Positions 1 through 64,000 of a stretch of 64,000 nt of DNA are shown here, one piece after another. The DNA comes from Plasmopara viticola (taxonomy: Eukaryota; Oomycota; Peronosporomycetes; Peronosporales; Peronosporaceae): the NCBI GenBank assembly GCA_001695595.3, contig MBPM02000090.1, forward strand, positions 1 through 64,000. Reading direction: 5' to 3'. The first letter of the stretch is position 1. Every line of letters starts with the position of its first letter. The notes below the pieces were generated by a model. That model saw only the letters and a program-made list of their open reading frames with translations, had not been told where the DNA came from and searched no databases. The translations under genes were made by a program, and so were the position numbers.

Positions 1-274
1 AAAATATAGACCACTTTTAGCAGCTTGACTAGTAGAGGATACACCCGAGATACTTCCGTCTCTATTAGCATTTTACTTTATCGGTGGTGCCCTTTTAAGC
101 GTACCTCCTTTTGAAACTCCCGATTTCTCCAATAAAGTTACAACTAAAGCGGGAGGTTATCTGCAAAATTTGTGCTCCCCATCAAACCCAATTAGGTATC
201 CCCGGGTCATAGCGATGGCGTGCAGACTGTTTCGGGTGATGGCAATATAGATAGTGTGTTGTCGTCGCAGAAAT

Positions 275-344
275 GCCTCTAAGCTCAGTGGTAGAGCACC
301 GCTTAGTAAGCGGAAGGTCGGTAGTTCAATCCTGCCTGGGGGCA
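275..344 (+). tRNA. tRNA-Thr (AGT), variant
   Basis: Two single-base losses (one in the 8-9 linker, one in the anticodon stem) and C4 to T. The anticodon loop TTAGTAA and T arm are unchanged. Confidence 0.6.
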
Positions 345-747
345 TTTCTCAGACAATTATAACATAACTCGTTCATCTCGCCCTCAGCAATCGTGAGCGG
401 TGTGTCTAATAATTTCTCTGTTTATGCGTTATCAATAATACACTATCATACCTTTATTACGGCGTTAGATAATACATAGACCACTTTAAGCTAGCTTGAC
501 TAGTAGAGGAATACACCCGAGATACTTCCATCTCTATTAGCATTTTACTTTATCGGTGGTGCCCTTTTAAGCGTACCTCCTTTGAAACTCCCGATTTCTC
601 CGATAAAGTTACAACTTAAGCGGGATGTTATCAGCAAAATTCGGACTCCCCATCAAACCCAATTAGGTATCCCCGGGCCATAGCGATGGCGTGCTGACTG
701 TTTCGTGTGATGGCAATATAGATAGTGTGTTGTCGTCGGCAGCAATT

Positions 748-819
748 GCCCCTATAGCTCAGTGCTAGAGCACCCGCTTAGTAAGCGGAAGGTCGGTAAT
801 TAAATCCTGCCTTGGGGCA
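748..819 (+). tRNA. tRNA-Thr (AGT), degenerate
   Basis: D-loop GG has become GC, and the T arm carries two changes (GGTAATTAAATC), which damages the B box. The 3' acceptor strand is TTGGGGC, giving a T6-T67 mismatch. Probably non-functional. Confidence 0.55.
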
Positions 820-1221
820 TTTCTCAGACAATTATAACAAAACTCGTTCATCTCGCCCTCAGCAATCGTGAGCAGTGTGTCTAATAATTTCTCTGTTTAT
901 GCGTTATCAATAATACACTATCATACCTTTATTACGGCGTAAGATAAAATATAGACCACTTTAGCTAGCTTGACTAGTAGAGGGATACACCCGAGATTCT
1001 TCCGTCTCTTTTAGCATTTTACTTTATCGATGGTGCCCTTTTAAGCGTACCTACTTTTGAGACTCCCGATTTCTCCAATAAAGTTACAACTAAAGCGGGA
1101 GGTTATCAGCAAAATTCGGACTCCCCATCAAACCCAATCAAGTATACCAGGCCATAGCGATGGCGTGCTGACTGTTTCGTGTGATGGCAATAAAGATACT
1201 GTGTTGTCGTCGGCAGCAATT

Positions 1222-1292
1222 GCCCTATGGCTCAGTGGTAGAGCACCCGCTTAGTAAGCGGAAGGTCGGTAGTTCAATCCTGCCTGGGGGCA
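1222..1292 (+). tRNA. tRNA-Thr (AGT), one base short
   Basis: One C is missing from the 5' acceptor run and position 9 is G instead of A. Other arms match the consensus. Confidence 0.75.
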
Positions 1293-1698
1293 TTTCTCAG
1301 ACAATTATAACAAAACTCGTTCATCTCGCCCTCAGCAATCGTGAGCAGTGTGTCTAATAATTTCATTGCTCTGTTTATGCGTTATCAATAATACACTATC
1401 ATACCTTTATTACGGCGTAAGATAAAATATAGATTACTTTTAGCTAGCTTGACTAGTAGAGGGATACACCCGAGATACTTCCGTCTCTATTAGCATTTTA
1501 CTTTATCGGTGGTGCCCTTTTAAGCGTATCTACTTTTGAAGCTCCCGACTTCTCCGTAAAGTCAGAATTAAGCGCGAGGTTAACAGCAAAATTCGGGCTC
1601 CCCATGAACCCAATTAAGTATACCCAGGCCATAGCGATGGCGTGCAGACTGTTTCGTGTGATGGCAATGTAGATAGTGTGTTGTCGTCGGCAGCAATT

Positions 1699-1770
1699 GC
1701 CCCTATAGCTCAGTGGTAGAGCACCCGCTTAGTAAGCGGAAGGTCGGTAGTTCAATCCTGCCTGGGAGCA
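1699..1770 (+). tRNA. tRNA-Thr (AGT)
   Basis: Consensus except for one G to A in the 3' acceptor strand (TGGGAGC), which leaves one acceptor mismatch. Confidence 0.85.
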
Positions 1771-2180
1771 TTTCTCAGACAATTATAACAAAACTCGTTC
1801 ATCTCGCCCTCAGCAATCGTGAGCAGTGTGTCTAATAATTTCATTGCTCTGTTTATGCGTTATCAATAATACACTATCATACCTTTATTACGGCGTAAGA
1901 TAAAATATAGACCACTTTTAGCTAGCTTGACTAGCAGAGGGATACACTCGAGATACTTCCGTCTCTACTAGCATTTTACTTTATCGGTGGTGCCCTTTTA
2001 AGCGTACCTATTTTTGATACTTCCGACGTCTCCGATGAAGTTAGAACTATAGCGGGAGTGTTATCAGCAAAACTCGGGGTCCCCATTAAACCCAATTAAG
2101 TATACCCAGGCCATAGCGATGGCGTGCAGACTGTTTCGTGTGATGGCAATGTAGATAGTGTGTTGTCGTCGGCAGCAATT

Positions 2181-2252
2181 GCCCCTATAGCTCAGTGGTA
2201 GAGCACCCGCTTAGTAAGCGGAAGGTCGGTAGTTCAATCCTGCCTGGGGGCA
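2181..2252 (+). tRNA. tRNA-Thr (AGT), array consensus
   Basis: This 72-nt gene is the reference for the array. It folds as a cloverleaf: acceptor GCCCCTA with TGGGGGC (7 pairs, one T-G), D stem GCTC with GAGC, anticodon stem CCCGC with GCGGA (outer C-A mismatch), loop TTAGTAA with anticodon AGT at 34-36, variable region AGGTC, T stem GGTAG with CTGCC, T loop TTCAATC, discriminator A. AGT decodes ACU/ACC threonine codons after A34 modification. A box (TAGCTCAGTGG) and B box (GGTTCAATCC-like) are present. CCA is not encoded, as expected for a eukaryote. Only TTT follows the 3' end; the first T4 run on this strand is about 145 nt downstream. Confidence 0.95.
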
Positions 2253-2660
2253 TTTCTCAGACAATTATAACAAAACTCGTTCATCTGGCCCTCAGCAATC
2301 GTGAGCAGTGTGTCTAATAATTCCATTGCTCTGTTTATGCGTTATCAATAATACACTATCATACCTTTATTACGGCGTAAGATAAAGTATAGACCACTTT
2401 TAGCTAGCTTTACTAGTAGAGGGATACACCCGAGATACTTCCGTCTCTATTAGCATTTTACTTTATCGGTGGTGCCCTTTTAAGCGTACCTACTTTTGAA
2501 GCTCCCGATTTCTCCGATAAAGTCAGAACAATAGCGCGAGGTTATCAGCAAAATTCGGGCTCCCCATGAACCCAATTAAGTATACCCAGGCCATAGCGAT
2601 GGCGTGCAGAATGTTTCGTGTGATGGCAATATAGATAGTGTGTTGTCGTCGGCAGCAATT

Positions 2661-2732
2661 GCCCCTATAGCTCAGTGGTAGAGCACCCGCTTAGTAAGCG
2701 GAAGGTCGGTAGTTCAATCCTGCCTGGGGGCA
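2661..2732 (+). tRNA. tRNA-Thr (AGT)
   Basis: Identical to the array consensus. Confidence 0.95.
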
Positions 2733-3130
2733 TTTCTCAGACAATTATAACAAAACTCGTTCATCTCGCCCTCAGCAATCGTGAGCAGTGTGTCTAATTA
2801 TTCCATTGCTCTGTTTATGCGTTATCAATAATACACTATCATACCTTTATTACGGCGTAAGATAGATATAGACCACTTTTAGCTAGCTTTACTAGTAGAG
2901 GGATACACCCGAGATACTTCCGTCTCTATATAGCATTTACTTTATCGGTGGTGCCGCTTTTAATCGTACTCTTTGAAATCCCGATTTCTCCGATAAAGTT
3001 AGACTATAGCGGAGTTACAGCAAAATTCGGGCTCCCATGAACCCAATTAAGTATACCCAGGCCATAGCGATGGCGGCAGACTGTTTCGTGTGATGGCAAT
3101 ATAGATAGTGTGTTGTCGTCGGCAGCAATT

Positions 3131-3202
3131 GCCTCTATAGCTCAGTGGTAGAGCACCCGCTTAGTGAGCGGAAGGTCGGTAGTTCAATCCTGCCTGGGGG
3201 CA
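3131..3202 (+). tRNA. tRNA-Thr (AGT)
   Basis: C4 to T (kept as a T-G pair) and A37 to G beside the anticodon. The following unit (3,203-3,600) is rich in single-base losses. Confidence 0.85.
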
Positions 3203-3593
3203 TTTCTCAGACAATTATAACAAAACTCGTTCATCTCGCCCTCAGCAATCGTAAGCAGTGTGTCTAATAATTTCTCTGTTTATGCGTTATCAATAATACA
3301 CTATCATACCTTTATTACGGCGTAAGATAAAATATAGACCACTTTTAGCTAGCTTGACTAGTAGAGGATACACCCGAGATACTTCCGTCTCTATTAGCAT
3401 TTTACTTTATCGGTGGTGCCTTTTAAGCGTACCTCCTTTTGAACTCCCGATTCTCCGATAAAGTTAGAACTATAGCGGTAATACCAAGCAAAAATTCGGG
3501 CTCCCCATACCCAATTAAGTATACCCCCATAGCGATGGCGTGCAGACTGTTTCGTGTGATGGCAATATAGATAGTGTGTTGTCGTCGCAGCTT

Positions 3594-3665
3594 GACCCTA
3601 ATAGCTCAGTGGTAGAGCACCCGTTAGTAAGCGCGAAGGTCGGTAGTTCAATCCTGCCTGGGGCA
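3594..3665 (+). pseudogene. tRNA-Thr (AGT) pseudogene or badly read copy
   Basis: The 5' acceptor strand reads GACCCTAA, the anticodon stem has lost a C and gained CG on the 3' side, and the 3' acceptor is a base short. The loop TTAGTAA is still visible. The surrounding spacer shows many small losses, so sequencing error is possible. Confidence 0.45.
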
Positions 3666-4073
3666 TTTCTCAGACAATTATAACAAAACTCGTTCATCTC
3701 GCTCCCTCAGCAATCGTGAGCAGTGTGTCTAATAATTTTCATTGCTCTGTTTATGCGTTATCAATAATACACTATCATACCTTTATTTACGGCGTAAGAT
3801 AAAATATAGACCACTTTTAGCTAGCTTGACTAGTAGAGGGATACACCCGAGATACTTCCGTCTCTATTAGCATTTACTTTATCGGTGGTGCCTTTTAAGC
3901 GTATCTACTTTTGAAGCTCCCGATCTTCTCCGATAAAGCAGAACAATAGCGCGAGGTTATCAGCAAATTCGGGCTCCCATGAACCCAATTAAGTATACCA
4001 GGCCATAGCGATGGCGTGCAGAATGTTTCGTGTGATGGCATATAGATAGTGTTGTGTTGTCGTCGCAGCAATT

Positions 4074-4144
4074 GCCCTATAGCTCAGTGGTAGAGCACCC
4101 GCTTAGTAAGCGGAAGGTCGGTAGTTCAATCCTGCCTTGGGGCA
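4074..4144 (+). tRNA. tRNA-Thr (AGT), one base short
   Basis: One C missing from the 5' acceptor run; 3' acceptor strand TTGGGGC. Confidence 0.7.
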
Positions 4145-4549
4145 TTTCTCAGACAATTATAACAAAACTCGTTCATCTCTCCCTCAGCAATCGTGAGCAG
4201 TGTGTCTAATAATTTCATTGCTCTGTTGATGCGTTTTCAAAATACCTATATACCTTCAATACGGCGTAAGATAGATATAGACCACTTTTAGCTAGCTTGA
4301 CTAGTAGAGGGATACACCCGAGATACTTCCGTCTCTATTAGCATTTTACTTTATCGGTGGTGCCCTTTTAAGCGTACCTCCTTTTGAAACTCCCGATTTC
4401 TCCGATAAAGTTAGAACTATAGCGGTAAGTTATCAGCAAAATTCGGGCTCCCCATAAAACCCAATTAAGTATACCCAGGCCATAGCGATGGCGTGCAGAC
4501 TGTTTCGTGTGATGGCAATGTAGATAGTGTGTTGTCGTCGGCAGCAATT

Positions 4550-4620
4550 GCCCTATAGCTCAGTGGTAGAGCACCCGCTTAGTAAGCGGAAGGTCGGTAG
4601 TTCAATCCTGCCTGGGGGCA
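4550..4620 (+). tRNA. tRNA-Thr (AGT), one base short
   Basis: One C missing from the 5' acceptor run, otherwise consensus. Confidence 0.78.
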
Positions 4621-5028
4621 TTTCTCAGACAATTATAACAAAACTCGTTCATCTCGCCCTCAGCAATCGTGAGCAGTGTGTCTAATATATTTCATTGCTC
4701 TGTTTATGCGTTATCAATAATACACTATCATACCTTTATTACGGCGTAAGATAAAATATAGACCACTTTTAGCTAGCTTGACTAGTAGAGGGATACACCC
4801 GAGATACTTCCGTCTCTATTAGCATTTTACTTTATCGGTGGTGCCCTTTTAAGCGTATCTACTTTTGAAGCTCCCGACTTCTCCGATAAAGTCAGAACAA
4901 TAGCGCGAGGTTATCAGCAAAATTCGGGCTCCCCATGAACCCAATTAAGTATACCCAGGCCATAGCGATGGCGTGCAGAATGTTTCGTGTGATGGCATAT
5001 AGATACTGTGTTGTCGTCGGCAGCAATT

Positions 5029-5099
5029 GCCCCTATAGCTCAGTGGTAGAGCACCGCTTAGTAAGCGGAAGGTCGGTAGTTCAATCCTGCCTGGGGGCA
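5029..5099 (+). tRNA. tRNA-Thr (AGT), one base short
   Basis: One C missing from the anticodon stem (ACCGC), otherwise consensus. Confidence 0.75.
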
Positions 5100-5499
5100 T
5101 TTCTCAGACAATTATAACAAAACTCGTTCATCTCGCCCTCAGCAATCGTGAGCAGTGTGTCTAATAATTTCTCTGTTTATGCGTTATCAATAATACACTA
5201 TCATACCTTTATTACGGCGTAAGATAAAATATAGACCACTTTTAGCTAGCTTGACTAGTAGAGGGATACACCCGAGATACTTTTGTCTCTATTAGCATTT
5301 TACTTTATCGGTGGTGCCCTTTAAGCGTATCTACTTTGAAGCTCCCGACTTCTCCGATAAAGTCAGAACAATAGCGCGAGGTTATCAGCAAAATTCGGGC
5401 TCCCCATGAACCCAATTAAGTATACCCAGGCCATAGCGATGGCGTGCAGATGTTTCGTGTGATGGCACTATAGATACTGTGTTGTCGTCGGCAGCAATT

Positions 5500-5571
5500 G
5501 TCCCTATAGCTCAGTGGTAGAGCACCCGCTTAGTAAGCGGAAGGTCAGTAGTTCAATCCTGCCTTGGGGCA
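5500..5571 (+). tRNA. tRNA-Thr (AGT), variant
   Basis: C2 to T, G49 to A in the T stem and a TTGGGGC 3' strand. The same three changes recur at 7,892 and 10,286, marking copies of one subtype. Confidence 0.7.
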
Positions 5572-5976
5572 TTTCTCAGACAATTATAACAAAACTCGTT
5601 CATCTCTCCCTCAGCAATCGTGAGCAGTGTGTCTAATAATTTCATTGCTCTGTTATGCGTTATCAAAATACCTATCATACCTTTCAATACGGGTAAGATA
5701 GATATAGACCACTTTTAGCTAGCTTGACTAGTAGAGGGATACACCCGAGATACTTCCGTCTCTATTAGCATTTTACTTTATCGGTGGTGCCCTTTTAATC
5801 GTACCTCATTTTAAAACTCCCGATTTCTCCGATAAAGTTAGAACTATAGCGGTAAGTTATCAGCAAAATTCGGGCTCCCCATAAAACCCAATTAAGTACA
5901 CCCAGGCCATAGCGATGGCGTGCAGACTGTTTCGTGTGATGGCACTATAGATACTGTGTTGTCGTCGGCAGCAATT

Positions 5977-6048
5977 GCCCCTATAGCTCAGTGGTAGAGC
6001 ACCCGCTTAGTAAGCGGAAGGTCGGTAGTTCAATCCTGCCTTGGGGCA
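5977..6048 (+). tRNA. tRNA-Thr (AGT)
   Basis: Only change is TTGGGGC on the 3' acceptor strand (one T-T mismatch). Confidence 0.88.
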
Positions 6049-6457
6049 TTTCTCAGACAATTATAACAAAACTCGTTCATCTCTCCCTCAGCAATCGTGA
6101 GAAGTGTGTCTAATAATTTCATTGCTCTGTTTATGCGTTATCAAAAATACCCTATTATACCTTCAATACGGCGTAAGATAAAATATAGACCACTTTTAGC
6201 TAGCTTGACTAGTAGAGGGATACACCCGAGATACTTCCGTCTCTATTAGCATTTTACTTTATCGGTGGTGCCCTTTTAATCGTACCTCATTTTGAAACTC
6301 CCGATTTCTCCGATAAAGTTCGAACTATAGCGGTAAGTTATCAGCAAAATTCGGGCTCCCCATAAAACCCAATTAAGTACACCCAGGCCATAGCAATGGC
6401 GTGCAGACTGTTTCGTGTGATGGCAATGTAGATAGTGTGTTTTCGTCGGCAGCAATT

Positions 6458-6529
6458 GCCTCTATAACTCAGTGGTAGAGCACCCGCTTAGTAAGCGGAA
6501 GGTCGGTAGTTCAATCCTGCCTGGGGGCA
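6458..6529 (+). tRNA. tRNA-Thr (AGT), variant
   Basis: C4 to T and G10 to A (TATAACTC). The second change weakens the D stem and the A box. The same pair of changes recurs at 7,412, 8,369 and 9,806. Confidence 0.75.
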
Positions 6530-6936
6530 TTTCTCAGACAATTATAACAAAACTCGTTCATCTCGCCCTCAGCAATCGTGAGCAGTGTGTCTAATTATTT
6601 CATTGCTCTGTTTATGCGTTATCAATAATACACTATCATACCTTTATTACGGCGTAAGATAAAATATAGACCACTTTTAGCTAGCTTGACTAGTAGAGGG
6701 ATACACCCGAGATACTTCCGTCTCTATTAGCATTTTACTTTATCGGTGGTGCCCTTTTAAGCGTATCTACTCTTGAAGCTCCGACTTTCTCCGATAAAGT
6801 CAGAACAATAGCGGAGGTTATCAGCAAAATTCGGGCTCCCCATGAACCCAATTAAGTATACCCAGGCCATAGCGATGGCGTGCAGAATGTTTCGTGTGAT
6901 GGCACTATAGATACTGTGTTGTCGTCGGCAGCAATT

Positions 6937-7008
6937 GCCCCTATAGCTCAGTGGTAGAGCACCCGCTTAGTAAGCGGAAGGTCGGTAGTTCAATCCTGCC
7001 TGGGGGCA
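6937..7008 (+). tRNA. tRNA-Thr (AGT)
   Basis: Identical to the array consensus. Confidence 0.95.
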
Positions 7009-7411
7009 TTTCTCAGACAATTATAACAAAACTCGTTCATCTCTCCCTCAGCAATCGTGAGAAGTGTGTCTAATAATTTCATTGCTCTGTTGATGCGTTA
7101 TCAAAAATACCTATATACCTTTATACGGCGTAAGATAATATAGACCACTTTTAGCTAGCTTGACTAGTAGAGGGATACACCCAAGATACTTCCGTCTCTA
7201 TTAGCATTTAACTTTATCGGTGATGCCCTTTTAAGCGTACCTCCTTTTGAAACTCCCATAAATAAAATAAAGTTAGAACTATAGCGGGAAGTTATCAGCA
7301 AAATTCGGGCTCCCCATAAAACCCAATTAAGTACACCCAGGCCATAGCGATGGCGTGCAGACTGTTTCGTGTGATGGCAATGTAGATAGTGTGTTGTCGT
7401 CGGCAGCAATT

Positions 7412-7483
7412 GCCTCTATAACTCAGTGGTAGAGCACCCGCTTAGTAAGCGGAAGGTCGGTAGTTCAATCCTGCCTGGGGGCA
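7412..7483 (+). tRNA. tRNA-Thr (AGT), variant
   Basis: C4 to T and G10 to A, as at 6,458. Confidence 0.75.
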
Positions 7484-7891
7484 TTTCTCAGACAATTATA
7501 ACAAAACTCGTTCATCTCGCCCTCAGCAATCGTGAGCAGTGTGTCTAATTATTTCATTGCTCTGTTTATGCGTTATCAATAATACACTATCATACCTTTA
7601 TTACGGCGTAAGATAAAATATAGACCACTTTTAGCTAGCTTGATTAGTAGAGGGATACACCCGAGATACTTTTGTCTCTATAAGCATTTTACTTTATCGG
7701 TGGTGCCCTTTTAAGCGTATCTACTTTTGAAGCTCCCGACTTCTCCGATAAAGTCAGAACAATAGCGCGAGGTTATCAGCAAAATTCGGGCTCCCCATGA
7801 ACCCAATTAAGTATACCCAGGCCATAGCGATGGCGTGCAGAATGTTTCGTGTGATGGCACTATAGATACTGTGTTGTCGTCGGCAGCAATT

Positions 7892-7963
7892 GTCCCTATA
7901 GCTCAGTGGTAGAGCACCCGCTTAGTAAGCGGAAGGTCAGTAGTTCAATCCTGCCTTGGGGCA
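7892..7963 (+). tRNA. tRNA-Thr (AGT), variant
   Basis: C2 to T, G49 to A and TTGGGGC, as at 5,500. Confidence 0.7.
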
Positions 7964-8368
7964 TTTCTCAGACAATTATAACAAAACTCGTTCATCTCGC
8001 CCTCAGCAATCGTGAGAAGTGTGTAATAATTTCATTGCTCTGTTGATGCGTTATCAAAATACCCTATCATACCTTCAAGACGGGGTAAGATAGATATAGA
8101 CCACTTTTAGCTAGCTTGACTAGTAGAGGGATACACCCGAGATACTTCCGTCTCTATTAGCATTTTACTTTATCGGTGGTGCCCTTTTAATCGTACCTCA
8201 TTTTGAAACTCCCGATTTCTCCGATAAAGTTAGAACTATAGCGGTAAGTTATCAGCAAAATTCGGGCTCCCCATAAAACCCAATTAAGTACACCCAGGCC
8301 ATAGCGATGGCGTGCAGACTGTTTCGTGTGATGGCAATGTAGATAGTGTGTTGTCGTCGGCAGCAATT

Positions 8369-8439
8369 GCCTCTATAACTCAGTGGTAGAGCACCCGCTT
8401 AGTAAGCGGAAGGTCGGTAGTTCAATCCTGCCTGGGGCA
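8369..8439 (+). tRNA. tRNA-Thr (AGT), variant, one base short
   Basis: C4 to T and G10 to A, plus one G fewer in the 3' acceptor strand. Confidence 0.68.
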
Positions 8440-8847
8440 TTTCTCAGACAATTATAACAAAACTCGTTCATCTCGCCCTCAGCAATCGTGAGCAGTGTGT
8501 CTAATTATTTCATTGCTCTGTTTATGCGTTATCAATAATACACTATCATACCTTTATTACGGCGTAAGATAAAATATAGACCACTTTTAGCTAGCTTGAC
8601 TAGTAGAGGGATACACCCGAGATACTTTTGTCTCTATTAGCATTTTACTTTATCGGTGGTGCCCTTTTAAGCGTATCTACTCTTGAAGCTCCCGACTTCT
8701 CCGATAAAGTCAGAACAATAGCGCGAGGTTATCAGCAAAATTCGGGCTCCCCATGAACCCAATTAAGTATACCCAGGCCATAGCGATGGCGTGCAGAATG
8801 TTTCGTGTGATGGCAATATAGATACTGTGTTGTCGTCGGCAGCAATT

Positions 8848-8919
8848 GCCCCTATAGCTCAGTGGTAGAGCACCCGCTTAGTAAGCGGAAGGTCGGTAGT
8901 TCAATCCTGCCTTGGGGCA
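8848..8919 (+). tRNA. tRNA-Thr (AGT)
   Basis: Consensus except TTGGGGC on the 3' acceptor strand. Confidence 0.88.
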
Positions 8920-9327
8920 TTTCTCAGACAATTATAACAAAACTCGTTCATCTCGCCCTCAGCAATCGTGAGCAGTGTGTCTAATTATTTCATTGCTCTG
9001 TTTATGCGTTATCAATAATACACTATCATACCTTTATTACGGCGTAAGATAAAATATAGACCACTTTTAGCTAGCTTGACTAGTAGAGGGATACACCCGA
9101 GATACTTTTGTCTCTATTAGCATTTTACTTTATCGGTGGTGCCCTTTTAAGCGTATCTACTCTTGAAGCTCCCGACTTCTCCGATAAAGTCAGAACAATA
9201 GCGCGAGGTTATCAGCAAAATTCGGGCTCCCCATGAACCCAATTAAGTATACCCAGGCCATAGCGATGGCGTGCAGAATGTTTCGTGTGATGGCACTATA
9301 GATACTGTGTTGTCGTCGGCAGCAATT

Positions 9328-9399
9328 GCCCCTATAGCTCAGTGGTAGAGCACCCGCTTAGTAAGCGGAAGGTCGGTAGTTCAATCCTGCCTTGGGGCA
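9328..9399 (+). tRNA. tRNA-Thr (AGT)
   Basis: Consensus except TTGGGGC. The unit is nearly a copy of the preceding one, spaced 480 bp. Confidence 0.88.
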
Positions 9400-9805
9400 T
9401 TTCTCAGACAATTATAACAAAACTCGTTCATCTCTCCCTCAGCAATCGTGAGAAGTGTGTAATAATTTCATTGCTCTGTTGATGCGTTATCAAAGATACC
9501 CTATTATACCTTTAATACGGCGTAAGATAGATATAGACCACTTTTAGCTAGCTTGACTAGTAGAGGGATACACCCGAGATACTTCCGTCTCTATTAGCAT
9601 TTTACTTTATCGGTGGTGCCCTTTTAATCGTACCTCATTTTGAAACTCCCGATTTCTCCGATAAAGTTAGAACTATAGCGGTAAGTTATCAGCAAAATTC
9701 GGGCTCCCCATAAAACCCAATTAAGTACACCCAGGCCATAGCGATGGCGTGCAGACTGTTTCGTGTGATGGCAATGTAGATAGTGTGTTGTCGTCGGCAG
9801 CAATT

Positions 9806-9877
9806 GCCTCTATAACTCAGTGGTAGAGCACCCGCTTAGTAAGCGGAAGGTCGGTAGTTCAATCCTGCCTGGGGGCA
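9806..9877 (+). tRNA. tRNA-Thr (AGT), variant
   Basis: C4 to T and G10 to A, as at 6,458. Confidence 0.75.
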
Positions 9878-10285
9878 TTTCTCAGACAATTATAACAAAA
9901 CTCGTTCATCTCGCCCTCAGCAATCGTGAGCAGTGTGTCTAATTATTTCATTGCTCTGTTTATGCGTTATCAATAATACACTATCATACCTTTATTACGG
10001 CGTAAGATAAAATATAGACCACTTTTAGCTAGCTTGATTAGTAGAGGGATACACCCGAGATACTTTTGTCTCTATTAGCATTTTACTTTATCGGTGGTGC
10101 CCTTTTTAGCGTATCTACTTTTGAAGCTCCCGACTTCTCCGATAAAGTCAGAACAATAGCGCGAGGTTATCGGCAAAATTCGGGCTCCCCATGAACCCAA
10201 TTAAGTATACCCAGGCCATAGCGATGGCGTGCAGAATGTTTCGTGTGATGGCACTATAGATACTGTGTTGTCGTCGGCAGCAATT

Positions 10286-10357
10286 GTCCCTATAGCTCAG
10301 TGGTAGAGCACCCGCTTAGTAAGCGGAAGGTCAGTAGTTCAATCCTGCCTTGGGGCA
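10286..10357 (+). tRNA. tRNA-Thr (AGT), variant
   Basis: C2 to T, G49 to A and TTGGGGC, as at 5,500. Confidence 0.7.
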
Positions 10358-10763
10358 TTTCTCAGACAATTATAACAAAACTCTTTCATCTCTCCCTCAG
10401 CAATCGTGAGAAGTGTGTAATAATTTCATTGCTCTGTTGATGCGTTATCAAAAATACCCTATCATACCTTCAATACGGGGTAAGATAGATATAGACCACT
10501 TTTAGCTAGCTTGACTAGTAGAGGGATACACCCGAGATATTTCCGTCTCTATTATCATTTTACTTTATCGGTGGTGCCCTTTTAAGCGTACCTCCTTTTG
10601 AAACTCCCGATTTCTCCGATAAACTTAGAACAATAGCGGTAAGTTACCAGCAAAATTCGGGCTCCCCATAAAACCCAATTAAGGATACCCAGGCCATAGC
10701 GATGGCGTGCAGACTGTTTCGTGTGATGACAATGTAGATAGTGTGTTGTCGTCGGCAGCAATT

Positions 10764-10835
10764 GCCTCTATAGCTCAGTGGTAGAGCACCCGCTTAGTAA
10801 GCGGAAGGTCGGTAGTTCAATCCTGCCTGGGGGCA
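10764..10835 (+). tRNA. tRNA-Thr (AGT)
   Basis: Only change is C4 to T, kept as a T-G pair. Confidence 0.9.
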
Positions 10836-11259
10836 TTTCTCAGACAATTATAACAAAACTCGTTCATCTCGCCCTCAGCAATCGTGAGCAGTGTGTCTAA
10901 TAATTTCATTGCTCTGTTTATGCGTTATCAATAATACACTATCATACCTTTATCACGGCGTAAGATAAAATGTAGACCACTTTTAGCTAGCTTGACTAGT
11001 AGAGGGATACACCCGAGATACTTCCGTCTCTATTAGCATTTTACTTTATCGGTGGTGCCCTTTTAAGCGTATCTACTTTTGAAGCTCCCGACTTCTCCGC
11101 TAAAGTCAGAATTAAGCGCGAGGTTATCAGCAAAACTCGGGCTCCCCATAAAACCCAATTAAGTATACTTAGGCCATAGCGATGGCGTGCAGACTGTTTC
11201 GTGTGATGGCAATGTAGATAGTGTGTTGTCGTCGGCAGCAATTGCCTCTATAGCTCAGT

Positions 11260-11520
11260 TAAAAATTGTCATGTATTTAATTTTAACACAACCTATACCT
11301 TCTCGGCTTGGGTAGGATTTCTACATTTACATTTTTAGTCTGAATATTCTTTTTCGTCTTGTTATCGTCTTATTCTTGATCGGGGTCGGAAATAATTCGC
11401 TTGGGGCCGTCCTCTCCCCAAGTCTGGTTAATCACGAGGTGTGTCCGGTGTGGGACTCGAACCCGCAACATACACCGTGAGGACCAGAACCATAATCCAC
11501 CAACCCACGCCACCGGGTCT
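11260..11520 (-). mobile_element. SINE-like element, copy 1, inside a tRNA-Thr gene
   Basis: This 261-bp insertion splits a tRNA-Thr gene. The stub with tRNA nt 1-16 lies at 11,244-11,259 and a full gene restarts at 11,521. Read on the minus strand, the right end is a tRNA-like head with an A-box-like TGGCGTGGGTTGG (11,500-11,512) and a perfect B box GGTTCGAGTCC (11,453-11,463). The body and an A/T-rich tail follow, with the 3' end at 11,260. The head does not fold into a clean cloverleaf, so I treat it as a Pol III promoter of a SINE rather than a working tRNA. It encodes no protein. Copy 1 shares the CCGGTGTGGG variant and the AAATC downstream tRNA with copy 6. Confidence 0.82.
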
Positions 11521-11592
11521 GCCCCTATAGCTCAGTGGTAGAGCACCCGCTTAGTAAGCGGAAAATCGGTAGTTCAATCCTGCCTGGGGGCA
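11521..11592 (+). tRNA. tRNA-Thr (AGT), rebuilt after SINE copy 1
   Basis: Complete 72-nt gene whose first 16 nt are the target duplication. The variable region is AAATC instead of AGGTC. The usual 5' flank is replaced by the SINE 5' end. Confidence 0.9.
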
Positions 11593-12000
11593 TTTCTCAG
11601 ACAATTATAACAAAACTCGTTCATCTCGCCCTCAGCAATCGTGAGCAGTGTGTCTAATAATTTCATTGCTCTGTTTATGCGTTATCAATAATACACTATC
11701 ATACCTTTATTACGGCGTAAGATAAAATATAGACCACTTTTAGCTAGCTTGACTAGTAGAGGGATACACCCGAGATACTTCCGTCTCTATTAGCATTTTA
11801 CTTTATCGGTGGTGCCCTTTTAAGCGTATCTACTTTTGAAGCTCCCGACTTCTCCGATAAAGTCAGAACAATAGCGCGAGGTAATCAGCAAAATTCGGGC
11901 TCCCCATGAACCCAATTAAGTATACCCAGGCCATAGCGATGGCGTGCAGAATGTTTCGTGTGATGGCACTATAGATACTGTGTTGTCGTCGGCAGCAATT

Positions 12001-12072
12001 GCCCCTATAGCTCAGTGGTAGAGCACCCGCTTAGTAAGCGGAAGGTCGGTAGTTCAATCCTGCCTTGGGGCA
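12001..12072 (+). tRNA. tRNA-Thr (AGT)
   Basis: Consensus except TTGGGGC on the 3' acceptor strand. Confidence 0.88.
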
Positions 12073-12480
12073 TTTCTCAGACAATTATAACAAAACTCGT
12101 TCATCTCGCCCTCAGCAATCGTGAGAAGTGTGTCTAATAATTTCATTGCTCTGTTGATGCGTTATCAAAAATACCCTATTATACCTTCAATACGGGGTAA
12201 GATAGATATAGACCACTTTTAGCTAGCTTGACTAGTAGAGGGATACACCCGAGATACTTCCGTCTCTATTATCATTTTACTTTATCGGTGGTGCCCTATT
12301 AAGCGTACCTCCTTTTGAAACTCCCGATTTCTCCGATAAAGTTAGAACTATAGCGGTAAGTTACCAGCAAAATTCGGGCTCCCCATAAAACCCAATTAAG
12401 TATACCCAGGCCATAGCGATGGCGTGCAGACTGTTTCGTGTGATGGCAATGTAGATAGTATGTTGTCGTCGGCAGCAATT

Positions 12481-12552
12481 GCTTCTATAGCTCAGTGGTA
12501 GAGCACCCGCTTAGTAAGCGGAAGGTCGGTAGTTCAATCCTGCCTGGGGGCA
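12481..12552 (+). tRNA. tRNA-Thr (AGT)
   Basis: C3 and C4 are both T; T-G pairs keep the acceptor stem. Same at 14,669. Confidence 0.85.
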
Positions 12553-12976
12553 TTTCTCAGACAATTATAACAAAACTCGTTCATCTCGCCCTCAGCAATC
12601 GTGAGCAGTGTGTCTAATAATTTCATTGCTCTGTTTATGCGTTATCAATAATGCACTATCATACCTTTATCACGGCGTAAGATAAAATGTAGACCACTTT
12701 TAGCTAGCTTGACTAGTAGAGGGATACACCCGAGATACTTCCGTATCTATTAGCATTTAACTTTATCGGTGGTGCCCTTTTAAGCGTATCTACTTTTGAA
12801 GCTCCCGACTTCTCCGCTAAAGTCAGAACTAAGCGCGAGGTTATCAGCAAAACTCGGGCTCCCCATAAAACCCAATCAAGTATACTTAGGCCATAGCGAT
12901 GGCGTGCAGACTGTTTCGTGTGATGGCAATGTAGATAGTGTGTTGTCGTCGGCAGCAATTGCCTCTATAGCTCAGT

Positions 12977-13235
12977 TAAAAATTGTCATGTATTTAATTT
13001 TAACACAACCTATACCTTCTCGGCTTGGGTAGGATTTCTACATTTCATTTTTAGTCTGAATATTCTTTTTCGTCTTGTTATCGTCTTATTCTTGATCGGG
13101 GTCGGAAATAATTCGCTTGGGGCCGTCCTCTCCCAAGTCTGGTTAATCACGAAGTTTGTCCGGGGTGGGACTCGAACCCGCAACATACACCGTGAGGACC
13201 AGAACCATAATCCACCAACCCACGCCACCGGGTCT
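12977..13235 (-). mobile_element. SINE-like element, copy 2, inside a tRNA-Thr gene
   Basis: A 259-bp copy at the same tRNA nucleotide as copy 1, with the left stub at 12,961-12,976. Its A and B boxes are intact on the minus strand. Together with its flanks it is nearly identical to copy 3, 2.19 kb downstream, so one was made from the other by segmental duplication rather than by a new insertion. Confidence 0.82.
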
Positions 13236-13307
13236 GCCCCTATAGCTCAGTGGTAGAGCACCCGCTTAGTGAGCGGAAGGTCGGTAGTTCAATCCTGCCT
13301 GGGGGCA
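13236..13307 (+). tRNA. tRNA-Thr (AGT), rebuilt after SINE copy 2
   Basis: Complete gene with A37 to G. The downstream flank reads TAGCTCAGAC instead of TTTCTCAGAC, a variant shared with the genes after SINE copies 3, 4 and 5. Confidence 0.88.
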
Positions 13308-13715
13308 TAGCTCAGACAATTATAACAAAACTCGTTCATCTCGCCCTCAGCAATCGTGAGCAGTGTGTCTAATAATTTTATTGCCCCGTTTATGCGTTAT
13401 CAATAATACACTAGCATACCTTTATTACGGCGTAAGATAAAATATAGACCACTTTTAGCTAGCTTGACTAGTAGAGGGATACACCCGAGATACTTCCGTC
13501 TCTATTAGCATTTTACTTTATCGGTGGTGCCCTTTTAAGCGTACCTCCTTTTGAAACTCCCGATTTCTCCGATAAAGTTACAACTAAAGCGGGAGGTTAT
13601 CAGCAAAATTCGTGCTCCCCATCAAACCCAATTAGGTATCCCCGGGCCATAGCGATGGCGTGCAGACTGTTTCGTGTGATGGCAATATAGATAGTGTGTT
13701 GTCATCGTCAGAAAT

Positions 13716-13787
13716 GCCCCTATAGCTCAGTGGCAGAGCACTCGCTTAGTAAGCGGAAGGTCGGTAGTTCAATCCTGCCTGGGGGCA
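13716..13787 (+). tRNA. tRNA-Thr (AGT), variant
   Basis: D loop GGCA instead of GGTA, and anticodon stem CTCGC (T-G pair). The same subtype recurs at 15,905 and 19,715. Confidence 0.83.
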
Positions 13788-14188
13788 TTTCTCAGACAAT
13801 TATAACAAAACTCGTTCATCTCGCCCTCAGCAATCGTGAGCAGTGTGTCTAATAATTTCATTGCTCTATTTATGCGTTATCAATAATACACTATCAAACC
13901 TCCTCTAGGCGTAAGATAAAATATAGACCTTTTTTAGCTAGCTTGACTAGTAGAGGGATACACCCAAGATACTTCCGTCTCTATTAGCATTTAACTTTAT
14001 CGGTGGTGCCCTTTTAAGCGTACCTCCTTTTGAAACTCCCGATTTCTCCGATAAAGTTAGAACTATAGCGGTAAGTTATCAGCAAAATTCGGGCTCCCCA
14101 TAAAACCCAAATAAGTATACCCAGGCCATAGCGATGGCGTGCAGACTGTTTCGTGTGATGGCAATGTAGATAGTGTGTTTTAGCAATT

Positions 14189-14260
14189 GCCCCTATAGCT
14201 CAGTGGTAGAGCACCCGCTTAGTAAGCGGAAGGTCGGTAGTTCAATCCTGCCTGGGGGCA
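14189..14260 (+). tRNA. tRNA-Thr (AGT)
   Basis: Consensus gene. The upstream spacer lacks the usual GTCGTCGGCAG just before it (TGTGTTTTAGCAATT). Confidence 0.93.
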
Positions 14261-14668
14261 TTTCTCAGACAATTATAACAAAACTCGTTCATCTCTCCCT
14301 CAGCAATCGTGAGAAGTGTGTCTAATAATTTCATTGCTCTGTTGATGCGTTATCAAAAATACCCTATTATACCTTCAATACGGGGTAAGATAGATATAGA
14401 CCACTTTTAGCTAGCTTGACTAGTAGAGGGATACACCCGAGATACTTCCGTCTCTATTATCATTTTACTTTATCGGTGGTGCCCTTTTAAGCGTACCTCC
14501 TTTTGAAACTCCCGATTTCTCCGATAAAGTTAGAACTATAGCGGTAAGTTACCAGCAAAATTCGGGCTCCCCATAAAACCCAATTAAGTATACCCAGGCC
14601 ATAGCGATGGCGTGCAGACTGTTTCGTGTGATGGCAATGTAGATAGTGTGTTGTCGTCGGCAGCAATT

Positions 14669-14740
14669 GCTTCTATAGCTCAGTGGTAGAGCACCCGCTT
14701 AGTAAGCGGAAGGTCGGTAGTTCAATCCTGCCTGGGGGCA
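14669..14740 (+). tRNA. tRNA-Thr (AGT)
   Basis: C3 and C4 both T, as at 12,481. Confidence 0.85.
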
Positions 14741-15164
14741 TTTCTCAGACAATTATAACAAAACTCGTTCATCTCGCCCTCAGCAATCGTGAGCAGTGTG
14801 TCTAATAATTTCATTGCTCTGTTTATGCGTTATCAATAATGCACTATCATACCTTTATCACGGCGTAAGATAAAATGTAGACCACTTTTAGCTAGCTTGA
14901 CTAGTAGAGGGATACACCCGAGATACTTCCGTATCTATTAGCATTTAACTTTATCGGTGGTGCCCTTTTAAGCGTATCTACTTTTGAAGCTCCCGACTTC
15001 TCCGCTAAAGTCAGAATTAAGCGCGAGGTTATCAGCAAAACTCGGGCTCCCCATAAAACCCAATCAAGTATACTTAGGCCATAGCGATGGCGTGCAGACT
15101 GTTTCGTGTGATGGCAATGTAGATAGTGTGTTGTCGTCGGCAGCAATTGCCTCTATAGCTCAGT

Positions 15165-15424
15165 TAAAAATTGTCATGTATTTAATTTTAACACAACCTA
15201 TACCTTCTCGGCTTGGGTAGGATTTCTACATTTTCATTTTTAGTCTGAATATTCTTTTTCGTCTTGTTATCGTCTTATTCTTGATCGGGGTCGGAAATAA
15301 TTCGCTTGGGGCCGTCCTCTCCCCAAGTCTGGTTAATCACGAAGTTTGTCCGGGGTGGGACTCGAACCCGCAACATACACCGTGAGGACCAGAACCATAA
15401 TCCACCAACCCACGCCACCGGTCT
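15165..15424 (-). mobile_element. SINE-like element, copy 3, inside a tRNA-Thr gene
   Basis: A 260-bp copy with the left stub at 15,149-15,164. Both Pol III boxes are intact on the minus strand. It is part of the 2.19-kb duplication that also holds copy 2. Confidence 0.82.
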
Positions 15425-15496
15425 GCCCCTATAGCTCAGTGGTAGAGCACCCGCTTAGTGAGCGGAAGGTCGGTAGTTCAATCCTGCCTGGGGGCA
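15425..15496 (+). tRNA. tRNA-Thr (AGT), rebuilt after SINE copy 3
   Basis: Complete gene with A37 to G and the TAGCTCAGAC downstream flank. Confidence 0.88.
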
Positions 15497-15904
15497 TAGC
15501 TCAGACAATTATAACAAAACTCGTTCATCTCGCCCTCAGCAATCGTGAGCAGTGTGTCTAATAATTTTATTGCCCCGTTTATGCGTTATCAATAATACAC
15601 TAGCATACCTTTATTACGGCGTAAGATAAAATATAGACCACTTTTAGCTAGCTTGACTAGTAGAGGGATACACCCGAGATACTTCCGTCTCTATTAGCAT
15701 TTTACTTTATCGGTGGTGCCCTTTTAAGCGTACCTCCTTTTGAAACTCCCGATTTCTCCGATAAAGTTACAACTAAAGCGGGAGGTTATCAGCAAAATTC
15801 GTGCTCCCCATCAAACCCAATTAGGTATCCCCGGGCCATAGCGATGGCGTGCAGACTGTTTCGTGTGATGGCAATATAGATAGTGTGTTGTCATCGTCAG
15901 AAAT

Positions 15905-15975
15905 GCCCCTATAGCTCAGTGGCAGAGCACTCGCTTAGTAAGCGGAAGGTCGGTAGTTCAATCCTGCCTGGGGCA
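15905..15975 (+). tRNA. tRNA-Thr (AGT), variant, one base short
   Basis: D loop GGCA and stem CTCGC as at 13,716, with one G fewer in the 3' acceptor strand. Confidence 0.75.
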
Positions 15976-16379
15976 TTTCTCAGACAATTATAACAAAACT
16001 CGTTCATCTCGCCCTCAGCAATCGTGAGCAGTGTGTCTAATAATTTCTCTGTTTATGCGTTATCAATAATACACTATCATACCTTTATTACGGCGTAAGA
16101 TAAAATATAGACCACTTTAAGCTAGCTTGACTAGTAGAGGAATACACCCGAGATACTTCCGTCTCTATTAGCATTTTACTTTATCGGTGGTGCCCTTTTA
16201 AGCGTACCTACTTTTGAAGCTCCCGATTTCTCCGATAAAGTCAGAACAATAGCGCGAGGTTATCAGCAAAATTCGGGCTCCCCATAAAACCCAATTAAGT
16301 ATACCCAGGCCATAGCGATGGCGTGCAGAATGTTTCGTGTGATGGCAATATAGATACTGTGTTGTCGTCGGCAGCAATT

Positions 16380-16451
16380 GCCCCTATAGCTCAGTGGTAG
16401 AGCACCCGCTTAGTAAGCGGAAGGTCGGTAGTTCAATCCTGCCTGGGGGCA
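16380..16451 (+). tRNA. tRNA-Thr (AGT)
   Basis: Identical to the array consensus. Confidence 0.95.
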
Positions 16452-16859
16452 TTTCTCAGACAATTATAACAAACCTCGTTCATCTCTCCCTCAGCAATCG
16501 TGAGAAGTGTGTCTAATAATTTCATTGCTCTGTTGATGCGTTATCAAAAAAACCCTATTATACCTTCAATACGGCGTAAGATAGATATAGACCACTTTTA
16601 GCTAGCTTGACTAGTAGAGGGATACACCCGAGATACTTCCGTCTCTATTAGCATTTTACTTTATCGGTGGTGCCCTTTTAATCGTACCTCCTTTTAAAAC
16701 TCCCGTTTTCTCCGATAAAGTTAGAACTATAGCGGTAAGTTACCAGCAAAATTCGGGCTCCCCATAAAACCCAATTAAGTAAACCCAGGCCATAGCGATG
16801 GCGTGCAGACTGTTTCGTGTGATGGCAATGTAGATAGTGTGTTGTCGTCGGCAGCAATT

Positions 16860-16931
16860 GCCTCTATAGCACAGTGGTAGAGCACCCGCTTAGTAAGCGG
16901 AAGGTCGGTAGTTCAATCCTGCCTGGGGGCA
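16860..16931 (+). tRNA. tRNA-Thr (AGT), variant
   Basis: C4 to T and a T to A change in the D stem (GCACAG), which breaks one D-stem pair and alters the A box. Confidence 0.75.
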
Positions 16932-17327
16932 TTTCTCAGACAATTATAACAAAACTCGTTCATCTCGCCCTCAGCAATTGTGAGCAGTGTGTCTAATAAT
17001 TTCATTGCTCTGTTTATGCGTTATCAATAATACACTATCATACCTTTATTACGGCGTAAGATAAAATATAGACCACTTTTAGCTAGCTTGACTAGTAGAG
17101 GGATACACCCGAGATACTTCCGTCTCTATTAGCTTACTTATCGGTGGTGCCCTTTTAGCGTACCTCTTTTTGAAACTCCCGATTTCTCCGATAAAGTTAC
17201 AACTAAGCGAGAGGTTATCAGCAAAAATTCGGCTACCCGTCAAACCCAATTAGGTATCCCCGGGCCATAGCGATGGCGTGCAGACTGTTTCGTGTGATGG
17301 CAATGTAGATAGTGTGTTTTAGCAATT

Positions 17328-17399
17328 GCCCCTATAGCTCAGTGGTAGAGCACCCGCTTAGTAAGCGGAAGGTCGGTAGTTCAATCCTGCCTGGGGGCA
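17328..17399 (+). tRNA. tRNA-Thr (AGT)
   Basis: Consensus gene, with the shortened upstream spacer also seen at 14,189. Confidence 0.93.
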
Positions 17400-17803
17400 T
17401 TTCTCAGACAATTATAACAAAACTCGTTCATCTCGCCCTCAGCAATCGTGAGCAGTGTGTCTAATAATTTCTCTGTTTATGCGTTATCAATAATACACTA
17501 TCATACCTTTATTACGGCGTAAGATAAAATATAGACCACTTTAAGCTAGCTTGACTAGTAGAGGAATACACCCGAGATACTTCCGTCTCTATTAGCATTT
17601 TACTTTATCGGTGGTGCCCTTTTAAGCGTACCTTCTTTTGAGACTCCCAATTTCTCCGATAAAGTTACAACTAAAGCGGGAGGTTATCAGCAAAATTCGG
17701 ACTCCCCATCAAACCCAATTAAGTATACCCGGGCCATAGCGATGGCGTGCAGACTGTTTCGTGTGATGGCAATATAGATAGTGTGTTGTCGTCGGCAGCA
17801 ATT

Positions 17804-17875
17804 GCCCCTATAGCTCAGTGGTAGAGCACCCGCTTAGTAAGCGGAAGGTCGGTAGTTCAATCCTGCCTGGGGGCA
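17804..17875 (+). tRNA. tRNA-Thr (AGT)
   Basis: Identical to the array consensus. Confidence 0.95.
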
Positions 17876-18279
17876 TTTCTCAGACAATTATAACAAAACT
17901 CGTTCATCTCGCCCTCAGCAATCGTGAGCAGTGTGTCTAATAAATTTCTCTATTTATGCGTTATCAATAATACACTATCATACCTTTATTACGGCGTAAG
18001 ATAAAATATAGACCACTTTAAGCTAGCTTGACTAGTAGAGGAATACACCCGAGATACTTCCGTCTCTATTAGCATTTTACTTTATCGGTGGTGCCCTTTT
18101 AAGCGTACCTTCTTTTGAGACTCCCAATTTCTCCGATAAAGTTGCAACTAAAGCGGAGGTTATCAGCAAAATTCGGACTCCCCATAAAACCCAATTAAGT
18201 ATACCCAGGCCATAGCGATGGCGTGCAGACTGTTTCGTGTGATGGCAATGTAGATAGTGTGTTGTCGTCGGCAGCAATT

Positions 18280-18351
18280 GCCCCTATAGCTCAGTGGTAG
18301 AGCACCCGCTTAGTAAGCGGAAGGTCGGTAGTTCAATCCTGCCTGGGGGCA
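18280..18351 (+). tRNA. tRNA-Thr (AGT)
   Basis: Identical to the array consensus. Confidence 0.95.
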
Positions 18352-18755
18352 TTTCTCAGACAATTATAACAAAACTCGTTCATCTCGCCCTCAGCAATCG
18401 TGAGCAGTGTGTCTAATAATTTCTCTGTTTATGCGTTATCAATAATACACTATCATACCTTTATTACGGCGTAAGATAAAATATAGACCACTTTTAGCTA
18501 GCTTGACTAGTAGTGGGATACACCCGAGATACTTCCGTCTCTATTAGCATTTTTCTTAATCGGTGGTGCCCTTTTAAGCGTACCTTGTTTTGAAGCTCCC
18601 GATTTCTCCGATAAAGTCAGAACAATAGCGCGAGGTTATCAGCAAAATTCGGGCTCCCCATAAAACCCAATTAAGTATACCCAGGCCATAGCGATGGCGT
18701 GCAGAATGTTTCGTGTGATGGCAATGTAGATAGTGTGTTGTCGTCGGCAGCAATT

Positions 18756-18827
18756 GCCCCTATAGCTCAGTGGTAGAGCACCCGCTTAGTAAGCGGAAGG
18801 TCGGTAGTTCAATCCTGCCTGGGGGCA
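18756..18827 (+). tRNA. tRNA-Thr (AGT)
   Basis: Identical to the array consensus. Confidence 0.95.
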
Positions 18828-19234
18828 TTTCTCAGACAATTATAACAAAACTCGTTCATCTCGCCCTCAGCAATCGTGAGCAGTGTGTCTAATAATTTCA
18901 TTGCTCTGTTGATGCGTTATCAAAAAAACCCTATTATACCTTCAATACGGCGTAAGATAGATATAGACCACTTTTAGCTAGCTTGACTAGTAGAGGGATA
19001 CACCCGAGATACTTCCGTCTCTATTAGCATTTTACTTTATCGGTGGTGCCCTTTTAATCGTACCTCCTTTTAAACTCCCGTTTTCTCCGATAAAGTTAGA
19101 ACTATAGCGGTAAGTTACCAGCAAAATTCGGGCTCCCCATAAAACCCAATTAAGTACACCCAGGCCATAGCGATGGCGTGCAGACTGTTTCGTGTGATGG
19201 CAATGTAGATAGTGTGTTGTCGTCGGCAGCAATT

Positions 19235-19306
19235 GCCTCTATAGCTCAGTGGTAGAGCACCCGCTTAGTAAGCGGAAGGTCGGTAGTTCAATCCTGCCTG
19301 GGGGCA
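19235..19306 (+). tRNA. tRNA-Thr (AGT)
   Basis: Only change is C4 to T. Confidence 0.9.
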
Positions 19307-19714
19307 TTTCTCAGACAATTATAACAAAACTCGTTCATCTCGCCCTCAGCAATTGTGAGCAGTGTGTCTAATAATTTCATTGCTCTGTTTATGCGTTATC
19401 AATAATACACTATCATACCTTTATTACGGCGTAAGATAAAATATAGACCACTTTTAGCTAGCTTGACTAGTAGAGGGATACACCCGAAATACTTCCGTCT
19501 CTATTAGCATTTTACTTTATCGGTGGTGCCCTTTTAGGCGTACCTCCTTTTGAAACTCCCGATTTCTCCGATAAAGTTACAACTAAAGCGGGAGGTTATC
19601 AGCAAAATTCGTGCTACCCGTCAAACCCAATTAGGTATCCCCGGGCCATAGCGATGGCGTGCAGACTGTTTCGTGTGATGGCAATATAGATAGTGTGTTG
19701 TCGTCGTCAGAAAT

Positions 19715-19786
19715 GCCCCTATAGCTCAGTGGCAGAGCACTCGCTTAGTAAGCGGAAGGTCGGTAGTTCAATCCTGCCTGGGGGCA
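19715..19786 (+). tRNA. tRNA-Thr (AGT), variant
   Basis: D loop GGCA and stem CTCGC, as at 13,716. Confidence 0.83.
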
Positions 19787-20190
19787 TTTCTCAGACAATT
19801 ATAACAAAACTCGTTCATCTCGCCCTCAGCAATCGTGAGCAGTGTGTCTAATAATTTCTCTGTTTATGCGTTATCAATAATACACTATCATACCTTTATT
19901 ACGGCGTAAGATAAAATATAGACCACTTTAAGCTAGCTTGACTAGTAGAGGAATACACCCGAGATACTTCCGTCTCTATTAGCATTTTACTTTATCGGTG
20001 GTGCCCTTTTAAGCGTACCTTCTTTTGAGACTCCCAATTTCTCCGATAAAGTTACAACTAAAGCGGGAGGTTATCAGCAAAATTCGGACTCCCCATCAAA
20101 CCCAATTAAGTATACCCGGGCCATAGCGATGGCGTGCAGACTGTTTCGTGTGATGGCAATATAGATAGTGTGTTGTCGTCGGCAGCAATT

Positions 20191-20262
20191 GCCCCTATAG
20201 CTCAGTGGTAGAGCACCCGCTTAGTAAGCGGAAGGTCGGTAGTTCAATCCTGCCTGGGGGCA
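20191..20262 (+). tRNA. tRNA-Thr (AGT)
   Basis: Identical to the array consensus. Confidence 0.95.
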
Positions 20263-20667
20263 TTTCTCAGACAATTATAACAAAACTCGTTCATCTCGCC
20301 CTCAGCAATCGTGAGAAGTGTGTCTAATATTTTTATTGTCCGTTTATGCGTTATCAATAATACACTATCATACCTTTATTACGGCGTAAGATAAAATATA
20401 GACCACTTTAGCTAGCTTGACTAGTAGAGGGATACACCCGAGATTCTTCCGTCTCTATTAGCATTTTACTTTATCGATGGTGCCCTTTTAAGCGTACCTA
20501 CTTTGAAGCTCCCGATTCTCCGATAAAGTCAGAACAATAGCGCGAGGTTATCAGCAAAATTCGGGCTCCCCATAAAACCCAATTAAGTATACCCAGGCCA
20601 TAGCGATGGCGTGCAGAATGTTTCGTGTGATGGCAATATAGATACTGTGTTGTCGTCGGCAGCAATT

Positions 20668-20739
20668 GCCCCTATAGCTCAGTGGTAGAGCACCCGCTTA
20701 GTAAGCGGAAGGTCGGTAGTTCAATCCTGCCTGGGGGCA
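20668..20739 (+). tRNA. tRNA-Thr (AGT)
   Basis: Identical to the array consensus. Confidence 0.95.
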
Positions 20740-21145
20740 TTTCTCAGACAATTATAACAAAACTCGTTCATCTCGCCCTCAGCAATCGTGAGCAGTGTGT
20801 CTAATAATTTTCATTGCTCTGTATGCGTTATCAAAAAAACACTATATACCTTCAATACGGCGTAAGATAAAATATAGACCACTTTTAGCTAGCTTGACTA
20901 GTAGAGGGATACACCCGAGATACTTCCGTCTCTATTAGCATTTTACTTTATCGGTGGTGCCCTTTTAAGCGTACCTCCTTTGAAACTCCCGATTTCTCCG
21001 ATAAAGTTAGAACTATAGCGGTAAGTTATCAGCAAAATTCGGGCTCCCCATAAAACCCAATTAAGTATACCCAGGCCATAGCGATGGCGTGCAGACTGTT
21101 TCGTGTGATGGCAATGTAGATAGTGTGTTGTCGTCGGCAGCAATT

Positions 21146-21215
21146 GCCCCTATAGCTCAGTGGTAGAGCACCCGCTTAGTAAGCGGAAGGTCGGTAGTTC
21201 AATCCTGCCTGGGCA
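21146..21215 (+). tRNA. tRNA-Thr (AGT), two bases short
   Basis: The 3' acceptor strand is TGGGC, two G fewer than consensus. The next unit is also full of small losses, so this may be a base-calling fault. Confidence 0.65.
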
Positions 21216-21615
21216 TTTCTCAGACAATTATAACAAAACTCGTTCATCTCGCCCTCAGCAATCGTGAGCAGTGTGTCTAATAATTTCATTGCTCTATTTA
21301 TGCGTTATCAATAATACACTATCATACCTTTATTACGGCGTAAGATAAAATATAGACCACTTTTAGCTAGCTTGACTAGTAGGAGATACACCGAAATACT
21401 TCCGTCTCTATTAGCATTTTACTTTATCGGTGGTGCCCTTTAAGGCGTACCCCTTTTGAAACTCCCGATTTCTCCGATAAAGTTAAACTAAGCGGAGTTA
21501 TCAGCAAAATTCGGCTCCCCATCAAACCCAATTAGGTATCCCCGGGCCATAGCGATGGCGTGCAGACTGTTTCGTGTGATGGAAATATAGATAGTGTGTT
21601 GTCGTCGTCAGAAAT

Positions 21616-21685
21616 GCCCCTATAGCTCAGTGGCAGAGCACCGCTTAGTAAGCGGAAGGTCGGTAGTTCAATCCTGCCTGGGGCA
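21616..21685 (+). tRNA. tRNA-Thr (AGT), two bases short
   Basis: D loop GGCA, one C lost in the anticodon stem and one G lost in the 3' acceptor strand. Confidence 0.65.
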
Positions 21686-22089
21686 TTTCTCAGACAATTA
21701 TAACAAAACTCGTTCATCTCGCCCTCAGCAATCGTGAGCAGTGTGTCTAATAATTTCTCTGTTTATGCGTTATCAATAATACACTATCATACCTTTATTA
21801 CGGCGTAAGATAAAATATAGACCACTTTAAGCTAGCTTGACTAGTAGAGGAATACACCCGAGATACTTCCGTCTCTATTAGCATTTTACTTTATCGGTGG
21901 TGCCCTTTTAAGCGTACCTTCTTTTGAGACTCCCAATTTCTCCGATAAAGTTACAACTAAAGCGGGAGGTTATCAGCAAAATTCGGACTCCCCATCAAAC
22001 CCAATTAAGTATACCCGGGCCATAGCGATGGCGTGCAGACTGTTTCGTGTGATGGCAATATAGATAGTGTGTTGTCGTCGGCAGCAATT

Positions 22090-22161
22090 GCCCCTATAGC
22101 TCAGTGGTAGAGCACCCGCTTAGTAAGCGGAAGGTCGGTAGTTCAATCCTGCCTGGGGGCA
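22090..22161 (+). tRNA. tRNA-Thr (AGT)
   Basis: Identical to the array consensus. Confidence 0.95.
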
Positions 22162-22569
22162 TTTCTCAGACAATTATAAAAAAACTCGTTCATCTCGCCC
22201 TCAGCAATCGTGAGCAGTGTGTCTAAAAATTGTATTGCCCCGTTTATGCGTTATCAATTATACACTATCATACCTTTATTACGGCGTAAGATAAAATATA
22301 GACCACTTTTAGCTAGCTTGACTAGTAGAGGGATACACCCGAGATTCTTCCGTCTCTATTAGCATTTTACTTTATCGATGGTGCCCTTTTAAGCGTACCT
22401 ACTTTTGAGACTCCCGATTTCTCCAATAAAGTTACAACTGAAGCGGGAGGTTATCAGCAAAATTCGGACTCCCCATCAAACCCAATCAAGTATACCAGGC
22501 CATAGCGATGGCGTGCTGACTGTTTCGTGTGATGACAATATAGATACTGTGTTGTCGTCGGCAGTACTT

Positions 22570-22641
22570 GCCCCTATGGCTCAGTGGTAGAGCACCCGCT
22601 TAGTAAGCGGAAGGTCGGTAGTTCAATCCTGCCTGGGGGCA
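22570..22641 (+). tRNA. tRNA-Thr (AGT)
   Basis: Only change is A9 to G (TATGGCTC). Same at 24,010. Confidence 0.9.
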
Positions 22642-23050
22642 TTTCTCAGACAATTATAACAAAACTCGTTCATCTCGCCCTCAGCAATCGTGAGCAGTGT
22701 GTCTAATAATTCCATTGCTCTGTTTATGCGTTATCAATAATACACTATCATACCTTTATCACGGCGTAAGATACAATATAGACCACTTTTAGCTAGCTTG
22801 ACTAGTAGAGGGTTACACCCGAGATACTTTTGTCTCTATTAGCATTTTTCTTAATCGGTGGTGCCCTTTTAAGCGTACCTTGTTTTGAAGCTCCCGATTT
22901 CTCCGATAAAGTTAGCACTATAGCGGGAAATTATCAGCAAAACTCGTGCTCCCCATAAAACCCATTTAAGTATACCCAGGCCATAGCGATGGCGTGCAGA
23001 CTGTTTCGTGTGATGGCAATGTAGATAGTGTGTTGTCGTCGGCAGCAATT

Positions 23051-23122
23051 GCCTCTACAGCTCAGTGGTAGAGCACTTGCTTAGTAAGCGGAAGGTCGGT
23101 AGTTCAATCCTGCCTGGGGGCA
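23051..23122 (+). tRNA. tRNA-Thr (AGT), variant
   Basis: C4 to T, T8 to C, and anticodon stem CTTGC held by T-G pairs. Confidence 0.78.
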
Positions 23123-23530
23123 TTTCTCAGACAATTATAACAAAACTCGTTCACCTCGCCCTCACAATCGTGAGCAGTGTGTCTAATAATATCATTGCTC
23201 TGGTTATGCGTTATCAATAATACACTATCATACCTTTATTACGGCGTAAGATAAAATATAGACCACTTTTAGCTAGCTTGACTAGTAGAGGGATACACTC
23301 GAGATACTTCCGTCTCTACTAGCATTTTACTTTATCGGTGGTGCCCTTTTAAGCGTACCTACTTTTGAGACTTCCGACGTCTCCGATAAAGTTAGAACTA
23401 TAGCGGTAAGTTATCAGCAAAACTCGGGGTCCCCATTAAACCCAATTTAGTATACCTAGGCCATAGTGATGGCGTGCAGACTGTTTCGTGTGATGGCAAT
23501 GTAGATAGTGTGTTGTCGACGGCAGCAATT

Positions 23531-23602
23531 GCCCCTATAGCTCAGTGGTAGAGCACCCGCTTAGTAAGCGGAAGGTCGGTAGTTCAATCCTGCCTGGGGG
23601 CA
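23531..23602 (+). tRNA. tRNA-Thr (AGT)
   Basis: Identical to the array consensus. Confidence 0.95.
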
Positions 23603-24009
23603 TTTCTCAGACAATTATAACAAAACTCGTTCATCTCGCCCTCAGCAATCGTGAGCAGTGTGTCTAAAAATTGTATTGCCCCGTTTATGCGTTATCAATT
23701 ATACACTATCATACCTTTATTACGGCGTAAGATAAAATATAGACCACTTTAGCTAGCTTGACTAGTAGAGGGATACACCCGAGATTCTTCCGTCTCTATT
23801 AGCATTTTACTTTATCGATGGTGCCCTTTTAAGCGTACCTACTTTTGAGACTCCCGATTTCTCCAATAAAGTTACAACTGAAGCGGGAGGTTATCAGCAA
23901 AATTCGGACTCCCCATCAAACCCAATCAAGTATACCAGGCCATAGCGATGGCGTGCTGACTGTTTCGTGTGATGACAATATAGATACTGTGTTGTCGTCG
24001 GCAGTAATT

Positions 24010-24081
24010 GCCCCTATGGCTCAGTGGTAGAGCACCCGCTTAGTAAGCGGAAGGTCGGTAGTTCAATCCTGCCTGGGGGCA
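24010..24081 (+). tRNA. tRNA-Thr (AGT)
   Basis: Only change is A9 to G. It is followed by TTTT (CATTTTCTAG), unlike most copies. Confidence 0.9.
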
Positions 24082-24505
24082 TTTTCTAGACAATTATAAC
24101 AAAACTCGTTCATCTCGCCCTCAGCAATCGTGAGCAGTGTGTCTAATAATTATATTGCTCTGTTGATGCGTTATCAATAATACACTATCATACCTTTATC
24201 ACGGCGTAAGATACAATATAGACCACTTTTAGCTAGCTTGACTAGTAGAGGGTTACACCCGAGATACTTCCGTCTCTATTAGCATTTTACTTTATCGGTG
24301 GTGCCCTTTTAAGCGTATCTACTTTTGAAGCTCCCGACTTCTCCGCTAAAGTCAGAATTAAGCGCGAGGTTATCAGCAAAACTCGGGCTCCCCATAAAAC
24401 CCAATCAAGTATACCCCGGCCATAGCGATGGCGTGCAGACTGTTTCGTGTGATGGCAATGTAGATAGTGTGTTGTCGTCGGCAGCAATTGCCTCTATAGC
24501 TCAGT

Positions 24506-24766
24506 TAAAAATTGTCATGTATTCAATTTTAACACAACCTATACCTTCTCGGCTTGGGTAGGATTTCTACATTTACATTTTTAGTCTGAATATTCTTTTT
24601 CGTCTTGTTATCGTCTTATTCTTGATCGGGGTCGGAAATAATTCGCTTGGGGCCGTCCTCTCCCCAAGTCTCGTTAATCACGAGGTTTGTCCGGGGTGGG
24701 ACTCGAACCCGCAACATACACCGTGAGGACCAGAACCATAATCCACCAACCCATGCCACCGGGTCT
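24506..24766 (-). mobile_element. SINE-like element, copy 4, inside a tRNA-Thr gene
   Basis: A 261-bp copy with the left stub at 24,490-24,505. A and B boxes are intact on the minus strand. It shares an ACCCATGCC head variant with copy 5. Confidence 0.82.
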
Positions 24767-24838
24767 GCCCCTATAGCTCAGTGGTAGAGCACCCGCTTAG
24801 TGAGCGGAAGGTCGGTAGTTCAATCCTGCCTGGGGGCA
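24767..24838 (+). tRNA. tRNA-Thr (AGT), rebuilt after SINE copy 4
   Basis: Complete gene with A37 to G and the TAGCTCAGAC downstream flank. Confidence 0.88.
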
Positions 24839-25246
24839 TAGCTCAGACAATTATAACAAAACTCGTTCATCTCGCCCTCAGCAATCGTGAGCAGTGTGTC
24901 TAATAATTTTATTGCCCGTTTATGCGTTATCAATAATACACTATCATACCTTTATTACGGCGTAAGATAAAATATAGACCACTTTTAGCTAGCTTGACTA
25001 GTGGAGGGATACACCCGAGATTCTTCCGTCTCTAATAGCATTTTACTTTATCGATGGTGCCCTTTTAAGCGTACCTACTTTTGAGACTCCCGATTTCACC
25101 AATAAAGTTACAACTAAAGCGGGAGTGTTATCAGCAAAATTCGGGAACCCCATACAACCCAATCAAGTATACCAGGCCATAGCGATGGCGTGCTGACTGT
25201 TTCGTGTGATGACAATATAGATACTGTGTTGTCGTCGGCAGCAATT

Positions 25247-25318
25247 ACCCCTATGGCTTAGTGGTAGAGCACCCGCTTAGTAAGCGAAAGGTCGGTAGTT
25301 CAATCCTGCCTGGGGGCA
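25247..25318 (+). tRNA. tRNA-Thr (AGT), degenerate
   Basis: G1 to A, A9 to G, a D-stem C to T and anticodon stem GCGAA. Three stem pairs are weakened. Identical changes occur at 26,479. Confidence 0.62.
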
Positions 25319-25736
25319 TTTCTCAGACAATTATAACAAAACTCGTTCGTCTCGCCCTCGCAATCCTGAGTAGTGTGTCTAATGATTTCTCTGTTTATGC
25401 GTTATCAATAACACACTATCATACCTTTATTACGGCGTAAGATAAAATATAGACCACTTTAGCTATCTTGACTAGTAGAGGGATACACCCGAGATTCTTC
25501 CGTCTCTATTAGCATTTTACTTTATCGATGGTGCCCTTTTAAGCGTACCTACTTTTGAGACTCCCGATTTCTCCAATAAAGTTACAACTGAAGCGGGAGG
25601 TTATCAGCAAAATTCGGACTCCCCATCAAACCCAATCAAGTATACCCCGGCCATAGCGATGGCGTGCAGACTGTTTCGTGTGATGGCAATGTAGATAGTG
25701 TGTTGTCGTCGGCAGCAATTGCCTCTATAGCTCAGT

Positions 25737-25997
25737 TAAAAATTGTCATGTATTCAATTTTAACACAACCTATACCTTCTCGGCTTGGGTAGGATTTCTA
25801 CATTTACATTTTTAGTCTGAATATTCTTTTTCGTCTTGTTATCGTCTTATTCTTGATCGGGGTCGGAAATAATTCGCTTGGGGCCGTCCTCTCCCCAAGT
25901 CTCGTTAATCACGAGGTTTGTCCGGGGTGGGACTCGAACCCGCAACATACACCGTGAGGACCAGAACCATAATCCACCAACCCATGCCACCGGGTCT
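25737..25997 (-). mobile_element. SINE-like element, copy 5, inside a tRNA-Thr gene
   Basis: A 261-bp copy with the left stub at 25,721-25,736. It lies 1,231 bp from copy 4 and carries the same head variant and the same downstream units, so the two arose by a local tandem duplication. Confidence 0.82.
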
Positions 25998-26069
25998 GCC
26001 CCTATAGCTCAGTGGTAGAGCACCCGCTTAGTGAGCGGAAGGTCGGTAGTTCAATCCTGCCTGGGGGCA
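25998..26069 (+). tRNA. tRNA-Thr (AGT), rebuilt after SINE copy 5
   Basis: Complete gene with A37 to G and the TAGCTCAGAC downstream flank. Confidence 0.88.
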
Positions 26070-26478
26070 TAGCTCAGACAATTATAACAAAACTCGTTCA
26101 TCTCGCCCTCAGCAATCGTGAGCAGTGTGTCTAATAATTTTATTGCCCCGTTTATGCGTTATCAATAATACACTATCATACCTTTATTACGGCGTAAGAT
26201 AAAATATAGACCACTTTTAGCTAGCTTGACTAGTGGAGGGATACACCCGAGATTCTTCCGTCTCTAATAGCATTTTACTTTATCGATGGTGCCCTTTTAA
26301 GCGTACCTACTTTTGAGACTCCCGATTTCACCAATAAAGTTACAACTAAAGCGGGAGTGTTATCAGCAAAATTCGGGAACCCCATACAACCCAATCAAGT
26401 ATACCAGGCCATAGCGATGGCGTGCTGACTGTTTCGTGTGATGACAATATAGATACTGTGTTGTCGTCGGCAGCAATT

Positions 26479-26550
26479 ACCCCTATGGCTTAGTGGTAGA
26501 GCACCCGCTTAGTAAGCGAAAGGTCGGTAGTTCAATCCTGCCTGGGGGCA
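26479..26550 (+). tRNA. tRNA-Thr (AGT), degenerate
   Basis: Same four changes as the copy at 25,247, its duplicate. Confidence 0.62.
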
Positions 26551-26953
26551 TTTCTCAGACAAGTATAACAAAACTCGTTCGTCTCGCCCTCGCAATCCTG
26601 AGTAGTGTGTCTAATGATTTCTTTGTTTATGCGTTATCAATAACACACTATCATACCTTTATTACGGCGTAAGATAAAATATAGACCACTTTTAGCTAGC
26701 TTGACTAGTAGAGGGATACACCCGAGATACTTCCGTCTCCAATAGCATTTTACTTTATCGGTGGTGCCCTTTTAAGCGTACCTACTTTTGAAGCTCCCGA
26801 CTTCTCCGATAAAGTTAGAACAATAGCGGTAAGTTACCAGCAAAATTCGGGCTCCCCATAAAACCCAATCAAGTATACCCAGGCCATAGCGATGGCGTGC
26901 AGAATGTTTCGTGTGATGGCACTATAGATACTGTGTTGTCGTCGGCAGCAATT

Positions 26954-27025
26954 GCCCCTATAGCTCATTGGTAGAGCACCCGCTTAGTAAGCGGAAGGTC
27001 GGTAGTTCAATCCTGCCTGGGGGCA
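26954..27025 (+). tRNA. tRNA-Thr (AGT)
   Basis: One D-loop change (CATTGG), inside the A box. Confidence 0.85.
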
Positions 27026-27433
27026 TTTCTCAGACAATTATAACAAAACTCGTTCATCTCGCCCTCAGCAATCGTGAGCAGTGTGTCTAATAATTTCATT
27101 GCTCTATTTATGCGTTATCAATAATACACTATCATACCTTTATTACGGCGTAAGATAAAATATAGACCACTTTTAGCTAGCTTGACTAGTAGAGGGATAC
27201 ACCCGAGATACTTCCGTCTCCAATAGCATTTTACTTTATCGGTGGTGCCCTTTTAAGCGTACCTACTTTTGAAGCTCCCGACTTCTCCGATAAAGTCAGA
27301 ACAATAGCGCGAGGTTATCAGCAAAATTCGGGCTCCCCATGAACCCAATTAAGTATACCCAGGCCATAGCGATGGCGTGCAGAATGTTTCGTGTGATGGC
27401 ACTATAGTTACTGTGTTGTCGTCGGCAGCAATT

Positions 27434-27505
27434 GCCCCTATAGCTCAGTGGTAGAGCACCCGTTTAGTAAGCGGAAGGTCGGTAGTTCAATCCTGCCTGG
27501 GGGCA
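27434..27505 (+). tRNA. tRNA-Thr (AGT)
   Basis: C31 to T at the base of the anticodon stem, kept as a T-G pair. Confidence 0.88.
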
Positions 27506-27913
27506 TTTCTCAGACAATTATAACAAAACTCGTTCATCTCTCCCTCAGCAATCGTGAGAAGTGTGTCTAATAATTTCATTGCTCTGTTGATGCGTTTTCA
27601 AAAATACCCTATTATACCTTCAATACGGCGTAAGATAGATATAGACCACTTTTAGCTAGCTTGACTAGTAGAGGGATACACCCGAGATACTTCCGTCTCT
27701 ATTAGCATTTTACTTTATCGGTGGTGCCCTTTTAATCGTACCTCCTTTTGAAACTCCCGATTTCTCCGATAAAGTTAGAACTATAGCGGTAAGTTACCAG
27801 CAAAATTCGGGCTCCCCATAAAACCCAATTAAGCATACCCAGGCCATAGCGATGGCGTGCAGACTGTTTCGTGTAATGGCAATGTAGATAGTGTGTTGTC
27901 GTCGGCAGCAATT

Positions 27914-27985
27914 GCTTCTATAGCTCAGTGGTAGAGCACCCGCTGAGTAAGCGGAAAATCGGTAGTTCAATCCTGCCTGGGGGCA
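27914..27985 (+). tRNA. tRNA-Thr (AGT), U33 lost
   Basis: The anticodon loop is TGAGTAA: the near-universal U33 is G. C3 and C4 are T and the variable region is AAATC. Probably poor in decoding. Confidence 0.65.
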
Positions 27986-28393
27986 TTTCTCAGACAATTA
28001 TAACAAAACTCGTTCATCTCGCCCTCAGCAATCGTGAGCAGTGTGTCTAATAATTTCATTGCTCTGTTTATGCGTTATCAATAATACACTATCATACCTT
28101 TATTACGGCGTAAGATAAAATATAGACCACTTTTAGCTAGCTTGACTAGTAGAGGGATACACCCGAGATACTTCCGTCTCTATTAGCATTTTACTTTATC
28201 GGTGGTGCCCTTTTAAGCGTATCTACTTTTGAAGCTCCCGACTTCTCTGATACAGTCAGAACAATAGCGCGAGGTTGTCAGCAAAATTCGGGCTCCCCAT
28301 GAACCCAATTAAGTATACCCAGGCCATAGCGATGGCGTGCAGACTGTTTCGTGTGATGGCACTATAGATACTGTGTTGTCGTCGGCAGCAATT

Positions 28394-28465
28394 GCCCCTA
28401 TAGCTCAGTGGTAGAGCACCCGCTTAGTAAGCGGAAGGTCGGTAGTTCAATCCTGCCTTGGGGCA
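28394..28465 (+). tRNA. tRNA-Thr (AGT)
   Basis: Consensus except TTGGGGC. Confidence 0.88.
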
Positions 28466-28873
28466 TTTCTCAGACAATTATAACAAAACTCGTTCATCTC
28501 TCCCTCAGCAATCGTGAGAAGTGTGTCTAATAATTTCATTGCTCTGTTGATGCGTTACCAAAAATACCCTATTATACCTTCAATACGGCGTAAGATAGAT
28601 ATAGACCACTTTTAGCGAGCTTGACTAGTAGAGGGATACACCCGAGATACTTCCGTCTCTATTATCAATTTACTTTATCGGTGGTGCCCTTTTAAGCGTA
28701 CCTTCTTTTGAAACTCCCGATTTCTCCGATAAAGTTAGAACAATAGCGGTAAGTTACCAGCAAAATTCGGGCTCCCCATAAAACCCAATTAAGTATACCC
28801 AGGCCATAGCGATGGCGTGCAGACTGTTTCGTGTGATGGCAATGTAGATAGTGTGTTGTCGTCGGCAGCAATT

Positions 28874-28945
28874 GCCTCTATAGCTCAGTGGTAGAGCACC
28901 CGCTTAGTAAGCGGAAGGTCGGTAGTTCAATCCTGCCTGGGGGCA
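28874..28945 (+). tRNA. tRNA-Thr (AGT)
   Basis: Only change is C4 to T. Confidence 0.9.
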
Positions 28946-29369
28946 TTTCTCAGACAATTATAACAAAACTCGTTCATCTCGCCCTCAGCAATCGTGAGCA
29001 GTGTGTCTAATAATTTCATTGCTCTGTTTATGCGTTATCAATAATACACTATCATACCTTTATCACGGCGTAAGATAAAATATAGACCACTTTTAGCTAG
29101 CTTGACTAGTAGAGGGATACACCCGAGATACTTCCGTCTCTATTAGCATTTTACTTTATCGGTGGTGCCCTTTTAAGCGTATCTACTTTTGAAGCTCCCG
29201 ACTTCTCCGCTAAAGTCAGAATTAAGCGCGAGGTTATCAGCAAAACTCGGGCTCCCCATAAAACCCAATCAAGTATACCCCGGCCATAGCGATGGCGTGC
29301 AGACTGTTTCGTGTGATGGCAATGTAGATAGTGTGTTGTCGTCGGCAGCAATTGCCTCTATAGCTCAGT

Positions 29370-29630
29370 TAAAAATTGTCATGTATTTAATTTTAACACA
29401 ACCTATACCTTCTCAACTTGGGTAGGATTTCTACATTTACATTTTTAGTCTGAATATTCTTTTTCGTCTTGTTATCGTCTTATTCTTGATCGGGGTCGGA
29501 AATAATTCGCTTGGGGCCGTCCTCTCCCCAAGTCTGGTTAATCACGAGGTTTGTCCGGTGTGGGACTCGAACCCGCAACATACACCGTGAGGACCAGAAC
29601 CATAATCCACCAACCCACGCCACCGGGTCT
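29370..29630 (-). mobile_element. SINE-like element, copy 6, inside a tRNA-Thr gene
   Basis: A 261-bp copy with the left stub at 29,354-29,369. It matches copy 1 in its CCGGTGTGGG variant and in the AAATC tRNA downstream, although the two lie 18.1 kb apart. That points to long-range duplication or conversion inside the array. Confidence 0.82.
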
Positions 29631-29702
29631 GCCCCTATAGCTCAGTGGTAGAGCACCCGCTTAGTAAGCGGAAAATCGGTAGTTCAATCCTGCCTGGGGG
29701 CA
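29631..29702 (+). tRNA. tRNA-Thr (AGT), rebuilt after SINE copy 6
   Basis: Complete gene with variable region AAATC, as after SINE copy 1. Confidence 0.9.
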
Positions 29703-30110
29703 TTTCTCAGACAATTATAACAAAACTCGTTCATCTCGCCCTCAGCAATCGTGAGCAGTGTGTCTAATAATTTCATTGCTCTGTTTATGCGTTATCAATA
29801 ATACACTATCATACCTTTATTACGGCGTAAGATAAAATATAAGCCACTTTTAGCTAGCTTGACTAGTAGAGGGATACACCCGAGATACTTCCGTCTCTAT
29901 TAGCATTTTACTTTATCGGTTGTGCCCTTTTAAGCGTATCTACTTTTGAAGCTCCCGACTTCTCCGATAAAGTCAGAACAATAGCGCGAGGTAATCAGCA
30001 AAATTCGGGCTCCCCATGAACCCAATCAAGTATACCCAGGCCATAGCGATGGCGTGCAGAATGTTTCGTGTGATGGCACTATAGATACTGTGTTGTCGTC
30101 GGCAGCAATT

Positions 30111-30182
30111 GCCCCTATAGCTCAGTGGTAGAGCACCCGCTTAGTAAGCGGAAGGTCGGTAGTTCAATCCTGCCTGGGGGCA
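30111..30182 (+). tRNA. tRNA-Thr (AGT)
   Basis: Identical to the array consensus, and the last such copy before the LINE cluster. Confidence 0.95.
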
Positions 30183-30591
30183 TTTCTCAGACAATTATAA
30201 CAAAACTCGTTCATCTCGCCCTCAGCAATCGTGAGCAGTGTGTCTAATAATTTCATTGCTCTGTTTATGCGTTATCAATAATACACTATCATACCTTTAT
30301 TGCGGCGATAGATGAAATATAGACCACTTTTAGCTAGCTTGACTATTAGAGGGATACGCCCGAGATACTTCTGTCGCTATTAGCATTTTTCTTAATAGGT
30401 GGTGCCCTTTTAAGCGAACATCCATTTGAAACTCCCGACTTCTCCGATAAAGTCAGTACTATAGCGCAAGGTTATCAGCAAAATTCGGGCTCCTCATAAA
30501 ACCCAAATAAGTATACCCCGGCCATAGCGATGGCGTGCAAACTGTTTCGTCTGATGGCAATGTAGATAGTGTGTTGTCGTCGGCAGCAATT

Positions 30592-30660
30592 GCCCCTATA
30601 GCTCAGTCGTAGAGCACCCGCTCAGTAAGCGGAAGGTCGGTAGTTCAATCCTTGGGGGCA
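30592..30660 (+). pseudogene. tRNA-Thr pseudogene (AGT), T stem damaged
   Basis: Three bases are missing on the 3' side of the T stem (AATCCTTGGGGG), U33 is C, and the D loop GG is changed to CG. The same T-stem loss occurs at 34,636. Confidence 0.7.
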
Positions 30661-31085
30661 TTTCTCAGACAATTATAACAAAACTCGTTCATCTCGCCCT
30701 CAGCAATCGTGAGCAGTGTGTCTAAAAATTTCATTGCTCTGTTTATGCGTTATCCATAATACACTATTATAGCTTTATTACGGCGTAAGATAATATATAG
30801 ACCACTTTTAGCTAGCTTGACTAGTAGAGGGATACACCCAAGATACTTCCGTCTCTATTAGCATTTTCCTTTATCGGTGGTGCCCTTTACACGAACCTAC
30901 TTTTGAAACCTATCGACTTCTCCGATAAAGTTAGAACTATAGCGCGAAGTTATCAGCAAAATTCGGGCTCCTCATAAAACCCAAGTAAGTATACCCAGGC
31001 CATAGCGATGGCGTGCAGACTGTTTCGTGTGATGGCAATGTAGATAGTGTGTTGTCGTCGCCAGCAATTGGCCCTTTGGCTCAGT

Positions 31086-32147
31086 TGAAGTTCGTCTATA
31101 TTTAGTATAATATGACAAATGACTACCCAACTTGTCTGGCGGAATATCTGTTCTAAACTTTTCTAGTGTACACAAATTTTATGTAATTCCCTTGAGGTAG
31201 GAAAATACATAAATTTTGTGTTCTCCCTAATTTTTTAATATCCAATCACCGGCGTGAAAGGGTTTCGGCTTTACACTTTTGCCCCCGTTTTGACTTCAAC
31301 TTTGGCCAAAAATGGCGATTCAGACCGCTTACGCGTGACATCATTTCTTGTCAACTGTGACCATTTAGCATCTGCAACTTTGGGTACGTATGCAGCACAT
31401 ACACCGCCCATTACATGCTGATTGCTTACGCATACGGAGACCCCTGGTGCTCAAACAAAGATCCGGTCTTTCAGCTCACTGTCGCGTCGTTTCGCGACGG
31501 CGTGGCTTTCGTGGGCCAACACATAGCCGGGATCGGGTTTTGACTATATACTGTAAGTCAAAAATATCTGGCTTGTCAGGGCTTATAAGAAACTAAAATC
31601 CTGGGCTCTCCTGCCCAATAGGAAAAAATAAAAAAAGCCTGGCCTCTTTGTTCTCGCAGATAGGATGGCCTCTCAGGCCCACAAGTGATACAAAATCACT
31701 GGCTTTACAGCTCGCAGGCTTCACAAGAATACGGAAAGCCCCGGCTTCTCAGGGCTCACGCGAAACAAAACACCTGGCCTCTGCACCAAGCCGTCCACTC
31801 ACTGCTTCCCGGCAGGCGCCACGTTCTTCGGCCTCTAACATGGCTAGCACGCTTCTGCATCCCCCTCCGGCGCGTCGAAGAGCTTCATCAAGACCAAGGC
31901 CTCCAGCGTCAAACTTCAGAGCCCCCCAAGTGATGTAGATTCATCCGTTATGGCGACCTGCAGGCTGCCCGATCAGGTAGCATCGACGGAGCGGGCGACT
32001 GATCGTAATCATCTATAGTGAAGTCAAAGCTTGTCGACATTAACGGTGTTTCTTCCATAGCCAGTGGCTTCTCTTTCCTGTGCCCACAGGTCTTGATGTT
32101 GCTTGCTTCGTTGGTCAGAGCTCGAATTTTGCACTTGAGTGATGCCT
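31086..32147 (-). mobile_element. LINE 3' fragment, copy 1 (1,062 bp), in a tRNA-Thr gene
   Basis: This is the 3' end of the same LINE family as LINE A, matching 35,129-36,185 closely. On the minus strand the element 3' end is at 31,086, next to the decayed tRNA stub GCCCTTTGGCTCAGT (31,071-31,085). The 5' end is cut at GATGCC, after which a tRNA gene restarts at 32,148. No intact protein is encoded; overlapping frames on both strands look like shadows. Length and both end points are the same as in fragment 2, so the two are copies of one event. Confidence 0.85.
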
Positions 32148-32208
32148 GCCCCTATATATCAGTGGTAGAGCACCCGCTTAGTAAGCGGAAGGTCGGTTGC
32201 CTGGGGCA
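32148..32208 (+). pseudogene. tRNA-Thr pseudogene (AGT), T loop and B box deleted
   Basis: Ten bases (AGTTCAATCC) are missing, removing the T loop and B box. The A box is also changed (TATATCAG). Same deletion as at 34,167. Confidence 0.75.
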
Positions 32209-32610
32209 TTTCTTAGACAAATATAACAAAACTCGTTCATCTCGCCCTCAGCAATCGTGAGAAGTGTGTCTAATAATTTCATTGCTCTATTTATGCGTTA
32301 TCAATAATACACTATTATACCTTTATTGCTTTTGGCGTAAGAAGAAATATAGACCACTTTTAGCTAGCTTGACTAGTAGAGGGATACGCCCGAGATACTT
32401 CCGTCTCTATTAGCATTTTTTTGCCCTTTAAAGCGAACATCCATTTGAAACTCCCGACTTCTCCGATAAAGTCAGAACTATAGCGCGAAGTTATCAGCAA
32501 AATTCGGGCTCCTCATAAAACCCAAATAAGTATACCCCGGCAGTAGCGATGGCGTGCAGACTGTTTCGTGTGATGGCAATGTAGGTAGTGTGTTGTCGTC
32601 GGCAGCAATT

Positions 32611-32682
32611 GCCCCTATAGCTCAGTGGTAGAGCACCCGCTCAGTAAGCGAAAGGTCGGTAGTTCAATCCTGCCTGGGGGCA
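32611..32682 (+). tRNA. tRNA-Thr (AGT), U33 lost
   Basis: The loop is TCAGTAA (U33 to C) and the anticodon stem 3' side is GCGAA; otherwise full length with both internal promoter boxes. Confidence 0.65.
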
Positions 32683-33104
32683 TTTCTCAGACAATTATAA
32701 CAAAACTCGTTCATCTCGCCCTCAGCAATCGTGAGCAGTGTGTCTAATAATTGCATTGCTCTGTTTATGCGTTATCAATAATACACTATTACACCTTTAT
32801 TGCGGCGTAAGATGAAATATAGACCACTTTTAGCTAGCTTGACTAGTAGAGGGATACTCGAGATACTTCCGTCTCTATTAGCGTTTTCTTTATCGGTGGT
32901 GCCCTTTTAAGCGAACCTCCTTTTGAAACTACGGACTTCTCCGATAAAGTTAGCACTATAGCGGGAAATTATCAGCAAAACTCGTTCTCCCCATAAAACC
33001 CAAGTAAGTAGACCCAGGCCATAGCGATGGCGTGCAGACCGTTTCGTGTGATGGCAATGTAGATAGTGTGTTGTCGTCGCCAGCAATTGCCCCTATAGCT
33101 CAGT

Positions 33105-34166
33105 TGAAGTTCGTCTATATTCAGTATAATATGACAAATGACTACCCAACTTGTCTGGCGGAATATCTGTTCTAAACTTTTCTAGTGTACTCAAATTTTG
33201 TGTAATTCCCTTGAGGTAGGAAAATACATAAATTTTGTGTTCTCCCTAATTTTTTTAATATCCAATCACCGGCGTGAAAGGGTTTCGACTTTACACTTTT
33301 GCCCTCGATTTGACTTCAACTTTGGCCAAAAATGGCGATTCAGACCGCTTACGCGTGACATCATTTCTTTTCAACTGTGACCATGTAGCAGCTGCAACTT
33401 TGGGCATATATGCAGCACATACAGCACCCATTGCATGCTGATTGCTTACGCGTACCGAGACCCCTGGTGCTCAAAAAAACATTCGGCCTTTCAGCTCACT
33501 GTCGCGTCGTTTCGCGACGGCGTGGCTTTCGTGGGCCAACCCATAGACGGGATCGGATTTTGACTATATACTGTAAGTCAAAAATATCTGGCTTGTCAGG
33601 GCTTATAAGAAACTAAAATCCTGGCCTCTCCTGCCCAATAGGAAAAATAAAAAAACCCTGGCCTCTTTGTTCTCGCAGATAGGATGGCCTCTCAGGCCCA
33701 CAAGTGATACAAAATCACTGGCCTTACAGCTCGCAGGCTTCACAAGAATACGGAAAGCCCCGGCTTCTCCGGGCTCACGCGAAACAAAACACCTGGCCTC
33801 TGCACCAAGCCGTCCACTCAGTGCTGCCCGGCAGGCGCCACGTTCTCCGGCCTCTAACATGGCTAGCACGCTTCTGCATCCCCCTCCGGCGCGTCGAAGA
33901 GCTTCATCAAGATCAAGGCCTCCAGCGTCAAACTTCAGAGCCCCCCAAGTGATGTAGGTTCACCCGTTATGGCGACCTGCAGGCTGCCCGATCAGGTAGC
34001 ATCGACGGAGCGGGCGACAGATCGTAATCATCTATAATGAAGTCAAAGCTTGTCGACATTAACGGTGTTTCTTCCATAGCCAGTGGCTTTTCTTTCCTGT
34101 GTCCACAGGTCTTGATGTTGCTTGCTTCGTTGGTCAGAGCTCGAATTTTGCACTTGAGTGATGCCT
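33105..34166 (-). mobile_element. LINE 3' fragment, copy 2 (1,062 bp), in a tRNA-Thr gene
   Basis: Same element portion and end points as the fragment at 31,086, about 2.02 kb downstream, with an intact tRNA stub at 33,089-33,104 (GCCCCTATAGCTCAGT). The left flank contains the private variant GTCGCCAGCA shared with fragment 1 and with LINE A. All three left junctions therefore seem to descend from one insertion that was then duplicated. Confidence 0.85.
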
Positions 34167-34228
34167 GCCCCTATAGCTCAGTGGTAGAGCACCCGCTTAG
34201 TAAGCGGAAGGTCGGTTGCCTGGGGGCA
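34167..34228 (+). pseudogene. tRNA-Thr pseudogene (AGT), T loop and B box deleted
   Basis: Carries the 10-base T-loop deletion seen at 32,148, while the A box is intact here. Confidence 0.75.
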
Positions 34229-34635
34229 TTTCTTAGACAAATATTACAAAACTCGTTCATCTCGCCCTCAGCAATCGTGAGCAGTGTGTCTAATAATTTC
34301 ATTGCTCTGTTTATGCGTTATCAATAATACACTATTATACCTTTATTGCGGCGTAAGATAAAATATAGACCACTTTTAGCTAGCTTGACTAGTAGAGGGA
34401 TACGCCCGAGATACTCCCGTCTCTATTAGCACTTTTCTTTATCGGTGGTGCCCTTTAAGCGTACGTACTTTTGAAGCTCCCGACTTCTCCGATTAAGTCA
34501 GAATTAAGCGCGAGGTTATCAGCAAAATTCAGGCTACCCATAAAGCCCAAGTAAGTATACCCCGGCCATAGCGATGGCGTGCAAACTGTTTCGTGTGATG
34601 GCAATGTAGATAGTATGTTGTCGTCGGCAGCAATT

Positions 34636-34704
34636 GCCCCCATAGCTCAGTGGTAGAGCACCCGCTTAGTAAGCGGAAGGTCGGTAGTTCAATCCTTGGG
34701 GGCA
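34636..34704 (+). pseudogene. tRNA-Thr pseudogene (AGT), T stem damaged
   Basis: T6 to C in the acceptor and the three-base T-stem loss also seen at 30,592. Confidence 0.7.
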
Positions 34705-36289
34705 TTTCTCAGACAATTATAACAAAACTCGTTCATCTCGCCCTCAGCAATCGTGAGCAGTGTGTCTAAAAATTTCATTGCTCTGTTTATGCGTTATCCA
34801 TAGTACACTATTATAGCTTTATTACGGCGTAAGATGAAATATAGACCACTTTTAGCTAGCTTGACTAGTAGAGGGATACACCCAAGATACTTCCGTCTCT
34901 ATTAGTATTTTCCTTTATCGGTGGTGCCCTTTACACGAACCTACTTTTGAAACTCCCGACTTCTCCGATAAAGTGAGAACTATAGCGCGAAGTTATCAGC
35001 AAATTTCGGGCTCCTCATAAAACCCAAGTAAGTATACCCAGGCCATAGCGATGGCGTGCAGACCGTTTCGTGTGATGGCAATGTAGATAGTGTGTTGTCG
35101 TCGCCAGCAGTTGCCCCTATAGCTCAGTTGAAGTTCGTCTATATTTAGTATAATATGACAAATGACTATCCAACTTGTCTGGCGGAATATCTGTTCTAAA
35201 CTTTTTAGTGTACACAAATTTTATGTAATTCCCTTGAGGTAGGAAAATACATAAATTTTGTGTTCTCCCAAATTTTTTAATATCCAATCACCGGCGTGAA
35301 AGGGTTTCGGCTTTACACTTTTGCCCCCGATTTGACTTCAACTTTGGCCAAAAATGGCGATTCAGACCGTTTTCGCTTGACATCATTTCTTGTCAACTGT
35401 GACCATTTAGCAGCTGCAACTTTGGGCACATATGCAGCACATACAGCGCCCATTGCATGCTGATTGCTTACGCGTACCGAGACCCCTGGTGCTCAAACAA
35501 ACATTCGATCTTTCAGCTCACTGTCGCGTCGTTTCGCGACGGCGTGGCTTTCGTGGGCCAACCCATAGCCGGGATCGGGTTTTGACTATATACTGTAAGT
35601 CACGAATATCTGGCTTGTCAGGGCTTATAAGAAACTAAAATCCTGGCCTCTCCTGCCCAATAGGAAAAATAAAAAAGCCTGGCCTCTTTGTTCTCGCAGA
35701 TAGGATGGTCTCTCCGGCCCACAAGTGATACAAAATCACTGGCCTTACAGCTCGCAGGCTTCACAAGAATACGGAAAGCCCCGGCTTCTCCGGGCTCACG
35801 CGAAACAAAACACCTGGCCTCTGCACCAAGCCGTCCACTCACTGCTGCCCGGCAGGCGCCACGTTCTTCGGCCTCTAACATGGCTAGCACGCTTCTGCAT
35901 CCCCCTCCGGCGCGTCGAAGAGCTTCATCAAGATCAAGGCCTCCAGCGTCAAAGTTCAGAGCCTCTCAAGTGATGTAGATTCACCCGTTAGGGCGACCTG
36001 CGGGCTGCCCGATCAGGTAGCATCGACAGAGCGGGCGACAGATCTTAATAATCTGTAATAAGGTCAAAGCTTGTCGATATTAACGGTGTTTCTTCCATAG
36101 CCAGTGGCTTTTCTTTCCTGTGTGCACAGGTCTTGATGTTGCTTGCTTCGCTGGTCAGAGCTCGGATTTTGCACTTAAGTGATGCCTGGGTGTTGGCCAG
36201 TGAAGTCGCAAGCATTGTGTGGGTCCACAGCAATTCGATCGATTGCTGTAGAGCTTGACTCAGCACTTTCAAAACGGCTCACTCCGATT

Positions 36290-37587
36290 TCAGTAGACAT
36301 CACCGGCAGCAAAAACTTTGGCCGTTACACCCAAAGACATGTGTTCGAAGTTCTTATAAATCAAAAGTTGGCTGCTTGTAAGCTTGACTACATCCGAAAA
36401 ACGAACTTGGAATAAGGCAGGGTGCTCGCGGATGAATTTTCCCACCGAAGCTGTGGACAAGAACCTTCGAAGCACCTGACGAAGCCGGTCGCGCTGAGCT
36501 AAATCGTACTTGCGGCGCAGGATCCCCTAATATGGGCACTGAAGACTGTGTAGATGACACGCAGAGCTGGTGATACTGGCATAGGAGAACGAGTATCAAA
36601 TAGCCAGCCATTCCGCTCAGTCCAGAGAAAGTGTAAGACCACTGCTCGTGTAATATGCCACATATCGAGAACCTGACTGACGTGATCTTGATCTTCATCT
36701 CGTAGCGGAGGCTTCCTTCCAATCGCAATGTCGATCCAAGTAGGTGCGCGTTTAAAGCAAGGATACCAGTCACGAAAAACGACTTCCCAGACTTCACGTG
36801 CAAGGGAGTACTCAAAGAAGAAGTGTCGCTCTGTCTCAACCGCGGTTTAGCCATCGCGAACGCAAAAAATCGCGTTTGGGTCCTCACTGAGGAAAATAAA
36901 ACGAGACCGAACAGGAAGAAGTCGGAAAGCAAGACGAAACTGAAAGTCTTCGTAGATGGGAAGCAACATACCACGCAAGTGTTTCCTCAGCTTGACAGAC
37001 TTCTTGACATCTTCTGGTTGCCCACAAGAGTCGTGCAGCTGGATCGGGTGATAATGTACTGCTTGGACGGGCTTAGAGACAAGTGACAGGAGTTGCGAAC
37101 GTGACATTAAGGGCACAAGACGGAGGCGATCATTGACACGCACACCAGCGTACGGCATGCTGGATCGGCAATCTGTTGGAACTGTTGTGTCAATGCAAAG
37201 TCAGCAAATTGCCATAACACGCTGAAAAACCTGACTCACTTCTTTGTGCAAGCGTATAAGCCACATGAGCTGCTTATATGCAGAGACCACAGGGTACGAA
37301 TAGTCAATGTGTGCCTCAGCGAAAGCACGAGCTGTACTCCGAACACCCGTCGTATTTACAAAGTCAACAAGCGAACGCAGTCCAAAAGCACTGGCTATGT
37401 GGCGTCGAAATCCGCGCTGGGGCTCAGCGATCATGCTGATGCTGCGGCGTGGACTCGTTTCACCGTGACACCGAGCAGATGGTTCGAACTGGAATACCGG
37501 ATCACCATGACACCAGATGGGCTGATGCAACGCGTAGCAAAATCGTTCGTCCGAATTGAGGTCAATCCACGTAACCGGCCACTTCAC
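36290..37587 (-). pseudogene. LINE A reverse transcriptase C-terminal part, frameshifted
   Basis: Three overlapping frames continue the reverse transcriptase. The first (37,587-37,201) begins MKWPVTWIDLNSDERFCY and shares the LHQPIW-type block with LINE B. The second (37,158-36,847) contains FQFRLAFRLLPVRSRF and a CVRDG knuckle, typical of the zinc-binding region downstream of LINE reverse transcriptases (zf-RVT). The third continues to 36,290. Frame changes and stops show it is dead. The assignment rests on order and on matches with LINE B. Confidence 0.6.
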
Positions 37588-37593
37588 ACCGTA

Positions 37594-39018
37594 CTACAGC
37601 TTCCATGCTGACCGCCACCACGTCGACAGAAAACGGTGCCTTAGAACACCATGTCGATGCGGACTGACAGACAAGAAGTCGAGATGTTGCCGTAGTCCCC
37701 AATCTGGAAGAACAGACAAAAGTAGTACGCCTGGGGTTGTCCAGTTGCATACGGCTGGATCCGCCGCCGCGATGAACTGTTGGAGAAACTGGAGATATTG
37801 TCGATTCACCAGAGCTTCAAGCCTTGGGATCTGGAGTCCGCCGTCATTGCCCTTCCTCCGCAAAAAGTCATTCGGTATCAACTGGAAGGTCCTTGCTGAG
37901 CGCTCATAACGCCTATTCAATACAAATCGGTGGAGTGCTGCTTGCCATTTTTTCAGCGTGTGTTTTGGCGCGGTTACGAGCCTTTTAAATTGCCACAGCC
38001 AAGAGGACCATCGTCTGCGCGATGAGAAGCCGACCGTGCAGAGTGAGTGCCCGCCGGAACCAAAGTTTAAAACATCATAAAAACGAGTGTCGAGCGCTTC
38101 CAGCATCTGATCTTTTGTGACGCGTTGACCAAAAAGGAAGCCGAGATACCTTACTGTGTTACCATAGCCAAGAACTCGAACGTCTGGGATCGCTAAGAAA
38201 GAACGGGCACGATGAAGGCTCATCAATACGCCCTTGGGCCGATTGAGATTCGCTCCCGACCATTGACTGTACTCTTTAACGAGGTCGAGCTGTGCTTGAA
38301 TGCCTGCGATCGAGCCCGAGAGCAAGGTGGAATCGTCCGCAAAAAAGATGCTCGTAATTGTGAAATCGTCAGACAATGGGACGCCGTGTTCTTCATGTTG
38401 GCGGAGCAAGTTACCGAGGGGATCGATCACCAAAAGAAATAGCAACGCAGACAGAGGATCACCCTGCTTTACGCCGCGAGATGGATATAGGCCTTCAAGG
38501 ATATGACCGTTGACAATCAGATGTGCTTGTGGCTTCGTGTGCACGAGCTTAACCCACTCGGAGTATGTACCACCGCAACCCATACGGTCTAGTACTTGGA
38601 ACATGTAGCTCCAGTTGACACGGTCATACGCCTTTTCAAAGTCGAGGAACGTCGCATACGCTTCGTTGTCACGGGCCGTCACCAGATCTTGAAGATCTTG
38701 AAGAAACCGCACGTGGTGGTGCAGTGACCGTCCCTTGACAATCGCCTTCTGATTTGGATGAACAAGCTTGGACAAGAATGATTGGAGTCGAAAAGCAAGC
38801 ACCTTTGTCAAAGCCTTGACATCAACACCCATGAGAGTAATTGGACGAGTCAGCGTGTCGGGGTTGTAGGTATTTTTAAGTGTCTTCCTCACACCTTCAA
38901 TGCAAACGTCTGCTACAGTCAGGTGATTCGGTCGAAGCTGGAGATCTGCCGTCTCTTCGTCGTCCTTCATCTCATCGACGATCTCCTGGATCATCATCGG
39001 CTTCGGCGATTTAGACAC
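37594..39018 (-). pseudogene. LINE A reverse transcriptase core, L1/Tx1-like
   Basis: A 474-residue open frame with the main reverse transcriptase motifs: RPITLMGVDVKALTKVLAFRL (res 58-78), NQKAIVKGR (89-97), LDFEKAYDRVNW (125-136; catalytic Asp), RGVKQGDPLSALLF (181-194) and FFADDSTLL (225-233; catalytic Asp pair). This set fits APE-type L1/Tx1-like elements. The first residue shown is not a natural start: in-frame coding continues upstream through SSHFFVKKHTKV, which matches LINE B residues of the ORF1 end. The ORF1 tail is thus fused directly to reverse transcriptase by an internal deletion, so no endonuclease is present. It retains all visible catalytic residues. Confidence 0.85.
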
Positions 39019-39428
39019 CTTTGTGTGTTTTTTTACGAAGAAATGCGACGACTCCGAGCTATTTTCGATCGCTTCCGGGACCTTTACCTAGGGAGGGACG
39101 ATCTGGTTGCGAGTGAGACTACCCTCCGCGAGCATACCTGGCGAGCAGTCAAACTAGACTTCAACCGAGTTCAGCACATCGTAATAATTGCTTGTGGCAA
39201 GCTTCTGGGCCGGTGCTGGTTAAGTGCTCTTTAACACAGAGCCGAAGGTCTTCTCAGCACGGCGGCGCTTGGCCTTGTTCTCCCTACTAACCACGGCTTC
39301 AGAGCTAGCCAAACTTAGCGCTGGCGCCGGTGTAGGCAGCCGTTTCGGAGGCAGAAGGCGTAGCGCATGCCTTGGACTACCAGGAGGAAGGACGAAGGAG
39401 CCGGCATGAGTGTCAAGTGAGAGTACAC

Positions 39429-40433
39429 TCACCACGTCTTCTTTCTTCGGCCCAATCTCACTTGCCACAGTACCCAACCCCTTAACGACGTCGACATACG
39501 ACGAACCAGACGGTTTTGCCGGCGAAGCGGACGATGTGACTTCACCGATGTGGTCGGGTTGAGCGCGTGCGGCGACCTCTGACCGAACCCAAGACGTTGG
39601 GACAGAAAAGCAGCGTTACGGCCCTGGGCTGGATACTGTGAGCAGTTGAATATGATCTGCTCAAAAACTTTGCCGTCGACGACGACGGCCTTTGGTGGCG
39701 TTGACGAGCGAAAATAAACACGCCATGTTGCCGTTGTGAGGCCCGACTGAATGTTGACGTCGCGGAAGGTGCAATAAATTGGTTTTGCGCCCATCTGGAA
39801 AAATTGTTCCATGAGGGAGGCGTGCGAGAAGACGCTATCGACACCCGAGATGTCGAGGTAGTACCTGTCCGCAAGGATTTTTAAATCCGAGAACGTAAAA
39901 GTGTGGCCGAGAATACGGACGGGCTGTCGAGCAAGTCCCGCACATGTCTTTCGGTCTTTTACACGCACCCACAGCTCACCGGCCCGGCCCTTAGAGATCT
40001 GGCCGATCTGGCAGTCGTTGACTTGCGCTTGAATCACCGGTTTGTCGTTGTTATTAAGAAACGGCGTCGCAATCTTGTAGATGCCAGTACGCTGGAACGT
40101 TTGGCCGGTTTTGACGGTCATCAAGTACCGCGTCTTAGGTAGCTTGTACGCCCGAGCGCGCTCAATTGGCGACCACAGCTGACTTCACTCTACTCCCTTC
40201 TCGTAGAGTGTGTCGATGGTCTCAAAATCGAGCGCAGACGGTTGAGGCGTTATCAGTACACCCAAGTTCCGGGACCGTGGCAACGCGGTGTCACGGCGAA
40301 TCTCGTCGTCTTGGGCTAGTAGCGCAAAGAGCGACAAATTTGACACCGCTGTCGCATTCATCGGGTGTTCACTAGTCATAATCGTATCATTTGAGGCATT
40401 ATTGTTGCTGGATCTGCCGACAGCAAGAAGCAC
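39429..40433 (-). pseudogene. LINE A ORF1-like protein, one internal stop
   Basis: Frames 40,433-40,185 and 40,124-39,429 are in the same reading frame, separated by one TGA. LINE B has Trp (RGWSF) at the matching place, so this looks like TGG to TGA. The protein contains DRYYLDISGVDS, GAKPIYCTFRDV and TATWRVYF blocks, all matched in LINE B. The function is inferred only from position upstream of the polymerase, where RNA-binding ORF1 proteins lie. No gag-type zinc knuckle is seen. A different frame continues to 39,220. Confidence 0.65.
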
Positions 40434-40858
40434 GTCAGTACTTCCAAAAAAGCATTGTCATATTACTGCCCACATAAACGGCTTGTGAAGCGTCTCCGTC
40501 ACCAGAGGATGGCTGGTTATTAGACTTGATCAGGCCGCTGACGCCACCATGATGGGTGGTGGCGCATCTGTCGAACAAGTGGTTGCGGAAATCCCATGGC
40601 TAGGGACATCTGTTACCACAGACCCGTTTGCAACAAGTGTCGCAGCATTCGGTTTAGCGGGTGAAGAGTCACCGTGGAATCGACCCATCTTCGTCGGTAA
40701 GAAGACGGAACCGGGCGTGGGAGCGGATGGGTTCGCACCATCATCGCCATCTCACAGGAATGTAGGAGGTGAGGGTCGGCCTGGTACATTGGACTCAGTC
40801 TGGGGTACTTCTGTTTTTGACTGGATTGACTTGTGCTCAACGAGGCAAATTGGGAAGT

Positions 40859-40930
40859 GCCTCTATAGCTCAGTCGTAGAGCACCCGCTTAGAAAGCGGA
40901 AGGTCGGTAGTTCAATCCTGCCTGGGGGCA
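40859..40930 (+). tRNA. tRNA-Thr body with AGA anticodon, after LINE A
   Basis: Complete 72-nt gene starting at the LINE A 5' end. The loop is TTAGAAA, so the anticodon is AGA (serine UCU codons) on a threonine tRNA body without the long variable arm of tRNA-Ser. C4 to T and a D-loop GG to CG change are also present. Probably not a working Thr or Ser tRNA. Confidence 0.72.
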
Positions 40931-41858
40931 TTTCTCAGACAATTATAACAAACTCGGTCATCTCGCCCTCAGCAATCGTGAGCAGTGAGTCTAATAATTT
41001 CATTACTCTGTTTATGCGTTAGCAATAATACACTATTATACCTTTTTTACGGCGCAAGATGAAATATAGACCACTTTTAGCTAGCTTGACGAGTAGAGGG
41101 ATACACCCGAGATACTTTCGTCTCTATTAGCATTTTTCTTTATCGGTGAAGCATACTTTCTTTTGAAACTCCCGACTTCTCCGATAAATTCAGAATTATA
41201 GCGTGAAGTTATCAGCAAAATTCGGGCTTCTCATAAAACCCAAATAAGTATACCCAGGCCATAGCGATGGCGTGCAGACTGTTTCGTGTGATGGCAATGT
41301 AAATAGTGTGTTGTCGTCGGCAGCGATTGCCCCTATAGCTCAGTCGAAAGTTTGTCTATATTATGAATAATTTAGACGATGTGACTTCTCAATTGTACCT
41401 AGCTATAAGGATACACCATAAATACTAATATACAGTCTAATTAGTACTTGAACAAATGAAGTTGTCGATGCAGCATTGGTGTTTTCAAGAATTTGCTTGG
41501 CACACCAATATGGTGTAAGCCACAAAAAATGTGGTCCACTTGTGTATGCGCTTGTGGAGGTTCTGAGGCAATCTTAATATGATGCTTGAAAGGTCTTCAA
41601 AAGATACATTTATAAATTTGACCGGTATAGAGTGTCGTCGAAAGGTTGTACGTAAATTTTTGTGGTCGAGAAAGCTCTCATTCCCAAATTTGCCAAAAAA
41701 AAACCAGATGTACCCAAAAAATGGTACATTTTATGGGCCCGATGGAGGTACCAAAAAGTTATACATTTTGGGGTCCAGACTTGGTTTGCTGGTCTGACCT
41801 CCTTTTTTTAAAGAAAGCCAGCTACCGCGCTTGAGGAGAACCCCAACCTGATGGAAGG

Positions 41859-42180
41859 AAAGGAGTGTGTGCGATCTGATTTCGTTGAAGCTGTCCCGGC
41901 TCCTTCCCTCCTCAGTGAGGAAAGCTCGGGACCTCGCAATGGGTCCGCTGGTAATGGCGCTGGTTCTGTGCTCGAAGAAGGAACCCTATTGGCGGAGATT
42001 TCGGAGTGTGTTCGGTCCGATTCCGTTGAAGCGGCCACGGCTACGACCCTCCAAGGTGTGGGTATTCTGAAGCGTGTGCAGAATCGGCTAGGACTAGCGG
42101 TGCGAGGGAGGAAGAGTCCCTACGGTTGGGGTACGGAGTGTGTGCGGTCTGACCCCGTTAGAGCTGCCACGGCTCCGCTC
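41859..42180. repeat. Three spaced ~40-bp direct repeats in the LINE B 3' region
   Basis: A block beginning GGAGTGTGTKCGRTCYGA and ending in CGGCTMC-type sequence occurs at about 41,861, 42,004 and 42,135, spaced roughly 130-143 bp. It lies in the 3' untranslated part of LINE B. The open + strand frame across it is a by-product of the repeats. Such 3' repeats are common in LINE tails; a role in recognition by the element's own enzyme is only a guess. Confidence 0.6.
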
Positions 42181-44216
42181 CTGACCGAACACTGGTAATA
42201 TCCGGTTGTCGGTTTGTGAAGTCACCGAATGCTGAATGAGTCTTCATCACTTCGAGCACTCGCTGTAGATTGCGATTCTCTGCTTGATCGTATAACCGCC
42301 GTGGAAGAACCGAACTTGCGCGCATAACGTCGAGAAGATCACCGCGAGCGCCGGAGCTGTTGGTGTCGACTGTCTTCCGTCGAACAGGCACCTGTTGCGA
42401 TCCGACCAGATCGTGTGCAGCGTCGCACCTCGGAGAACGTGCCACACGTCGCGCACCACGTCGGCGCCCTCGTCCTACGCTCCGCGGAGGCGCAGCTTGT
42501 TCCCGAGAGCGATGTCAAGTCAGACAGAGCGAGAGACGAAGAACGGCGAGACAAGTATTAAGACCTGCCGCCACGCCTGCGATGCTGGCATGCAGTCGAA
42601 GAACAGGTGTTGCTCCGTCTCGATGGCTTGGCAGCCATCGCGAACACAGATTCGGATATCTGGACGTGATACTTCCAGAAATCAAAAGCGTTAGCGCACG
42701 GAAAGCAGCCAAAACGCGAGTCGGAACTGCAAGTAATCGACGACCGGCAGCAAGACCTTGCTCAGTCTCCTGCCGTGCTTGGCGAATGCCTTGATCTGCT
42801 GCTCGTCGACACGCTGAGAGAAGATTTTCATCGGATGGGGCTTGCTCGGAAGCTGGGGTGTCCAGACGACTTGCAATAGCGCCGATTCCGGGATCGCCGG
42901 AACTAAGCACGTCCTTGTGCCGCTTGTACATCCCAAGCGCGGAAGCAGACTCCTCGATCTAGCGTTTGACGAGTCTCGCACCAGCTGCAGTGCACCAAGT
43001 CGATCCACAATCTGCGTTGCCTCGCGATGCAGCGCACGGAGTCATTTTGCCTGTACCCCCGGTAGAACCGATACGAATGTGAAGTCGAGGTGGCGCTGGA
43101 CAAACTCATCACAAGTCGACCACGCCTCACCCTCGTGTCGGAATTCAGCAAGCTACCACAGGCCGAATACGCGCGAGACATGCAGACGAAAGCTGCGCTG
43201 TGGCTTGGGAACCATCCCGAGACACCGTCGATGCGCTGCTGTCGTTGCTGTCCGCATGGTCTTCTCATAGTGCAGCTCTGCATCTGCGTGGAACCAGATC
43301 GGCTGATTTATACCATACATCGCGCGCTCGTTTGGAGGCAGGTCGCGCCACGTGATCTCCCAGCGCGCCTTGTACCACCACATGCCGACACTCGACCCCA
43401 TCTGATGAGCTTGCCGTGTCGAAGTGGAGAGATCGTGAGAAAGTCCAGCGCATTGCATCTGGCGTTTTAAGGAATCACGGATGTCAGTAGCTCGACGCTC
43501 GCCTTTCCCAGTTCCTCTCATGCGTCGCACTCGCCACGCTCGTGAACTGCAGCAGTAGGGTGAGACGTTGACGCTTAAGCTGGGCATCAAGCTTTGGAAT
43601 CCCCAATCCACCGTCGCTGCGCTGCTGGTGCAAGAACTCATTCGGGATGAGCTGCACACGCTTTGTATCGCGGTCGTGCTTGCGGCGCAAGACGAAACGG
43701 TTGAGCATCGACTGCCAGCGGCGCATCACTGTCGCTGGAATCGGAACATGCTGTGTGTAGTGCGACTGGTATGAGCACGATCGGCCGGTGGTTGCTAGGC
43801 TCGGCGCGTGAGCCCTTTTTGTGTAGTAGCACGAGTGCCGACTTGCGCTGAGACGCCATGAGCTCGCCAAGTCGGAGTCGGTCTGAGAACACAATCGCCA
43901 AGCACTCGCCGAACAGATCTGGCGACACCTGGTAGAAGCCAGCGGTCAAGCCATCCATCCCCGACGATGACGTCGTCTTCATATGCTTGATCGCACCTGC
44001 GAGGTCTGCTGCTGTTAATTCAGCGTCAAGCATTTCGCGGTCAGAGTTCGAGACGAAGCACAAAACTGAGTCAAGAAGCTTGCGCTGCATGGCGTCATCG
44101 GGTGGAGAAACTCTTACTGTCGGACTGTCGAGGTCTTCCATCTCGGACGTCCAGTGCTCTAGGAAACGGAGCGAGATCTCGTGAGGGTTCATCGAGACAT
44201 CTCCACTCGGTGTCAC
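42158..44216 (-). pseudogene. LINE B reverse transcriptase remnant, catalytic core deleted
   Basis: The frame 44,216-43,638 holds the N-terminal reverse transcriptase region: SSSGMDGLTAGFY, SQRKSALVLLHKKGSR and NHRPIVLIP (motif 1). It then runs into sequence from far downstream: 43,894-43,484 carries WQSMLNRFVLRRKH and NEFLHQQRSDGGLGIP, matching the post-core part of LINE A. The segment that should contain the catalytic Asp and FADD box is missing. The C-terminal region continues in shifted frames (43,659-43,153 with NQPIWFHAD; 43,008-42,691 with LQFRLAFWLLSVR; 42,459-42,247 with WSDRNRCLFDG). Confidence 0.75.
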
Positions 44217-44341
44217 AACTTCCTCGATCGAGACTCATCGCAAGCTCGTGTCCAGTGGAATGAAGGAGTGTTTAGTGGACTTTTCGAAGTTGGCGGCTTA
44301 GAAGTCAAACGCAGTATCTTGGTTGTACTGGCTCGTCTGCG

Positions 44342-45400
44342 TCATGTCTCCTTATAGTTGCTCATGGCTTCGTCAAAGAGCTCGCGGTTGTTTTTACTCG
44401 ACAACACACGGAACCTTGCGGCAGCTTGGTCCAGCGCGATGCGGGAGTCTCCTATGGCTTGTGAGTCCTGCTGTCGAAGCTTCTTTTGTATGCCTTGTAG
44501 CTGCTTCCTGATGCTCGCCTTCCACTGCTCCCAGAATTTTCCCGGGATCTCCACTTCGCGCAGCTGATCACGTACCATCTCGGCTTCCTTCTCCATCGCC
44601 GAAACGACCAGTGGGAAGTCTAGCAGATATCGTGGGAACTTCCAGTATCCGCGACCGTGAGGCTGTGTGCCGGAGCAGAGCGAGATGCTGTGCGCAAGGT
44701 AGTCGCCGGCGTGCTTGGAAAAGAAGTACTGGGACTTGTCGTAGAAGCGGTCACAGAACCGTTCCGACATCAAGATGTAGTCCAGCCGGTTCTTCCGTGG
44801 AAGCGGACCGGTGAATACGCGCTCAGTGACGTTGTGGATCCGCCAAGCGTCGACGACACCAAGATTCGCGAGTCACTCCAGACAGCAGGAGCGACTTGAG
44901 TCGTAGCGCAGATCGGGCTTTGAGCTGTCTAGCGGATCGAGCGGCGTGTTCAGGTCTCCGAGCACGAAGTGCGTCGCGTCATCCTCAAACTCATCGGTCG
45001 ACAGACTCATGAAGAACTGTTGCTTCTCTTGGCGATCAACTGTCGCATACACGTTGTGAATGTAGACGGGAGCAGGCTCGACCATCACTTCCACGACGAG
45101 GGACCTGCCTGACACTGACAGGCGCGATATCTCAGCAGCCGTGTCGAAGCCTGGGAAGTCGGAGCGTAACAACGTCAAGACTCCGTTGCATCGACCGCGC
45201 GTGGGTCAATCCAGCAACGCGTTTGGATCGTTGACGAAGGCTTTGTGCGTAAAGCTCGAGTCGAGGTGGAAATTGAAGGTTGAGAGGTGTTGTGCGTCGC
45301 CGAATTTGGTTTCTTGGACGCACGGCACCGAATGTTTGGAGAGTAGGTTGACAATGAAGAGGTGGCCGTTCTTCTTGATGCCATTGGTGTTTACGGTCAT
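44342..45400 (-). pseudogene. LINE B APE-type endonuclease and linker, with stops
   Basis: Three segments share one frame: 45,400-45,206, 45,178-44,873 and 44,773-44,342. Together they show NTNGIKKNG (N-terminal Asn), QETKF (metal-binding Glu), YIHNVYA, LGDLN (Asp/Asn), RKNRLDYILMS and a late LAHS (His), the usual order of the apurinic-like endonuclease of L1/Tx1 elements. GRGYWKFPRYLL and a charged linker follow. The two breaks between segments are TGA codons, one where family members have Trp (CLE-stop-LANLGVVDAW). The enzyme of this family would be the best candidate for cutting the tRNA-Thr gene; this copy is dead. Confidence 0.75.
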
Positions 45401-46552
45401 CAGAGAGACGGTATTCCATGCGTGCTGTGCAGCCGGGGCAACTTAAGCAACGGGTGGACAAGCTGCCCGCAACTGTCATTGCTGGGCCATCAGCATCCGC
45501 GCAGACCTTCAGTACCGACGAGTCAACCGGATAGTAGCCATCCAGCTGACGCAGCGCCTCCAGATCGTCGAGCATGTGACCTTGCCACTGTACTTCACGC
45601 CACTGTTGCATGCAGTGTGAACTAAGGTCCGACCGCAGCAGTCGCAGCAGCGTGTTCGGGTGCATGAAATGCATGTGGTGCGCCGAAATCCACTCAACAG
45701 GCTGACCCGTGAAATACTGGACCCAATGATCGTTCATAAACAATGTCGGCGCGATCGACATGAGCGCGAGCTCGAGCATGCCAAGCGCCTTGGACGCGCG
45801 CGATAGTTCTGTGATCGTGTCTGTGTGGGTCCACCACTTGGCACACTCCTTGAAAATGTCTTGACGCTTCGAAAGTATCGACATCCCCATGACGCAATTC
45901 CACTTCGTCATGACTGTTGTGTCTTCGTCAGGTACCTTGCGCATAACACACAATTGATTGCGTGAAGCTGCGCAAGCTTTTCGATCGGCCTGCCGTCACC
46001 ATCCATCACGAGTGACAGCGCGCTGTTAAGCGCGAGTGGATAGGCAGCGGCCGACATTACGATATGGTCGGGGTTTGTCACGTTCTCGTTGAGCTCCACC
46101 ATACCAATAATCTTTGCGTCTACTTCTGCGAGACGGTCCGGGAGAATGTTGAGCAATGCTGTGTTCTCATGGTTGATGATCGAATCGGTCACCTCAAGTA
46201 TCGGCGGCGCCTTATCTGCCTTCTTGATCTTTGTGTGGTGCTTCTCGACGAAGAACTTCGACTCCGCTGCGGTCGTCACCGCCTCGGGACGCTTCACATT
46301 GGTTGGCACGACCTGCTTGCGCACGCCGTGCTTCTTGTTCGCGGTGGCATTTTTGATAACGAGATCGACTTCCATAGACTGGAGTGCTTCGAAGTAGTTC
46401 GCAGTCGCGACGCCATTGGGAGGCTGCGGTTGCTGCTTCGTGAGCAGAGCAGTGAAGTCGCTGCGTCTGCACCTCCTTTTATTCTGGACTGTCGAAAAAC
46501 GTCCGAATTGTCTCCATTCATTAAGAGCAAGAGCGGAGCTTTTGTCTTACCT
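45401..46552 (-). pseudogene. LINE B ORF1 tail region, frameshifted
   Basis: Frames 46,375-45,908 and 45,953-45,400 join across a frame change near 45,930 (HAINCV against CVMRKVPDED). The start (VVPTNVKRPEAV, ESKFFVEKHHTKIKK) is matched in LINE A just before its deletion point; the rest is absent from LINE A. No known domain is recognised. Confidence 0.5.
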
Positions 46553-47878
46553 TAAGGACTACCGGGAGGAGAAAACTTGCCTCTGGATCCTATGAACGTT
46601 GAGATCGACAGAGCATCGTCTTGGGTGCTTGGGATCTTTGCAAGCTGGTTGGTGCCAGGAGGCGAGCCATGCGGAGCTTCGTCCTGAAGCTTCCCATTGC
46701 GTTTCTCGGACTTCTCAACTGCCTTCTGCAGCGAGGTCATTCGCTTGCCGTTCGTCGCCGCTTGCGCAGGAATCATCGGCATAGCTTGCTGCTGCTTCGT
46801 GGGTTGCTTTGATGTCTGCGACGACAACGATTCGGCCGGGGGAATCGGACGCGGGAAGACTTTGTCACTTGTGAGTAGGTCGATGCCGTGGAGCGAGCGA
46901 AAACCATATGGCAGATGCTCGGACTGATACGGTGCGCTCTTGCCGTGAGCTGGGTGCAGTTTGTTGTGGGACAGAATCAGGTCACATACCGAGCCGTTCA
47001 CCAACAGCGGCTGTGGGCACGTGTTCGAGAGGAAGTACACTCGCCACGTCGCCGAAGTGATGCCGGTCGCCATGTTCACCTAGCGAAACGTGTCATAGAT
47101 CGGCTTGCACCCAAGGATGAAAAGCCGAAACAGGATCGTATCCGTGTTGGTGTCCGAATCGACGGTGGAGATGTCGAGGAAGTACTTTCCTGCAAGGACG
47201 TCGAACTCCTTGAACAAGAATACATCGCCCAAGATGTTCACCTTCGTGCGCTCGAGCTTGAGGCAGGCTTCCTTTATCTTGATCTTCACGTGTAAGTTCC
47301 TGCCAGGGAGTTGACACTTGGCCGATTGCGTGCTCGCTGTACAGTTTCTCAAGCGCGTCGTTCCCGTGGTGCGAACCAGTCAGCGACGCCATGCTCTTCT
47401 GCAGTGGAGTCTTCGCGAAAGTGCGTCCCGTGTGGATGACCATGTCGTTACGCGCGCGGGGCAATTCGTATGGCCGCGCTTGCTCCATCTGTGATGCGAT
47501 GAACGACCAGCCACGTCCAGCAGCGTATTGGCGCTCGATCGACTCGACATCACATGCAAGCGGTTTTGGTGTCTCGTTACGGTTTCGCTTCGCTTCGACT
47601 TTGGCTTCGTCGCGACGGATGGTCTCCTGCTCTCGCAGCAGTGCGGCCATCGTCGGATGCGTGTCGTCAAGTGTAGTCGACGCTTTATCATTCGGAGGCG
47701 GATCCATCAGCTCGTCATCGTGATCTGCGGTCATTAACGTGCCGGGGGCGACAGTGTTGGCGGGAGCATGAACAACACCAGACACGGCAGCAGCAGCAGC
47801 GACGGTGGAGACAGCATCGAGAGGCGCATCCATCGGCTCGTCGCTCGAGTCTTTGAGCACGGGTGCAGGCGGCTTCAA
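46552..47878 (-). pseudogene. LINE B ORF1-like protein, frameshift and TAG stop
   Basis: Frame 47,878-47,093 covers an acidic, Pro/Ala-rich N-terminus and then AAGRGWSFIASQMEQARPYE. The following part lies in another frame (47,352-46,552) with GKYFLDISTVDS and CKPIYDTFR, a TAG stop, then ATWRVYFLSNT. These blocks correspond one to one with LINE A ORF1. The Ala-rich stretch with several GCA/GCT codons near 47,780 is low complexity. Confidence 0.62.
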
Positions 47879-48251
47879 AGCGCGGACAAAGGAGGCGACA
47901 AAGGTATGAGAGGCGATGGTGGCGCAGCTGGACGGGTGGCTGACGAGGAGTCGTCAGAGAATTCAGAGCTAGCCGGAGAATCCAAGGGAGATGAGCTTCC
48001 CGCGTTACCCAGATTGCTGGGTGCCAACTGGATTCTTGGTGCAGAAACAGGGGAAGAGCCAGCTGCGTTACGCGACGATTGGACGGTGGATGGTGCAGAG
48101 GCCTTGGGAAGAAGGGAAGAAGGGTTGCGGCAGATTCTGCGGCTTGAATTTCCATCTGTACTGACGAGAGAGCGAAAGGTGGCTAAAGAAGGGGAAAGGG
48201 TTGGGTTCTTCTAAAGTGTCGACTTATGGGGCTGCCGGCACATTGAGAAGT

Positions 48252-48322
48252 GCCGCTATAGCTCAGTGGTAGAGCACCGCTTAGAAAGCGGAAGGTCGGT
48301 AGTTCAATCCTGCCTGGGGGCA
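48252..48322 (+). tRNA. tRNA-Thr body with AGA anticodon, after LINE B
   Basis: A 71-nt gene starting at the LINE B 5' end. Anticodon loop TTAGAAA (AGA), acceptor GCCGCTA (one mismatch) and one C lost in the anticodon stem. It is the last tRNA of the array. Confidence 0.62.
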
Positions 48323-48690
48323 TTTCTCGGACAATTATAACAAACTCGTTCATCCCGCCCTCAGCAATCGTGAGCAGTATGTCCAAGAAATTCATTGCTC
48401 TGCTTGATCAATAATACACTATTATACTTTTATTACGGCGAAGGATAAAATATAGACTACTTTTAGCTAGCTCGACTAGTAGAGGGATACACCCGAGATA
48501 CTTCCGTCTCTATTAGCAATTTTCTTTATAGGTGGTGCCCTTTTAAGCGAACCTCCTTTTGAAACTCCCGACTTCTCACATAAAGGCAGAACTATAGCGC
48601 TAAATTATCAGCAAGATTTGGGCTTTTCAATAAAATCAAATTAGTATTTCCAGGCTATTGCGATGGCGTGCAGACCGTTCTGGTGGTGAT

Positions 48691-50475
48691 CCCTCCTCTA
48701 GGCGCTACCTACTAGATCTCAGACTACTCTGTCGAAGTCATTTTTATAAACCGAAACCTATCGGATTTATCTCGTCGTTGGATGAGGGTGTCAGAATTGT
48801 AATTCTGAAATTCAGCAATACTCATATTATTATATAAATTAATTTTTTCTTCGATTCGCAATATTGATTAAAAATACGCTTTTAATATAAGTAACCAAAA
48901 ATCAACAATATTTATTACACACACAAATTAACTATGGAAAAATCGCTGTACAGACAAATTAAGGACTTTCCTGCCCTTATTTGTCTGTACAGGGACTTGT
49001 CCACAGTAAAAAATCTACTTTTATCACGTTTAAACAATATTGTGCATTTACGATGACCCAGCACTTCTGTTCATTTTGAAGCCATCATCCATGGGGATAG
49101 TCTATATTGACGAACTTGTAACGTGCTATTTACACAAAGTGCGGCAAAAGGTGATTTATGTAGTTCAATTCGGGTCATTTTTCATGCCAAACTATATATT
49201 TACCATCTAAAGTTTAATTCACGCGGTTTGTAATTTAAATTATAGAAAATTGCGGTAAACTAACGGCGGCTGTAATTAATATTCAATGTCATTCATTACA
49301 CTGATTCGTGTTTGAAGAGCTGTCGTCACAGCTTTTCATGAACTGTTTTTATCTATTGCAAACATCTACTAATTATGCGTTTTCAGCGAACACTGCAAAC
49401 CTTAGAAGTTTTACAAACCATGCTTCTCGCACATGGCTCGCGTCCAATGTAGCGTACTTTTATCTTGTTCTGTCAATCAGACCCAAGAGAAAACTCTAGA
49501 CAGTACAAAAGGACGAATTGTAAGTTTAAGACTCATGCGGTAAATGTGTGCATGAGGAAGTACATGCAGAAACAGTTATCACATATAATTTGGTGTGTAT
49601 TTCTTAAATCTGGCTTTTTCGCTTAGAGAAAGTTAAAAAATAAATGGCTGTTTGTGCACAATGGGTCACCCTATGTTTTATACTGCTTTGCATACTGAAA
49701 TATTTCGAGAAGTAATCCGAAAGGGACATAGTTTTCGCCTCAGTTGCAGCTGCATAATAAAATCCTTACTAAAATAGAGGCATAGCCAAAAGAAATAATA
49801 TAGTTTTGAATGAACAAAACTTTGAACAGTAGTTTTTGCACACTATGCATAACACTGTATAACTTACAGTCGCACGCTGGAGAAATGAATTATTTGCGCC
49901 TCCCCTTGTATTTTGATATTTAAGATGCTGCAGCTTACTTAGTGTTTCTTAGTGAAAAGTCTTACACCAACGCGGAGAGATTGCCAATCTAAATTCTTGC
50001 AAAGGTTTTGAATGGATCGTATCACCTTTTCACAACTGTTGGGTGCGCAGATCCACTGGTCAAAAGATTTGCTGGCTTCTATGGGCATACTGAGGCAGCC
50101 GCATTTGCAGCGCTTTTCGCTGCCAAATAGCCAGGAAACTTCACGGCACTTGAGCTCTTAAATTAAAGCTTATGCTTGAGAGACCAGACAGAAAGATCTA
50201 CAATGGTCCTATCTGTGGCGACTGCTGTGGAGTCCAAGCCGATGACGCGAACAGGTTTCCACCTCTGATAAAAATGAGTTCAAATCTTTCTATTCTGGTT
50301 TAGGGGTCACCGGGGCGCTCCTAATCACGAATGAACACTTGCGCACAGCTTTTACATAAGAGGTCGGTCTCAGCACTGGGTGATCCTTCAGCATGAGACT
50401 ATTTTAGATCGTCATGTGATCTGATAACACATGAAGAAATGGTAAAAAAAACTATCGTTAAAAGATCAACGTGAA
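48691..50475. other. Single-copy, A/T-rich stretch without a supported gene
   Basis: The array spacer stops near 48,690. Short frames exist here (49,308-49,499 and a 49-codon frame at 50,012-50,161 on the + strand), but neither shows a domain or convincing coding bias. Apart from the hairpin at 48,931 I see no gene or RNA. Confidence 0.6.
48931..49007. repeat. Imperfect 34-bp inverted repeat (fold-back)
   Basis: The left arm starts ACTATGGAAAAATCGC and contains CTGTACAGACAAATTAAGG. The right arm mirrors it (CCTTATTTGTCTGTACAG, ending TCCACAGT), with a loop of about 9 nt. The inner 17-18 bp are almost perfect. It may be a fold-back/MITE remnant or two joined terminal repeats of a lost DNA transposon. 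No transposase is nearby. Confidence 0.65.
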
Positions 50476-50922
50476 TTTTATAATCATTTAATAGCCTAAA
50501 AAGCTGACGGCTGCCATGATCCGTGAGCCACTTTACAAACTCATCAAATTGACTATGCTTCTAAAAGAACACTTTTTTTGGCTTGACTCCTTAGAGTGAA
50601 GAAAGTAATGATGGAACAGGCGTCTTGAACTCTTTGATCTAAAAAGTACAACCAAAGACAGAATTGCTCCTCGACAATGCCGTGCGGGCGATTTTTTTAT
50701 AATCATGTTTATGAGTCCGAAAAGCTGACGGCTACCATGATCCGTACGTGAGCCACTTTACAAATTCATCTAGTTGACTATGCTTCCGAAGGACAATTAT
50801 TGGCTTGACTTCTTAGAGTAAAGGAAGTGACGATAGAACAGGCGTTTAAAGCTTTTAAATCTTGAAAGTCCATCCAAAGACAGAATAATTCCTCGACAAT
50901 GCCGTGCAGGCGATTTTTTTAT
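50476..50922. repeat. Tandem duplication of a ~222-bp segment
   Basis: Copy 1 is about 50,476-50,697 and copy 2 about 50,698-50,922. Shared blocks include AAAGCTGACGGCT, CATGATCCGT, GAGCCACTTTACAAA, TTGACTATGCTTC and CTCGACAATGCCGTGC. The copies differ by scattered substitutions and small indels, so the duplication is not recent. No coding frame is conserved between them. Confidence 0.75.
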
Positions 50923-51487
50923 TACAATATTGCTTCGAGAATGGCTTAAGTTCAGTCACGATAGACTCAAGCGCTACAATGTATAACAACATCCGCTGCT
51001 TTGATTAAGGCAACCAAAAATACATAATTTGTGCTTAGAAACAACAAAACATAAGACTACGATTGAAGGGATCTGTTCATGAGAGACTTGTATTGACCTT
51101 TTGCCTGGTTTCGCCTTAGGGCTTAAGATATTCGTCGGCAGTAGCCATATTACCAGAGCCAGGGAAGAGCTGGTTGCTAGCGGGGGCGAAACGCCGTGCT
51201 GTTGAAAAAACTCAATCACGATGATGATCGATTCGTGGATACACATCACGGTTAAATCTTGTTTGAAAACTTAAAGTCTTCAATTGACTAATCAGCAAAA
51301 AATGATATACTGGCTGTACACGCAGGTGTACGAGGTATAGGCAAGCATTGGTCCATCGCAAAATTTTACGAACTTGTAGAAAATGCAAGCCGCCGAACGA
51401 GATCCGCTAATGCGCTGAGACGGAGCAGAGTAATTAAGCTATTTTTGGAGGTTCCAGCGACTTCAGACGTCCTACAATTGATTAGAC

Positions 51488-51833
51488 CTAGCGGTAGAAT
51501 TTAAAGCTTCCAAAGCCAGACTCATTTCTTGTCCGGACGAAGTTTATATTGTTTTGAGCCTCACCAATCTTTTTAAGGATCTGTAATGCTCTATTGCATT
51601 CGCCGACATATTCTTCTTGAGCCCTTCCTTTCAAAGATGAAATGCTGTGCACTAAGTGATGAGCGCCATACGCCGCTCTTTTCTCCTTCAAAGTCTAGAC
51701 AAAGCGCTCTGTGTTTGTATTTGTATCGACATGATTAAATGTTGACGCTCCGGCAATTGCAATGACGTTACAGAGAATCAAGTTTAGCGATGCAGGTGTA
51801 AATTTACGGAGAAGTGGGGCTACAGTTGCCATT
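51488..51833 (-). pseudogene. Possible small gene or pseudogene, unrecognised
   Basis: On the minus strand an ATG at 51,833 opens MATVAPLLRKFTPASLN, a basic N-terminus like a mitochondrial presequence. After frame breaks around 51,780-51,700, a 67-residue frame (51,691-51,488) has a helical look (NRALQILKKIGEAQNN). A 77-nt GT-AG intron can be drawn between them but leads into a stop, so either a base is wrong or the gene is dead. I do not recognise the family. Confidence 0.3.
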
Positions 51834-52866
51834 TGCTATGCGAAAACGTGTGTAGAATTATTTGACTGACATGCTTGAGATCAATACATGTTGCAGATCG
51901 CTATATGTTTGACTCGAACAGTAATAATTGTCCTAGCTAAGACATTTATTTTAAAGTGACTCGAGTTGTATCAGGGTGTATTGATAGAATTCTGTGGGCA
52001 AGTTTATCACTATTACTGTCTCGCGTAGTAAATTGTACTTGTTTGCATTAAGCTCTGGTCATTCGATCTATTCCCGCAGCTTCTCATTCATTGTTATGAT
52101 GAACGAAACATAGGGATGGACGAACCGTCACGTGGCTTGTATTTTCCAATACTATGATAATGCGATTTGGTGTGACACGCACTGCTGGTGTGACGCGCAC
52201 TGCTTTCGTGACTCCGTAACATTTTTTTCGTAATAATCGTGAAGGAATTTGTCTGAAGCTACCAGAATTTGGGCTGAGAACTCACCTTACTCCAAACGAT
52301 ACACTTTGTCAAATTGTTGTCGTTCGGTACTGTAATACCTTCTTAGACCAGCTTTCTTTTAGGAGTTGCAGCTCCAAGCTGTCTTAGTTCTTGCGATGCC
52401 GTGTAAGTTCTAAGCGGAATAAGTGCGGTGCCAAAGACGCGTGATATAGTCGCGATGGTACGATGAAAATTTCCGACCTAAGGCCTAATGTGAACATCAC
52501 AAAAAAGTGTCCTCCGGTGTGTCCTCGTGGCGCATAATGCTGAGTGTACTGTTTGAAGCCATAGTTTGCATTGGTGGGCAAAACTTCAATGGTAGTTTCT
52601 TCACTTTCTCGTCAGACTCGTTGGCCATCGACAATAAGCTCTTTCAAGGCACGTCAAATTCGCTTATACTGGGTCACACATCCTATTGCTAGCTGCTAAC
52701 TGATACTCAAGGCTGCTTCAAGGATCTCAACATTAGTTTACACTATTTCTCGTCCAAATGCTCATTATATCGGCAACGAGGCAATCCAGGATGAGGCTTT
52801 ATTATGCACACTTTCCTATCAGCAAAGCCTTTCGCATGAACGGTATGTCAGACACAAAGTCAGGTC
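51834..52866. other. No supported gene
   Basis: Short frames on both strands (such as 52,384-52,581 minus and 52,507-52,692 plus) overlap one another and show no domain. One short direct repeat of 18 bp (GGTGTGACRCGCACTGCT, twice at 52,169-52,204) is visible. Confidence 0.55.
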
Positions 52867-53149
52867 TTATTTAATCCTAGTTCGTTCGTGGAACTGCTCG
52901 TAGATTCCCTTATGTGCACCATCGCTCAAAGGCAGAGGTGGCTGTGGATCATCAGGTGGAGGGGATGGCAGGCACGCTTTCTTGGGCTGAAAGTCACTTC
53001 ATGGTCTTCTTAGCCCAAAAGATTCTTTGGCGTATGAGCCACGTTGTACCCGTTGTCTGAGTAGCCGGCGCGGCCTTCGGTGTGAGGGCATATTTTGATG
53101 CAGACCCAGCTTTTGGTCCTTCAGTGCTAATTATCTTTTCTGTTGGCAT
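52867..53149 (-). pseudogene. Possible small protein remnant, unrecognised
   Basis: A 51-codon minus frame starts at ATG 53,149 (MPTEKIISTEGPKAGS) and ends at TGA 52,994 (FWAKKTMK). Immediately after, in another frame and ending at TAA 52,867, is a Pro-rich stretch with PSPPPDDPQPPLPLSDG and KGIYEQFHERTRIK that looks like a real protein C-terminus. One frame break would join them. Low confidence; no family recognised. Confidence 0.3.
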
Positions 53150-53774
53150 GCTTGGTCATCGCTTATGAACCCACAGGCAGCATTCTTTGCTCATTATAAG
53201 CCATCGTTATAACCAGTATGGTCTTTCGTATGAGTGATGGATAGCACTTACACTCACTATTAAGAAAAACCTTGGGGGGATGTATCGGGCCGTTACATAG
53301 TGCCTTTTTTAATGTTGAAAGCTGACATCCCATAAAGAGCAATCATAACGCAATGAGAGCCCCTATTGTCCAATAGGCACCTCACTAGTACTTAAACTGG
53401 GTTTTCTTAGAAGGAAGAAAGGAAAAAAGTTAAGAAGACTTTTATTGTAGCTGAAATAGTAAGTGCTTATCAAGAATCAGAGGTTGGGTGAAAATATACG
53501 TTGTTAAATACATCGGTCTGCAAGTGCAAACTTCGATCCATTACGACCAGAAATATGATCGCGAAGTATCTAGCGCGCCACATGGTGCAGTGTGACCCTG
53601 CCACACGTAGGCCAAGTGGTGACACCTTTATACCTTTTTGAGATCCAAACAAACCATGGTAGCCTACAAACCTATACATTTGTAGACCTGAGTATATGTA
53701 CGAAAATTATATTTCGTTTCTATCCCTGTCAAATACGATACGCCTTACAAAGTAATTTCTTAACGCTCGCAAGC
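53150..53774. other. Upstream region of the ferrochelatase gene
   Basis: I see no separate gene here. The ferrochelatase frame is open back to 53,592, so an upstream start is possible. No promoter motif is clear enough to call. Confidence 0.5.
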
Positions 53775-55084
53775 ATGGCCATCATCCGCTCCGCTAAAAA
53801 AGCTCCTACTGCTATTGCAATGTTTAATATGGGGGGACCGTCCACTTTACTTGAAGTGCAAAGTTTCCTCACTAACCTTTTTACGGATCCAGAGCTTATT
53901 CCTATGGGCCCTGCGCAGAAGTACGTCGGTCCGTGGGTAGCTAAGCGTCGCACGCCTCAAATTGTGGACCAATATGCGCAGATCGGTGGCGGCTCACCCA
54001 TTCTTAAATGGACCAATATCCAGGGCGAGAATATGTGCAAGATCCTTGATGAAATCCGTCCAGAGGTTAAAAAGTTTGATTTAATTTAGAGAGCTAACTG
54101 TGACTGATATTGTTGGGCTGTGATGTTAAAGAGTGCGCCACACAAACATTATGTGTTCTTCCGCTATGCTAATCCGCTAACAGAGCAGTCTTTAAGGCAG
54201 ATGGATAAAGATGGTGTCACACGTGCGATTGCCTTCTCGCAATATCCGCAATGGTCATGCACAACATCGGGATCTAGCATGAACCACTTGTGGCGTGAGC
54301 TGGACCGTTTGAACATGAAAGAGAGCTTCAAGTGGTCACTTATTGATCGGTGGAACACACATCCAGGTTATATTTCGGCGCTTGTCAATCGTGTCAAGAT
54401 GGGACTTGAGCAATACGCGCCAGAAGATCGTGACAAAGTGATCATCATGTTCTCGGCTCACTCGGTGCCCATGAAAACGGTGTATAAGGGTGATTCGTAC
54501 GTGAATGAGATTGCTGCTACGGCTGAGCGTGTGATGAAGCAGCTTGCTGGAAAGAACCCGCACATTCTTAGCTGGCAGTCTAAGGTCGGCTACTTACCAT
54601 GGATGGGACCGAGCACCAGTGATGTGATTGAGCGCTACGGAAAGCAGGGACACAAGTGCGTTAAGATGCAAGAGAGCTTTGTGGAGGAAAGATGCTGATG
54701 CTTTGTTGCGCTGCTTTTGAATACAGGCGTGTCATGGCGGTGCCGATTGCATTCACGTCGGACCACATCGAGACGCTGTATGAGATTGATATTGAGTATG
54801 GAGAAGAAGCAAAGGCTGCTGGCATTGCGGTACGTTGCTGCAATTTATTACGTACCGTTTATCGCTGAATGACTTTGCTTATATCTTGTCATTAGGAATT
54901 TACGCGATGCCCGTCTTTGAACGACGAGCCCCTCTTGTCTAGAGCACAAGCTGACATTGTAAAGGAACATCTGGACTCGGACCAGCTACACTCGCCCACC
55001 TATCCTCTCAACTGCGCAGGCTGCACGAATCCCATGTGTCGCACCATTGTAAATCCCGTTAAACCTTACAAAAAGCTTTTGTAG
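53775..55084 (+). CDS. Ferrochelatase, four exons
   Basis: It inserts Fe2+ into protoporphyrin IX, the last step of heme synthesis, on the mitochondrial inner membrane in most eukaryotes. Exons are 53,775-54,065, 54,132-54,655, 54,727-54,829 and 54,896-55,084, giving 368 residues; introns of 66, 71 and 66 nt are GT-AG with CTAAC/CTGAT-like branch sites. Family motifs: [40 protein letters not shown] (catalytic His), QSKVG and TSDHIETL (catalytic Glu). The C-terminus has [10 protein letters not shown], matching the C-x2-C-x4-C that binds [2Fe-2S] in animal enzymes; the fourth animal ligand position appears to be Ala (YISALVNR). I chose the ATG at 53,775; an in-frame start at 53,592 would add 61 residues. 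ARMC7-like gene follows 64 bp downstream. Confidence 0.92.
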
Positions 55085-55148
55085 AAAGGCCTATAAGAAA
55101 AAGCTTTGTAAAAGCCCAATTTTGCTAGACAAAATTAAATAGTACGTT

Positions 55149-55860
55149 ATGTCCTCAAGATTTATACAATCGAATGTAAAGAAACCATTCGGTATAGATT
55201 GTCGTATGCTATCCTCCCGTGAACGCCTTCAAGAACGTCAAGGACAATACGCTCCGCCACGCCATGTGTACTTGCAGCAGCTGATGGAAGAATTCCAACG
55301 TTCGCCTCATCTTATTCGAAAGGAAGAAATCGTCGCGAATCTGGCCAACTTTGCCTATGATCCCATCAACTACAGGTCGCTTAATCGACTGCGCGTCATG
55401 GACTTTTTTCTCAATATCATAACGCAGAAAAGTAGGCAAAGCCTCTATGAATTACAATTTCCAATCTAAACAAGGGAAGGCCAAAACTCTGTTATCCGAT
55501 ACCTCACACAGGTATAAATTGGTGGAATTCGCGCTGGGGGGCATCTGCAATTGCATCCCAGATCCTGACTTGCAACAGCAATTTATTGAAGGCGATGGAG
55601 TGGAGATTGTCGCGCCCTACATTCTAAAATTCTCGCTCGAGAGTGAATTAACGTCCGCGCCGGAGCTAAATGTAATCGTCTACGCTCTGACGATTGCGTA
55701 TTTTCTACTGGACTCAAACGCGTTTATCGAGATTACTTCCAACAAATTCACGACCAAGCTGCAGTCACTACAAAGCCATCGCATCGAGCACATCGCAAAC
55801 ACTGCGGCTGCATTTATCAGTCGGTATCAGGAGCTCGCGCAAATTAATACCTACATGTAA
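55149..55860 (+). CDS. ARMC7-like armadillo-repeat protein
   Basis: The N-terminal part has EEFQRSP, VANLANFAYDPINY and RLRVMDFFLNII, and the second part KLVEFALGGICNCIPDPDLQQQFI; this order matches armadillo repeat-containing protein 7, a small protein of about 200 residues associated with the spliceosome. Two exons are needed. The frame-preserving join is 55,149-55,431 with 55,475-55,860 (222 residues), but that intron would be only 43 nt, short beside the 66-71 nt of neighbouring genes, so the junction is uncertain or a base is wrong. The gene lies 64 bp after ferrochelatase and 46 bp before the PIG-L gene, all on the + strand. Confidence 0.75.
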
Positions 55861-55906
55861 AGCTATTTCTAGCAATTTTGTAGGATACTTAGTTTAATTT
55901 TTTTGT

Positions 55907-56906
55907 ATGGTTAAATTTTCCCAACCACATTTTGGTACGATGCTGAGTGAAGATGAGTTGGAGACGCTGCTCAAGATCTTCAAGTACCTTCTGCTTGGTA
56001 CTAACGTCATTCTTCTTGTTATTGTGGCGCTTATTGTTACTAAGTCTTCAGCCAATAAGTTTCCGGCGTCTTTGTCAACTGTAGCGCAGTTCAAGCGCGC
56101 ATTGATTGTCACTGCGCATCCGGATGATGAAAGCATGTTTTTCTTACCGCTTGTGCACTCGCTACAGCAAAGCATAGAAGGGCACACTAATACTTGGCAA
56201 ATTCATTTGCTGTGTCTTTCGCGTGGCAACTTTGACGGACTAGGAGATGTCAGGGCGAAGGAATTGAAAGCTTGCGCCTCGTACATTGGATTGTCGCTGG
56301 ATCATGTCAGGATTGTGGAAGATCCCAAATTGCAAGACGGTATGGAGGAAAAATGGGACGTGACACATGTTGCTGCTATTGTGACAAAGTATATAGAAGA
56401 GCATGGTATTAATACGGTGGGTAGTCGCAGTGCTGAAGGTTTGACGCAGTGAAATTGACTTGTGATGATCTGCTGTATTGTAGGTCTTTACGTTTGATGA
56501 TTATGGCGTGTCCGGACATCCTAACCACATTATTACTCACTATGGGGTAAAGTTATGTATCCATAAATTGCACGATACCGCTACAGCAGCAGACAAAGAA
56601 AAGAAGTCTGTTTGTGGTTGGGCTCTTGAAAGCACAAATATCCTGCGTAAATACGTGGGCTTGTTGGATACGGCTGCATCCTTCTGGCTGTCGCGTCAAA
56701 ACAGAAATGGGCAGCATGAAATGCACTTTGTGTTCGTATTTCGACCACAGTGGAATTACAATGCGATGACTTTACACCAGAGTCAATTTGTGTGGTATCG
56801 CCGCCTTTTCGTGGCCTTTTCTCGCTATACGTTCATCAACACTTTTCGACCCATACTGTCGATTGGCACTGCTGACATAGCAGCAGAGCGAAAAAAGTTG
56901 CAATAG
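55907..56906 (+). CDS. GlcNAc-phosphatidylinositol de-N-acetylase (PIG-L type)
   Basis: It removes the acetyl group from GlcNAc-PI, step two of GPI-anchor synthesis, at the ER membrane. Two exons, 55,907-56,416 and 56,484-56,906, give 310 residues; the 67-nt intron starts GTGGGT and ends TTGTAG. There is one membrane segment near residues 27-46 (LLLGTNVILLVIVALIV). Catalytic and metal motifs follow: VTAHPDDESMFF, LCLSRGNFDGLG with R-x2-EL, and TFDDYGVSGHPNH, whose zinc-site HPNH box sits just after the exon junction. The usual family length is 250-300 residues. The start could also be the second Met (MLSEDELE). It is tail to tail with the next gene, 111 bp apart. Confidence 0.9.
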
Positions 56907-57017
56907 ACAAGTTAAAATAAGAGTCGGCTTTACATATCTCCATGTACTTTTCAGCTAGGTTGTCACTCCGTTAAAAGCCACGTCGGATATCAATTGTTGT
57001 CTTTCTTTTTAGTCGGT

Positions 57018-58115
57018 CTATGAAACATAAACGAAACTGTTAGACCTACCGGTAAAGCGCTGTATCAAATACTTTTTTGACGTACTTAAAACCGCGGCAG
57101 CACGACGACGCACGTCAGGTGGATCCTGTAATAATTCTTGTAGACTAGTGGCAACGCCTAAAAGAGCAACCGGTTGATAACTTTCTTTGTGACCATTTTC
57201 ACCAATGTCAATCGATGCAAAACTTTGGTTGCTTGCGCAAAATACATTGCCCACTACGCAATCGAGCAATTGCTACACGCACGTGAGTTCCACACACCAA
57301 CACTAATTTCACCTCGTCGTTTGTAAATGCCGACACAAATCCATAAAAATCTTCTTCCGTCAACTGGGACTCCAAAACCACCGCATCTCCTACATTAAAA
57401 GTCTCGTCCACGACTTCGCTGTGTATCTCATTTCTCCGACAGCGCATCTTTTGACCGTCCTCAACATTATCTATCTGGACAATCGGCTCTGCACCTTGTT
57501 GCACTGCTTTCCTCGCCATCTCTTCATGTACTCGACTTTGTCGCACCTTCTTACATTCTTTCATCACATCATTCACGATCCTTTCAGGTGTTGGCAGCAA
57601 GCCGTCCGATAAATGTCTGAAATTAAAGAATTTCCTCGTTTGCTTTTGAGCCAGCACAAGCTGCTTTTCCAGCAACTTAGGCTGGAGCTGACATTTTTTA
57701 AGTACTGCAAAATCATCAATTACATGCGTTGCTTTTGCCTTTAAGTTGCTTGTACTGAATGGCCTCTCTTTAAGCGCCCTCAGTCGCTGTTCAACTCTCG
57801 CTCGTCTCCGACGGGTATCTTCCAGCAGCTTACGTTTAGATTGCATCTTTTGCGCCTGATATACATCTTCGGCGTGCTGGAGATCAAATTGAGCAAACTA
57901 AGCGCATCCTGCTGAGAAAACTCAAGCTGTTTCTGAGCCACCTTCAGCTCGCAATTTCTATCCTCTTCGAAAGGCTTACAACGCCGCACAAAGTCCTCTA
58001 ATATGCCAGCAGTCAGCTGTTCCTGCTGCTTCAAAACACGATCGATGCTTTCCTGGTAGATTTGACGCTCAAGCTCCAACAATTCGCGCACATTAAGCTT
58101 GCGGCGCTCAGACAT
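57018..58115 (-). CDS. Sds3-like protein, reading frame broken twice
   Basis: It starts at 58,115 with RELLELERQIYQESIDRVLKQQEQL and a long charged coiled coil (LQHAEDVYQAQK, SKRKLLEDTRRRRARVEQRL), as in the BRMS1/Sds3 family, subunits of Sin3 histone-deacetylase complexes. A C-terminal GDAVVLESQLTEEDFYGFVSAF block with VKLVLVCGTHVRVAIARLR looks like a small Tudor/SH3-like fold. The protein lies in three frames: 58,115 to about 57,895, 57,895 to about 57,245, and the rest to 57,018 (QPVALLGVATSLQELLQDPPDVRRRAAAV region). Both switches lie at short T runs, so missing bases in the assembly are more likely than introns. Divergent from nicastrin, with starts 51 bp apart. Confidence 0.6.
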
Positions 58116-58166
58116 TAGCGACCAAAATTAAACCTATCATCAATCATACATAGCATACTAATCCTA

Positions 58167-60374
58167 TTGAATGACATAACCATGCTCCGTATGCCACATA
58201 TTGGTTTTAGCCAGTTTCGAATGCGCCTCCCCACCTTTTTGTCTCTGGCCTTGCTAGTATGCGGCGCGGAGGCCTCATCCGTGACTGCGGGTGCTCCTGA
58301 GCACTTGATAACCGCGGGCGGACAGTGCGTGCGCTTTTTTCATTCCGGCGGAAGCATCGGCTGCCGCAGCCTCACGGACTCGGACATGGCTACTCTTTAC
58401 GCGATTAAAAGCGCTGAGGAGCTCAAGAGCTTTATCTCAGGATCAGCTGACCAGCAGGACGCCAAATCCAAGTATGTCTTAGTGATGGATGAATTTCTCA
58501 TGAGCTATGACGCCATAGCATCCGGGATCGATCGTATTGGAGGAATTTTGCTGTACCCAGGCTCGACTAACGCATCTTTCGACGTTCCGACGCCTCAAGG
58601 AGAAAGCACTGTAGATGGAGGGCTGAATCCATTTACTAGTAGTAAATTCCAGTGGAACCCGACTGGCAATGGGCTTTTAATTGAGTCGCTGCCGTTTCCC
58701 GTTGTGATGCTGGAGAACACTTCGACTGGGGAAGAGTTTACGAAACGTGGCCAATTGAACTTAAAAAACGACGCGGGCGCAACATACAAAGTCTTTATGA
58801 ATTACTATTTTGGACCAGAAGACATGAACTCGTTAAAATGCTTAACTTTTACGAATATATATGGAGAACGTAGTCCAAAGTGTGACCCTATTGGCGGACA
58901 AAGTTCGTGGGCTATGAGAGGTAATTTAGCATCAAAGGAGATTGTTATGGCCATGGCAGGTATGGATGCCACGGCTTTGTCCCATATACTAGCACCTGGT
59001 GCTAACACGGGTGCGTCAGGACTTGTGGCTCTGCTTGCAGCGGCTCACGCGCTTAAAGCTCTGCCTGACTCGGCGTTTGATAAGAAAATTGTTTTTGCAG
59101 CTTTTCAAGCCGAAAAATTTGGATTTGCTGGATCAAGGAGATTTTTGTCAGATTTGCAAAAGTTTACAAAGGACCCTGAAGGAGCTTGCGCGTTTCCTGT
59201 CACTGACTCGACTTCGCCCATTGGCGCAAGTTTCTGCACTATGCCGATGCTTAGTAGCACAGAATTTGCCAACTTGAAGCTCGATACCATTTCTTACGCT
59301 ATTGCTGTCGATCAGGTGGGTATCCTACCTAAATCTGGTAATTTTACGCTGCATGTGAATCCATACGCAAACGACTCCACAGATCTTGTAAACGCCGTTT
59401 TAAACGCCCCATCAGCTGCTTCAGCCGTTGTCGAGGGCAATACGGGGTCTCTTCCTCCTACTCCCTTAACATCATTTGTTAATGAGAATGAGTACGGTCG
59501 ACGGAAGCTTGTAGGGGCTGTACTTGCTGGGTACGACGAAAGTTTTACTAGGACGTACAACAGTAGACACGACGAGTTGAGTGGCTTAAATGTTGACGCG
59601 GTTGTACAAGCTGCTCAGGTATTGGCGGAAAGTCTATTTACTCTTGCGTCAAGCAATGCTACGACCGCGGAGATGCGCAAAATTGTTGTGGACAAGTGGC
59701 TGGTGGAGTCTATGCTTTCGTGCGTCACTACTGACTGGAATTGTGATGTTATGAATAATTACTCCAAATTTATGGTGACGACATTGATTGAATACCTGAG
59801 TCTGACTGAGTCGGCAACGCCTTCCTACACTGAGCCCGCGACGCTATACCCAGGTCCACTGAACATGATCGTTCTACACTTGTGCTGCAGAAGAGTGACG
59901 GTTCTTTGTTCTCTCTCTTTAATGAAACATGGTCGGATAACGACTATGCACTGCGCCTGTTCCCCAATGCCTACGAGGTCTTTACTCGTGCTTTTCTCGC
60001 GTCTGCGATGGTGCCTAATAGTTCGGCAGACGTGGCTGCTTCGTGCACACAAACTCAAAAATGCAGTGACGGAGGAAAAGGGATGGAGTGTGTCTATCCT
60101 GGTGTGTGTGCTAAACAGAGCGCATTTCATCATGAAGCCAGCTCACCCGGGATTCAGCGCACTTTTACAGCTCTTCAGTATGAGGTTATTAAACTCGTCG
60201 ATGCCAATTTGGACAGAACCACAGTGGGCGACAGATATCGGAAGCTACTCGTTCCCGGACCCTGGAGCTTGGATTGGCTGGATAACGCTTGCTATTGGTT
60301 TGGTAGTGACTGCAGTTGGTTTTGGTGTTGCTATTATGTTGCTTAGCGGCGTGCAAAAGTTAAAACTGATGTAA
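58167..60374 (+). CDS. Nicastrin, gamma-secretase subunit, two frame breaks
   Basis: Nicastrin is the large glycoprotein that gates substrates of the gamma-secretase complex in ER-to-plasma membrane compartments. The 735-residue frame (human about 709) has a signal peptide (MRLPTFLSLALLVCGAEASS if started at Met 19, 58,221), a peptidase-M28-like lumenal domain with MAGMDATALSHILAPGANTG and VFAAFQAEKFGFAGSRRFLSDL, several N-x-S/T sites, and one C-terminal membrane span (WIGWITLAIGLVVTAVGFGV). Between about 59,860 and 60,215 the natural sequence is in another frame (SDGSLFSLFNETWSDNDYALRLF, then Cys-rich CTQTQKCSDGGKGMEC). Two compensating single-base errors explain this. The metal ligands of true M28 peptidases are not evident. 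Confidence 0.85.
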   Translation: MNDITMLRMPHIGFSQFRMRLPTFLSLALLVCGAEASSVTAGAPEHLITAGGQCVRFFHSGGSIGCRSLTDSDMATLYAIKSAEELKSFISGSADQQDAKSKYVLVMDEFLMSYDAIASGIDRIGGILLYPGSTNASFDVPTPQGESTVDGGLNPFTSSKFQWNPTGNGLLIESLPFPVVMLENTSTGEEFTKRGQLNLKNDAGATYKVFMNYYFGPEDMNSLKCLTFTNIYGERSPKCDPIGGQSSWAMRGNLASKEIVMAMAGMDATALSHILAPGANTGASGLVALLAAAHALKALPDSAFDKKIVFAAFQAEKFGFAGSRRFLSDLQKFTKDPEGACAFPVTDSTSPIGASFCTMPMLSSTEFANLKLDTISYAIAVDQVGILPKSGNFTLHVNPYANDSTDLVNAVLNAPSAASAVVEGNTGSLPPTPLTSFVNENEYGRRKLVGAVLAGYDESFTRTYNSRHDELSGLNVDAVVQAAQVLAESLFTLASSNATTAEMRKIVVDKWLVESMLSCVTTDWNCDVMNNYSKFMVTTLIEYLSLTESATPSYTEPATLYPGPLNMIVLHLCCRRVTVLCSLSLMKHGRITTMHCACSPMPTRSLLVLFSRLRWCLIVRQTWLLRAHKLKNAVTEEKGWSVSILVCVLNRAHFIMKPAHPGFSALLQLFSMRLLNSSMPIWTEPQWATDIGSYSFPDPGAWIGWITLAIGLVVTAVGFGVAIMLLSGVQKLKLM

Positions 60375-60508
60375 GCAGGTATCGGCCGGCTTTGAATTGA
60401 ACGGACATAACGAAACACAAAAAGCAAAAGTGCATTGATTTTAGTTTACGTTCTCGTCGTGAGAATCATGAGACCTACTTAACTTTCTTTCAAACGATGT
60501 GATGCTAC

Positions 60509-61785
60509 TTAGTCATTACCTTCGTCTGCATTTGCACTCATATCTATATCATCATCACTGCTACCATGTCCACCGATTGGAATGACATCTGCAGTGCCGT
60601 AACAAGCGCAGTCGCCTTCGCAGGCGAAACAGGCCACGAAAATGATACATAAAAACAGTAAGAAGAGCACCATGTCCGTGTAAAAAAACACCATGCCTTG
60701 CATATATTCGTCCGGAGACAGCCTTTCGTTTAGACATGACGCATCATAGGCAAACCACATGATGAGCAATAACATGCTTGCAAGTGACGCACTAAATTGT
60801 AGTGGTGACACCACATCCATCATGTAAAAGAAATATATGAATAACGAAGCTACAAAACCGAGAAGAAGGCGATTAAAAGCACAACTGGGTAGCTAATTAA
60901 TGTCGGTTGAATATTTGAATCAAACGGACGTTTGGTGATTATTGAACACAGTTGTGTGGCGATCCCCATGGTACCAAAAAGAAAACTGACCATGAAAATG
61001 CTGGCCTTGGTTCTAAAGTAGCAGTCGAAAGCGGTGAAAAAAACACTTTGTGTGACGGTGTACAGTCCAAGTACCATAAAATTAAGCGGAAACCTGTATT
61101 TGACCAAGTATAGCCACAATAAAGCTAGAACCATTATCACAAATGCCATAAAGACGTAATGCCAGCTAAAAAATATTTTCTCGAAAAAGAGTTCAATTGC
61201 TGGCACGTATGATAATAGGGCTATCAGCAAACCAGCAGCAAGTAATTGTAGAGTAAAGATCGAAAAGAGTTTACGACGAAAGCCTTGCTGAATTTCCACT
61301 GGCATGTGAATGACTGCAAAAGGATCATCCATTGGATTGGATCCCGTTTGAAATACAGAAAGCGAGATAATTGTTCGGGACTCCATTAAATTCGCATCAA
61401 ACCTCTTCTTTACCATCTCAAAAAATTTCATTTCGGTTTCGGTTGCTTTGCCAGATATTTTTTTGTCCTCTAAATGTTTCATTAAGATAGAACCCCGTCG
61501 GTAGTGTGCTTTGCGCTTTACTGGGTCTAATTCATCGTCTTCTGAGTACAAAAGCCTTGTCACCCGCCTTATTAACTTGTGCACAGATCCTTCCTTTCCA
61601 ATGCGAACTGTTCCATCACGCCTTGTCGACTGATCATCACGTTGGTCAGTACTAGAATCTGGTACTGGACTCACCCATGTATGCTCTTTAGAGCAGTGAT
61701 CGTTAACCCTCGAAGATCCCTCGCCAGCTCCGAGCCTTTGCTGTGACAAATCTTCTACCAAATTATCGGATGTCATGTCCATCAT
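60509..61785 (-). CDS. TMBIM/BAX-inhibitor-1-like membrane protein, one frame break
   Basis: The N-terminal ~170 residues are hydrophilic. Membrane segments follow, beginning FSIFTLQLLAAGLLIALLSY, then HYVFMAFVIMVLALLWLYLV, KYRFPLNFMVLGLYTVTQSV (family signature region), IFMVSFLFGTMGIATQL and SYPVVLLIAFF. The frame stops at 60,850, but a shifted frame continues GFVASLFIYFFYMMDVVSP and ends with YTDMVLFLLFLCIIF, the usual last span after a D-x-Y-like turn, then an acidic tail to 60,509. One base is probably wrong near 60,865 (CTTCTTCTC run). Members modulate ER or Golgi calcium and cell death. Tail to tail with nicastrin, divergent from the next gene. Confidence 0.78.
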
Positions 61786-62154
61786 GTTTGTCCTGCGAGT
61801 GGAGACAGGTCAAAGCTTTTGTAGCAACCATAACAAATTTGGAGTTTCAGCAAGTGGCATGATATTTTAAGGAATTATGTTGCTACAATTATATATATTA
61901 TTAGTCTTAATATTGGGGAAAGGCTGTCGATGGTATAAACTCCCTCAATTTCGGAGCAAATCCAATGAATCTAGAATATGCAACTGACACCGATACCACT
62001 GTTACCGTCTGTGTGCATAGAGAGCCGGGAAATCGCTGTGCGCGTTCGGTACGCAATACCACGAAGCATTGCAGTTGTACATTTGCGTCACTTAGTTTTC
62101 TCCCTTCGTCTTTACGTCTTAAGTCGCGCCTTTTATCCAAAACTTTAGCCAAGT
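61786..62154. promoter_or_regulatory. Shared divergent promoter region
   Basis: 369 bp between the starts of the TMBIM-like gene (minus) and the FYVE/GLTP-like gene (plus). It should hold both promoters. An A/T-rich patch (ATTATATATATTATTAG) is at about 61,887-61,903. No oomycete initiator element could be fixed with confidence. Confidence 0.4.
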
Positions 62155-63954
62155 ATGGGCGAAGCGAGCGCGCCGGTCATTCTCACAGTGTCGACATCGG
62201 CGATGACGTCTACCAGTGTGTCGCCCGCATTCGCAACCAGCGGGAGTCGCACTGGTCGCAACTTGCGTCAGAAAATGGTGGACGAGCTCAAGAACGTCAA
62301 GTTGCGTAAGAGTCCGGCACATAAGGACAACCACGCGAGGCGCAGCAGTACGCCGCCGCTTGAGCTAAATGAAAGCGCAGATGACGAGGAGGAAGATGTG
62401 GCGCAGGATCTGCATGCAGTTGGCAAAAGCAAAGGCTGCAACATTTGCGAGCGGTCGTTCACCGTGTTTCGAGCGAAGCACACGTGTAAATTGTGTGCGC
62501 AAAAGATCTGTGACGACTGCAGTAAGAATCGAAGGAAACTGAACCGTCGGATGGAGCGCAAACGAGGCTCGCGACTGTGTGATCCGTGTGCGAAGAATTA
62601 CATGCACACAGACACTGGAAGTGGCGAAGACACGGCGCCTTTAACAGATGTGGCGACGACGGATGTGTCTTTGACGCACAGTGATAACGTATTGGCGCAT
62701 AAAGAAACCGATTCAATTGGGCAGTCGCGGCGTCACTGTGGTATGGCAAAGACGCTGGGGTCAAAGGTGCACGCCAAGGATAAAGGTCCTAGTTTGGATG
62801 CGGGTTCGTCAATCAAACAGGCTTTTACTTTAAAGCAAGGAGTAAGGGAGCGGGTCGTGCACGTCTCGCATCTCCGTACGCGCCACTGGCTAACGCTCGT
62901 GATCATTGCAATACTGGTCACGTTACGTGTTATCCATTACAACCGCAAGAACGGCGTCAACGGAAAAGTCATCAGTATTGATTCTAGTCTGTCTCCACCA
63001 CCTTATTCACTGGTGGAGCGTGTGTTAGACAATTTGCTCTCGATGCGTACGTTGGGAACGTACTTGCTGGGTCTGATCCTATTTGACGAGTTGTCGCGTT
63101 TTAAACGCAGCAAGAAGCGCGTCAAGCGGCCGCTCAAGACTAAGCGACGTCGACGTTGTAGCGTCGAGCAGCACACCGAGTCATCCTTGTCGGATGTAAC
63201 TCTAGCCAATCAGCGTCGTGCGGTCGAGTCTTCTGCTCCGTCGTCTCCTCACACGTCGCAGGATGACGATCTTGAAGTGACGTTGATTGAACCAAATCAA
63301 GAGGACGAGAAGTTTACATTGGAGAAGCTAGTCCTATCATTGGAAGTAGGCACCAAAACGCGAGCTCCTGACGGCAACTTGGGTCTCGGATCCTTTATGG
63401 CCACGTGCAACGTCATCTGCGGGTTTCTTGGCGTCTTCGGCCGTGCCACCTCATTTGCGGGTAGTACCGTGGGAGCCTACTTTACGGCAATTGAGCACAA
63501 TGTGGAGGCGTGGCCTGTACCAGCGTCATCTAATACGTGGAAGCAACAGAGTGTCAAGGCAGTGATTGATTATGAAGTGAGTCTCGGCATTGCTGATGTA
63601 GGTGGAAAGAAAAAACCATCGTGCTCGCGGTGTTTGTTGCGTCTGCTGTGGTTCGTTCAATTCGTAGAGGCATGCATCCGTCTCACATTGCTCGAGTCCA
63701 CAGACGATGACTGCTACAATGGTGCAAGCAAAGCGTACGAAGAAACTCTGGGCAAGCGCCACCCGTGGCTTGTGCGTAAAGGTGTCAACACGGCTCTAGG
63801 CTCTATTCCCACGCGTAGTCAAATTTTGAGCGCGCTTTATGTGGGCGAAGGCGATGCGATGGAACCTTTGAGTAAAGTGCATGCTGAGTTGGTGCTCATC
63901 ATTGCTGAGCTCAAAACCGTATTTGAAGAACATGGCTTGACGGATCTTAAATAG
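62155..63954 (+). CDS. FYVE zinc finger plus GLTP-like domain membrane protein
   Basis: A single 599-residue frame. Residues 90-148 are a FYVE-type finger with eight cysteines (C95, C98, C111, C114, C119, C122, C142, C145) and the core RAKHTCKLC; the usual R(R/K)HHCR is altered (AKHTC), so PI3P binding is likely but not certain. A hydrophobic stretch at 245-260 (WLTLVIIAILVTLRVI) and a weaker one near 299-311 may anchor it. A basic run (318-334) follows. Residues about 385-599 resemble the glycolipid transfer protein fold: LEKLVLSLEVGTKTR, LRLLWFVQFVEACIRL, KAYEETLGKRHPWLV with the conserved His. The Asp and Lys of the sugar-binding D-x3-N-x2-K are not evident (MATCNVIC). The combination suggests lipid exchange at endosomal membranes. 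Confidence 0.82.
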   Translation: MGEASAPVILTVSTSAMTSTSVSPAFATSGSRTGRNLRQKMVDELKNVKLRKSPAHKDNHARRSSTPPLELNESADDEEEDVAQDLHAVGKSKGCNICERSFTVFRAKHTCKLCAQKICDDCSKNRRKLNRRMERKRGSRLCDPCAKNYMHTDTGSGEDTAPLTDVATTDVSLTHSDNVLAHKETDSIGQSRRHCGMAKTLGSKVHAKDKGPSLDAGSSIKQAFTLKQGVRERVVHVSHLRTRHWLTLVIIAILVTLRVIHYNRKNGVNGKVISIDSSLSPPPYSLVERVLDNLLSMRTLGTYLLGLILFDELSRFKRSKKRVKRPLKTKRRRRCSVEQHTESSLSDVTLANQRRAVESSAPSSPHTSQDDDLEVTLIEPNQEDEKFTLEKLVLSLEVGTKTRAPDGNLGLGSFMATCNVICGFLGVFGRATSFAGSTVGAYFTAIEHNVEAWPVPASSNTWKQQSVKAVIDYEVSLGIADVGGKKKPSCSRCLLRLLWFVQFVEACIRLTLLESTDDDCYNGASKAYEETLGKRHPWLVRKGVNTALGSIPTRSQILSALYVGEGDAMEPLSKVHAELVLIIAELKTVFEEHGLTDLK

Positions 63955-64000
63955 CTGTACTTAGGGACCCTCCTCGGATCATGTTACGAATTTCCTGCAT

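Follow-up and report, generated by a model that had tools for sequence, protein, structure and literature searches.

Two LINE families and a SINE in the Plasmopara viticola genome sit antisense at the same position in the A box of the genes for at least 13 tRNAs. We observed directly the position, the breadth of tRNAs entered, the orientation, a duplication of the target, a tRNA gene usually present behind the SINE, and stacks of elements. These insertions are probably made by target-primed reverse transcription, with a LINE endonuclease of the AP type that is predicted to nick (T)RGCTCA/RTNGG.

The window, meaning the whole 64-kb stretch of DNA that was analysed, begins with a tandem array of ~477–480-bp units (1–35116, forward strand), each with a tRNA-Thr(AGT) gene and with many empty target sites, 28 of which match AATTGCCNCTATAGCTCAGTGGTAG exactly. 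Ten insertions antisense to tRNA-Thr(AGT), all on the reverse strand, join it at one identical base. Six are SINEs (11260–11519, 12977–13234, 15165–15423, 24506–24765, 25737–25996 and 29370–29629), with junctions after 11259, 12976, 15164, 24505, 25736 and 29369. Two are 5'-truncated LINE fragments of ~1,061 bp (31086–32146 and 33105–34165; junctions after 31085 and 33104), and the others are LINE A (35129–40857; junction after 35128) and LINE B, which has broken frames (41345–48250; junction after 41344). Where chance would give 0.01 occurrences, the window contains 60 of the motif CTATAGCTCAGT, which is exact at nine of the ten junctions; at the remaining one, positions 31074–31085 read CTTTGGCTCAGT. 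An earlier note on this DNA had described four retroelement types at one tRNA-Thr site, all antisense. All ten junctions confirm the site and the orientation, but the types number three, since the LINE fragment belongs with LINE A as a relative truncated at the 5' end. Entry after tRNA nucleotide 16, as the note had it, is one possible reading of the junction; however, tRNA-Ala copies (native CTCAAATGG) nevertheless read CTCA/GTTGAAA, where the slash marks the junction, and so the retained tRNA sequence stops at nucleotide 14 or earlier. The exact nick is not placeable inside the invariant GCTCA.

On the far side of each window insertion the sequence restarts as a tRNA gene (TGCCYCTATAGCTCAGT...), and each insertion therefore has a target duplication, a feature that had been overlooked. 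For SINE copy 1 the two target copies lie at 11243–11257 and 11520–11534. Target duplications are mostly 14–17 bp long and start within ~2 bases of the first base of the tRNA, so a complete tRNA gene usually lies behind the insertion. Complete tRNA-Thr(AGT) genes on the forward strand follow SINE copy 1 (11520–11593) and copies 2–6 (starting at 13235, 15424, 24766, 25997 and 29630). The forward-strand tRNA genes after LINE A, whose 5' end adjoins the tRNA at 40858, and after LINE B (40858–40931 and 48251–48323, respectively) combine an AGA anticodon with a Thr body, and damaged or altered tRNAs follow four of the ten window insertions. Disruption of the gene holds for the two LINE fragments, behind which the tRNA remnants lack a B box. 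As a rule it is ruled out by the tRNA that ARAGORN calls directly after the SINE at 62 of 69 loci. The rebuilt tRNA gene is open to repeat insertion, and stacks result: at C48:260062, three LINEs (read at their ends) are followed by an intact tRNA-Ile(TAT).

The flank survey covered an assembly of 92.94 Mb in 358 contigs, and the copies counted were found with element sequence only as the query. Of 131 element 3' ends with readable flanks, 127 lie at this A-box position, which reads RGCTCA/ or a close variant of it. A tRNA type was identified at 124 of these 127, the other three (L084, L090 and L140) having an A-box-like start with no tRNA type assigned. Divided by family, the position was used at 68 of 68 readable SINE junctions (69 examined of at least 166 SINEs in the genome), at 39 of 40 for the LINE-A family and at 20 of 23 for the LINE-B family (24 examined). 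SINE targets comprise 13 isoacceptors, which rules out targeting of tRNA-Thr alone, and at least 25 element-by-tRNA combinations were entered by hand, two of them with an unassigned tRNA. Among LINE targets, the start GCTCTCG belongs to tRNA-Ile(TAT), and pattern searches for the starts GCGCGGG and GGGGGAA gave no exact empty gene. One site on C34 lies outside any called tRNA and has AGGCTCAGTCTGG and a 14–17-bp duplication. Copies elsewhere than at the A box were counted against the position: within a tRNA-Ser gene, a LINE-B copy (L076) entered the T arm, at GAGTTCA, and L086 and L089 lie in no recognised tRNA. A search of further public collections with the pattern GCTCAGTTGAARGTTN{0,1}GTCWA matched one viral and three bacterial contigs; no tRNA was called on any of them, and no second species emerged. 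The earlier note had proposed tabulating the flanks of genomic copies, and had named unrelated flanks as evidence against its site-specific lineage; the table places 127 of 131 junctions at the A-box position, and flanks without a related tRNA amount to 3 of 131 (L086, L089 and L096). A non-LTR lineage and a SINE with a shared entry in the tRNA gene are thus upheld by the flank tables, but the proposed specificity for tRNA-Thr is not, given that at least 13 isoacceptors are used at the same place.

An open frame of LINE A (37594–39018, reverse strand) encodes a predicted reverse transcriptase (RT; RVT_1, E 5.9e-32). Among solved structures it matches 8c8j and human L1 ORF2p best (E 5.8e-33 to 7.4e-32), compared with E 1.7e-12 to 1.4e-10 for R2-type entries. 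The relative P0018 (PF03372 and PF00078) aligns with human L1 ORF2p from the endonuclease through the RT (E 1.4e-50), and with R2 in the RT only (E 5.7e-20). In LINE B, the putative endonuclease and following region (44345–45442, reverse strand) are divided among three separate open pieces (45209–45442, 44876–45205 and 44345–44872), in which the endonuclease was recognised by pairwise comparison with P0018, at 70–77% identity; a Pfam scan of these pieces by themselves detected none. Judged from these alignments, the relatives have an L1-type AP endonuclease and RT, and the arrangement of an AP-type endonuclease upstream of an L1-like RT assigns the lineage to the L1 group. The AP-type endonuclease in P0018 and the LINE B pieces is the single feature by which the NeSL/R2 group was ruled out. 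An RT tree, constructed without Tx1 references, gave P0001–P0003 as nearest relatives, with P0002 from Globisporangium. No endonuclease frame was found among the open frames of LINE A; this and the broken frames of LINE B count against the proposed AP-endonuclease explanation, and the enzyme activity is a prediction.

In the SINE at L112, ARAGORN called the head as tRNA-Gln(CTG), the only head in the scanned loci to receive a tRNA call, and the Rfam tRNA model did not match the SINE heads in L108, L124 and L130. The 3' ends of the elements are alike over 12–14 bases (GACAACTTTCAAC in the SINE, GACAACCTTCAAC in LINE-A-type and GACAAACTTTCAAC in LINE-B-type copies). A conserved 3' hairpin is too weak to count as evidence of a LINE–SINE partnership, as the 3'-tail folds resemble shuffled sequences or are barely better (z −0.3 to −2.1; five on the right strand).

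In the proposed mechanism, the first nick would be made in the tRNA-sense strand, at A14 or just before it, and the new 3' end at the nick would prime copying of the LINE or SINE RNA. A second nick just upstream of the tRNA gene would allow second-strand synthesis to restore the gene. With the A and B boxes intact, the gene would remain transcribable, and the 5' end of the element would become its new upstream flank. The SINE, with its putative tRNA-like head, could borrow the LINE machinery via the similar 3' tail, and later tandem amplification of tRNA arrays would multiply some of the insertions.

A rival account derives the pattern from a single ancient insertion that unequal crossing-over or gene conversion then spread through each tRNA array and from one array to another, and inside arrays it holds. 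Among the six SINEs of the window, copies 4 and 5 are identical, and the five distinct sequences are 97.6–99.2% alike, compared with a mean of 92.4% to SINEs elsewhere, so that the six are probably copies of one event. On C133, 18 of 19 LINE-A-type rows contain the LINE fragment with the same truncation, and 13 of 18 spacings between rows are 1,532–1,545 bp. The ten window junctions are therefore not ten events. As an account of the whole set, however, a single origin is very improbable. One SINE, identical over 249 bp, is found in the genes for tRNA Lys-TTT (C233), Ile-AAT (C154) and Ala-CGC (C31), and a second identical pair is found in Tyr (C55) and Thr-CGT (C166); identical SINEs in several tRNA types on separate contigs, at unrelated tRNA loci, are not one event copied. 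The 5' flank and the duplicated start are particular to each tRNA type, the flanks read show no DNA common to loci of different isotype beyond the tRNA, and the element families diverge by up to ~30%. The possibility that all junctions descend from one event, raised by the earlier note against its own proposal, is excluded by this spread over tRNA types, and we retain single-event copying within arrays.

What directs the entry could also be a protein or an RNA. TFIIIC/TFIIIB might bring the LINE particle to tRNA genes, as for Dictyostelium TRE5, with an endonuclease of loose nick preference; nearly all targets are tRNA genes, and L076 entered one away from the A box. We consider this unlikely, since the position is base-exact where tethering would give a range of distances, and on C34 an A-box-like sequence outside any called tRNA was used. 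On C166, where Thr-CGT genes alternate with Ser-GCT genes that lack GCTCA, all six SINEs read are in Thr and none is in Ser. As a negative control, tRNA-Ser(GCT) is nevertheless weak: across the four fully read loci, the eight Thr genes not hit are as empty as the eight Ser genes, and for this reason the contrast is a weak test of DNA sequence against Pol III machinery. Tethering and sequence specificity of the endonuclease may act together. Alternatively, read-through LINE or SINE RNA that carries, from its former site, the A box in antisense form (UGAGCUA) could anneal to a nicked A box, and annealing rather than the endonuclease would set the specificity. Read in the sense direction, almost all element 3' ends do adjoin an antisense A box, and the junctions are base-exact. 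In L111, a Met-tRNA copy, TAGCTCA on the left differs from TGGCTCA on the right, a departure from its own tRNA that such copying predicts. This would fit A-box copying from RNA or plain mutation, and later mutation explains L111 and the tRNA-Lys(CTT) left copies L118 and L119 equally well; RNA guidance as the source of specificity is a possibility that we regard as somewhat doubtful.

Entry within a tRNA gene, which the earlier note thought might be undescribed, has precedents in the accounts cited here, and in that general form the statement was too strong. Dictyostelium TRE5 and TRE3, L1 elements with an AP endonuclease, are likewise non-LTR retrotransposons directed at tRNA genes, but they are described as inserting outside the gene at a distance, 40–54 bp upstream for TRE5, whose ORF1 contacts TFIIIB, and 40–150 bp downstream for TRE3 (PMC5911963). 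The 127 of 131 readable junctions inside the gene at the A box rule out membership in that group. NeSL-1_TV (tRNA-Pro), LIN15_SM (tRNA-Arg) and LIN25_SM (tRNA-Glu) are LINEs that also enter tRNA genes (PMC4640811), but one tRNA is named for each, and they belong to the restriction-like-endonuclease branch, whereas the elements here are of AP type and enter many tRNAs. Dada DNA transposons (Dada-tY and -tK, and Perkinsus Dada-tIA/tIB/tY) are reported to target TAGCTC, tRNA nucleotides 8–13 in the A box, and for some Dada lineages several tRNA types can serve as targets (PMC3706591, PMC8869645). The same A-box hexamer is thus a convergent target choice; Dada elements are not retroelements and have a DDE transposase and 6–7-bp duplications, and membership is ruled out by the RT and the mostly 14–17-bp duplications found here. 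Other site-specific LINEs at small RNA genes have other targets: Utopia, present in oomycetes and with a restriction-like endonuclease, enters U2 snRNA (PMC4640811), Keno also enters U2 snRNA, and Dewa enters a tRNA-Leu spacer (PMC3706591). Among titles and the beginnings of abstracts in the open-access literature, we recognised no report of a LINE or SINE in an oomycete tRNA A box, and an AP-endonuclease LINE/SINE set at the A box of many tRNAs appears to be new.

Site-specific LINEs usually either break the gene copy into which they insert, as R1 and R2 do, or remain outside it, as TRE does. The elements described here instead enter a promoter motif common to many tRNA genes, and the geometry of the cut restores the gene, so that numerous insertions could be tolerable to the host even where a tRNA gene has few copies. 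We hypothesize, with slightly less than even confidence, that the Pol III A box is a docking site for LINEs and SINEs across much of the tRNA repertoire, that the staggered cut rebuilds the gene as a permanent, reusable safe harbour with elements ordered by arrival, and that the antisense A box on read-through RNA may act as a guide. Whether DNA sequence, RNA annealing or Pol III factors account for recognition becomes directly testable in this system, which also offers, alongside Dada transposons, a natural experiment in convergence and provides a candidate endonuclease with a possible use in harmless gene placement. If the enzyme recognises the shared promoter sequence, tRNA genes would be reusable landing sites, and the ordered stacks in the tRNA gene flanks of this genome may log its insertion history.

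All ten junctions that an earlier note had claimed in the array are real: in tRNA orientation, nine elements start right after CTATAGCTCAGT and one after CTTTGGCTCAGT, a variant left junction at 31074-31085. Beyond the element, the tRNA gene restarts as TGCCYCTATAGCTCAGT in eight right flanks read, and one copy of the LINE fragment is followed by TGCCCCTATATATCAGT; for insertions in the array, the duplicated stretch begins 1 base before G1 of the tRNA gene. Empty sites are abundant, with exact AATTGCCNCTATAGCTCAGTGGTAG present 28 times in the window. The junction 12-mer has 60 matches there, where 0.01 are expected; genome-wide it has 645, and its reversed pattern has 13. Outside the array, a 222-bp unit is present as two tandem copies at 50476-50922.

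Apart from its match in the window itself, a host protein in the flank most resembles one from Plasmopara halstedii (74%). In the genome assembly (G000; 92,937,831 bases, 358 contigs), element-only queries, whose candidate lists were longer than the part that was scored, found at least 41 SINE, 41 LINE-A and 52 LINE-B rows, and 3'-end patterns with up to three mismatches matched at least 166 SINE, 20 LINE-B-type and 24 LINE-A-type ends. Flanks were read at 69 SINE loci, comprising the best 30 rows of the element search (6 from the window) and 39 pattern matches selected by contig from the first 100 places (37 of the 39 before flanks were seen), at all 40 LINE-A-type ends from the element-query search, and at 24 LINE-B-type ends, of which one came from the pattern search and 23 from the 24 that the element queries gave. 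The junction falls at the A box in 68 of 68 readable SINE, 39 of 40 LINE-A-type and 20 of 23 LINE-B-type cases, or 127 of 131, some with one mismatch to RGCTCA. These 131 junctions represent fewer than 131 events, because arrays make many of them related. The tRNA type was identified for 124 of the 127, and three (L084, L090, L140) lie in unassigned A-box-like starts; junctions at L086 and L089 match no assigned tRNA. A further LINE type occupies the A-box site at L006 (C8:1628381) and L129 (contig C245), with the 3' end GTTTAAAGTTGTCTATATTAATT or GTTAAAGTTGTCTATATTTAGTATTAT, and is left out of the tabulation.

The proposed specificity for the tRNA-Thr A box thus stands as to position and falls as to Thr, since the SINE occurs in 13 isoacceptors. 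These were called by ARAGORN on the gene after the SINE and are Thr-AGT, Thr-CGT, Thr-TGT, Tyr-GTA, Ala-CGC, Ala-AGC, Ile-AAT, Ile-TAT, Lys-TTT, Lys-CTT, Met-CAT, Asn-GTT and Phe-GAA; L136 is typed as Pro with a Tyr body, and L115 as Ile with a Thr-TGT body. LINE-A-type ends occur in Thr-AGT, Lys-TTT, Met, Phe, Ile-TAT and one unassigned target, and LINE-B-type ends in Thr-AGT, Thr-CGT, Lys-TTT, Lys-CTT, Met and one unassigned target, most of them typed by the flank together with the gene's opening 14 bases. The resulting 25 or more element-by-tRNA combinations set a floor of at least that many separate events. Targeted tRNAs have GCTCA in common, and most also have GGTAGAGC downstream.

Native tRNA-Ala reads CTCAAATGG, and left junctions there read CTCA|GTTGAAA or CTCA|GTTGTAA (L103, L112, L124, L135). 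Because these depart from the native gene, the sequence comparison places the end of the retained tRNA at nt 14 or before, and the GT after the junction in Thr genes may be the element's own. The nick has no exact placement within GCTCA, as that motif is common to nearly all targets. Counted to nt 14, exact duplications are mostly 14-17 bases, and shorter or zero values accompany differences between the two target copies. At L111 (C27:127637) and L118/L119 (C52), the left copy is TAGCTCA, versus TGGCTCA or TTGCTCA/TTATTCA in the tRNA after the SINE. The A box of the left copy could have been copied from element RNA, or the difference could have arisen by mutation afterwards.

Within arrays, amplification probably accounts for some of the copies. 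The six window SINEs comprise five distinct sequences (two copies are identical), which agree with one another at 97.6-99.2% and with other SINEs at 92.4% on average. On contig C133 (64338-96014), 13 of 18 spacings between 19 LINE-A-type rows are 1,532-1,545 bp, i.e. a higher-order array in which the ~1,061-bp fragment and a 477-480 bp tRNA unit were amplified together. Given this near-identity and regular spacing, the ten window junctions perhaps stand for four events. Elsewhere, one SINE, identical over 249 bp, sits in Lys-TTT (C233), Ile-AAT (C154) and Ala-CGC (C31), and a second identical pair in Tyr (C55) and Thr-CGT (C166), in every case with the 5' flank proper to its own tRNA, the pattern expected from recent separate insertions.

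Recognition of A-box-like DNA itself is favoured by L096 (C34), where the junction is AGGCTCA/GTCTGG, the duplication spans 14-17 bases (3 common to the element) and no tRNA is called within 251 bases. Attraction to tRNA genes in general is supported by L076 (C211:60343), where a LINE-B copy entered the T arm (GAGTTCA) of a tRNA-Ser gene, the sole tRNA insertion outside the A box among those read. On C166, Thr-CGT genes alternate with Ser-GCT genes, which read GGCCGAGTGG and lack GCTCA, and all six SINEs read, located by element sequence alone, are in Thr-CGT. Four loci there, fetched for their occupied Thr genes, contain 12 Thr genes (4 with an insertion) and 8 Ser genes (none, with native upstream flanks); this control has little power because the 8 further Thr genes are equally empty. 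A-box recognition and attraction to tRNA genes can act jointly.

LINE A retains a reverse transcriptase (RT) frame; among solved structures it matches 8c8j and human L1 ORF2p best (E about 1e-32), ahead of R2-type entries (1.7e-12 to 1.4e-10). A tree built from 93 RT domains groups LINE A with the related proteins P0001-P0003 (supports 0.90 and 0.99; P0002 is from Globisporangium), nested in a 15-member group (0.93) containing Phytophthora and Peronospora proteins. LINE B is broken; three of its pieces share 70-77% identity with P0018, a protein that contains PF03372 and PF00078 and aligns with L1 ORF2p across endonuclease and RT. The SINE that enters tRNA genes may itself be tRNA-derived; its head at L112 is called tRNA-Gln(CTG) by ARAGORN.

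A tRNA is called directly after the SINE at 62 of 69 loci; LINE far sides were read for the four window LINEs, L007 (C8) and L149 (C48). A rebuilt gene can receive new insertions. Two SINEs on C27 are 19 bases apart, a LINE and then a SINE precede tRNA-Lys at L108, L109, L122 and L127 and tRNA-Thr at L004, and on C48 three chained LINE ends are separated only by TGCTCTCGTAGCTCA, an intact tRNA-Ile(TAT) closing the chain at 260062. By geometry, the youngest element would adjoin the gene. In the window, each LINE fragment is followed by a tRNA remnant (32147-32210, 34166-34230) that lacks the B-box region (TAGTTCAATCC), probably through a single deletion. The Thr-bodied genes after LINE A (40858-40931) and LINE B (48251-48323) have an AGA anticodon, with CTTAGAAAGCGG in place of CTTAGTAAGCGG; being common to both, this is perhaps an old array variant, and a Ser anticodon would sit on a Thr-like tRNA.

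Oomycetes are known to have large tRNA arrays (PMC9584435). The suggestion that entry within the tRNA gene of an oomycete tandem array may be undescribed goes too far as a general statement: tRNA-gene-specific LINEs are known on the restriction-like-endonuclease side of the tree (PMC4640811), and Dada transposons use the same TAGCTC hexamer as the elements here (PMC3706591, PMC8869645). For an AP-endonuclease LINE that shares the A box of many tRNAs with a SINE, no report was found in the open literature screened, mostly titles and abstract openings.
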